From Blastocystis sp. Blastoise (lineage: Eukaryota; Sar; Bigyra; Opalinata; Blastocystidae): a DNA stretch of 64,000 bases. The notes under the pieces were generated by a model. That model searched no databases. It was not told the origin of the DNA and saw nothing but the letters and a program-made list of their open reading frames with translations. Positions within the stretch are counted from its first letter, which is position 1, and every line of letters starts with the position of its first letter. Location: the NCBI GenBank assembly GCA_039096225.1, contig JBBPEB010000011.1, positions 186,001 through 250,000 on the forward strand, given 5' to 3'. Shown one piece after another: positions 1 through 64,000 of this stretch. A program made the position numbers and the translations under genes.

Positions 1-1272
1 CTGTTGATAATAATAATAATGATAATAATAAGAATAGTATATTAAGAGATACTGATTTGAATTTAGAAGTTCATGAAGAAGAAGAAGAAGAAAAAGAAGA
101 TAATAATAATAATAATGTAGATAATTCTATAGTAAAAGATATTCATTCTCTTCATGAAGATATTGATGTATATAGAGATATACAGGTAACAGAGAATGGA
201 ATGGAATTATGGAAATTATATGAATCTCAAACAGTTGAATTATCAACACGTTTATGTGAGCAATTAAGAATTCTATTAGAACCTTTGAAATCAACTAAAT
301 TAGCTGGTGATTATAAGACAGGAAAACGTATCAATATGCGAAAGATTATACCATTTATTGCTAGTAATTATAAGAAAGATAAAATATGGTTAAGACGTAC
401 AAAGCCAAGTAAACGTGAATATAATATTATTATTGCTCTAGATAATAGTATTTCGATGAAAGAGAATGGAGGTGGTGTTATAGGATTAAAAACAATGGCC
501 CTTATTAGCAAGGCACTTACTCAGGTATGATTATTTATTTATTTTATTTATTTATTTTATTTATTTTATTTATTTTTTATTAATATTATTTTATATATTT
601 AATATATATAATTTAACTATAGTTAGAAGCTGGTCAGTTAGGTGTTTTTTCATTTGGTAATACAGTTAAATATCTTCATTCATTGGATGCACCATTTACT
701 GCAGAATCTGGTGCAAAGATAACAAGTCAATTTACTTTTAATGCAACAGAAACTAATTTTATTTTATCTTTGAAAACATTAAAAGAAATATGTATTGAAG
801 CAAAAGAGAAAGCTCAAGGAGAAGCTAAGAATGCTATTCAAATAGTATTTATGATTAGTGATGGAAGAATAGATGGAGGTACTCGTTATGAAGTAAAACA
901 ATTATTAAGAGAAATGGAAGAAAATAATATTTTAGTTGTTTTACTTATTTGTGATACAAATGGTATATTATTATGCTTATTTATTATTATTATCCAAAAT
1001 AATAATATTATTATTATTATTTGCATACTATTTTATATAATTAAATAAACCTATATCTATATATATATATATATATAGAAACTGGTAATTCAATAGTAGA
1101 TACAAAGATGGTATCTTATAAAGATCGTAAGATGGTAATTAAGTCCTATATGGAAGATTATCCTTTCTCTTATTATCTTATATTACGCGACATACATATA
1201 TTACCCGAATGTTTGTCTGACGCGCTTACTCAATGGTTCCAGCTACTCAATAATAGTAAACAATCATTATAA
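1..1272 (+). CDS. MDN1: Midasin (MDN1/Rea1), C-terminal part, cut by window edge
   Basis: This is the 3' end of the giant AAA+ ATPase that strips assembly factors from pre-60S ribosomes in the nucleus. The exons are 1-524, 623-962 and 1079-1272, with GT-AG introns between them. The visible part begins with an acidic, Asn-rich stretch typical of the region before the MIDAS domain. The MIDAS/VWA-like domain follows: the metal-binding DxSxS motif appears as LDNSISM (GAT at 441), and a downstream MISDGR supplies the later metal-site Asp. The last exon reads PFSYYLILRDIHILPE and ALTQWFQLL, which matches the conserved midasin C-terminus (FPFxYxxILRDIxxLP ... QWFEL). The reading frame is open to base 1, so the rest of the gene lies upstream of the window. 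The family identity is firm; exon limits are read by eye. Confidence 0.93.
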
Positions 1273-1778
1273 ACTCTATTATTTAGTTATTTACTCTATT
1301 TATATATATATATTGAATTATTTATATTCATTTGTTCTCTATAAAGCATGTATTCTTTTTTTTATAAGATTTCTCTTTTATTCTACTTTTTAATTTTGTT
1401 AATATTTGTTTTTTTAATTTTTATGTGTTCTATTTGTTTTATATGTTTTATCAAATTTATTAATTGTGATTAAATAAAAATTGCTTGTTATGAATTTATA
1501 TATTAATAATTGTATGATTACAATAAAAATTTGATTAAACATAGCACTAATTAAGAATTAATTCTTTTAATTATTAAAACTCAATAATAACTAGAAAAAT
1601 GGAAAAGAAGAGAAGAATTTTGTTAAAAAAAAATGAAAATAGAAAAATGTAATATATATATTAATAATATTTAAATGAATTATAACCAAATAATTATAAT
1701 TTAAAATAAATAATAAAATAATTATATAGCGAATAAATAAATAAAATCCAAATTATAAATAACTATATATATATATAT
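1273..1778. other. Convergent intergenic region
   Basis: This stretch lies between the 3' ends of MDN1 (+) and the Smr-domain gene (-). It is AT-rich and carries only short stop-rich frames. It should contain both polyadenylation regions, but I see no distinctive element. Confidence 0.6.
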
Positions 1779-3131
1779 TTAAAAATGGACTTTAATAATA
1801 CCATCACTTTCCTGAGTAAATTTAATGCTATTATTTCGAAGAAAACTTATAACTGCAGGTTTAATAACAGCTTTCTGACCAACACTATATATATATATAT
1901 ATAATGATGAATAAATATAATATTTCTTATAGATATAGAATATAAAAATAATTTTATATATATAACTATATATATATATATACCTATGAATACCTCTTCC
2001 TGTACATAGAAATATATTTCGTTGTTTTATACTTATATTCTTTAAAATAATTTCCTGTAAAATATCTTTTAACTCCGTTGGTTGTAAACCATGTAAATCA
2101 ATCAACTGTCTCCTATGTATATATATATATATATAGTTAAAATGAAATTGATAATATATGTTTAAATAAAAGAAAATAAATTATGAAATATATATATATA
2201 TATATATACGATCGAATCATTTCTTCAATAGTAATACCTCCATTATTTTGATAAAATATTTGCTTGCCCCCTTTGGCGTTAGATATGGCATAATCACGCA
2301 TAAAATGTAAATACTATATATATATATATATATATTATAATAATATTTATCATATATATATATATTATAATAATATATATATATACTTTTTCATAATATA
2401 ATTTAGCTTGAGGTTGATTCCCTCGTCTTTCTTCCGATTTAAATCGTTGTAAATATGCGTACGCTTCTCGTCTCTTTTGGAGGGCATCTGCACGTGCTTC
2501 ATTATATACATCATTCATATATTCTATATATATATTATAATAATATTTATTATATATATATAAGGAATAAGATATATATTATATATATATATATAAGGAA
2601 TAGAAAATACATTATATATATATATAAGGAATAGACAATACATTATATATAAATATAAGAAACAGACAATATATATTATAAATAAATATACTATAACTCT
2701 TTTCATTTTGATAATTATATGTTTGTAATTTTTTATTTCCTTGAACTTGTGATTTATCATATAAATTATAATATTGATTCTTATTAATAAATTGTGCACG
2801 TTCATGTTGATGACGCTTCACTTCCATCGAATATTTCTGTTTAATGACAACTTCTGCGTCATTCTTATTCTGTTGTTTTTGAAAGAAAATCTATAATTAT
2901 ATAATATATATATATAGAATAATGAATAAAAATATAGTATATATGGTATTTATAGTAGTTATATATATATATATATACAGCAGCAACTTCGTTAGTAGGA
3001 AGATAAAAATATTCGGTTTGTAACGATTTTAAATCCTATATATAGTTAGTTAATAATATAATATTATTTATATATATATATATATACATTGAATTTATTA
3101 TTAACTTGTTTTGAATTATCTATATATCATG

Positions 3132-3177
<46 letters not shown>

Positions 3178-3669
3178 TATACCCACAATAAAATTGATAA
3201 CGGATTGAACGTCTTTATTATAAAAACTATATAAGAATTTAAGAAGTGATATATCGAAGTTTTCAAACATTTCTACAAGTATCCAAAAGTTTTTACTATA
3301 TATATATAATAAAATAATATTTTATAAATATAAATACTTGAAATATGTATACAATATATATATGACTATAAAATATAAAAATTATATATATATACTCATC
3401 AAATAATTCAGGATTCTTTTCTAATTCGCCATAAATATCCACGGGAATTTCATCATCTGGCCAATCATCATCATCATTAAATGGATTCCCGTGATTATTT
3501 GGAGACGAATTTGGTTTTTCTTTATAAATAATTTGTTTATAATTAAGAGGTTTGTTGGTAGAAGCAATAATAGGTAAAGAAGGCATAGAAGGAACAGTAG
3601 ATTTAGAAGAAACAACATTAGGTGTATTAGACCATATTGTTTGACTTATATTCGATTTCTTTGTAGATA

Positions 3670-3740
<71 letters not shown>

Positions 3741-4903
3741 GAAATAGAGGATAAAGTAGAAATAGACGATACAGGTGTTGATATAATATCATTTTCTTCA
3801 TCACCCTCTTCTTCATCTTCATCGTCATACGATTGAGATGAATTTCTATGTCGATTTCGTCGTCTTCTTTTCTTTTTCCTTTGACTTTCTTCATCAAAGA
3901 AATGATATTCTTCTTTATTATTCTTATTATTATTATTATTCTTATTATTCTCATTATTATTATTATTCTTATTCTTAATCTTATTCTTCTCTTTCAATTT
4001 CATATTATTATTCCCGCGATTCATCATATCAACTTCACTATAAACAGCATAAGGTTCATCACTACAAGAAGGAAGAGGGTTATATAAACTCTCGGCATCT
4101 GGCTTTAATATATATCCATAACCATTGATACATTCAGCGTCTTCTTCACGAACATAACCATAACATTCTACCCATACATATAATACATTATCAAATAGCT
4201 TATCTGGATGCTCCTGAAATAGACTAAGACTATTATTAGTATTAGTATTAACCAAATTATTATTATTATTATTATTATTTAATATATTATCTGATTTCTT
4301 ATTATCTGAAATATTATTATTATTATTATCATTACCAGCAATACCATTATTATTATTAACATCAACAATAAAACTATTATTATTATTCTTATTCTTAATA
4401 ATAACATTATTATTAATACTATCTTGTGTTTCAAAATCTAGAGGAAGAAAAGAAGGTAGAAAATTATTCTTACTATCATAATGTAAACTAGATTTTGATT
4501 CTAGAGAATAACAATAAATACATATAATTATTTAATAAACAACATAGAAAAAAAAAAACATATAATTATTTAATAAAAAACTAGAAAAAAAACATATAAT
4601 TATTTAATAAAAAACTTAGAAAAAAAAACTAGAAAAAAACACATATATACCTTCATTTTTACTTTTAATCATTGGAGATATACTTTTCTTATCATTTCGT
4701 TTCAGACTAGAAGAGAAACATAAACCTTGACTCGTATAGAAAGTACAAAACGAAGATAAAGAACTTAATTGATCAAAAATATCTTTTCTTATAAAAGTAG
4801 CATCAGAATATTGATTCGAAGTAAATTCATTCTCTACTAGATCAATTGACGGTCCTACCGAAAGAGTATTTCTCACTAAATATATTTTTGTTGTATCGTT
4901 CAT
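1779..4903 (-). CDS. CUE-like / DUF1771 / Smr-domain protein (Cue2/N4BP2-type endonuclease candidate)
   Basis: The multi-exon gene starts at the ATG at 4903 (MNDTTKIYLVRN). The N-terminal half is low-complexity with long Asn runs, a basic KKKRRRRNRHR patch and an acidic DEDEEEGDEEND patch. An exon near 3290 reads ILVEMFENFDISLLKFL and then VQSVINFIVG, which resembles a CUE ubiquitin-binding helix bundle. A DUF1771 segment follows (ARADALQKRREAYAYLQRF, about 2405-2510). The C-terminal Smr domain carries both hallmark motifs, DLHGLQPTEL (about 2080-2105) and TGRGIHR (about 1985), and ends IIKVHF. The combination CUE-DUF1771-Smr is that of yeast Cue2, C. elegans NONU-1 and the N4BP2 family, endonucleases that cut mRNA at stalled or collided ribosomes in No-Go decay. 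That role is inferred from architecture. At least six introns interrupt the gene and their exact ends are approximate. Confidence 0.82.
3669..3740. repeat. (ATT)n tract coding a poly-Asn run
   Basis: A perfect trinucleotide repeat is read as AAT on the minus strand and encodes about 24 consecutive Asn in the Smr-domain protein. Shorter Asn runs in the same gene lie at about 3920-3970 and 4255-4275. Confidence 0.9.
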
Positions 4904-5805
4904 ACAAAAATCACAACAAACTAAACGTAACTACACAATAAATCTTTAAATATCGCTTATAATCTATCAATATCAAAAAATAAATTATAAAACAACGTGA
5001 TAATAGAGTACAACTATCGAAAACTCCAAAAACTACGTTTTTTTATTGATAGGAGTTTTCATTTACAAAATAATCATGATTTTTTTTTTTTCCAATTTAA
5101 AATAAAATTGTATGTTTGTGTTTTTAATTTATTTTTTACTTGATAGGTCTATTTACGACTTATTTTTATATGAAATACTATGTTAGAAATCAAATGAATA
5201 GAATTATATGATAATAAGAACCATAAATAGGTAATTAACATTGGTTGTCTTTATTCTTTAAAGCTTCTTAACAAAGTGATATATATATATTATGCCATAG
5301 ATCTTTTCAATATAGTTCAATTAGTTTTATTACAAATCAAACTCACCATTTCCATAAATGGAACTGTTTTCTTATTTATATATACTATTTTATTGAAGAA
5401 GACTATCAATCAATTTTGTTAACATATATCTCAGCTATACATGAACAGATTTACAAAAAAATATAAACAAAAAAGAAAGTGTTAGAATTGATATAAAAAA
5501 AAGAATACAATTAAAGAGAATGCAACTGATTATATATATATACAAATATTTAAAAAAGTGAATTTAAAAAAGAAGAAAAAGCAAAAACAAATAATAAACA
5601 AATAATGAAGAAAAAAATTAAAAAGAAATAATAACAACAAAAAAATTAAGAAAATGAAAATGAAAAAAAAATGGATAAGAGTTCATCAAAAATTTAAAAT
5701 TTATATATATACTATATATATATATATATATATATATAGATCGTTATAAAAAGAAATGAATTGAATAACATTTAAAAAAAAAATCTTTTACAAAAATAGA
5801 TAAAC
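4904..5805. other. Intergenic region, no gene seen
   Basis: This is the 5' flank of the Smr gene (-) and the 3' flank of ASF1 (-). It is strongly AT-rich, has A-tracts near 5450-5680 and a (TA) tract at about 5710-5738, and carries no plausible coding frame. Confidence 0.6.
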
Positions 5806-6575
5806 TCAATCATCCCAAGTAATCATAAAACGAACAATTCTAGGTTGATCATAAAGTATATTTCTTTCAATATTTTCATATGAAGATATATTTCCATGAT
5901 GTGTTAATTCATTATTTAAATAATAGCCTACTCTAAAGAATTGTTGATCATTATAAGAACAAGTGATGATAATTGCAGTAGGACCAAGAAGATGCTCTTG
6001 AGGAATATTTGATGGATCTGGAGGATCTGCCTATTGAAATGAATTATATAAATAAGAAATAGGATAAAGACTAATGCTTAAGATAAATTTTAAAATTATG
6101 TAAATATGAAATAGGATAAAGACTAATGCTTAAGATAAATATTTAAAATTATATAAATATGAAATAGGATAAAAACTAATGCTTAAGATAAATAGTTAAA
6201 ATTATATAAATATGAAATAGGATAAACACTAATGCTTAAGATAAATTTTAAAATTATGTAAATATATATATAAAAAAAAGAAGATAACTATTATTTACTT
6301 GTAAATAAAATTTATGTGTTCCTTTTGTGACTGGTCCAACAGTTAAGATATCTAGTATTTGATCATCATCTTGAGATTCTGGATTTGTAATATAAGTTAG
6401 CTTCCATTCTAGGTCTATATGAAATGAGCACAATAATTAAAATGAATTATTTTTCTCAAAATATACCTGACCGAAGATCTTTGAGGCTTTCAAATAAGAT
6501 TTCAAATTGAAATGGGCTTGTAAAAACAGCCGGATTATTAAATACATTAATATTCAGAATATTAACTGCCTGCAT
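5806..6575 (-). CDS. ASF1: Histone H3-H4 chaperone ASF1
   Basis: ASF1 hands H3-H4 dimers to CAF-1 and HIRA during nucleosome assembly. The translated exons read AVNILNINVFNNPAVFTSPF, FEILFESLKDL, DLEWKLTYI, GPTAIIITCSYNDQQFFRVGYYLNNE and NILYDQPRIVRFMITWDD. They cover the whole Ig-like core of about 155 residues in the family order, including the strand motifs that bind the H3-H4 dimer. There is no acidic tail, so the protein is minimal. The exons are about 6575-6467, 6416-6299 and 6030-5806, and the stop is TGA at 5806-5808. The start at 6575 gives MQAVNILN. An alternative is an upstream ATG TCT at about 6788 spliced to GCA GTT, giving the more canonical MSAVNILN; its donor (GTCAAA) is atypical here, so the start stays open. 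Confidence 0.93.
6056..6265. repeat. Intronic minisatellite, four copies of ~53 bp
   Basis: Four tandem units begin with GAAATAGGATAAA at about 6056, 6108, 6161 and 6214. Each holds CTAATGCTTAAGATAAAT and ends near AATTATRTAAATAT, with a few substitutions between copies. The array fills most of the second ASF1 intron (6031-6298) and accounts for that intron's unusual length. Confidence 0.92.
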
Positions 6576-7477
6576 GAGCCAATGTATGTATCTGAATATA
6601 AGCTACCAAATATATGTATTTAATACTATAGAAAGTTATCCTTTGAAGATAAAAGAAGTAAAAATATACTTTTAAAAAGACCTTGTTTTTAACATACAAT
6701 TGAGACGAGAATCGCGATAAACAATATGATTTTGGCAGAAACAAATTAAAAATTCCTTAAAAAAGAGGGAAAAGGTTTTGACAGACATATTTTATTTTCC
6801 CACGAAATCTTGCGGGTTTTTAGCGAATAACCTTCGTTCTTTCATGGTAAAGTTATTTTTTTATTTATTTGAATATACTTGTTAGTTTATAACAACTTTA
6901 TTATTTTAAAGTGTGTTTTAGTAGTTGTTCAATAAAGATGAAGAATTCTATCGAAAAATAAATCATTTTATCTAATGACATGATGGATTTATTCGTTATA
7001 CTGTCTCATTTTTAATACTATTTGTTTATTTCATATGTGAAATATTGTCTTGAATTGGTTTTATATGTAATTTAGTATTCTTTTCAATTTTAGTTGTTGA
7101 TTAAATGAAAAGTTATGACTTTTATGTAAAAAGAGTTTATTATAATGTTTAATAAATGCAGTCAAGAGAGAATAATAAATTATAAAAAGAAATAGAATAA
7201 TAAACTAATAAAAGTAACATATAACGTAATGATCTATATTCGTAGCTTTTAAAAATAAAATATAAAACTAATGATAACCCAAATAAATATATATATTTGT
7301 CTTTTCTATTGAAATAGATCTATAGATGATAAAATGTAAAATATATTAAAAGAAAAAAAGACATCAAATGTTGATGACTCTTTTAAAAATAATGACTATT
7401 TAAATATATAAATATATTATTAAATATATAAATTTAAAGAAACACTAGATATATATAATATTAATAGGCAATATACT
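6576..7477. other. Region between ASF1 and CCT2
   Basis: This is AT-rich sequence with no convincing long coding frame. A possible extra first exon of ASF1 lies at about 6783-6788. The CCT2 3' untranslated region is expected next to 7477. Confidence 0.5.
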
Positions 7478-10394
<2,917 letters not shown>

Positions 10395-11255
10395 TCTTCT
10401 ATTGATTAAAAATAAATTGATTATTAAAAAAGCAAAATAATTCTAAAGAAGAAAACGCTCATGGCAAGATTCATGGTAAACACTCATTTCTCATATAGAA
10501 AAACGATTAAAATCATAATTATTCTCTTTTCTTTATTTTTTTATCAAATATTTTGTTGAAAACATCTTAATGTTTTTCAGATTCTTATTTAATATCAATT
10601 CAGTATAGGTTAATTAATGCTGAAAATGAAATTTTTTATTGACTCTTTCTTCATTATTACTCTTCTTTTTGGGCTAAAAATAGAATTTTCAAATACTCAT
10701 AGATCACAGAATTTATATATACATAAGAAACGGTTTTTAAAAATAAATTCATTTTTTAGTCACTACCATTTTGATCATTATATGAATGATTTTATCATAT
10801 ACACTTCTTAAATTGCATTCAATCAATTACTGTTTCTTATATTTAAAAAAAAAATCACTATTTATTATAATAAATGTATAATTCAGATTTACTTGCTCTT
10901 TATGAATAATCTTCTTCATAGACACACTATATTCAATTCCCTACGTATTTTGATATTATTAATACTTTTTCATTATTGATTATAAAAAAATATCTAATTA
11001 ATTGTATAAAAACTTTCATATATTTTTAAATACTAGATAAATGAATATTTATAATCATATAAAAACAAAGAGTTGATGCTATAAAATGAGAATGAATAAA
11101 CAATCACTTTTATTATTTATCATCACTCAATCTACATATATATTATCCTATAAAAATATGAATAATAAAAAACAAAAATAAATGTGATATACATAACTAA
11201 TTTTTAAAATAAAAATTATAAATAAAAACAACAATAATTTATTATTTTAATAATT
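10395..11255. other. Intergenic region
   Basis: This lies between the CCT2 start and the ROK kinase stop, with both genes on the minus strand. It has only short frames with no family features, including a 64-residue frame at 10617-10811 that I do not accept as a gene. Confidence 0.55.
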
Positions 11256-12110
11256 TTATTCAAATGTTCTTCCAAAAGCTGCGGCACCGTCAATAACAAT
11301 TCGAGGTAAATCAAAAGGATCATGAAATTCAACAGATTCCCAATTATTTGGAAGACTATATTTTTGAGCTATTTCTTTAGCACGTTCTAAATATCCTTTA
11401 TAAGTAGCAGTAGAACCACCTATAACAATATGTTTAGGATTAAATAAATTAATCATAGAAGCTATAACTAATCCAAAGAAAAAACCTCCTTTACGAATAA
11501 CAGAAAGAGCTTTTGAATCATTTTCTTCTAATAATCGATGAAATGTAGGAGCATCACAATTCATTTCTTTCAATAATGCAGCACCACTTACAAAATCATC
11601 AGATAATTGAACACTATCTTCCATATTCTCACAATCAGGATTCCCTATAAACATTGGAATATGGCCAGCTTCAGTAGAAAAACCTTTATCACCATCAACA
11701 AAAGTACCATTAGATTTAATACCACAACCTAAGCCAGTACCTACAACAAAAACAATAAGAGAAGTATCTTTAGGATAATGTTCTGCTTCAGCATAAATAG
11801 CTGCTTTTCCATCATTAATGAAATGAAATATAGATCCATCAATATTCAACATTTCTTCAGATAAACCTTCCATTTGTGGAGAATTATCAGCTCTAATTAA
11901 AACACCATTTTCAATTAAACCAGGAACAGCCATCCCAATATGTTTTGGTTTAAATGGAACTTTCTTAAGAAGATCATGGACCAACTTTTGAATTTCTTTT
12001 GGACCAGCATCATCACCAGAAGGAACTTTTTCTGTATATCTTTTTCCTTCATATTCATAGCACATCAATAACTTGGTACCTCCAAGATCAAATGAAACGT
12101 AATTTGACAT
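11256..12110 (-). CDS. ROK-family glucokinase-like sugar kinase, intronless
   Basis: This 284-residue protein is an ATP-dependent hexose kinase of the bacterial ROK (repressor/ORF/kinase) fold. The N-terminal phosphate-binding loop is FDLGGTKLLM (residues ~8-17). IGMAVPGLIENGVL and INDGKAAIYAEAEHY follow; the Asn-Asp of the latter is the sugar-binding/catalytic pair. The adenosine-site glycine loop is FVVGTGLGCGI. EAGHIPM is the ROK sugar-binding Glu/His segment, and the C-terminal block is PKHIVIGGSTA. The usual Cys-rich CGCGxxGC zinc motif is absent: GNPDCENMEDS stands in its place, so the class with zinc is excluded. It is a single exon among neighbours with many introns. The substrate is probably glucose but is not proved. 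Confidence 0.88.
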   Translation of the reverse strand: MSNYVSFDLGGTKLLMCYEYEGKRYTEKVPSGDDAGPKEIQKLVHDLLKKVPFKPKHIGMAVPGLIENGVLIRADNSPQMEGLSEEMLNIDGSIFHFINDGKAAIYAEAEHYPKDTSLIVFVVGTGLGCGIKSNGTFVDGDKGFSTEAGHIPMFIGNPDCENMEDSVQLSDDFVSGAALLKEMNCDAPTFHRLLEENDSKALSVIRKGGFFFGLVIASMINLFNPKHIVIGGSTATYKGYLERAKEIAQKYSLPNNWESVEFHDPFDLPRIVIDGAAAFGRTFE

Positions 12111-12779
12111 CTTTCTTAACTAAACAACAAAAAAATAAGTTGTATTTTTATTTCTATTTCTTTTTTTAAGAACATTGTTTTTATTCTGTTTCCCTTTGAA
12201 ATTTTCATAATAATCATGAATCTTTTTTTAATTATTGTTTTATCATTTAAATGAGTGTTCATCATATTCATGTGTTATATTCTAATAAAACTCAATTCAT
12301 AAATGTTTCAAATATCCAGATGTAGTCTCATTTTTACTTTATTTTTATGAAAATGGAAATCCAATGATCAAAAAATAGCAATGTCTTTCAAATTGCAATT
12401 TGAAAATAAAGATATCGCTGATCACTTTTATGAGAACAAAAGAATAATTAATTACATTACTATAGTACATAAACAGAATCATTTAAGAAGAGAAAAATGT
12501 AAATTTTAAAAGTTTTAAAATAATATATATTATATTATGAAGAAGGTTTCTATACTATTAAAAATAGAACCAGAAAATATTATACTATAATAATTAAGAC
12601 ATATGTAGAAATACTACTTAAAGAACAATATTATTCTTTTTAGAAAAAAGTAATAAAAATATGAAATCAGAGAAATACAATGTAAATAAATTGAAGAATA
12701 TCTAATAAGTATCAAATAGATATAAATAAGTATATGAGTTATTTGTTATAGATAAATATATATAAATATAACAGTATAT
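12111..12779. other. Intergenic region
   Basis: This AT-rich sequence lies upstream of the ROK kinase and downstream of the ABHD17-like gene. I see no coding frame, RNA gene or repeat of note. Confidence 0.55.
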
Positions 12780-14696
12780 TTATTGACTTGGTAATAAAGA
12801 TTCTTTTAATTCTTTTTCTTGTTTGTTTATATTCATAGTTCGTCTAGAGAAACTCATCCAACTATCATCATATCGATCAAAATCAATCAGATTCTCACGG
12901 GAATCCGAGACTTCTTGTCGTGTATTTTCGTTCTTTAAATCAAAAAAGTATGTTGAGTCATATTCAGGTTGTATATAATATTCATTATATAACTCTTGCT
13001 GACGAACACGAATCTATATATATATATATGTTTATATAGATTCTTAAAGAATAGAGATAGATAATATAAATAAACAATTGTAGATATTTATATATACCAT
13101 AAATTGTCGAATATGATTCAATAGTATAATTCGAGGATAACAACGTGTTTCAACATTGTTATGACCAGCATTGTCCTATATATTCGATTTATTCGAGTTA
13201 TTCGATTTATATTATTATTATATTATATTAATAATAATAATATTAACATAATTAAATAGATTCAAAAGAGTATATAATATTATTATATATAAACAATTTA
13301 AAAGAATAATACTAAATATATACAACAAATAGGATATCATTTCTATATTTCTGTTGAACCGCCATATATAAGCGCTATAATATATAAGTGATATTATTAT
13401 ATACATATATAATATTATATATATAAAGAATAACAATATATATAATGAATATACATATAAATAATAATAACTTATTCAAGACTATGTATATATTTTATAA
13501 TATCATTTTTATATACCTGAGTGTGTTTTCGAGGAATCAAATTGTCCTGATTCCCGTGAATAAACAATATAGGGCATTCAATATATCCAATCTAAAATAT
13601 TCATATAAATAATATAATATAAATACACAATTCATGAATCATAGAATTTATATGAATAAACATAGAATATATTTCTATATATATACAATATCAATAGTTC
13701 TATACATATCTGATTTACGTTTCGTTCTAAAGTCAATACCAATACTATATACAGATGTAAATGCACTCTATAAAGTATATATAATATAATAGTAAATAAT
13801 ATAATATAAATATCAATAAAATAATATAATAGTATATAATATACTATAATATAATATAAATATCAATAAAATAATATAATAGTATATAATATACTATAAT
13901 ATATATACCTGTAAAATAAGTCCTGCAGGAGGAATGCCCTTATTTGTTAAATAATACGCAAGATGACTTGCAATAGCTGTTCCTAACGAATGACCGTATC
14001 TATATGGATATCGAATAATATTTACATTATAATAACAACAATCATTATATAATAAAATAACTTTTTTATAACAAGAATAACTCTTTTATAACAAAAATAT
14101 TCATATAATCATAAAAATATAAATTAATAAAACGAATATATATACAAGACAATATTTTTGGGGTCTAATTTAATCACAGTTAATACATGATTAATTAACC
14201 GTTCAGCACATCGTTTTAATTGAGGTTCTGTACATTCTCCACTAATTATATAAACATAGATCATGTATTTGAATCAAATATATATAAAAATATATATACC
14301 TTGTTTGACCATATCCAGGATAATCAAAAGATATGACATTCACTCCAAATGTATAGGATAACCAATGTAAATAAAAATACCTATATATAATATATGCGTA
14401 CCTTATTATATATATCATATCTATATAAAAATATATACGTAGAAAACAAATCTTCAGCATTTCCATGCATGTAAATAAAAGTCAACGGAAGATTTCGATT
14501 AATAAAAACAGCAGCTATTTTTCCATCTGGTGTCAAACTATAAAATTAACAAAAATAAATAAAAAAATTCAATAAACCATATAAAAAAATACATTTCAAA
14601 ATAAGAATCTTTAAATCTTGAATGATAACTTGGATATCCTGCTTTTGGAGGTAAGTATAATACCTTTGAAACTAATTTTGAAACGATTATTCCCAT
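12780..14696 (-). CDS. ABHD17/ABHD13-like alpha/beta hydrolase
   Basis: This serine hydrolase family includes the ABHD17 enzymes that remove palmitate from membrane proteins. The start at 14696 gives MGIIVSKLVSKVLYLPPKAG, so Gly2 could be myristoylated, although plain N-terminal processing is also possible. Exons read DGKIAAVFINRN, TFIYMHGNAEDLFS (oxyanion-loop HGN), YTFGVNVISFDYPGYGQT, YGHSLGTAIASHLAYY (nucleophile Ser), LILQSAFTSVYSIG, ILFIHGNQDNLIP (acid Asp) and DNAGHNNVE (catalytic His). The triad is complete. The C-terminal tail (about 60 residues, polar, ending SLLPSQ) is longer than the core needs. At least seven introns, several of them pure (TA)-rich, interrupt the gene. The true substrate is not visible. 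Confidence 0.87.
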
Positions 14697-16616
14697 TTAG
14701 TAAAGCCTGGATGAGCTCCAAATCCTTCAATTTAATATTCAGATCAATAATAAACTTCCTCTGTTGCCGCAAGTATACTAAGCAACTATTGAAAGTAAAC
14801 TGAAAACAAAAACTAACTATATTATTATTTCCAAAAATAAAATTATTTTTTCTTTAATAAATCTTTATAGAATCATGGTTAAACTTTTTTTATCCAACTT
14901 TATATGATTTTGGGGGGGTCTTTACTTATTTGTTGATGTATTTTGTAGAAAACCATATAGGGAAGGATATATAAAAGCATGTTTTCAACAAAAATGCACT
15001 TTCAATCAAATTTTTTTAAATGATAATTAAATATCCTATTAGTTTTTTGTGTGTTATTTATGAATTTGAAAGATGCAATGGATTTATTAATAAAATAAAC
15101 ATTTAATAATACCAAATCTACTTAAATTGGAACAACATGAACTATGTCATTCTATATATTATAAAGACGAAGTATAAATATAAGAATAAAAATAAGAATG
15201 TTTTCAACAATGAATTTATTTGTAATTTTAGTTTATTTCTTTGAACAAAGATAATAAACTTTTTATAAGTATTTCTATAAAATATTTTTGATAAACTATC
15301 TAATCACTATACAACTATTATTGTATTAATAATAATAATTATATATTTATAATATTATCACTAATAAGAATTATCAAAAAGGAGCAGTATCATCGATAAA
15401 CTAACCATAATTGTCTAATGTCAGAATTCTTAAAGAAACTATTTTTAAGGAATCCAATAGTAATTATCTAGAATGATCATTAAAATATTTTATAATGAAA
15501 TAAAACTTATATTATTAATGAAACTGATCAAAATCATACGCTTTCTCTGTTGTTAGTTTCATAGAATATAATTCTTATGTTTATCTACTTTAGAAGATGG
15601 TCATTAAATGGAGAATAAATATATTTCAATTCAAACAAACATTATAAATCTTCTTTTTCGGTTGAGTATATGTGTTTTAATAAATGAGTGAAGTATTCTA
15701 CATAAAAATTATACTCAATAAAAAACAAGTTCTTAATATTTTGAGATAATTCTTCATTCTTCATTTTTTTTTCATATTTAGTTTTTATACTAACATATAT
15801 ATATGCTATTTTGAATAATTAATATATTCTAGAGAATAATACTAAGTGTTTCTGTTTATTCTCAATTTAAAATAAACTTTTTATCTTCATGTATTGAATT
15901 CATATAACATCATATATATTAACTAAATCAAACACCATTTATAATAATTAATTATTCCGCTTTTATTCACTTGCTTTCTATAATTATAAAGGTATTTTTC
16001 CTTTTTATATATCAATATATCATATATAATCATGAAGCGAGTAATTTCAATAGGAAATTTGAAGATAAATGAATGTTTTGCATTTGTTAATTGAGTTTTT
16101 TTATTTATATTTAGAAATTGAATATAGTTTTACATATATATTCAGCTCTTTATATATGAATAAACAAATAGTTTAAAAGGTTCAACAATGAATCTGTGAC
16201 AAATAAATCACAAATAATAATTGAATAAAAAGTCCAGTTTTTGTTTCCAGTTTTTCCATAAATCAATACTTTTTTATATTATTTATTTTATCCATAATTT
16301 ATTTAAAGTTCTTCTTTTTAAAGTTATTTTATTTGTACATAATATGGAAGCAGAAATATTAGCTGTATCAGCTTATATATTATTCGTGTGTCATTTGAAC
16401 AACAAAAATAAACCTGACATGGGATAATGTTAGTTTAATTGTATAAATTGCATAGATCATGTATATTTAATAGTTTATATATACATTAGTCAAATTAAAA
16501 TCATGATTACTATGCATATATATGTTTTTATTTCTTATTTTTGTCGCTATATCTCATTTTATTCTTTTGTTTTGTTTTTTATTCAATGAAACAACATAAA
16601 TAATAGTAGTTATGAC
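14697..16616. other. Long intergenic region before the transposon
   Basis: About 1.9 kb of AT-rich sequence has no convincing gene. It contains a short G tract (about 14911) and a 68-residue frame at 16221-16427 without family features. No RNA gene was recognised. Confidence 0.5.
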
Positions 16617-16619
16617 ATT
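16617..16619. repeat. Target-site duplication, left copy (ATT)
   Basis: The three bases directly before the CACTA end are ATT. The same three bases follow the right end at 25546-25548. Three-base duplications are the rule for CACTA elements. Confidence 0.88.
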
Positions 16620-16639
16620 CACTAGTAGGCAGGTTTTTT
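16620..16639 (+). repeat. CACTA transposon left terminal inverted repeat
   Basis: A 20-bp perfect inverted match to 25526-25545, starting CACTAGTAGGCAGG. The two ends diverge directly after the T run, left CTTCTTG and right TTACTAG. Confidence 0.95.
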
Positions 16640-18433
16640 CTTCTTGAAAATAGTCGATCTAGTTTATGCTAAAATACGATCTAAATTATGATTTTGTTCA
16701 AGAAAAAAAACACATAAATTGGGGCTAGTAAGACCTCCATTTGCGTAGCGTTTATGCTCTACGTCGGTTATCTTTTTTTTAGACCAAGATAATTAATTTT
16801 TAGGTGGTCTACTCAGATGTTATTTGTCATCTTAGATAACACATTATTTAATCTAATCAATGTCAAATAGTTACTAATAACTGTAAAAACGATATCTTAT
16901 GTCTTAATTTATTGATCTAAAGAGTTCAAGATTTATATTCTATTTTTATTCAAAATTGATTAGAATAGACAAATTAATCGTATTAGTTGTATAAAAAGAA
17001 TAAATGAACAAAATTCAAAATTTATAAAAGTAATAATTTTACCATATTTTTTATTTATAATTATTCTCATTTTGAAATACCATTTGAAACACTGAACATA
17101 TATCGACTTTTAAATATCAAAACGTTATCTATAAAATATATATATATATATATATATCAAGAAATTAGATAAATACCTATTTTCAGGCTAGAATAATGTG
17201 CCATTCTCTAAGACATGATCCTATATATGAAAAAAATCAGAATAAAATTTTAATTATAATATAAGTATAATAACACTCACATTACATTTTGTAATACCCC
17301 CATAATGAACTATAAAAATATTAAAAAATATATATAATATATAAATACGTTTGAAATTAATTAATTAAACCAATAAAATAAATATATACAGTGAATTAGC
17401 GTATTATTCTTGATTATTCACTATAAATAATAAATTAAAAGAATATGTAGTTATTGTAAATACCTTAATTATAGTTATCAAAAATAGTTAATTCATTATA
17501 GCCATAAAGACCTAATCATAATAAATCGCAACAAAAATTAAAAGATACATGCTGAAAATTATTTTAATCAAATTCAATTCTAGAACATTTCTGTGAATCA
17601 CTTATTATGTATTACTATTTAAAAATATGTGTAAATAGTATAAATGCAAAAAATAAATATAACATTATAACTATTTAAAAAGGTTTTAGTGATAATTTTT
17701 GTCATAATCAAGCCCTTAAAAAAAAGATTTATAGTTTTTAATACTAAAAATTAATAGAATATATTTCTTCAAGGGGGTAAATTTAAAAGGAGTCAGTTTT
17801 ATTCTTCATTTCATTTTCTTTTCGCTTTAAAAGGAGAAACTCTTATAAATCTTTGAACTGACTCTATTTCAATTGAAATATAACAAAGTATTTTTGATAC
17901 TATAATTCACACAATATTTTGACTTTATTATTAATTCTTTTCATTTATTACAGTTATGGATAATTATTAATATTAAACAAAAATAATATATTCCTTATTA
18001 TCCCATTTAGAATGTATAATTACTTTATAAAAGACAAAATACTTATTTTTCTATATTCAGAAATATGACAGACAAACAATTGAGGTTAAAAGAATAGAAT
18101 GAAATAATTAATTAACAGAGATAAAAAATAATAAATATAAGAATTCAATAAATATTCGTGATTAACTAATATTGTTTACAACGCTTTGTAAATAAGGATA
18201 ATAAAAATCGTATGACGAGTTGACAAAAGAAAACGTAGTAGTTAGGTACTCATCACTACATCCAATGTCTCTTTCTCTAGTTATTGACGTTGTATACCTA
18301 TCATGTTTATACTTTCTTGACTTAGAATGATTCTATATATATATATTATTTATACTAAAATAAATGGTACTAAATATGTAAATTAACTTAAATAATATTA
18401 AATGAGTCACGAATTTATGAGTATATATGATGA
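16640..18433. other. Left internal flank of the transposon
   Basis: No confident gene. A relatively GC-rich patch near 16728-16780 contains CGTAG and CTACG in inverted order. A 9-bp inverted pair (GAGTCAGTT near 17790, AACTGACTC near 17856) could fold. Short segments near 17160-17560 might hold 3' exons of the transposase gene, but I could not connect them. Confidence 0.45.
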
Positions 18434-21400
18434 TTAGTGTGATTGCTACGATCATTCATTAACATTTATAATAATATAAAAATAATAATTATAATTGTAA
18501 CAATAAGTAATAGAAGCAGAGATAAGGAGATAATAAAACAGACAATAGAAACAGTTTTAACAATAATAAAGAAGTATAATAAAATAAAGTCTTGAAACAT
18601 CATTATTAAATAATAATAGTATAATATATATATCATAATAATAATAATAAAAATATATACATCTTGTCTAAAGTCAGGATCAGAATTATTACGTTTTGAA
18701 TAGCTGGAAGATATTTCATGAACTATCATATTCATGTGTATTATCGTTTCTAAATTTATACATCCATATGTAATAGCTAGGAAATTTGGATAATCTTCAG
18801 TGGTATGAAAAACATCAAGTAAGGAATAATTACTATCTTCTATAAAGGCATAGAGTTTACCATGTGAAAGCTTTGCATTAATATAGTAATCAACAATCGA
18901 AAGAATAGTGTTATTATATTTGTATAAATATTTGCAACGACATATCTGTATTTCTGGAACACCATTTCTAATTAAATAAAAACTCATCCAGCTATTATCA
19001 TGATCATATATATCATTATGTGTATATGTTGAAAATGATGTTCCGTTTTGATACCTAATACTTCTATAACATTCAATTTCCTTTTCATATATTACCTTAA
19101 ACCATATAAGTATTTTATTACGTTTGTTTTCATCAAACATAATAGTATCCCATATATTTGCAGAAGACAACTGTCTCGATTTAAAGAATTTATCATTAAT
19201 ACACTTATTAAAATCATTATTATTACTTGTTAATAATGTATACATAATAGATAATAATATTTCCCTCGTTGGTTCTGGTTTGTTACAAATATCATGAAGA
19301 GAATAACTACCACAATTAATATCATAGTAATCAAAAATATCATTATCTTGAGACTCATTATTCTTGCTATTTTGACTGAATAATGAGTATTCAACATATT
19401 CACGAGCCATCATTTTAATTAGTATATGTTGACCAGGACTTCTTTTTGTTCTACAACTCATACCTGATAAACCAAAGAAACGCTCATTTGTATATGTATA
19501 TTGAAATGTAGGTAAGCACATATATAATATTGACATAAATAAATGTATAATAATATGGTCTTGTGTAGAAATCAGCTCCTTAGGCATACAACATTCTAAT
19601 TTATATAAAGTAAGATATATATTCTTTTTAAATAATAATAAGGCATTCAATTCGTAAGGAATATTATTTGACATAAAATTATTAAGTACTGAAAATAATT
19701 CTTCTAAAAAGATGAATAGCTTTGAATCATTATAGGTATAATCATGCATAAGAGGCAACAGGTATTTAGTAAATGAAACAAATTTATCTTTGCTATTTAA
19801 ATTGAAGAAGAATGTAGGGTTAATAATATCAATGAACTTATTTTTAGGAAAATAATCAAAGGAATGAATATTTGATAATCTTGTTTTAATAATTCCTATA
19901 TTTTCTGGAGATAGTGAAATAGGAATAGGGCGTGTATTTTCTTGAGCAAGAATTTTAGACCCAATATTTGAAATACTAGATGATATAACATTAAATAAAT
20001 ATGAATAGTATTCTTTTGATAAATTGAGATTAAGATGTAATGAATCAGGGTTTATTCCATATACTCTACTTATTTTTATGGATGGATATAGTGATAGTAC
20101 ATTTCCATTTAACTTTTGTTTATCAATCTCTTGAAGATGTAATACTTTTTTTGTATAATCATCTTTTAATTTTTCCACATTTTTTTCTTTATCATTTCTT
20201 TTCAAAGGATGACATAAGTTCGTTTGAATACTTAGTTTATTACATAATTGGTTTGATACATTATTATGATTCGATAGTAATAAAGGTATAGAATGATATT
20301 CTTTAAGTATATTTAAAGATGTATTACATGGAGTTCTAATATTATTATATTCTGATTCACAATAAAAATTCACAGGATTGCATTTATATTCTGTTTGAAG
20401 GCAAGAACATGGAATAGTATCAATAAGTATACCTTTTTCTCTTATATAAACCTTTAAAACATCTTTCTTCACTTCGTAGTGTTTATGGATAATATTTCTT
20501 AAAAACTGTATACCACCATGAAAGTTTGATAGATTACGTTCAATTGTTATGGAACACCAGTTACAGAACTTATTTGAAGATGATGAAGATCCTCCGATGA
20601 CAGATCCACCTTTGTAATCAAATGTGAAATTTAGAGGTAGACATTGCACTTTAATCATTGTATTATTATATTCTAATAAATATCCATTAATTAGTACTTC
20701 AAATTCTTGATATAATAATTGAATTATTGTTTGTAGGAACGAGGAAGGACAGAATGTAATGGGGATACAAAAATGGGCATCAGAGTACTTATAATCTTTC
20801 AAATTTAATAATCTTATACCTACAGAAGTAAGTAGACTATGAGATCCAAATATACTTTTGTTATAGACAGCAAATTCATCAGTGAAAATACCACAAAAGA
20901 GAATAATATCAGCTTTTGCCTTTTCTATTTCATTCTTATATTCCCTCATTGCATAGCATAAATTAATATCATTAACATATTTAGAATTACTTTCATAATA
21001 TTTTCTATCGTCATCACTAGGTATTCCATTATATATAAAATGACCTGCAAGACGATAATCATTAAAAAGATGATGCGTATTTATAATTTTCATTACTTCA
21101 TCATATGAATAAACTGAACAGGTTTTTTGATATATATTACATTTGATCATGTTGATTATTCTAGGTAATAATGGACTATACAGGACTCTTTCCATATCAT
21201 CTATATAATATATAATATAATATATAATATATAATATATAATATATAATATATAATATAATATATAATATATAATATAATATATAATATATAATATAATA
21301 TATAATATATAATATATATAATATAACATATATAATATAATATATATAATATAATATATATAATATAATATATATAATATAATATATAATATATAATATA

Positions 21401-22172
21401 TATAATATAACATATATAATATAATATATATAATATAAAATATATATAATATTATATATACTATTCTTATGGATTTCATTACAATATACACATCTCATAT
21501 TATTGTTGCAGTTTCTTTGAAAGGAAGAACCATATATGGCAACATTCTTTTTACATATGTATAATGATGTCGGCATAAAAAAATGTCTTGTAATTTCTTG
21601 ATGTAGATGTCTCATATAGTCTTCAGGATTATTCAATGGAATAGTAATATCTTTATTAAATCTCTTAATTATCAATCTAAATGTATTCACGACTTCATTA
21701 AGCTCACTTGAAGAAAGATTTGCTTTGACAATAAGTTTAAACATAGCTATCTTTATGAAAGTATCATCATCTTCATCTAAACCATTAAGATTCGTAGCTT
21801 TTATTGTATGCTATATATATATATAATTAAAAGACTGATAACTCTATAAAAAATATCATATTGAAAATGTAAATAACTTATGTAGATAAATATTAAAAAA
21901 AAAAGAAAACTATATATAAAGCAAATAATTTAAAAATAAACGACATTTTGTTAATCAAAAATAAAATATTATTATACGAATATATGAAAAAAGGATAGAA
22001 TAAATAAAGAAACATAAACAATACACTTTAAATATAAATATGGAAGCATTTATCTAATAATAAATAAATCTATTTGTTTACAATATAAATATGAAAGAAA
22101 CATATTTAGTACTATTAACAAAATATGACTATTATATAAATAGTTTTATATAATTATCTCAAGTAAGTTATA

Positions 22173-22268
<96 letters not shown>

Positions 22269-23075
22269 GGAATGAAGTAATATATGTTTGATAATAGATT
22301 TTAAAACAATTTGTGACGAATATCCAGGATATAATAATTTATTTTGTTTCATAGATTCTTTAATATTGTTCAATTCTATATTTATATATATTAAAGAGAA
22401 ATAGAAAATATGATACCTGAAGTTTGAAAATTGTCTCTAGATATGGTATTATTTTCTTCTTCTTCTACACTTGAATCTGAACAAGAATCAGATAGATACT
22501 CATTATTAGAATTATTATTATTTATAAGGAAGGAATCAGCATTTTTAGCATGATCCATACTCTCAGAACAATCCAGCAAAACATAGCATTGACTTGATTG
22601 TTTTTCCTTACATCCAGTATTTCTTTGTTCTTTTTCTTTGCTATCCAATGACTAAATGAGTTGTTTAAAAATTAAAAAAATAATAGAAATACTGGTTCAA
22701 TAGACGAATTATTATTTTCTAAGCCAATGGAAACATTCGAAATTATGTTTTTAGAATTACTTTGTGCTTCTATTTATTAAAAAAGAATTATATATATATT
22801 TACAAATAAATATTAATATATTTGAATATACTTTCATTCGTGCAATCATTATTAAGGCTATTTTGATGATTATCATCATTTAATGGTAAATCAATAATGA
22901 TTTGGCTTTTCTGATTATTTACGTCTGTCTCTTTCATTTTTTTTTTATTTGCATATGATTCTGGATCAGTATTTATAATAACTAATAACAAATAAATTCA
23001 ACAAATTATTTAATTATTGATACATTTTCTATCTGACTTTCTTTGGCGGACCCTATTGATCATGTTAGTGGACAT
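18434..23075 (-). CDS. Tnp2-like CACTA transposase
   Basis: This is the transposase of the surrounding element. The 5' exons start with ATG at 23075 (MSTNMINRVRQRKSDRK) and splice in frame through INTDPESYANKKK, SLDSKEKEQRNTGCK and LNNIKESMKQNKLL, a Ser/Asn-rich region. The large body (about 18660-21820) has LTLKANLSSSE-like helical start sequence, a Cys pair CVYCNEIH, a Tnp2-type core (IILFCGIFTDEFAVYNKS, GIRLLNLKDY, IQLLYQEFEVLINGYLLE, KFCNWCSITI) and a DUF4218-like block (LECCMPKELIST, HIIIHLFMSILYMCLPTF, NERFFGLSGM). Core and DUF4218 in this order typify CACTA transposases. An in-frame intron of pure TA-rich sequence lies at 21200-21462 and an intron of about 450 bp follows the 22.3-kb exon. 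I could not place the DDE residues. The last exon (ending at 18434) is tentative. Confidence 0.85.
21200..21462. repeat. TA-rich tandem repeat forming a transposase intron
   Basis: About 260 bp of TATAATATATAATA-type repeats are open in the reading frame yet begin GTATATATAATA and end TATATAG on the minus strand. Removing them joins NEIHKN to DMERVLYSPLL in frame, so this is an intron. Confidence 0.85.
22164..22266. repeat. (TA)n microsatellite, ~100 bp
   Basis: A nearly perfect dinucleotide run directly follows the exon ending IIKHILLHS and forms the 5' part of a transposase intron. Confidence 0.95.
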
Positions 23076-23198
23076 TTCAATTCGCTGAAAGTAAATAACG
23101 AAAAACAATGATTATACGAATAGCTAAAATGAAATAAAATATGGAAACATTTCCACTATTAAATCTTTGTTTACATTTTATCTATTATCTTGTCGTAA
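23076..23198. promoter_or_regulatory. Divergent promoter region of the two transposon genes
   Basis: The 123-bp spacer separates the start codons of the transposase (23075, -) and the second gene (23199, +), so it must hold both 5' ends. Blocks ATTATACGAATA, ATATGGAAACATTT and TTTGTTTACA are found again, slightly changed, at about 21940-22085. No specific factor site can be named. Confidence 0.6.
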
Positions 23199-24773
<1,575 letters not shown>

Positions 24774-25525
24774 TCAAACCATCTATCAATATAAATTTGC
24801 AATACTTCTTTAACTGTTTGTATTCAATTTGATTTTTATTTATATATACTCTAATTTTATCACTGTTAAACATATATTATATTTATTTTTTTCTCCATTC
24901 TCTATAATTCATGATACAAAAATATTATCATAAACATGTGACGTACATTTATTTTGTTCAAAATCAAGTAGTTTGCTAAAAGGAATTTAGTCTGCTAAAA
25001 TTCTCAAACAATGAACATTAATTTCAAACAATATTTTTGTCTAGATTCACAGAAAATCCATAATATTAAGTATTACGTAAATACGCTTAAACTACAATCA
25101 CCTTTATTAACCAAAAATACTTGAGTCATTATGAATAAAATGAAATTAAGTATAACACATACAACATTTTCTCAATTCACAATGTTTAACAGTACTAGAT
25201 AATTGTTCAAATAAGTTCCATCTTCCTTATTACCTGAGAATGATAAACTATTTTAGAATCAACAATGAGCATACTAATTTAGACTTTTAAGGAGCTTACA
25301 GATGACTCAGATGAGTTGTTGAGTATGCTCAAGTCATAATATTTAGAGAAAAAAAACAAATATTCTTTATAATAAAAAAATAATAATTTTAAATAATTAA
25401 TTTTTATTTTTTTATAAAAAAGAAAACAATTCTTGGATCTAGTCGATTACATACCCATTTTGAGAAATATTAGATCCATTTTATTTTTTTTCGGTTATTT
25501 TGGTACCCAAAACTGGATCTAGTAA
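24774..25525. other. Right internal flank of the transposon
   Basis: No gene seen. It contains an inverted pair GAGCATACT (about 25268) and AGTATGCTC (about 25322) that could form a hairpin, and two GATCTAGT motifs close to the right end. Confidence 0.6.
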
Positions 25526-25545
25526 AAAAAACCTGCCTACTAGTG
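25526..25545 (-). repeat. CACTA transposon right terminal inverted repeat
   Basis: Exact reverse complement of 16620-16639. The following ATT at 25546-25548 is the right target-site duplication. Confidence 0.95.
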
Positions 25546-25877
25546 ATTTGTTTAACCTATTTAAAAATAATTTCCATCTATATATTATAAAAAATATCTT
25601 TATAACAAGTATATAAAAAAATAGATATCTATATAAGAGATAATATTTTATCTTTTATATTCAAGTTTGAACATACTGAAAATTCGTTATATTATGACAT
25701 TTTCTATATATAATACTAATGGATCTCATAACATATATAGAAAAAGTAATCAATTTATATATGATTCTATTTCTTTCAAAACATAATTAATTATGTATAT
25801 ACATATATATATCATAAATAAATATATATATTTATTGAACAAAACAATGTGTATATGATAAGACATTAACATAAATA
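25546..25877. other. Short intergenic region right of the transposon
   Basis: The target-duplication copy (first three bases) is followed by AT-rich sequence containing the 3' flank of the DENND4-like gene. The transposon therefore inserted only about 330 bp from that gene's stop. Confidence 0.6.
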
Positions 25878-28800
25878 TTAAAACAATAAAGATAATCGTT
25901 CTCTTAATAATTGTGTTTCAACAGTCACGGGAAGATCACATGCATAGAAATAACTTTCGTAAGATGATGGAAAGTTCTAGAATATACATATATTCGTATT
26001 ATAAAACGATTAATATATATATATAGATATACATGACAACAAAGAATATATTCCTTTTCAAATTCTTGATAATTAATTTCTATACATAATAATAAATATA
26101 AGGATTATATGTATATACCTTTATGTGTCTCTTTATTAATAATTGGCCTATTTATAGAAGGAGAAGAAGAGTATATATATGTATATCGAATATAAGTTAG
26201 GAAGAGAAGTGTTATGTACATTGATTCTCTGAATTGCTTATGAATATTATTCAGTCTTCCCTCTATATATATATGTATTCCTTTCTTCAGATTATTCATA
26301 TATATAGACAAACAGAGGTCAATCCAATAAGATATCACTTTATAAGGTATTCTATATATATAATAATATATAAAATAATAACTTTCATATAAATCATACT
26401 TTTTTGTGTCTTTTGTATCTCTAGAGAGAAACGCTATACATAACTATATATGTAGATATATGCACATATATATGAATATACATTTAAATAAACTTCTATA
26501 TCTCGTGTAATAGGAATAATATTCTCTCTAGTGTCTCTATTCTCTCTAGTTTCTCTATTCTCTCTAGTGTCTCTATTCTCTCTAGTGTCTCTATTCTCTC
26601 TAGTTTCTCCACTTTCTCCATTTCGTATATACCATAATCCATCAGTTGATTTATATAAATACTTTCGAGGAAGAATAGTAGAGACATTAGAAGGACCTTC
26701 ATATATTAAATCTCTATTCTTATTATCAATTGTTGATATTGATTCTTGTATATGAATATCTCTATTACATGATTGGCTGTTCGTGTCGTTAATTCGTACG
26801 GAAGAGGAGGGATCCTTGGAACACAAAGAGACATCATTTATAACAGTTGATTGTTTATTGTCATTTGTTGTTTCATCAGGAATTACATTCTGTTGTGGGT
26901 CTTTAACCGCGGTTATCTGCTGTTTGTGATCATCAATATGTTTGACTGAGTCATTATTATTGTTATTTGTATTTTCAGTATTCATAATTGTATTTGTAGT
27001 AGTCTTATTAATAGGAATAAGAGTAGTTGTAGAAGTATTCATTGTATTATTATTATTAATATTATTATTATTATTATTAATTGATTGTTCTGTATATGTA
27101 CGTAGTGTTAAGGAGAAAGAGGAAGGGATGGAGATCGTATAATAGGAAGAAAGGGAGATATGAGTCTATATATATATATACATATACATATATATATATA
27201 TATATATATACATCATAATAAGAAGAAGATGAAGGAACAGGAATGTGAAACCGAGTGCAATACCATACGAATAACCACGGGAATATTAAGGATAATAAAA
27301 ATAGAAAAAAGAATATATATATATATATATAATAAAGGATACCCAAATAGTTTTGTTTTCCTTAATAAAATCATGAAGGTATATATAAGGAATAAGAGAT
27401 TTACTATATAAATCTTCAAACTATACATATATATAATAATCATTTTCAAATAATAATATATATATATATATCATTCTTCAATATAAAAAGATATATATAT
27501 ACATATGAATAAATAGATTTCATAGATAAGAAGGGAATATCGTTTGTTTTTGGAAACATACCTACCAGATCAGAAGGTTGAGATAATATATCTATATATA
27601 TATATAGTAAATAGACTATATTCAAATGTAGAGTTAATATTATATATATATATATACTTGGAGGAATGATCTTTAGAATAGGACCCCCTTCTGTTCCACA
27701 ATTGGGACACTTGAAGAATATATGACCCTTAACTTCTCTCTCTCCACATAAAATCTCCTATATATACATATATATAGTTATTATAATTATTACTGTATAC
27801 TTCATCCAGCATATGTCTTGAACATCCCCTACAATATAGATATAAATAAAGAACAGTTGAATCATATATTCCTATATATATATATTTATATATATATTGA
27901 AATACTTTCTTTAGAATCATGAATCTCATCAACAGAACTATATAGTTTACCGTTTTTCCCACGGTTATTCAATAGTTGAAACTCAAATTTTTCAATAGAC
28001 ACATTATCACTCTTATGTCTATTCTTTAACTATATAATAATAATAATAATATTATTATTATATACAGAAAAAAGTATAGGAGAGGGTAATAAAGAATTAT
28101 TTATATCTTTAGATTCATTTGATTGGCTATTTCTTTGTATTCTCTTTGATGATTGGTCAACCAAGTTCTTTTGTTCTTTCCATTTCTATCATAAATAATA
28201 ATAATAATAGCATATTATTCTTATAATATACTATAATATATATAATATACAAAGAGAAGTATTTGCATATAATTATTCATTTCCTGTTGAATATCTGTGT
28301 TTTCTGTGACATTAGGAAATAATAGTTTATAGAGATCAAGTAGTAGATCGTGTATATGTATATATAGAGAAGAAGAAGGAGATAGGGTAGAGATAGAGAG
28401 AGAGAATGTAAGGAAGAGAGAAAGAGAAGAAGAGAAAGATAAAGGAATATTCATAGAAATAAGATATATATAGAGATCATAAGTATATTGAATTGCTTGT
28501 ATAGATATAGAAGAAGAAGAAGAAGATATATAAAGAGGAGAAAGAAGGAACCATATGTTAAGTATATAGGAGAGAAGAGAGATATAACGACGATTCCCTT
28601 GTTGTTTCTGTTGAATTTCTTCTTCTGAAGAGAGAAGAGGAAGGTATATAGATTGATTCTCTATAATCATATATATATAATGTATAATCTATATGTAATT
28701 ATAGATCACTTTAAAAAATAAGATATATTTATATATATACGCTGAAGAAGGTGAATAGGAGCACATGATCCGCTTCTCTCGCACGTGATCGATGGCCAAT

Positions 28801-29468
28801 TAGTAATATGTGATGATTGAGGATACTCTATATCTATAGTGAATAATAGATATATATTTATTAGAAATAATAATAAAAAAGATATAATAATAATAAGAAG
28901 ATTTATAATAATAATAAAAAAGATATAATAATAATAATAATAAGATTTATAATAATAATAAAATAATAATAATAATAATAATAATAATAACTTTATACTA
29001 TGTGGTTTGGCGGGTAATTTGATAACTGTTTTATTGTGTTTATTATATATAGTAGAGTAGAGGATAGAATAAAGATAGATATATCGACTCTGAGGAGGAG
29101 AAGAAAGCATTGCTTGATACTGTATATAGAGAAATGATCTCAAATGTATATATAATGATATATACATAAAAATATTTTATAAATAACAATAACAGCAAAT
29201 ATGTAATAGTAATAAAAGAATAATATATAGAGTTATAGATAATAAACATACTTTATCAAAAAGAAGTAATGAAAATTCAAACTCTCCTTCAGGTGGAAAT
29301 AATTTCTGACTTAAAAAATTAACAAATATCTATATATAAATATACTATTCAATAGATATAATAACTAGAATTACTTGTGTTTTAATAAAATGTTTCATAA
29401 ATATAAAATAATCACGGGAAAGTCTGCTTAAATACTGTTTTGAATTAAATACATCCTCAATTCCATCT

Positions 29469-29549
<81 letters not shown>

Positions 29550-32093
29550 ATAATAAATGATACTATAATAATAGTAGATATACTGATGCCATCTATATGT
29601 ATATGAATATCTTTCTGTATATAGTTCTTATATCCTCCTACTAATAATGACATCACGTCCAAGAAACAACGATATATATCTACAGACACTGTTTCAGGTA
29701 CTTCTAATGGCGGGGAAGAAGGGAAAAGGAGGGAATATTGAGTTTGAGAAGAAGATGAAGAGAGATCTAAAGTTTTATTATAATTATTATGATTATTATT
29801 ATGATTTTAATAGAAAAAGAGTGAAATTAAAAAAGAGAATGAAAAGATTTTTAAATAATAATCGATTATGAAATATACATTTTGATTGTTGTTTCTCCTT
29901 TGTTAAATATTGCTGAACTTGGCTGATTACAGTTGACATCTTCTGCTGAATATCTAAATATATAATATGTAATATATATATATATGTATATACCTTTAGG
30001 AAGAGAGACGGGGAGACTTGATTTCATTTTCTTTGAAGAAGAAGAAGAAGAGGAATATATAGAGAGAGAATCATGATCAATATCAATGACGAGTGCATCG
30101 TCAGGAATACAACAATGGACCATATCACACTAGTATATAATTATAATAAAACAGTATATAAAAATAATAAAACAGTATATAATAATATATATGTAATACA
30201 ATATATATATATACAGTTCGTGTTCCGATGACGCATGTGCCTGGAACATCAACAGCAAAGAGAAGAGATGGTGGGCAAAGAGGGATATATGTGCCCGCTA
30301 TTTTAAAGGGAAAGAGAAGTCTATGTATAGCTTGAAGAATGAAAAATAGAAGACAGGGAGAAGATGAATAAGCTATTATCTATATATACATATTAATAGA
30401 GAGAAATCAAGATAAAAATGAATACATATATATATACTTTATATTCGAGTAGTATTCCCGTGATTATATCGATGATAGTAGGAGGAGAGAGTGTAGAGAG
30501 AAGAGGAGAGAGAGGAATCTCTGCGAAGGGCAATCCACGACTTTTGTGACGCAGGAATTCAATCAGATCTACAAGAAGATATATAGTGTATATATATAAT
30601 AATAATATTTGAATATAGAATAGAATAAATACCATTTTGTGTCCAGTTGATGATGACAGATGTCCCTAATGACGGAGCTGGAACACTATCAATTAATTGG
30701 CTGATATAGTATGACAGAGGCAGTGACGGTGACGGATGACGATAAAATGTATATAATTGCCTATATATATATATTTAACAAATATATATATATATATTTA
30801 CATAAGAACTTTTTTCATTTCAATAATATAAGGATATTGAGAGACAAGTAGAATTCCCTTGGGAACTAAGATTTGATCCATAGAGATACCTTCAAATTCC
30901 CGTGGGAACAAACTGAGAAGAAGTTCTTTTTGTTCTTTTTTCAAAGGTTCATAAAGTGTTATTGACACACCATATCTCTATTGATATATATATAATATAA
31001 TATATAATATATATAACACATAATATATATAATATAACATATATATAACATAATATATAACATTATATATATATATACATAAGTGCCAAGAACGGTATGA
31101 ATGAGAAATGGTGTCCACGTGACAGGAGGTGGAGTATTCCATAGAAATAAGGAGATTCCCGTGGGAAAGAGGAAGATATCAATTACTAATAGTATATAAT
31201 ATATATAAATGTACATGATATAATATATATATACAATCAGGACAAGGTTTCTTAAGGGGTAATTGATCATTAGGATAATACTCCTTTATATATGGAGAGA
31301 AGAGGAGAGAGATGGGAGAAGAAGAAGGATCTTTATAGAGGTATAAGAGAAAAGGAGGAGAGAAAGAAGGTAAGGTAGAAACAGAAGAATATCCGTGGGG
31401 ATAAGAAAGAGACTAGGCAATAAAAACATATTATATACATTGAAAATAAATATATGTAGCTTACATTTTTATATTTATCAACAGAGATCTCCACAATTGT
31501 GAGAGGATAAGGATATTTATGAATATGATTTCCTCGTCGTTGAAAACTAAATAAAAATAAATAGATAAAAATATTCACATACATTAAATAAATAGGTTTT
31601 TTTCGTTTATGAGAGAAATTAATGACAGTTCCTGTGTTTAGATCCGTTACAGCTTCATAGCCTTCTTCTCTTTTCAATTTATAGGTTTCTAAATCCACAA
31701 AAAGAAGATCAATTATTTCTAAATTTGGTATAAAACTAATGGATCTAGAATAATGATAATGATATTTCATTCAAATGCCATCGATATATATATATTGAAA
31801 CTAAAAATACCTCTTGATGAAAAAGGAACGACGTGTTTTTGTAGAATTTAAATAAACAACATAGTCATTCACAGATGTATCATCTAATAGATCATAATCA
31901 AATGGTGAACTCTATGGAGATATAAATAATTATTAAATAACACATAAAATACAGTAGATTCAGCCATCACAAGGTCACTAATGGCGTTTCCTCTTTTATT
32001 ATTCATTGGAACATTGTTAGGATCAAATGTATGTTCGAAATCTGCAGTAACTACAGCATAATAATCAAATAAATGTTTGTCAATTGTTGACAT
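25878..32093 (-). CDS. DENND4-like DENN-domain Rab GEF
   Basis: DENN proteins activate Rab GTPases by nucleotide exchange on membranes; the animal DENND4 group acts on Rab10. The start at 32093 reads MSTIDKHLFDYYAVVT. An MABP-like segment follows (EEGYEAVTDLNTGTVI, KPIYL). The uDENN part has FPTGISLFLWNTPPPVTWT and YGVSITLYEPL. The cDENN core has IIAYSSSPCLLFFILQAI, LLFPFKIAGTYIPLCPPSLL and FAVDVPGTCVIGTRT, then IPDDALVIDIDHDSL. Towards the C-terminus EILCGEREVKGHIFFKCPNC matches the Cys-rich DENND4 tail, and a segment reading WLFVWYCTRFHIPVPSSSS matches the DENND4 FWNLVWYFxRxxLPS block. It ends ACDLPVTVETQLLRERLSLL. A six-residue RENRDT repeat and Asn runs pad the tail. There are more than twenty short introns. 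Treating it as one gene is inferred from the domain order. Confidence 0.8.
26520..26615. repeat. 18-bp coding minisatellite (RENRDT hexapeptide)
   Basis: About five 18-bp units in the DENND4-like tail encode RENRDT or RENRET. Units differ by single bases. Confidence 0.9.
29473..29541. repeat. (TA)n microsatellite, intronic
   Basis: A dinucleotide run of about 70 bp within an intron of the DENND4-like gene. Confidence 0.93.
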
Positions 32094-32514
32094 CGGCTTA
32101 TAAATAAATGATTAATCAGTGAGGATCACTCTTTACAATTTGTTGAATAGAATGAAAATATTGTAAAAATAAAATCATGCTTTATTGAAGAAGAAAGAGT
32201 GAACAAATCTAAAAAACTTCGTTTTCTCTTTATCTTTAAAATATGTGATTCTTGTCATATTATTTCTAAATATTTGTTTTTATTTATGTAATAGTTGCAT
32301 CACTGTATTATATAGAGCTTAAATTACTTTAAACACATGACTTTGAAAAATAAAACCAATTTGAAAACTATATATATTTTAATCGAATAAAGGATATAAA
32401 TTCAAGATTTTCATGTTTATAAGATGATGATAAACTCATTCTGAATAAAAAAAAATCAACTATACTTTAATAATTAGATTTTTTAGGTTAAACAATACAT
32501 AGAAATAACAGTAT
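32094..32514. other. Intergenic region between DENND4-like and CTU2 genes
   Basis: AT-rich spacer that must hold the CTU2 3' end and the DENND4-like promoter. No further feature seen. Confidence 0.55.
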
Positions 32515-34177
32515 TTAGGCGAGTGGGAATAAATTCAATAATTGTTCTTTTTCACATATAGATAAACAATGTGGACATAAATATTGATGATTTATTTCCT
32601 TTTTAGCTTCATAATATAAATCTTTTTCATTCAATTTTTGACCATATCTATTTATATATATTTATAAGAAATAATATGAATGATATATGTATGTATATTA
32701 ATATATTTATAGACAGTTACTCATGGCATAAGACACATATTTGATCTTGATTCATTTCTGTATTTGCTAATTTATGAGGTATTTCAGAGAGTGTATGAAT
32801 CGTTGTTCTAGAATGATCTTGAAGAGAACTAATTAAATCTAAGTATATATTATAAATAGAAGGAAAAGAGAAGGAAAATATATTGAATGATATTTATATA
32901 ATAAAAATAAATATTGAATAATTTGTATATAATAAAATGAAAAACAGAGAATACTATTTTATATAATAAAAAGAAATATTGAATAATATATATAATAAAA
33001 AGAAAACAGGAATAATATTTTTATATAATAAATATAAAAATAAAGAATAAAGATTGATATAATAGTATACTATCTTATTCACATACTAGTAGAAATGAAG
33101 TTGATAGAGTTATTTTTTGTTCGTTGTAAGTTATAATAATGTTGTGATGAATATTGTATATGCTTATAATAGCAGTAACATGCTATTTCCTTCGTAGTAA
33201 CAGCAGAGAAAGGATAGATGATGTGAACCCCATAGGTAGTAAGAATAGGAGAGGAAGGAGAAACATAATAAGGAATAGAATATCCTTTACCGCTAACCGT
33301 ACGCGCCAAAATCTCAACAGAAATGTCATTCAACGTATTTGAGAAAGCAACATATAAATAATCTATTAATGATTAGTATATATATTAATAATAAGAATAA
33401 TAATAACAAATATAATAGAAAGAATAATAATAATAATAATATATATACTATGAGATTGAGCATATTCTAGAATACATTGTTGAATGAAGATTTGTAATAA
33501 ATCTATTTTATTATCTATATTTCTATAAAAATATTATTACATTATCATATTATCATATTATCATATTATTCACGATAACACTAATAATACTACAAATACC
33601 CTCTATATACTTTATATTATCAAAGAATTGTTTGCAATAATTCTTATCATTCTTAAAGAAAGTACATGATTCTAAAGATATAACATCATATTTGAATTTT
33701 AATTCTTCAGATAATAAGGACACATAATATAAAGAATCGTTTGGATCTTCAGGAAATAATAGTGAAGTATCTACATATACACCAGCTAACTAGATATATA
33801 AAAGATTGAATTGAATTTATAAAAGAATAATCTTATAAGAATAATCATAAAAAAAAATGATTCAAAACTTACCTGATAAGGCATTCTCGATCTTCCTGTT
33901 CCATTAACACATAAAGTCAGCATATGAACAAGCAGACTATATTAATCATTCAATTAAGTTTTATAGAACAAATATAAATATAATTTAAAAAGAAATACGT
34001 AGAACATTTGCCTCCAGAGAAAGGAATGAGAATTGTAGAGTTTTTAGGAACTCGAAATCCTGAGAATGTATTCTTTGTCTGTCGTAGAACTAAGGACAAT
34101 AAACAATCAAAGCAACAAGCACCACTTCGATTTGTAATGGTTGCAGGAGCTGTTCTGCACTTATAACAGAGAGGCAT
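32515..34177 (-). CDS. CTU2: Cytoplasmic tRNA 2-thiolation protein 2 (CTU2/NCS2)
   Basis: CTU2 partners CTU1 in adding sulfur to U34 of tRNA Lys, Glu and Gln, using the Urm1 pathway. The start at 34177 reads MPLCYKCRTAPATITNRSGA, the typical N-terminal zinc-type CxxC and substrate-facing segment of the family. ILIPFSGGKCSTY is the degenerate PP-loop; in CTU2 this motif is known to have lost key residues, consistent with a non-catalytic partner. Later exons give GTGRSRMPYQLAGVYVDTS, KKNDKNYCKQFF-like sequence, IPYYVSPSSPILTTYGVHII, TKEIACYCYYKHI, and a C-terminal CxxC pair (QDQICVLCHE, YLCPHCLSICEKEQL). Length and motif order agree with the family. About seven introns interrupt it. Confidence 0.9.
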
Positions 34178-35646
34178 ATTCAAAATTTAAACAAGAAATT
34201 ATGATAATACAAGAAAAAAACAATTGAAAACGAAACAAAACTTTTTTATACTTTTATATCAAGGATCTTTCGTATTTATTTATGAATATACTTTATTTAT
34301 GACTCAAAAAATGTTCAAGATTAGTAATATGGAAAGAAATGTCATGATTCTAATTAAAATGAGTAAATAATGTTTTAGAATATATTATTTTTATTTCTAC
34401 TATAAAAATAATGTTGCTACAAGTATATTAGATTAGTATGAATGTGCTAGAAATGAATAATGAAACAGTTAATGTGGATTTACTTTTCTTATTTCTACTT
34501 TTTGAATTGAATTGATGCATTTTTATTATCATGATATTTTTTAAATTTTATCATAATCTCATTTTACACAAAATACACTCTTCTACTAAATAATTTTCTT
34601 TCTGATGTTCATTCTAATACTTTCTATCATATGTATGATTTTGAAATGCTAGTTGTTAGCATTACATCTGTGAATAATTCATTATTGTTAAGATATTTAT
34701 ACCATCTTCGTCAAATTTGTAGTTTACATATAGTGATATGTAGCCTTACCTTTTCATATATTCTCCTAAGTTCATTACAAACTGATTTTTCTTCATTTAA
34801 AAATAGATTTCCTGTGTTAACTTGAAAAAAGCATCTTATAACAAAAATAAGCCTCTTGTGTTATAATATTAATATAAATAATAACGAATATAAAAAAAAT
34901 TACACTATTGGATGTACCGTCACTTTTGAGCTATAATTATAGAAGATTAAACAATGAAATGTTTACATAAAATGGTTTGAAAAATGTAGTTACAAGTAAA
35001 CATATTTTTTTTTATCATTCTAATATAAAAAAGAATATACCAATATAGGTAATACGAAGTGATATGAGAATGCGATTATAACGAATTACTTATTAGTTTC
35101 TTTTGATTTTTAAAGAGAGTTTAAAAAAAATTATTTATCTTAACTTACATATTATATGAATTCAAATAATAAAATAAAATCTTTTATAAATGAAAATGAA
35201 GGAGATATTCGTAGATAATATATAAAAGTGCTTCATGTTCAAGGAGAAATAAGAGAAACAAAAGAAAGGGATATTTGAGTAGAGATGATTGGATAATGTT
35301 AGAGAAAACACCAGTGACCTCTTAGCGTCACTGTGACCATTCAATTCATCATCATCGGAAAAACAGAAATTCTATTTGGATTAAAACGAGAGACAATATC
35401 CAATAAAATCACAAATGAATTACCTTTTGATTTGCTGGAATCTTTTGAACAATTTTTCTGAAGTCAGAAATCTTGGAATTTCACGGTTATATGTTAACAT
35501 TTTTTAATTGAGTATGACACAATCTTTGTCAGTCTTACAAACAGTGGAACAAATATAGAGAATTTCATTCTTTACCATTTTTTTAGGAAGATAATTTTCT
35601 TTTCTATAATATTTAATAATATATCCTTCTAATTATCAATCTTGAT
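34178..35646. other. Divergent intergenic region
   Basis: About 1.5 kb between CTU2 (-) and the transporter gene (+), presumably holding both promoters. Frames at 34631-34825 and 35162-35344 are short, have no family features and are not accepted as genes. Confidence 0.5.
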
Positions 35647-37699
35647 ATGAGTACAATTCAGGAGCCTTTAATAGATCCAGTTCAGGAAATAATAGTAGAT
35701 AGTACGTATTTCATTTGAGTTTTTTCTATTATAATTCGAAAAATCATTTAATTTATTTATTAAATAGCATCGGAGAATAATCAGATTGTTGAAGATAAAA
35801 ATGCTATTTCTTCGGTTGTCAACGACTCTACAGTTGTCAATGTAGACAGTACAACACAACCTTTAGTTGACTCTACTCCAGTTCCTTGGTATAAGAAAAA
35901 CTATATCAAAGCTTTTTTTGCAGCTAGTTCTATACCTGGAGCTACATTCAATTTATGTTCGGCTACAATTGGTGCAGGAGCATTATCTTTAGCAAATGCT
36001 TTTAAATTAGGTGGTTGGGGTTCAAGTATTCTCTTATTATTATTTGGTGCTCTTGTTTCTATTTTTACAATTTATCTTTTGGTTCTTGCTCGAAAAGCAT
36101 CAGGTTTTAATAGCTTTGAAAGCATATCTGTATGTTTAGTTTCTTTATTATTCTTTATTTGATTATTTTTTTATTTATTTTTTTATTTTTTTATTTTATT
36201 AATTGTCTTTTATTCTAAATTATTATTATTATTATTATTATTATATAGATTCATCTTTTTGGTCGTTGGACTTTATATTTATTATATTTTGGATTATTAT
36301 GTTTTTGTATTGGAACAGCTATTGGGTATATATATATATATATATATATAACAATGTGTATACATTATTCTTTAAAAATTTTTACATATTAATATTTTAT
36401 ATATATTAAATATAGATATGTAATTGCTGTAAGAGATATTTTTGAAGATATTTTAACATTTGATATATTACCTGAGTGTATTTCTAATAAATATATATTA
36501 ACATCAATATTTTGGTTAATATTTATGTTGCCTCTTTGTTTATTAAAGAATATGGATAATCTTCGATTTACTTCTTTTTCTGGATTATTATGTATTACTT
36601 ATATTGTATGTACTGTCGTTACTATGGCTATTCAGAACTTTGATCTTGAACAATTTAAATCATTATCTGTAGTTAACTGGAATTTGGATCTTATAAGAGC
36701 CATTCCTCTCATGTTATTTGCTTTCTCATGTCAAATCAATGTCTATGAAATTGAAAGCACTCTCTCCGGTAATCAAGAAAAACGAATATATATATATATA
36801 TATATAGTTATTATTAATTTAGTCTTATTTATTAGTAAAACAATATTTTTTTATTCCCGATTTTTTTTTTATTTAGTTTCAATTCTTCAATTCTATATAT
36901 ATATAACTATTTATATAATAATGTATAGGAATGGTTAAAGCTGGTTATTTTGCTATGTTTATTTCTTCTATTGCTTATATAGCTGTAGGTTTCGCTGGAT
37001 ATATACGTTTTGGAGAGAATATTAAAGGAAATATCTTATTAAATATGATTGATTCTAAAGAACCTTATGTTATTGCTACTTTCTTTGTTATGATATATGT
37101 TATTATTATTGCATTCCCTCTTAATATATTCCCTGCTAGATTTACGATAATATCGATGATATGGGGAATAGAAGTAGCAGAATCGAAAGAGAATACTACT
37201 GTTAGTATTATTCGTCATTATGTATTATCTGTTATTATATCGGGTATCGTTTTAGTATGTGGACTACTCATTCAAGATCTATCCACTGTCTTCCAATTCA
37301 TAGGCAGTATATATATATAACATATTAATATATATATATAACATATTAATATATATATAACATATATTATATACTCTCTTATATTTTTATATTATTTTTA
37401 ATATTTACTTCTCTTTTATTTACATATATATAATAATAATATTTATATATAGGTGTTGCTAGTACAATGATTTGTTTTGCTTATCCTGCTATTATGTGTA
37501 TTTATCTTAAGAAGAAAGGACAATTAGAGTATCTATATACATATATATATATCTAGTATACTTTTTTTTTATTTTCATATAAATATTTATTTATATTAAT
37601 ATATCTAGAATGTCTTTGGGACTAACAATTGCTAGTTGGTGCTTATTAATTGGATCTATTATCGTCGGAATTGTCTCTTTAGTCACTATTTTTATATAA
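35647..37699 (+). CDS. AAAP/SLC38-type amino acid transporter
   Basis: This multi-pass membrane carrier belongs to the amino acid/auxin permease family, usually at the plasma or vacuolar membrane. The start at 35647 gives MSTIQEPLIDPVQEIIV, a soluble N-terminus, then the family's first-helix signature ATFNLCSATIGAGALSLANA with the unwound GAG region. Further helices include LLLFGALVSIFTIYLLVLA, GRWTLYLLYFGLLCFCIG, FWLIFMLPLCLLKNM, IRAIPLMLFAFSCQINVYEI, GYFAMFISSIAYIAVGFAGY, FPLNIFPARFTIISMI and VLSVIISGIVLVCGLLI. About eleven membrane segments are predicted by eye. The last exon ends IGSIIVGIVSLVTIFI. The splice junction after IESTLSG is ambiguous: the exon could end at TCC-G or carry NQEKR before the next helix. 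Substrate is not visible. Confidence 0.88.
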
Positions 37700-38189
37700 T
37701 TTCTCGAATATTAAACATATATATATTATCTATTATTAAAGTTTATTTTCTAATTTTTACTTTTTCCTTTTCACAATGTCTTCTTTCTTTTTCTGAATCC
37801 AGTTATAACGTTATTGTAATCCTAGTCTTTATGAAAATTTCGTATTCATTTTATTTTCATATTTAATCATTTAGTTTCGCAATTCCTTTTTCTGATTTTT
37901 ATTCCCCGAATTGTTTCCTATTGATATTATTATACAAATATTGAACTTTTTTTCAATTATAATTATCTTCTTTTTATTTACTACCAAAATCATAGAAATA
38001 CTCAAAGTATAAATGAATAGAATAGCATCCAATATACATTATCAACTAAAAATACAAGAAAAGACGATAATACAAAATGTTATTAAAACATTAAATAACG
38101 ACGGGGATTCAAAATTATTCAGTGAAAAAGAATTTATAATGAGAAAGAAAAAGAAAAACCATTATTTTATATTGAATACATAGTCCACT
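37700..38189. other. Intergenic region
   Basis: AT-rich spacer between two + strand genes. Nothing recognised beyond the expected 3' and 5' untranslated regions. Confidence 0.55.
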
Positions 38190-39268
38190 ATGACTGGTAA
38201 ACCAAGAGCTAAAGCTAGAGGTAAGAAGCCTACAAGAGGTGTTAGAACTTATGTTGAAAATGAGGAAGAATTCTTAGCTAGAAATGCTCTTGAAGCAGAA
38301 GCTCAAAGAAAGAATAGACACGATGAAGAAGATGATGAAGAAGAAGTAACAAATCATGCTCGTGAAGTTGTCAGAGAACCTAAGAAGATAGATTCTGAAG
38401 AAAGTGATTCTGATGATATGGATGCTGATCTTGCTAAACAACAATCAACTTCTATTCGTAGAATCAACAGACAACCTGCTCCTAGACCTCAACCTAAATC
38501 TGCTATGAAACCAAATAACAAGAAGGAAAAGAAAGTTGTATGTTAAAATATATATCTTATATATATGATAGCTTTATTTTTATTTTTATTTTTATTTTTT
38601 ATTATTTTTTTTATTTTTTTTTTTTTTTATTTTATATATATATAGTCATTTGCTGAAGATGAATTTGCTGATATGGATGTTGGTAAATTTAAGAAGGTAT
38701 ATATATATATATATATACTCTATTTTTAATGAATTATTTATTTATATAGAATTCACTTGAATCAAATGCTCCTAATAATAAAGAAAAGTATATTATTATA
38801 TTTTATTTATTATATATATTATATTTATTATTATTATATTTTCGTAGACTTGCTCAACAAAAGAAAGAAGCACGTGAACGTTATATGCAACAAACACTTG
38901 AAGGAAAAACCGTATATATATAATATATATAATATATATAATATATATAATATATATAATATATATATAGGCTGAAGGTAAGGCTATGTTAGAGAGATTG
39001 GCTGCTGTTCGTAAACAAAGAGAAGAAGCTGCCAAGAGAAGAGCTCTTGAAGAAGAAGGTATATGTATATATAGTCTTATCTATCCTATTCTATAGTTTA
39101 TATTCTTATTCTTATTATTTATTGTATTATTAGTACTATATATATTATTATTATTATTTCATATACATATATTTTCTTATAGCTAGAAAAGAAGAAGAAA
39201 AGAGAGCTGAAGAAGCTGCTAGACTCAAATATGAGAAATATGAACAATCTCTTAAGAGCAAAAAGTAA
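38190..39268 (+). CDS. PDAP1/PP28-family phosphoprotein
   Basis: Homologue of the 28-kDa heat- and acid-stable phosphoprotein (PDAP1), a highly charged, mostly disordered cytosolic protein of uncertain role. The start at 38190 gives MTGKPRAKARGKKPTRG, as in the basic Gly-rich family N-terminus. An acidic region follows with a casein-kinase-type cluster (DSEESDSDDMDAD). The conserved PP28 core appears across small exons as KKEARERYMQQTLEGKT and AEGKAMLERLAAVRKQREEA, matching [33 protein letters not shown]. The coiled, Glu/Lys-rich C-terminus ends KYEQSLKSKK with TAA at 39266. Splicing of exon 1 to exon 2 creates KKVSFAEDEF. Six exons, several shorter than 70 bp. Confidence 0.9.
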
Positions 39269-39713
39269 ACTCATTCTATTCTATATATATATAATCTAAT
39301 TTATTATTTATCATATTTATATGTCTATATCATTCATAAATATATATTGTGTGTAAAGGGAATAGCATTTAGTTTTGTTTATAAATATTTGTAATATCAT
39401 TTATTTATGTATTTCTTTTTTTTTATTTAACATTAGAAAATGACTATAAACATTATATCAAAACTAAATCATTTCTATTATTGAGATGATAAATTGAAAA
39501 ATTCATTTTTTTCTTTTTTACACATTTTTCATCTCAGTTTCTTTTTTAATTACAATAAGAATTATTAGCTAAGAGAGGTCATCTAAGTGAACACAAATTA
39601 CGAATCTATATATGATATCTCATCTATATAAACAATCGCGGGATTTAATAATTCAGTTCTATTCTTCAAGTAATACGTTTAATGAATTATAATTAATATT
39701 TATGAAAAATTAG
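39269..39713. other. Intergenic region; 5' end of next gene unresolved
   Basis: No clear gene. The first exon or start codon of the helicase-nuclease gene probably lies here, but no ATG joins convincingly to the Walker A exon. Confidence 0.4.
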
Positions 39714-40149
39714 GAAGAACAACGCACACAATTTCATTAGTATCTGGCAATTATAAATCTGGAAAGTCACAGTTCGTATGACTTATGATAGTTATTATTT
39801 ATAAAATATCTAGTTAGTCAGTAAGATCAATGAATTACTTTTAAATGGGATCAAAGGTAGTGAGATTCTCGTTTTAAAGTATCCTTTATTTTAGTTACAG
39901 TATAATACTATGTATATTTAAATATATATGAATCCTTAATTATCATTTCTTCCTTTGATTCTGCACAGAAACTTCAAAAACGTCTTGATGTGTATATAAA
40001 TTCTATTCAATATTATTTATAATACATTGATATATATATACTTTAAACTAAGTATGTGTCTCTATATAGAGAATGTCCTTTTTCATCCATTAATATTGAA
40101 AATCATTCCATTTCCACTTATGGACGTCATCTTTATTCAGTATTTTATT

Positions 40150-40194
<45 letters not shown>

Positions 40195-41736
40195 AATTAT
40201 TATTATTATGTTCATATTTATGATTATATAGATATTAAATGAACCATTTCCATTTTTATTTCCTTCTAATGAAGTTATGGGAAATCTTCAAGAACAATTA
40301 TTCTTTCAATCACAACAGTATATATATATGTATATTTGTTATATGTATATATATAAATAGATCAAAATTACCTATTTCAATTTCTGATACCTTAAATTCT
40401 TTTAATTCAACAAAAACATATTTAAATTATATACATTTGCTACAAGTATATAGTTATATTTATTTATATATAATTATATATTTTTGAATATATATATATA
40501 TAGTTATATAATATTTCTCCTGAAGAATATTCGAAAGAATTACAAAAGATTTGTTTAACAGAAGGATATAATGACGAACTCTCTGATGTTCAAAATATAG
40601 AGTCACTTTTGTATTTATTATTCTATTTATTATTATTGTTTTTATTATTATTATTATATATTATTATTATATATTATCCCTATAAATGTAGTTCTCTTTC
40701 CCAAAAATCATTTTCTTTTGTGTATTCGCAATATAATCATATTAAATCACAAAATAACCGAAAAAATGTTTTTGATATTTATTTAGATATCGATAGATCG
40801 CCATACAAGAAAGATATTTATTCTTATTTATCAAATGTATATGAATATATATATATATTATTTAGAAATATATATATATGAATATATTTTTATTATTTAG
40901 AAATATAAATATATATTTGTGGACAATATTCATTTTTTTCCTCCATTACTTATTTCATATTTATGTCAATATTCCCATGGGAATACATCTCTTTATATGA
41001 CTTACAATCCTTATTATCCTTCACCATTTGGATTTGATTTCATAACGTATTTGACGCAACATCTGTCATCAATAGATCATCATCAACTGCCAATAGAATC
41101 CACTGTTTCCCCTCTTGTGTACTCCGTACAAATGAAATATCAACATGGTATATATTATAATTAATATGTATATATAAATATATATTATTATTATTATTAT
41201 ACTATAGTTTCACTTCCTATGTCAACATTATCAACACAGCCATCGTGTATATATATATATAGTAATATGTATAGTAATATATATGTAGTATACTTTAAGA
41301 ATTATATATCGAAGGAGGATGAAATGGAAGGAATTTCTTTACAAATTAAACAGATTATAGATACCTATAAAGGTATATAATACATATAATATTCATACTA
41401 TTCTATATATATATACAGATATTCGTTTATCAGATATAGCAGTTCTTCTACCAAATATGTATATATATATATATATATTATTATTAATATATATTAAAAT
41501 AGAAAAAGTGTGGAACAGTATTATAAATATTTCAAATCGATTGGTATTCGCACAAATATTCAGTTTCCTTTAGATGGTGTATATTAATATTGAATATTAT
41601 TATATATATTATATAGTCAATGATATATTATCATATATTGCGTTGTATATACATATCTCCCCCTCCTCCTGCCTCTCTCTATGAAGTACTATCTTCTCTC
41701 GTCACAACTGATCATAATAATAATAATAATATCTCA

Positions 41737-41809
<73 letters not shown>

Positions 41810-43238
41810 GCATAAACAATATAAGTGAAGATTTCCTTAATATTCAAAGTATATATACATATATATATATATATATAATTCATTTATTTAGAATATGCAT
41901 ATCAGCAGAATACATCTCTTTGGAATATAATAGAACAACTATCAAAGAATAAATCTATGTATATATATATACTATTACTATTCTATATATATATATATAG
42001 CGAGAAACTATCTCCCTCATCAGTAATATTATTCAAACAATTGTATTCCACAATTGTGTCTCTTAATCCCTCCTTAAACCCTCGCTATACTCCAAACAGC
42101 CGTCTGATTCTCTTTTTAAAAAAAATTCATCTCTATGATACTACTGTATATTCTATATTATATATATATATATATAGGATAAATCTTCTTTAAATAATTT
42201 TATCAAATTAATTGATACATATTCAGAGTCATTGTTAAATTCCCGTGGGAATGAAGAATCTTTTGATTCAGATTCGTTTTTTAAGTATACTATTTAATAT
42301 ATATATATATATATATATATAGAACAATACGAATGTTAACTATGTTTCCAGTGAATAATGACGATGATTCCTTTGAGCCAATAAAAACAAGCGACGATGA
42401 TAATTATGTTCTTGATAATGATCTCCAATCACTACAATTGTGTTCCTTAAAACGAGAGTCAACGTCTTCAATAAAAGTATATATATATATACAAAAACAT
42501 ATATATCCTCGTTAGTATTTGTTTATTCCTTCCCTTGTCAAACCAAGAACATTAAAACCAGTTATTCATAAATATATTCATTATTCTGCCTTGCAATCTC
42601 ACTATAATCGTGATTTTTTTCATGATGTCCCTAATTCATTAGAAACTTTTAAATCCAATAGTATATATAATTCCTTCTTATCTTATCTCTCCTCTTCTTC
42701 TTCTTCTATATATATATCTACTTACTCATTCTCTTCCTCTAAACGTATTACTCCTTCTATTCTTCTTTATGACTTCCTCTCATTCTATTCTTCACTACCA
42801 TTGCAACTAAATCCCCGTGGGGAAATCGATCTTCTAGCATATCGATATCAATATCATAAATGTATAGCTCGTATCTCTTCAGTGAAATCCTTAAATAAGA
42901 AAATAATTGATAAGGAAAGAGAAGAAGATATATTCATGTATAATAAACTTTACAATGATGATAATAAGAATAATAATAAAACAAACATTCAACACAATAT
43001 GAGCAATACTAAAAACAATAATATCTCCACAAAAACACAAACAACAGAAGAAAATACAAATTGTAATTTATATATTCCTCAAGAATCCACTATTCCAGGA
43101 ATAACCGCGAATATCAACAATAAAATGGTGTTTTATTTAAGTTATTCACGGTTATGTTCTTATGAATCTTGTCCTTACTCTTTATACTTACGTTATGTAT
43201 ATATTTATTATTTATATTCTATATACATATTATTCTAT

Positions 43239-43269
<31 letters not shown>

Positions 43270-43574
43270 TATACTATATATATAGGTCAGTAAAGAACAA
43301 TCAGATGCTAATATATATATGAAATATGGATCATTTCTGCATTCTATTATTCTTGATCTATCATCATATATATATACTTTATATATATATATATATGAAC
43401 TATTTATGAACTAAAAAATATATAGTACTTATATTTATTACTATATATATAACATAAACGATATATATAGTATATATATTCCGAGTACAGAAATCTTCAA
43501 GATTCTGATGATTTTACAGAGCTAATAACCGCGGTTATTGATAAATATTGGAAGTCAAATGATTTTAATACATC

Positions 43575-43640
<66 letters not shown>

Positions 43641-44472
43641 TAGAGCGTATCTTTATATAATACTTTTATTTCTATTTCAAAACAATTTGTTAAACGAGAA
43701 ATTCATAATAAAAATCTAAACCCCAATAGTATATATTTAATATAATAAATATAGTAGAATATATTTAATATAATAAATATAGTAGAATATAAAAATCATA
43801 ATTCTAATAATAATAAAATATATAGATCGATATATTGGTGAATATCCATTTTCATTTGATATTCCATTAGCGGGAAATATTTGTACTTTTCGCGGGGTAT
43901 GGGATCGAATACAAATGTATATATATATAAACATAATATTATTGATATAAAATTTGTTTCATCTAGAAAAGATGGGATTCCCGTGGGAATAACTGAGTAT
44001 AAATCATCCCCTTCTGTTATATTTCAGTCTTTATCATCCAATGAGATGCAAGCAACCCTCTCTGATGATAATATGAATACAGAAAAAACAGTAAAAAAAT
44101 GGAAACAACAATATCAATTTCAATTAGATATGTATATATATTATATTATATGTATATATATTATATACTATGTATTATATACTATTATATACTATGTATT
44201 ACAACTTTATTATATATATATATATAACTAGGTATATTCGTGCATTTCAAACGTTATTTGGACGCAAACCACAATATGTTCGATTAGAGAGTATCGAGAG
44301 TCCTATAGGAATAGATATAGATATAGATCAATGTAATTATAATGAATTAGATAAACGTATATATACTTATATGTGTAATATACAAAAACATTATTTTGAG
44401 CCCAATTCGAATACTTTTCATTGTTCTTTATGTGAATTTAAACATAATTGTAAATATTCAAAAACAGTATAA
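39714..44472 (+). CDS. UvrD/AddB-like helicase-nuclease with C-terminal PD-(D/E)XK (RecB-type) domain
   Basis: Many small exons encode one protein. The first seen has a Walker A loop, ISLVSGNYKSGKSQF. KYKYIFVDNIHFFPPLLISY (about 40900) occupies the motif II position; as in AddB, it lacks the full DE pair. SDIAVLLPNM ... YYKYFKSIGI matches the C-terminal UvrD fold (xIAVLxR ... GIP). The nuclease domain starts FYLSYSRLCSYESCPYSLYL, followed by KYGSFLHSI (conserved His), TFRGVWDRIQM (catalytic Asp), ITEYKSS (Glu and Lys) and QYQFQLDMYIRAFQTL (QLxxY motif). It ends HCSLCEFKHNCKYS: one Cys before the core plus CxxCx5C after it is the 4Fe-4S arrangement of AddB-type nucleases. The active site is complete. 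A poly-Asn run lies at about 41730. The role is probably DNA end processing or repair. The start codon is not resolved. Confidence 0.78.
41734..41808. repeat. (AAT)n tract coding a poly-Asn run
   Basis: Trinucleotide run read as AAT on the plus strand, inside an exon of the helicase-nuclease gene. Confidence 0.9.
43524..43539. repeat. 16-bp perfect GC-centred palindrome, example of a recurrent motif
   Basis: AATAACCGCGGTTATT is its own reverse complement and lies in an exon of the helicase-nuclease gene. It is the longest perfect member of a motif family (ATTCCCGYGGGAAT / AACCGCGGTT) seen repeatedly in host exons; the other copies are listed in the findings. Confidence 0.8.
43578..43638. repeat. 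(TA)n microsatellite, intronic
   Basis: A dinucleotide run that makes up nearly a whole intron between the NTSSV exon and the next exon of the helicase-nuclease gene. Confidence 0.93.
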
Positions 44473-45313
44473 AGAGTATTTTTTGAATATCATAATAGTT
44501 TTGTTATCTTCATATTTATATTCATACAGTTCAGACAGATATAGTATAATATAAATGACTTCATATATATTAATAATCATAATTATGTTATACATAATAT
44601 TCATTGATATATTATAGATTATATTTTTAAATAAAGAACTAGTAACAAAACTAGATATAATAAACAGATTTAATTATTTTTTTAAAATTTACTTGAAAAT
44701 CTTTGCAAGGAAAAATTAATATACTATAAAAAAGAATATCAAAAATAAAGAAGACAAAAATGTAAAAAAACAAACAGAAAGAAATAAAAAGAAAAAAGTA
44801 TTTCTTAAAGAGTGAACTGTAAAAAAAATATATATATATATAATATATAAATATATAGATATATATGTGCAAAAAATATATATAATACAACAAGATATTT
44901 GTGAAACAGAGTGGGAAAAAAAGAAAAGTAAATAAATTGTTATAAAGAATTAAATAAAAAAAATTAAAAAATAATTATTATATAAAAACTTAATATATAT
45001 ATATATATCTTATAAACTCAATAGTAGCAATAAGAGAAGAAAACAATAGAGAGAGAATGAATAAGTATATATAAATAACAATATATAAATAGAACAAAGA
45101 ACAAATAACTATATATAAATATATATACATATATATATAATGAAAAATAAATAAATTTTTTAAAAAGACGAAAAACTTGCATCAAGTGGTTTTTTGAAGC
45201 TTGTAGAGGTATATAAGATATATATATAGTTATATATATATAGAAAATAGTATAATAGAATATATATAGTATAAAGAGAGAAATATAATTATATGAATAT
45301 ATATATATAGTTA
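44473..45313. other. Convergent intergenic region
   Basis: Between the 3' ends of the helicase-nuclease gene (+) and the Ubl/ARM gene (-). Very AT-rich, with several short (TA) runs, and no gene seen. Confidence 0.6.
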
Positions 45314-46368
45314 TTATTTAGTTTGAACAGCCGTAGGAGTTACACTTTCTGTATTATATAATTCATCTAAATTAATATTTGTATCTATATCTAAAGAAGA
45401 ATTTATATAGGGAGTGGGGGTTCTAGAAGAAACACTAATATCATCAGATAATACTATAGGAGAATGAAGAGACACAATTTGTTGATTCGTCGAATCTGTT
45501 AGCAGATCAATCTTTTCAGAAACACTATTAGAGTCACGTGATGTACTCTCTTTGTTTTGTTCTATAGAATCATCCTTAACACATACAGTTGTTTGCACAG
45601 ATTCGTTATGTATACTTGATTTATTCGCTTGTTTTTGTTCTTCTTCTTCTTTTCTTCTATTATTATTATTATTATCTGAGATATTATTCTTATTATCTGA
45701 GATATTATTCTTATTATCTTTATTATCATTATTATCAGTATTATCATTATTATCAGTATTATTATCTTTATTATTAATATCTAAAATATTATTATTACTA
45801 TTATTATTAGTATCTTTTTCTATATCAGTTCCAGACTCATTATCTTGTGATTTCGGTACAGGAATGACCATAGAGCTGAATGGATTCAGATTCGTTAAGA
45901 TCTCCTGATGGACGCTGAACATAGACGATGTCTTTGTATGAGAAGCATTATTCGATATATTTATATCTTTTGATATAGTAGTTGATTTAGTATCAGACAC
46001 AGTAGTTGAAGATGATTGGTTACAAGAAGAGGGATCCTGCGGAATAGTATTTCCTTCTTTATGATCATTAGGTAGTGAAGATATATTATTCTTATGAATA
46101 TCCTGTAGGATCTCAGATGTACTAGGTATAGGAGAAGGAGTAGGTGTATGGGTAATACTAGGAGAATGAAGAGACACTCCCTTCGCTTCTAATATAGCAT
46201 CTACATCCACATTATAAGATATAGAAACAATACGACTCTTTGGAGACGATAATTCCACGGGAGAAATGGAATTCTGCTTGGATATTTTATCTGTATTAGC
46301 GGGCATAGATAGCGCGGTAAATCGAGGAGAAGATAAAGATGGAGAAAGAATAGATAAATCAGAATTAA

Positions 46369-46402
<34 letters not shown>

Positions 46403-47749
46403 CGTAGTAGTATCAATATTCATAGTATTAGCATTATTAGTATCATTATTATTAACGAATACAGGAGTCCCAAGAGAATAGTTCGTGTCGACATGTTCTC
46501 CATGAGCTATATATAGAGAGGAGATACCTTGAGACCCTGTACGTAGATATGTTAAATGTTGACTATTTCTATAATTAGGAGAGTTGTTTTTAAAAGAGAC
46601 AGAGCTATCGGTAGAGCTGATATCAGAGCTATGAGAAGTAGCACGTTTATGTACATGAAGTGATTGTCGAGCAAGTCTACTAGCTTGTGAGGGAGTTGTA
46701 GTAGGAATAGTTGAAGGTGTTAATAAGTTATTATTTAGTGGTGTTGTAAGAAGAAGACAGTTCGAAGATAATGGAGGAAGAGGAATTGGCGGGAGATTTG
46801 AACAAAGCGCGGGAAGCGAATTGGTATCTTTTGGAGCAGGAGAGAATCTAGACATACTCATAGGTGTACCTATGGAACTATTATCATTTTCATAATACTC
46901 TGTAGGATATTCAGTTGATGGACAAGTATATCTTAACATAGGATTAAGAGAAGAAGAAGTAGCAGAGGCAGCTATTTCTTGTTCTGTTGGTGGTATTTCA
47001 TCTGTTATAATCTCATTATTCTCATCAATAAACGTTAATGTACTACCCATAAAACGTTGAGTATTATTATTATGAAACATAGATGATGATGTTCCATCCA
47101 CAGAAAGACACGTGGATGGAGCACGTGATGTAGTGGGGGATATTGTAGAGATAGACATGTGACCATCATCTACATCTGTATTCAGTAGCGTTGGGTACAT
47201 TAACGGAGTTTTAGGAGCACATGCTTCACGATTATATTGTTGTAAAACTATATATATATATATAATTATTATTATTATTAAATAATGATTCTAGAATATA
47301 TATATCTAAGCTTATCTATATAATAATGATAGATAATATATAAATAGAATATACTTGATGTGAAATATGTATTTAAAAGTGTCTGAACAAATTGAATGAG
47401 ATTTTCATCATTTTTACGATTATTATATATATAATAAACAAAAGGAAAGAAAGAAGAAGAAATACTTGGATTATGATCTATATATATATATAATAAATAT
47501 AGATTATATATAATAAAACTATTCATATTAATATATAAATCATTACTATTATAGAGAATAGCTTCAATGAATTGTAATATTTTAAGAAGAACCGCTGAGG
47601 GTTGATCTGGAAGAAGTAGCAAGTTACATAATATCTCACACGCATTCTTACCAAATGTGTCACCTCTATCAAATACTATACATATATATGTAAATAAAAT
47701 AAATTATTATATACACCAAATAATAAATTATATATATATAAGTAAACAA

Positions 47750-47801
<52 letters not shown>

Positions 47802-48226
47802 TATCTTTTTGGCAGTCAACAAGAGTGATTAATAACTCCATGATTCCCGTGATTATGGCTTCATTTAAAGGGTAAAGAGTAATAATACGAAAGAGGAGAT
47901 GACATAGAGGATAAGGAGTATAAGGCAAACATTTCTCAGAATCTATATATATATATAGAATATGGTATAGAGAAAATAGTAATAATAATATTATAGATAA
48001 GATATTATATTAATATACAATTCATAAAAGTATAATCATAAATATAAATATAATAAGTATAACAATAATAATAAATAATAATAATAATAAACATAATAGC
48101 ATACGTTCTTGACATAAAGTAGATATAATAGAAATTGCTGCTATATGTATTTGAGGAATAATATCTTTATTAAGGGTCCACATAAGAATATCCGAGAGGT
48201 TTATCTGATCCGCTACAAGGTCTATA

Positions 48227-48268
<42 letters not shown>

Positions 48269-48701
48269 TATTATATATATATACCTGGATTGATTTCTTG
48301 AATTTGTTTAATATATTGTAACGTATAAAGAATAACTTTATTTTCGCATAATATATTATTCATTTTATATAAAGATCCTTGAGCCTCTTCTTCTTCTTCT
48401 TCTTCTCTCTTCGTAACTAAAGAATAATATTGATCAAAACTATCTTTATAAAGAAGAGAGAAATGTTTCTTATTTTCTAAAGTAGAAGTGAAGGCAGAAG
48501 AATGAAGAGGAATAATAAAATGACTATTTATATAAGAAATAACCGCGGGAAGGAAGTCACTGGATAGAATAGCATTGCTCATTATAGCTATATATATATA
48601 TATATAATAATAAAATTATAATTAAAGTATATATAAAATATAATATAGAATTGATATAAGTAAAAAATACAAAATATATAAGAGTAAAAAAGAATACTCT
48701 A

Positions 48702-48777
<76 letters not shown>

Positions 48778-50218
48778 TATTATCAACAGCTATAGTAAGA
48801 GTACGAATAATCGCGGTAATTATTTCATTATCTTCTTTTTGTATATATATATGTAGCTGATCGAGTAAAAACTGAACTGTTGAAATCATATCTAATTCTT
48901 TTACTACTATATAGAAGTGTATTAACGAGGAGGAGAAGAAAAAGAAGAAGAAGTATAAGAAATAAGACGAAGAATATTAATACATACTAATAATAAACAA
49001 AACAAATAAAAAATATAATAATAGAAATAGAAATAAAAAAAAAGTGTGAAATAAAATAGAGTATATATATACATAGACTTTGGCAGTTAATACAGACAGT
49101 GAGAGCTAATTTCAATAATTCGCGTTGTCTTTCGGCGGGAACGATAGCATTTGCATCTATATCAAAATCATCAGAACCGCGGGAATCGATATCTAAGGAT
49201 AATGCAGATGTATCGACATGAGCGAGAGAAACACGGTTTATAGCATGTTGACTTAATTTAGTTAATATTCCCACGGGAATATCCTCAAATATAGTAGATT
49301 CTATAATAATAATAGAATGTAAATATATACAATAATAATGATTATGATTATATTATTATACTTATTAGATTATATTTATTATTATATTATTATATTATTA
49401 TTATATTATTATTATTATATATATACTAATTGAAGATAGTTTGATGAATAGAGAGTAGAGTTGATATACATATACATATAAATTGATATCATTAAATGCT
49501 TTTATAAATATACGTATATGCTCTGGATGAAACAGAGTTATATTCTTAGCTATATATATATATATATATAATTATTATAATTATTAAAATAATTATTAAA
49601 ATAATTATTAAGAAAGATATCAAAGTAAGAAATATATATAATATATTTATATATATAATGATGAATACTAATAGTAAAAGATATTATATATATATATATA
49701 TACATCTTTCTAAAAGTGCTTGTGTAACATCTAGAATGGGAAGAAGAAGTTGCATGTAATTGAGAGGGTTAGTACGGAATACATAGAGGATATCCGAGAG
49801 GATATCACGTGACACAGCAAATGACATGATTCCATCTATTTATATATATATATAATATATCATTATAATATCAATTATATATATACGAGAATTGAGAAGG
49901 AGTCTCATATCAACAAGTGTTTGATAGAGTAATTCCCGCGGGGATGATGTAGTAAGTAGAATACTAATATCATTGAGGAATCGTCGACGGCAAAAATCAA
50001 GATCTTTCTCAAAACAATCTATATATATATATAAAGAGAGAATTATATAAAAGGATTTCAATATAATATTTATATATATATACTATTTTTAAAATAAGGT
50101 TTTAAAGCTATTTGTAGATATTTTCCAATTTGTTTGTGTTGATAACTGAATGTATTCATATGGAGGAGGGAACGATAGAGAGTGGCGGGCAACTGGAGAG
50201 GGTCTATAGTGGGAATAA

Positions 50219-50250
<32 letters not shown>

Positions 50251-52480
50251 CTATGTAATTCAAGAGAGAGAAGAAGAGAGAGAACAGAAGAGCAAACAAA
50301 TACACTCTGATAATAATGAGAGAGAACTATTTCCACTTGAGACACAATGGAATTGTATTCCGTTGAGTCTAAAGGGTCTTGTACTATATAAGAAATAGGA
50401 TAATATATAAATATAATAATAAAAAAATAGTATATAAATAAAATAATAATAAATAGAATATAAACAAAATAATAATAAATAGAATATAAATATAATATAT
50501 AAATAAACTAATATTCATATATATATACCATAATAAAGATTAGTAGCCATAAGAGAGAGACACATGGATATAATCGTGGGAATTTGAAGATAATCATTAA
50601 TACATTGGTGATAATATCCCATCGAAATACGACTCACTATAATATCACGATTCTCTTCTATATATATATATATAGATGAGTTATAATGAATAAGAATATA
50701 TATATATACTATATTGTTGAAGACCGAAAAGACAACCGAGTGTGTTTTTAATGGCATTAGCAACTGTATCTTTTTTCACCAGGAGCACGTGCGCGCAGAT
50801 ATCCGTGAGGGATTTCCCAATGGATCCAGTAACAGGATAAATAGGAGAATCTATATACAATATATATATAATAATAATAACATTAATAATATTATTATAA
50901 AATAATACTAATAAAACTATATATATATACCAATGATAGCATATAAACGTAATATGGACATAATGACCGTTATTCCCGCGGGAGTGACGTTATCTTGATA
51001 GATATAAGAAGAGAGCACTTGAAGGAAGTTTTGAGGAATTGGATACTCATTGTATATATCTAGAAGAATAATGAAATATATAGATATATATAGATATAAT
51101 AAAATATAATGTAAATATGTGTTATTTTTACATAATACTTAATGTATATAATAAAGAATAAAGAATTGAGATATATACATTGTTTAAAGATTAAGAATAT
51201 AATATTCATCAATTGACTATTAAATAGAAGATCTTGAGTAGAAATAAGAGTAATAGCAAAGTATAGAAGGACAGAAGGAAGAGTAACCTGACGTTCATTT
51301 ACTATAGATATATATATATATAATAGATATAATAACATATAATAAATGTATATAGTAAATATAATTGATATATATATAGAATATAATAAATGATATAGAA
51401 TAATGAGTATAATAATATAAGTTTATTCTTTCTAAATCCTATAGAATAGTATACATTTATTAGTAATAGCAGGAAAGCAATGACATAAATATTGAGTATC
51501 TTTTTTATTCATTCGAAGAATGTAGAGAAACAGATCAAGCGAAGGATTCTCAAATAATCTATACAATAGGGAATATAATAATATATAATAAATATAATAA
51601 TAATCAATATAATAAATATAATAATAATAATAAATAAATATAATAAATATAATAAATATAATAAAAATAATAAATATAATAAATATAATAAATATAATAA
51701 ATATAATAAATATAATAAATATAATAATAGATATAAATATATATACTTATTAATCAATCTCTGTTTCATAGCAACATGTTCAACGACCTTAGTCTATATA
51801 CATATATATATATAAGTATTCCAATAATAATAATAATAATAATAATAATACTCTATATATACTTTAAGTTTATAATAAAAAGGATGTTGTTCTGTACAAG
51901 TATAATCCCAAATGGAGGGGAAAATATAACGCGGTACAGGACCCTCTGTGTCACACAAACAATAATCATCATTATTTAAACCTTCTTCCTCCTATATATA
52001 TAAATAAATAGTAAAAAATATTCTATATATATAATAATAAAAAATGAAAAATATACAGCAATAATTTCTGAAATGTCAAAAAAAGTGTAGTTACTAGATA
52101 AATTGTAATGTTTAACTTTGTCATCTGAGATGACAACATAATAATCGACATTGTGATCTTTAACCATATCAATACAGAATTCAGTATTACCTTCTGAAAC
52201 TGGAAAAATGGTATCTAATGTACTGTCTTCAGACAAAAATAGAGATTTGTACATAAGAACAACTGATCTTGGAGTAATACTGTATGTTTCCTAAAGATAA
52301 GATAAATAAAATATTCTAAAAAATTTAAAAAAAAACACATACTCCAACTAAAGTGATCAACTCATTGACAGTACTTTTGGAGCTCACCATAAGTTTCCTC
52401 GTCTCTTTGTCAGAAGCCTTAATGATTAAGGATATATTACATGTATAACGAGGAATTAATAGATCCGGCGCAGTATTCAT
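45314..52480 (-). CDS. Large ubiquitin-like / armadillo-type helical repeat protein with disordered tail
   Basis: I do not recognise the orthologue. The start at 52480 reads MNTAPDLLIPRYTCNISLII, and the first two exons (SSKSTVNELITLVG, ITPRSVVLMYKSLFLSEDST) have the length and pattern of a ubiquitin-like fold. About twenty short exons follow. They encode pairs of amphipathic helices typical of HEAT/ARM solenoids, for example LPSVLLYFAITLISTQDLLF, YNSIVSQVEIVLSHYYQSVF, IHIAAISIISTLCQE and YPLNEAIITGIMELLITLVD. The last exon (45314-47200) is a single 600-residue disordered region rich in Ser, Thr and Asn with repeated LHSPxxx segments, ending SVTPTAVQTK. No catalytic domain is visible. A scaffold or ubiquitin-pathway adaptor is a guess from the architecture. 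It could be two genes, but I see no internal stop or new start that demands it. Confidence 0.62.
47755..47801. repeat. (TA)n microsatellite, intronic
   Basis: Dinucleotide run forming most of an intron of the Ubl/ARM gene. Confidence 0.92.
48705..48775. repeat. (TA)n microsatellite, intronic
   Basis: Dinucleotide run of about 70 bp in the intron that follows the exon ending IIRTLTIAVDN of the Ubl/ARM gene. Confidence 0.92.
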
Positions 52481-53007
52481 ATTTCCCTTTAGAACTAGTA
52501 GCACTTAGTCGAGTTATATATATTTCTAATGACAAATAGCTTATCTATTATTGCCAAATTATTCAAATATGAATGAAAAGTTTAAAAACAAACACTCTTC
52601 ATTTTTCCTTGGGAGATTATCAAGATTCTAAAACAAAAATGTTTCTCCCAGATAACCACGGTTCTTTGTTTCATTTCCATTCAAGAAATAAATATGTCAT
52701 CCTAACTCCTTTGTTAAAGAGATTTACATAAGAAATCAACCTTTTCAAAATCGTAAATGAATGGATTGCTAACAAGTTCTTTTTATAATGTCATATTCTG
52801 TATTTCTATGTATTCAGCAAAGTAATATATTTTGTTAAATCAATAAAAAAAAATTATTGATTTCAAATTGACATTTATGAGATAGAAAAGATTTTTAAAA
52901 TACTGATATATGACGAAATTTGATATTATAAAAATCTAATTATCATTAAACTATCTTTTTAACAAAGAACACCAATTTAAAGACTAAAAACATATATATA
53001 AAAGAAA
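52481..53007. other. Intergenic region
   Basis: Promoter side of the Ubl/ARM gene and 3' side of TBCB. It holds an AACCACGGTTC palindrome-like site at about 52653. No gene seen. Confidence 0.55.
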
Positions 53008-54699
53008 TTATATTTCATCTTCATCACTATCCATATTGATTTCTTCTTCAGGATAATCACCAACTATAAAATGTATAAATATATATAGAATCTATGCAAG
53101 TAAAAAGAACAAACGATATTCTATACCTTGAACATTTGTTCCTCTAACAAATCCACCATAATGTTGAGGACAACTAAAATATTGAACACCATTTAAACTT
53201 CCATTATTCTTACCAACAGGTTCATCAAATTGAACACCTACCTAAATTATATATAGAATAAGATATTTTATAAATATGTTATGAAACAATATATATAGAG
53301 TAATTATTATATTATATAGAGAGCAATTATTATATTTAGAGATAATTATATTATAAAGAGAGTAATAATATTATATAGAGAGCAATTATTATATTATATA
53401 GAGAATAATCAAAATATTATAAATAGAGTAATAATATTATATAGAGAGAGTAATTCTAAGAATATCACTATAGAAATACCCAGTATCCTTTTTGAGCTTG
53501 TTTTGCTTCTTTATATTCTCCAATCCATTTAACTTCTCCTCTTCGTTCTCCTGGACTTACTTGACATCGATCTCCTATATGTATATTCTTTACTGTCTCT
53601 ATAGAATAGGTAGACTCAACATTCACTAACTATATATAAGAATAGTAGTAGTTATAGATATTATATTATATTATATTATATTATATTATATTATATTATA
53701 TTATATTATATTATATTATATTATATTATATTATATTATATTATATTATATTATATTATATTATATTATATTATATTATATTATATTATATTATATTATA
53801 TTATATTATATTATATTATATTATATTATAATAAATAATAAAAACTAATGAAATAATATAATACATATATCTATAATAAATAATTATCATATCTATACTT
53901 TATTTTCTAATTGTTCTCTTTTAAATGCACGATATGTATTTTTTCTTTGATTATATTCCTCATCACTTAATACATACTTTTCAATCTTACTTGTATCTTC
54001 TAAACCACCATTCTTAGAGAGAGAGAAAGGATCCTATATATAATATATATATATATAATAGTATATAATATAATAGAATATAATAAAATAGAATATAATA
54101 TAAATAATAGTATATATTATAATAGTATATATTATAATAGCATATAATACAATATAATATATAATATTATCTTTCAGTGAATCATAATAAATATATATAT
54201 ATATATACCTGATCAATACAATAAATCTCCATTCCTGACTGAATTCCATAATTACCTATTAATTGATTATCATCATTCATTTCAGCAATCTATAAAGATA
54301 AATATAATATAAGATTTCATATTTATAATAGTTATTTAATAATATATATCTATAAAATATATTATAATATAGAATACCATACAATAATATAGATAACAAC
54401 TATAAAAACTATGAAAATATAAATAAATATACAGGAGTTCCAAATTTATCTTTTAATATTAGTTTTTGATAAGCTACAGATGATCCAGTTCGTTGATATA
54501 TTTTCAGCTTTACATCTGAAACAGTCATATAAATGCTTAATCGAAGATCAACAACATGTTGTTTCAAGTTACTATGTGATAGATTCACCTCTACTAAGCC
54601 TGGAGGTAAGCTTTTATATCTCTCTCCATCAGTAGCAGTTATATAAGCTCTTAATTCAGCCAGTTGATCGTTTGATAAGCCACTTAGATTGATAGACAT
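53008..54699 (-). CDS. TBCB: Tubulin-folding cofactor B (TBCB)
   Basis: TBCB captures alpha-tubulin released from CCT and passes it on with TBCE; its CAP-Gly domain recognises the tubulin C-terminus. The start at 54699 reads [21 protein letters not shown] ubiquitin-like domain ([41 protein letters not shown]) covers roughly residues 35-115. A charged linker follows ([20 protein letters not shown]). The CAP-Gly domain has [40 protein letters not shown] and [17 protein letters not shown], with the GKNNG loop typical of TBCB. The protein ends NMDSDEDEI, and this acidic Asp-Glu-Ile/Met-type tail is diagnostic for the family. About seven introns, one with a 5-bp tandem repeat. CCT2 at 7.5 kb acts one step earlier in the same pathway. 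Confidence 0.95.
53663..53832. repeat. (TTATA)n pentanucleotide satellite in a TBCB intron
   Basis: About 34 perfect units of TTATA in the intron after the exon encoding [13 protein letters not shown]. Confidence 0.95.
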
Positions 54700-54909
54700 T
54701 GTTTGTTAATTAATTTTAAAAGAATTAGATATAATTATTTTAGAGAATATTATAAAATAGAATAACGAAAAAGTATCTAGAAAAAAAGAAGAACAAATGA
54801 AATATAATTTGTTAGTCATGATTAAATAATTGTAATTCCGTTTAAAATAAAATTTTTCAAAATAAAGAAATTCTTCATAAATAAGTTGCTTTTCTTCCAT
54901 ATAAATTAA
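54700..54909. promoter_or_regulatory. Bidirectional promoter region of TBCB and the RBM41-like gene
   Basis: The 210-bp spacer between two divergent start codons must contain both transcription starts. It is AT-rich and shows no site I can name. Confidence 0.5.
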
Positions 54910-57198
<2,289 letters not shown>

Positions 57199-57450
57199 AT
57201 AAAGTCTTGCTTAATACTACTCTGTTTCTTAACTATTAATATATATATATGATTCATTTCTATTGAATATTCAAATAAAACAACAAAAAATTAAAAAAAC
57301 AACAAAAAACAAAACAAATTTTTTATTAACAAATATTTAAAAAGCAATAAAAACAATAATCAGCAATGATTTATTTTTTAGCGTTTACAATCATACATAA
57401 AGTACATATTCTATTATATACAATATAAGGAAAGACTTATCTATATTCCT
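57199..57450. other. Convergent intergenic region
   Basis: 250 bp between the 3' ends of the RBM41-like gene (+) and the surface-protein gene (-). A-rich, no feature seen. Confidence 0.55.
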
Positions 57451-60400
57451 TTAAACTTTAACAGTTTTAGCAGCAGTATTTTCTCCACCTTTCTTACTAC
57501 CTGATCTAGCTTTAGAAGAGATCTTCTTATCAAGATTAGAATGTCCCTTATTCTTACGTGATTTAGTTCTATTAATAATGCAAAGAACAACAACACCAAC
57601 AATAATAACAGCTAAAATACCAATAATAATCCAAGCATAGATAGGAAGACCAGGTTTCTCAGTAGAGGAAATATAGACTTCAGTTTCAACAGAACCAGCA
57701 GTATTTGTACAAGTAACAAGATAAGTTTGAGATTCAAATATTTCAGCAGCAGTACCTGAAATAGTACCAGTCTTAGTATCAAAATTAATACCAGTAGGTA
57801 AAGTAGCATCAATAGAGCAAGTGAATTCAGCAGCAGATACTTGAGGAACATAAGAGAAAGCAACACCTTTATATACATTCATCATCTTTGTACTATAACG
57901 AATTCTTTGAGGAGTCATTACTGTACAATAACTTTCTTCAGTACCTCTTACACCATTAGTACATAAAGCTTGAATTCTACCTTGATAATAAGCAGCACAA
58001 TTCTTATAAGCATAAGCACCTTCTAAAGCACCACCCCATCCTTTAGCTTCATCAGGATTACAAGCACCATTAATATTCTTAGTATACATACTAATTTCAG
58101 CTAATTGGAAGCCTTGAACGCCGGCAGAATACTCACAATTCTCATCAGTATCACTACTACCTAAATTACTGTTATCACATTCTTGAGCTAAGAATCTATA
58201 AGCATTATATACTTTATTATTATAAAAATCAACAGAATATTCTTCACCAAAATTCTCAAATTTCTTACTAGAAACAAGATTTAATGTAGACCAATTTGTA
58301 CCATCATTAGAACCTTGGAAACTCCAAGCAGAAGGATGTCTCTTATTACATTTAGGACCAGTAATAATAGAATAAGAAGAAATATATTCCTTTCTATCAT
58401 TATTGAATGTCCAAGTAGGATCAGCACCCACACAACGAGTTTGAGCAACATAAACAGATCCCTTAATATTATCAAAAGCATTTGAAACTGTATCTTCAGT
58501 AGCAACACTACTAGAAGCAGTACCATCAATTACTCTATAACTACCTTCAGCAGCAACTAATAAGTTAGCATCAAAATCAATAACAGTACTAGTAGTAGTA
58601 GAAGCTCTATGAACTTCAACAGCAATAACATTTGCTCCTTGAACTAAATTACCAAATGAAACAGACATCGAAGAACCAACATAAGTAGATTCACTCTTTT
58701 CTGAAGAAGCATAAGTATTATAAGAAACAGAACCAGTAGCTATATTATATCTATATTGTTCTTGGCCATTAATATATACAACAATACCATATTTAGTCTT
58801 AATATTAAAGACAACAGAAGCATAGCTAGAAACTGACTCAATAGTAAAAGTCTTTCTAAAATATTGAGTAGTACCTACAGCAGCTTCAAAAGCAGAAGGC
58901 ATAGCTTCTTTCCATGTAGCATCAGAGAATGTAAGTGAATTCCAGCCAGAACCAGCAGCAGATCCACTATTAAGATATTTCCATGTACTATGTACAGGAG
59001 GAATAACATAACCAACGGAAACAGTGAAAGTCTTTTCAGATTCACCATCACCAAGAGAACCACCAAGAACAAGAGAATTATCTTCTAAAAGAATTTGGAA
59101 ATAGCCAGAATCCCAGCCATCACCACCACTATCCGTAACCTTTAATGTATATACATCAGCAGATTTACAGAAAGGATAATAATTATCTTGATCATTAGTA
59201 AAACCAGTCTTTGAAGAAATAGCAGCACCAGATTTATCAGATAATACATAGCCTTGTTCATTACCAGCAGCACCAGAATGAATACGAAGAACAAACATAA
59301 TATTAGGAGAAGTACAAGCAACTACAGATAAAGTAACAGAAACAGATGAGTCTTGTCCTTTAGGATTACTAGCAGTAATAGTATAAGATTGAGAAGGTAA
59401 TAAAGTGATAGGAGTACCACGAATAGAACCAGTAGAAGTATCAATTTCTAAAGGAAGATTAAGAGCAGGAGTGATACGGAAATTACCCCAAAGAGAAGAA
59501 GAAGGAGTTACTTCAGGGAAAGGAACACCTATATAACCAGTAAAAGTAGTAGAAGATAAAGAAAGTGCAGGAATAACTAATTGATCTAAATCTTCAGTAG
59601 ACATAGTAATTAAAGCTAAAGCAAATTCATAAGGATTAGCAGAAGGTAAAGCAGGTTCAGTAAAATAGAATTTATATTCATTCCAAGCTTTAGTATTTTG
59701 AGGTAAATAGAAACATCTTTCAACAGCTCTACCAGAGAAATAAGCATTCGTAACATTACCTAATAATGTCCAAGTAATGCCTACATCATTACTACCATAA
59801 ACAGCCCAATCAGAAGGATCATAAGCTTCATTAAGATAAGAAGAAGTAAAACAATATTTATTAATTTGTTCAGCTCTAGCTGTACCATAATTAAGAAGAA
59901 CAGTAGCAGGAGCAAGAGCAGCAGGAGATACATACCATGTTGTAGTAGGTAAAAGATCAATCAAATAAGAAACACCACTACCTGAAGGTTCATCAGAAGC
60001 AGTTAAATCCCAATTTCTACCAAGAGCATTTGTCTTAAAGAGTTGGAATGAAGCATCAAATAAAACAGTAGTAGGATTATTACCTGCTAAATTAACAATA
60101 CCAATAGCAAGAACGTTACTACCTACTTGAATATGTGTATTATCGCCACTAATATAATGGAATGTAGAAGTACTATCACCACCAGTAGCAGCTGTAGCAG
60201 TAGTAATATCGCCAGCAGAAAGATATGTTCTATATAATTCAACACCATTCATATAAACAACAAAACCAGCTCTAGCTTTTACTCTTATTTCAAAACCTAC
60301 ATAACCAGTCTTTGTAACAACAGAAACTACATTTCTAAATAACCAAATAGTACTTGTTGTAGCAGGAAGTGGGTCCATACTAAATGCAGAGAATCCCGTG

Positions 60401-62401
60401 GGAGTAGCTGTACCATACCAAGCAGCAGGAACACTTCCTTGAACATATTGCCAATTAGAAGCCTTAGGAGCAAGAGCATAAGCAAAATCAAAAGTATAAT
60501 CATTATTAGTAGTTTTATGTTCATAAAGAGAAGCAATAGGATAATAAGATCCTTCATAATCATATAATTCAACAAATAAACGAGAACCAGAAGTCCAACC
60601 ATCACCATAACTATCAGCAACAGTTACAGTATATACACCAGAGGCAATACACATAATAAAGGTTTGATCAACACTATTTGTAAGAACAGGAGAAGAATAC
60701 ACAACACTACCTGCAGCATTCTTCATAGTCCAAGATTCTTCAGTTGCCCAACTCTTATTAACTTTTCTAAAACGTAAATTCGTATGAGTAGGAGCACTAC
60801 AAGCAGTAATAGTAATAGTCATAGCAAATGTATAAGATTGTCCATTATATGAAGCAGAGATTGTATAAGTACCAGAAGAAGCACTAGTAGGAGTACCAGA
60901 GATACTACCGGTAGTAGCAGACAGAGTAATACCATCAGGGAATGCAGGTGAAACAGTAAATCCAGTATAACCATTAGAAGCAGGACTAACAGAAATAGTA
61001 TCGATTCCAGCATAACCAGTAATAGTAGAAACATCATATTGTAAACCAGGAGCAAGATAAGCATAATTACAAACGAATACTTGCATTAATCCAAGACTAA
61101 TTTTACCTGAAATAGTACCAGCTGTAATCTCTAATTTATATTGAGAGAAAGATTTATCATTTGAACGAATAGGGAAGTTCACAGTAACTTGTGTTGTAGA
61201 GAAAATATAATTTTCTTTAGCATCAAGAATTGTCCAAGTATTTCCATCAGTAGAACCATAGAAATTCCATGTTTTAGGATAACCATAAGTAGATACAGTT
61301 GAAGAAGTAAGAGCATATGTATTTACCCATTCAGAAGTACCAGCAGGTAAAGTATATACAAAAGTAACTGAACCACTTGTACTACTATAGAAATAAGTAC
61401 TTATACTATTATCAACAACTTTACTAGCACCATATGAAGTAGAGGATCCATCAGGAGTAGAAGTAATAGTACCATCAAAGAAACGAGTATTAGAGCATTC
61501 ACCACTTTCAGCAGAACCAAAATAAGCACCACCAACATCAAAAATATCAGCTCCAGCAGTAACTCCAGAAGCTTGATGAATTTCAATAGCAATTACATAA
61601 GTACCACTAGTAGGTAATAAGAATTTATTAAATGAAATTCTCTTATTAACAATAGTTGCATCAGTAGCAGAATTAGCAACAGAACTACCCGTTAAAGTTC
61701 CAGAAGGTAATTTATATCTATATACTTCAGTACCTTGAACATAAACAGCAGCACCTTCTCCTGTCTTAAGTGTAAGCATAAGAGCACTAAAAACATCACG
61801 ACTAGCTAAAGTCTTTTGTAAACGATAATAACGAGTAGTAGCTGTAAATGCAGGCATAGAACCAGAATTAGCAGAAGACCAACTAGCATCACTATAGGTA
61901 GTAGCAGCCCAACCAGTTCCAGATTGAGAGACATCAGAATATTTCCAAGAAGAACCAAGACTTATTTCAAGATAAGGATTAAAAGTCTTGACATCTTTCA
62001 ATAATGTTCTACCACTTTGATAAGGAAGACCACCTCTGAAAATTTCAAGTCCACTAATAGAAATGACAAGATAAGCAGCAGCAGTAGACGAACCCCATCC
62101 ATCACCATAACTATCAATTAATTCAATAGTATGTAAACCACTAGTAGAACAGAATGTATAGGTTTGATCAGTACTAGATACACTTGATGTTCCACTAACA
62201 GATAATACTTGTGTACCCGTAGTAGCAGCACCTCTCCAAATAACAAAAGATTCTTCACCAGCATAAGAAGTATAATGCTTCATTACAGTAGCCTCAAATT
62301 CACCAGTCTCACAGGAGAAAACTAAATGAAAATAATTTTTTATCTAGAGATAATTATATACCAATAGCTAATAAAAACAATAATGTTGTAGCTAATTTCA
62401 T
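57451..62401 (-). CDS. Large modular surface protein: signal peptide, galactose-binding-like, discoidin-like and He_PIG Ig-like repeats, one TM
   Basis: Exon 1 (62401-62362) encodes MKLATTLLFLLAI; a 40-bp intron follows, and exon 2 (62321-57451) carries the rest, 1636 residues in all. The signal peptide ends near VFSCE. Three similar modules follow. Each has a DSYGDGW-type turn (the third DSGGDGW), a jelly-roll segment with the word WKYSD/WQYVQ and an (V)YxxGxExYRY strand, a discoidin-like coagulation-factor segment (NFYGSTDGNTW, WAVYGSNDVGITW, WSFQGSNDGTNW), and a He_PIG Ig-like domain (GITLSATTGSISGTPTS, EIDTSTGSIRGTP, GINFDTKTGTISGTA). A membrane helix near residue 1580-1603 (WIIIGILAVIIVGVVVLCII) and a basic KSRKNKGHSN tail end it. 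This is a type I membrane protein, probably an adhesin or glycan-binding surface protein; ligand unknown. Codon use is more even than in neighbours. Confidence 0.88.
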
Positions 62402-64000
62402 GATAAACTTATTTATAATAAATAAATAAAAAATAAGCAAGAAGCTTTATATAATAAAAAGAGAGACTGTAACGAGAAACGATGTCTTTTTCCACGTATA
62501 GAAGCGTCAAATTATTCTGATTGTTTAAAATCTTTAAACGTATATCTTTGTCAATGAGTATCTCTTCAAAGGAGACAATTCGATTCTAAGAAACACTAGC
62601 GCATTCTATGTCACAAAGTTAATCCAATAAAAAGTGAGATATGTATTCTTTCAAATGACACATCTCCAATGCTTCATGTCCTCATCACATGTCTCTAAAC
62701 CTATTGTCCCAAAAAGCCTAAAAAAAAGGGCATTTGAATCGATGTGTTTTCATTCCTAACAACTCTGCGAGTCTCCAACAAAAAGGGGCAAAAAGCGAAG
62801 ATGCGTCATCGAGAAAAGATTTTTATTTGTAGGGGGAGTTAGAAACCTTTCTATTTTTAACCTCTAGATATATGCCGCAAAAACTCTTTTATTCCCAATA
62901 CATGACTAATGATAAAAGAAATCTTTTCCCTTTAAATGACTAATCACAAATTTGATCTTAATAATATCTCAAATAAAAAAGTTTCCCTGTTTTAAATTTT
63001 TTTTAAATTACAGACTACTAACTGTATCACTTTTAAAAAAGTATTTAAATAGACATAATTTTAGCTGTGTTTATAAAGACAATTTTTCCAAAAGAGCGAC
63101 TAAAAGCGACAATTAATCAAATTGATTGTTTTGGATAAACACAACAAGCATTTTTCTCATTTGTTAATCGTATGGTGAAGTGTAGATGAAGCCGTAGTTG
63201 TTTGAAATAACTTCGTCAACGACAATTGATTAACCGAACTTTTGACAATAGTTTTATTAACAGAAAAACGAATAATCGGACAAATATATATATGAATAAC
63301 CCCTTTAAGGCGATATGCCCATTATCGACACATCTTCAATAAGTTTCCTAAAACGAAGAAAGAACATTCTATCATGGAATAAACGATGAAAAAAGATCAA
63401 GAAATTTATTGGATAATCAAATTACGTTCTAGTTGTCACTTTTTAGGGAATCTTATTTTTTTGGTAATGCAAAAAGCTGTTTGTTCCTTTAAAAGATGAG
63501 GTTTTGTTTGTTGTACACTTATTTAAATGTTGTTTTACTTAGCAACTCAACTTATTTATAATCTGTATATGTATTAGTGAAAAAATAAAAGTCTGAAGAA
63601 ATAATCATTTTTCAAAAATGACAATTTGTGATAATTTTACTATTGTTTTCTTAGTTATGTATCATTTTTAAATATACATTAAGAGAATAAACACGAGTTT
63701 AAGAAAAACAAGAAATTCGAATTAAAAATTGCATTATTTTATCATATAGATGTTATAAATTATTATCTCTATATATGAGAATATGAATTATTATACATAT
63801 ATGAAAAATAAATTCCATAAAAAATTATTTTAAAATTATTTTGTTTTCTTTTAGTCCTTTAATTTTTAAATGAGTATACAAAGGCTTTAGGCAACCATAA
63901 GCAATCATTATTTCAGTGTATAAAAATGATGATGAAATTAAAACCCAAATAATAACAAAATAGACAAAAAATAGTATAGAAATTTCATTCAAATATTTGT
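62402..64000. other. Upstream region of the surface-protein gene, no gene seen
   Basis: About 1.6 kb. The part from 62460 to about 62900 is less AT-rich than most intergenic sequence here and should hold the promoter of the surface gene. No tRNA, small RNA or coding frame was recognised. Confidence 0.5.

Follow-up and report, generated by a model that had tools for sequence, protein, structure and literature searches.

A 14-base palindrome iterated across the genome of Blastocystis sp. Blastoise and found mainly in exons

Highly iterated palindromes are present in bacteria, where their purpose is disputed, and the cyanobacterial HIP1 sits in genes in any frame. In eukaryotes, the RFX X-box is an inverted repeat of 14 bases with a CC-RY-GG-like centre and half-sites ending in AC, and human 'duons' are transcription-factor sites that lie within codons. 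For HIP1, described as a palindrome iterated across a genome, a model of methylation-dependent mismatch repair has been proposed (PMC4390886). The in vitro consensus published for animal EBF/COE factors is ATTCCCNNGGGAAT, a dimer site with a 2-base spacer (PMC4512700).

The window analysed here, a stretch of 64,000 nucleotides from Blastocystis sp. Blastoise, holds repeated copies of a 14-base palindrome with the fitted consensus ATWMYCRYGRKWAT, built from two half-sites of which the main types are GGGAAT and GGTTAT. As in HIP1, one palindrome was found in genome-wide excess over composition. The core differs from that of HIP1 (GCGATCGC), and, unlike HIP1, the Blastocystis site has a eukaryotic host, is degenerate over 14 bases, uses two half-site types, is nearly absent from introns and has neighbours four helical turns apart. 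With the X-box it has the 14-base inverted-repeat form and the CC-RY-GG-like centre in common, its half-site ending in AT. Unlike duons, it is a single dominating motif, about 19-fold over its reversed control; unlike animal EBF/COE sites, it has an RY centre, accepts GGTTAT and other half-sites and is mostly exonic. A previous sequence-only reading of the window had likened the palindrome to HIP1, a likeness borne out in abundance but not so far in mechanism. The same reading knew of no described eukaryotic equivalent; none was met among the listed open-licence PMC papers, but one form of the palindrome is identical with the EBF/COE consensus of animals (PMC4512700), equal 2-base spacer included.

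Counts and composition of the palindrome

Genome counts were made on the assembly of Blastocystis sp. Blastoise (33.3 Mb, 34 contigs). ATTCCCNNGGGAAT was found at 278 places against 1 for the reversed pattern, and ATWMYCRYGRKWAT at 2065 against 107, with many hundreds to thousands of copies in coding parts; the iteration proposed from the window alone withstood this check and is confirmed as real and genome-wide. In a local sample of 264 kb, composed of the window and twenty 10-kb stretches picked by position, 79 sites scored above 9, compared with 3–5 in three simulated sequences, 3 for a matrix with reversed columns, and, over 60 palindromic matrices with permuted columns, 5.3 on average and 13 at most. 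On both strands of the window, CACGGGAA was counted at 14 places and ATTCCCGTG at 12, where an order-3 Markov model gave 0.73 and 0.27, respectively. When 6-base half-sites in the 264 kb were ranked at spacings of 0–8, with pure A/T words left out and at least 4 places required, ATTCCC at spacing 2 came first (Poisson p 1e-14).

The length of the centre is nearly always 2 (278 of the 313 places in the genome when 0–5 bases were allowed), and its dinucleotide was GC in 31, GT in 29, AC in 27 and AT in 12 of 106 sites. The half-sites combine freely: genome-wide, GGGAAT/GGGAAT occurred 278 times, GGTTAT/GGTTAT 79 times and mixed pairs, the commonest class of the two main types, 430 times (217 + 213), and the local sites were divided into 15 GA/GA, 25 GA/TT and 6 TT/TT.

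Individual sites and predicted genes of the window are collected in Table 1; all 20 positions listed in the sequence-only reading were compared with the sequence. Exact copies of ATTCCCGTGGGAAT at 42239 and 43977 were read as previously noted, as were the variants at 30896, 31155, 30853, 40971, 49267, 49932, 50972, 42811 and 60392, AACCGCGGTT at 26905 and at 43527 (within a 16-base palindrome from 43524), and AACCGCGGGAA at 48541 and 49175. Some half-site starts needed adjustment: CACGGGAAT begins one base further on than previously given, at 3440 and at 27276, and the letter that comes after CACGGGAA at 25926 and 29412 is G or A.

Table 1 Palindromic sites and predicted genes in the window, positions counted from its first letter
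Feature	Position	Strand	Remarks
ATATCCACGGGAAT site	3435..3448	.	50 bp from site at 3485; score 12.0
ATTCCCGTGATTAT site	3485..3498	.	score 11.6
ATTCCCGTGAGAAT (gene sense)	12891..12904	.	score 14.2
CACTA element (so named in the sequence-only reading)	16600..25500	.	nothing scoring >7; four weaker sites (5.3–6.9)
Predicted gene, DENN domain (PF02141, E 1.8e-30, first 649 residues)	25878..32093	-	8 sites scoring >7; coding length 4.24 kb
ATAACCGCGGTTAA (gene sense), around AACCGCGGTT	26903..26916	.	score 12.2
ATAACCGTGGGAAA (gene sense)	27955..27968	.	score 11.2
ATTCCCTTGGGAAC site	30853..30866	.	43 bp from site at 30896; score 10.0
ATTCCCGTGGGAAC site	30896..30909	.	partner of 30853 at 43 bp; score 12.0
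ATTCCCGTGGGAAA site	31155..31168	.	score 11.7
ATCCCCACGGATAT (gene sense), DENN gene	31389..31402	.	score 10.9
Intergenic site	38095..38108	.	centre 88 bp upstream of predicted start; score 10.1
Predicted gene, weak PDDEXK nuclease match (PF12705, E 2.4e-5)	39988..44472	+	7 sites scoring >7; coding length 3.06 kb
ATTCCCATGGGAAT site	40971..40984	.	score 12.6
ATTCCCGTGGGAAT palindrome	42239..42252	.	exon of predicted PDDEXK gene, peptide NSRGN; score 14.6
ATCCCCGTGGGGAA site	42811..42824	.	score 12.0
ATAACCGCGAATAT site	43101..43114	.	41 bp from site at 43142; score 9.9
TTATTCACGGTTAT site	43142..43155	.	partner of 43101 at 41 bp; score 10.2
ATAACCGCGGTTAT palindrome, second half-site type	43525..43538	.	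peptide ITAVI; score 12.5
ATTCCCGTGGGAAT palindrome	43977..43990	.	exon of predicted PDDEXK gene, peptide IPVGI; score 14.3
Predicted gene	44805..52480	-	11 sites scoring >7; coding length 4.91 kb
ATAATCACGGGAAT (gene sense)	47843..47856	.	score 10.9
ATTACCGCGATTAT (gene sense)	48807..48820	.	score 11.5
Site around AACCGCGGGAA at 49175	49173..49186	.	score 11.5
ATTCCCACGGGAAT site	49267..49280	.	peptide IPVGI on minus strand; score 11.8
ATTCCCGCGGGGAT site	49932..49945	.	score 12.3
ATTCCCACGATTAT (gene sense)	50570..50583	.	score 10.4
ATTCCCGCGGGAGT site	50972..50985	.	score 10.1
Intergenic site	52652..52665	.	centre 179 bp upstream of predicted start; score 11.1
AATCCCGTGGGAGT site, He_PIG gene	60392..60405	.	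score 8.7

Position in genes and spacing of neighbouring sites

Gene structures were taken from a home-made gene finder, run without RNA data. The 79 sites above score 9 were distributed over exons (61), intergenic regions (16) and introns (2). Spliced coding sequence held 60 sites above score 9 against 8–14 in six synonymous shuffles, and at score >8 a set of 86 coding sequences held 81 against 23.75, both by shuffles that do not keep codon-pair bias; the view that the signal belongs to the nucleotides and not to a peptide motif thereby stood up to the codon control. Its occurrence in all three codon phases was borne out as well, though unevenly: the 119 exonic sites scoring above 6 split into 48, 59 and 12. 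The putative CACTA element, previously called motif-free, is so above score 7 and contains four weaker sites (6.9, 6.4, 5.7 and 5.3). In the predicted product of the gene at 44805..52480, a ubiquitin-like N-terminus fell below the cut-off, with a partial query that carried four mistyped residues.

Raw site density peaked in long genes and dropped over their first 500 coding bases. In a set of about 27 long genes with complete structures, 2 sites fell in this part (13.6 kb) versus 53 in the remaining 55.6 kb, the synonymous shuffle being low in the same region (1.6 expected). Density rose with coding length (Spearman 0.56, 63 genes), and in the same 63 genes no significant relation to it was found for G+C at third positions, the codon-usage axis, disorder-type residues, asparagine or introns per kb. 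In classes ordered by increasing length, the ratio of observed to shuffled counts was 1.6, 1.7, 3.0, 4.6, 2.4, 2.6 and 4.7; a trend with length is plain in raw density but not in this ratio. In three paralogues about 85% alike, four shared sites varied in 3 of 56 columns (counted by hand) versus 58 of 625 other exon columns, a difference in the direction expected of retained sites but not significant; over all called sites, 8 of 70 columns varied.

The arrangement GGGAAT-N14..44-ATTCCC was found at 63 places in the genome versus 12 for the reversed pattern. Among the 50 matches listed of these 63, 40 were 36–42 bases long, equal to a centre distance of 38–44 bp (p 1e-17), and with repeats removed (six copies) 34 of 44 listed matches fell into this class (p 2e-14). 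Neighbouring half-site distances peaked at 41–42 bp between centres, i.e. four helical turns. This 38–44 bp preference is new in this analysis and is not bound to multiples of three. Flanks were fetched for 40 of the 50 listed places (32 of the 36–42 class and 8 of the 10 others, one lacking the left flank): in the 36–42 class, 27 of 32 had one or two palindromes scoring above 7, and both palindromes exceeded score 5 in 12 of 32. The other 20 fetched close pairs were without two good palindromes, and part of the 42-bp signal thus comes from a palindrome and a half-site. Local sites above score 7, with overlapping windows merged, were never closer than 41 bp, and six unrelated pairs lay at 41–43 bp, in a set that includes ten loci chosen for holding sites; at lower thresholds, pairs under 41 bp numbered 4 (score 6) and 15 (score 5). 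Half-site pairs at 62–92 bases likewise outnumbered their control (53 versus 4), but the 50 matches listed of these 53 did not cluster near 80 bp, twice the spacing. A 10.5-bp periodicity in local pair distances was not significant, the best period of 10.8 bp (105 pairs) remaining under the 95% point of the jitter null, and nucleosome or helical periodicity was dropped on these two results.

Probable protein binding and alternative readings

Binding by a protein is favoured by three features: a centre of fixed length, half-sites that act independently, and neighbours spaced at 41–42 bp. It is better supported than the other options of the sequence-only reading, methylation and biased repair among them; the interpretation given there is partly supported. 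That the sites are bound by a DNA-binding protein is very likely. Each palindrome would be occupied by one protein dimer, and two dimers on the same face of the DNA would bind cooperatively. Selection may retain the sites, since introns of 11% G+C point to a strong A+T pull that is expected to erode them. The protein might coat or organise long genes along their bodies, be it to order chromatin, to stop transcription starts inside genes or to similar effect. As a whole, the reading of the palindromes as cooperative sites of some dimeric protein inside genes is held to be moderately probable, its weakest step being the role in the bodies of long genes, which is tentative and, taken singly, rather doubtful. 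A further-reaching version is an exon-embedded address system: cooperative sites in the codons of long native genes, many hundreds to thousands of them and paid for in codon and amino-acid choice, would let one chromatin protein tell such gene bodies as 'own' for the purpose of organising or licensing, with no such mark on mobile elements or on families of recent expansion. This version is distinctly unlikely. An exon-concentrated eukaryotic case with its own spacing rule would mean that a DNA-level signal can shape codons genome-wide, with a bearing on long-gene recognition in chromatin and on the degree of synonymous-site neutrality, and the palindrome system would let the reader protein be fished out directly.

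An ordinary regulon, in which a COE-, RFX- or E2F-like factor acts at enhancers or promoters and many of its sites are exonic by chance, is unlikely. It would account for the identity of ATTCCCNNGGGAAT with the EBF/COE consensus (PMC4512700) and for intergenic sites upstream of starts, of which 9 versus 1 downstream were counted in the 100–200 bp bin at score >6; between tandem genes, 10 of the 12 intergenic sites scoring above 7 were also nearer a gene's start than an end, in a count made by hand that includes close neighbours of each other. However, the upstream excess is small at score >8 (12 versus 10 over 800 bp), most sites lie in the coding sequence of unrelated genes, and the RY centre and the GGTTAT half-site are outside the EBF/COE consensus. 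The search for a COE gene (PF16422, DNA-binding domain) gave no match in the genome, nor did that for the RFX DNA-binding domain (PF02257), the control being silent in both, so that neither result carries weight. An exclusive promoter element was discarded, the upstream peak being weak and not the main location. A HIP1-like process, in which biased repair or methylation makes and keeps the word with no selected function, is decidedly improbable: abundance, palindromy and a centre alternating between GC, GT, AC and AT, as CpG decay could give, are in its favour, but a location-blind process should hit introns, where the sites are nearly absent, and the neighbour spacing is not predicted by it. 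The sole C5-methylase-like match in the genome (PF00145) is presumably Dnmt2-like, judging by its CFT motif. CpG methylation was dropped, as CpG observed/expected differed little between exons (0.67), intergenic regions (0.77) and introns (0.70); 129 of 2081 exon CpGs lay inside sites above score 6.

An element acting in mRNA, be it a hairpin, a splicing enhancer or an export signal, would agree with the exonic, non-intronic location and with a mild lean in gene sense (32 TTCCC words versus 21 mirror GGGAA words). The lean between sense and antisense words is slight (for example TTCCCGTG 11, CACGGGAA 9), intergenic sites occur, and the half-sites do not pair; their free mixing around a 2-base centre excludes a hairpin, as complementary arms do not covary, and an RNA-level element is very improbable. 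Hardly credible is a codon-pair or peptide artefact or a relic of repeat families: the peptides IPVG and DSRGN do recur, and some places, few in number, belong to a single family of paralogues or to other repeats, but the two main codon phases carry unrelated peptides, the neighbour spacing ignores multiples of three, and the synonymous shuffles and the reversed and permuted controls all speak against it. The codon or peptide version was ruled out by synonymous and codon-order shuffles.

At least seven IMG/VR contigs carry the same word, ATTCCCRYGGGAAT, several copies per contig, in surroundings unrelated to those of the Blastocystis sites. Among the matches listed, 23 of 27 copies were intergenic and 15 of 27 lay 19–36 bp from a predicted open-frame end; in these contigs the word is most likely a convergent operator.

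Abundance, half-sites and location of the motif

The 20 motif coordinates listed in the sequence-only reading were confirmed on re-reading of the window, with small deviations at four half-sites among them, two ending in a different base and two starting one base later. Occurrences were counted over the whole genome (33,333,487 bases, 34 contigs, window included), with the reversed pattern as control: 69 + 64 places for ATTCCCGTGGGAAT (control 0), 278 for ATTCCCNNGGGAAT (1), 79 for ATAACCNNGGTTAT (3), 217 + 213 for the mixed half-site form ATTCCCNNGGTTAT (1 and 0), and 2065 for the fitted consensus ATWMYCRYGRKWAT (107). When a gap of 0–5 bases between the half-sites was allowed, 313 places were obtained, 278 of which had a gap of 2.

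Fitting a palindromic matrix to 264 kb, comprising the window and twenty 10-kb stretches picked by position (2.5 kb were N), gave an estimate of about 138 sites, i.e. 0.52 per kb. At scores >9, 79 sites were detected. Simulated sequence gave 3–5 such sites, the reversed-column matrix 3, and 60 permuted palindromic matrices 5.3 on average. ATTCCC at spacing 2 ranked top in a scan of 6-base half-sites (spacings 0–8, without pure A/T words). The half-site types pair freely, both locally (264 kb) and genome-wide, and a stem formed by the half-sites was therefore ruled out; mixed pairs are mildly over-represented (430 versus, by our arithmetic, about 368 expected from half-site frequencies).

Exons, introns (form GTATA..TATAG) and intergenic sequence were predicted by a simple gene finder with the same sequence as training data; they cover 129.0, 67.0 and 65.5 kb at 31%, 11% and 23% G+C and contain 61, 2 and 16 of the sites >9, respectively. 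Spliced coding sequence contained 60 such sites, versus 8–14 in six synonymous shuffles preserving amino-acid order and 1–5 in three codon-order shuffles. The earlier view of the motif as a nucleotide signal and not a peptide motif is borne out by the synonymous shuffles; as these in turn exceed the codon-order shuffles, the signal is suggested to shape proteins as well.

Distribution among genes and paralogues

Sites >7 were present in 34 of 91 predicted genes, and counts per gene were uneven in the 63 larger ones (chi-square 110, 62 degrees of freedom), 35 of which had no site (19.6 expected). The density of sites >8 was 0.07–0.39 per kb across four classes of coding length <1.8 kb, 0.46 at 1.8–2.7 kb, 0.78 at 2.7–3.6 kb and 1.18 at >3.6 kb. 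Part of this trend reflects how far the sequence allows the motif, since the ratios of observed to synonymously shuffled counts were 1.6, 1.7, 3.0, 4.6, 2.4, 2.6 and 4.7 from the shortest to the longest class. In the complete long genes (about 27), no site fell within the first 250 coding bases (0.4 expected from shuffles), 2 fell within the second 250 (1.2 expected) and 53 in the remaining 55.6 kb (13.5 expected).

Genes bearing sites include those of DENN, PDDEXK, TIMELESS and DEAD-box proteins, and one gene on contig C4, fetched because listings showed a cluster, carries 11 sites over a coding length of 2.84 kb. Few or no sites were seen in the transposon region of the window and in some long genes that by eye seem lineage-specific, but the same is true of some conserved genes, and all these numbers are small. 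The four sites kept among three paralogues (contigs C15 and C17) show three changes, two of them at the R/Y centre, where the motif tolerates variation. Columns varied in 3 of 56 positions of the shared sites (hand count) and in 8 of 70 positions of all called sites, versus 58 of 625 elsewhere, neither difference being significant.

Spacing of neighbouring sites and possible binders

In the local data, no two sites >7 lay nearer than 41 bp (overlapping windows merged) and six unrelated pairs lay at 41–43 bp; closer pairs emerged at lower cut-offs (4 at score 6, 15 at score 5). Genome-wide, GGGAAT-N14..44-ATTCCC occurred 63 times, versus 12 for the control. Among the 50 places listed, 40 had lengths of 36–42 bases, 7 of the 31 lengths open (p 1e-17); with six repeat copies removed, 34 of 44 remained (p 2e-14). 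The matching centre-to-centre distance is 38–44 bp with a peak at 41–42, equal to four turns of B-DNA. A multiple-of-three effect was ruled out, because the two commonest lengths among the listed places, 40 (13/50) and 39 (12/50), are neighbours. Flanks were fetched for 40 of these places: at least one palindrome >7 was present in 27/32 of the 36–42 class and 3/8 of the others, and both scored >5 in 12/32 and 1/8, respectively. Half-site pairs at 62–92 bases numbered 53 genome-wide (control 4), with no peak like that at 36–42 bases among the places listed.

Protein dimers binding DNA cooperatively would keep the inner spacing constant, leave the half-sites independent and favour an outer spacing of whole helical turns, and the corresponding features of the motif are probably their trace. 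The lean towards one gene-sense strand is slight (32 TTCCC versus 21 GGGAA words). Since the A+T-rich introns hint that unselected sequence drifts towards A+T, so many G+C-rich exonic 14-mers would need upkeep. From site location alone, it is proposed that the putative binder would organise or protect the bodies of long genes. CACGTG (48 versus 24 expected) and GGATATCC (10 versus 1.1) were over-represented in a 200-kb sample (L009–L028, both strands) and are possibly further dimer sites.

Searches of the genome for RFX and COE domains returned no match, the search control being equally silent in both cases. The single C5-methylase-like gene found (L149, C34:405600-408600; short A+T-rich introns) appears Dnmt2-like by its CFT motif, a Dnmt2 signature.

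Known systems and further features

HIP1, the iterated palindrome of cyanobacteria to which the motif had been likened, is the nearest known case (PMC4390886), and the EBF/COE consensus is identical to one motif variant (PMC4512700). In the open-access literature searched, neither ATTCCCGTGGGAAT nor ATTCCCACGGGAAT was found as an exact word, and ATTCCCNNGGGAAT appears in two papers; searches there on Blastocystis motifs and on iterated palindromes of eukaryotes gave no prior report among the matches listed, by which absence from print is not proven. Viral-class IMG/VR contigs (L045, L049, L094+L102 as one contig, L096, L085, L146) contain 4–6 copies of ATTCCCRYGGGAAT each, 23 of 27 intergenic and 15 of 27 at 19–36 bp from a predicted open-frame end; there, the shared word is likely a phage-regulator operator.

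Coordinates of further features in the window, the genome (G000) and individual fetched stretches (L-numbers)
Feature	Location	Strand	Basis
ROK-family sugar kinase, bacterial type	window 11256-12119	minus	protein similarity
1630-residue open frame, putative Ig (He_PIG) and F5/8 type C domains	window 57451-62343	minus	
Near-identical inverted repeats, 63-67 bases, start GGGAATTTTTTTGCC	G000 C6:39758-39824, C11:39919-39981		
Inverted gene duplication, about 97% identical	L017 1-2990 and 7300-10000		
ATAGCCGTGGTAAT twice, 76 bp apart, at enolase gene start	L015 2129-2142 and 2205-2218		

The inverted repeats, perhaps a small mobile element, surfaced as spurious motif-half pairs in the pair count, and the doubled word at the enolase start apparently misled the gene finder there. 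The best non-self match of the ROK kinase was an unnamed protein (57%), followed by Paenibacillus (32%), and its presence in a protist genome may possibly reflect gene transfer. The He_PIG frame has a C-terminal hydrophobic stretch and a G+C content above that of its surroundings.
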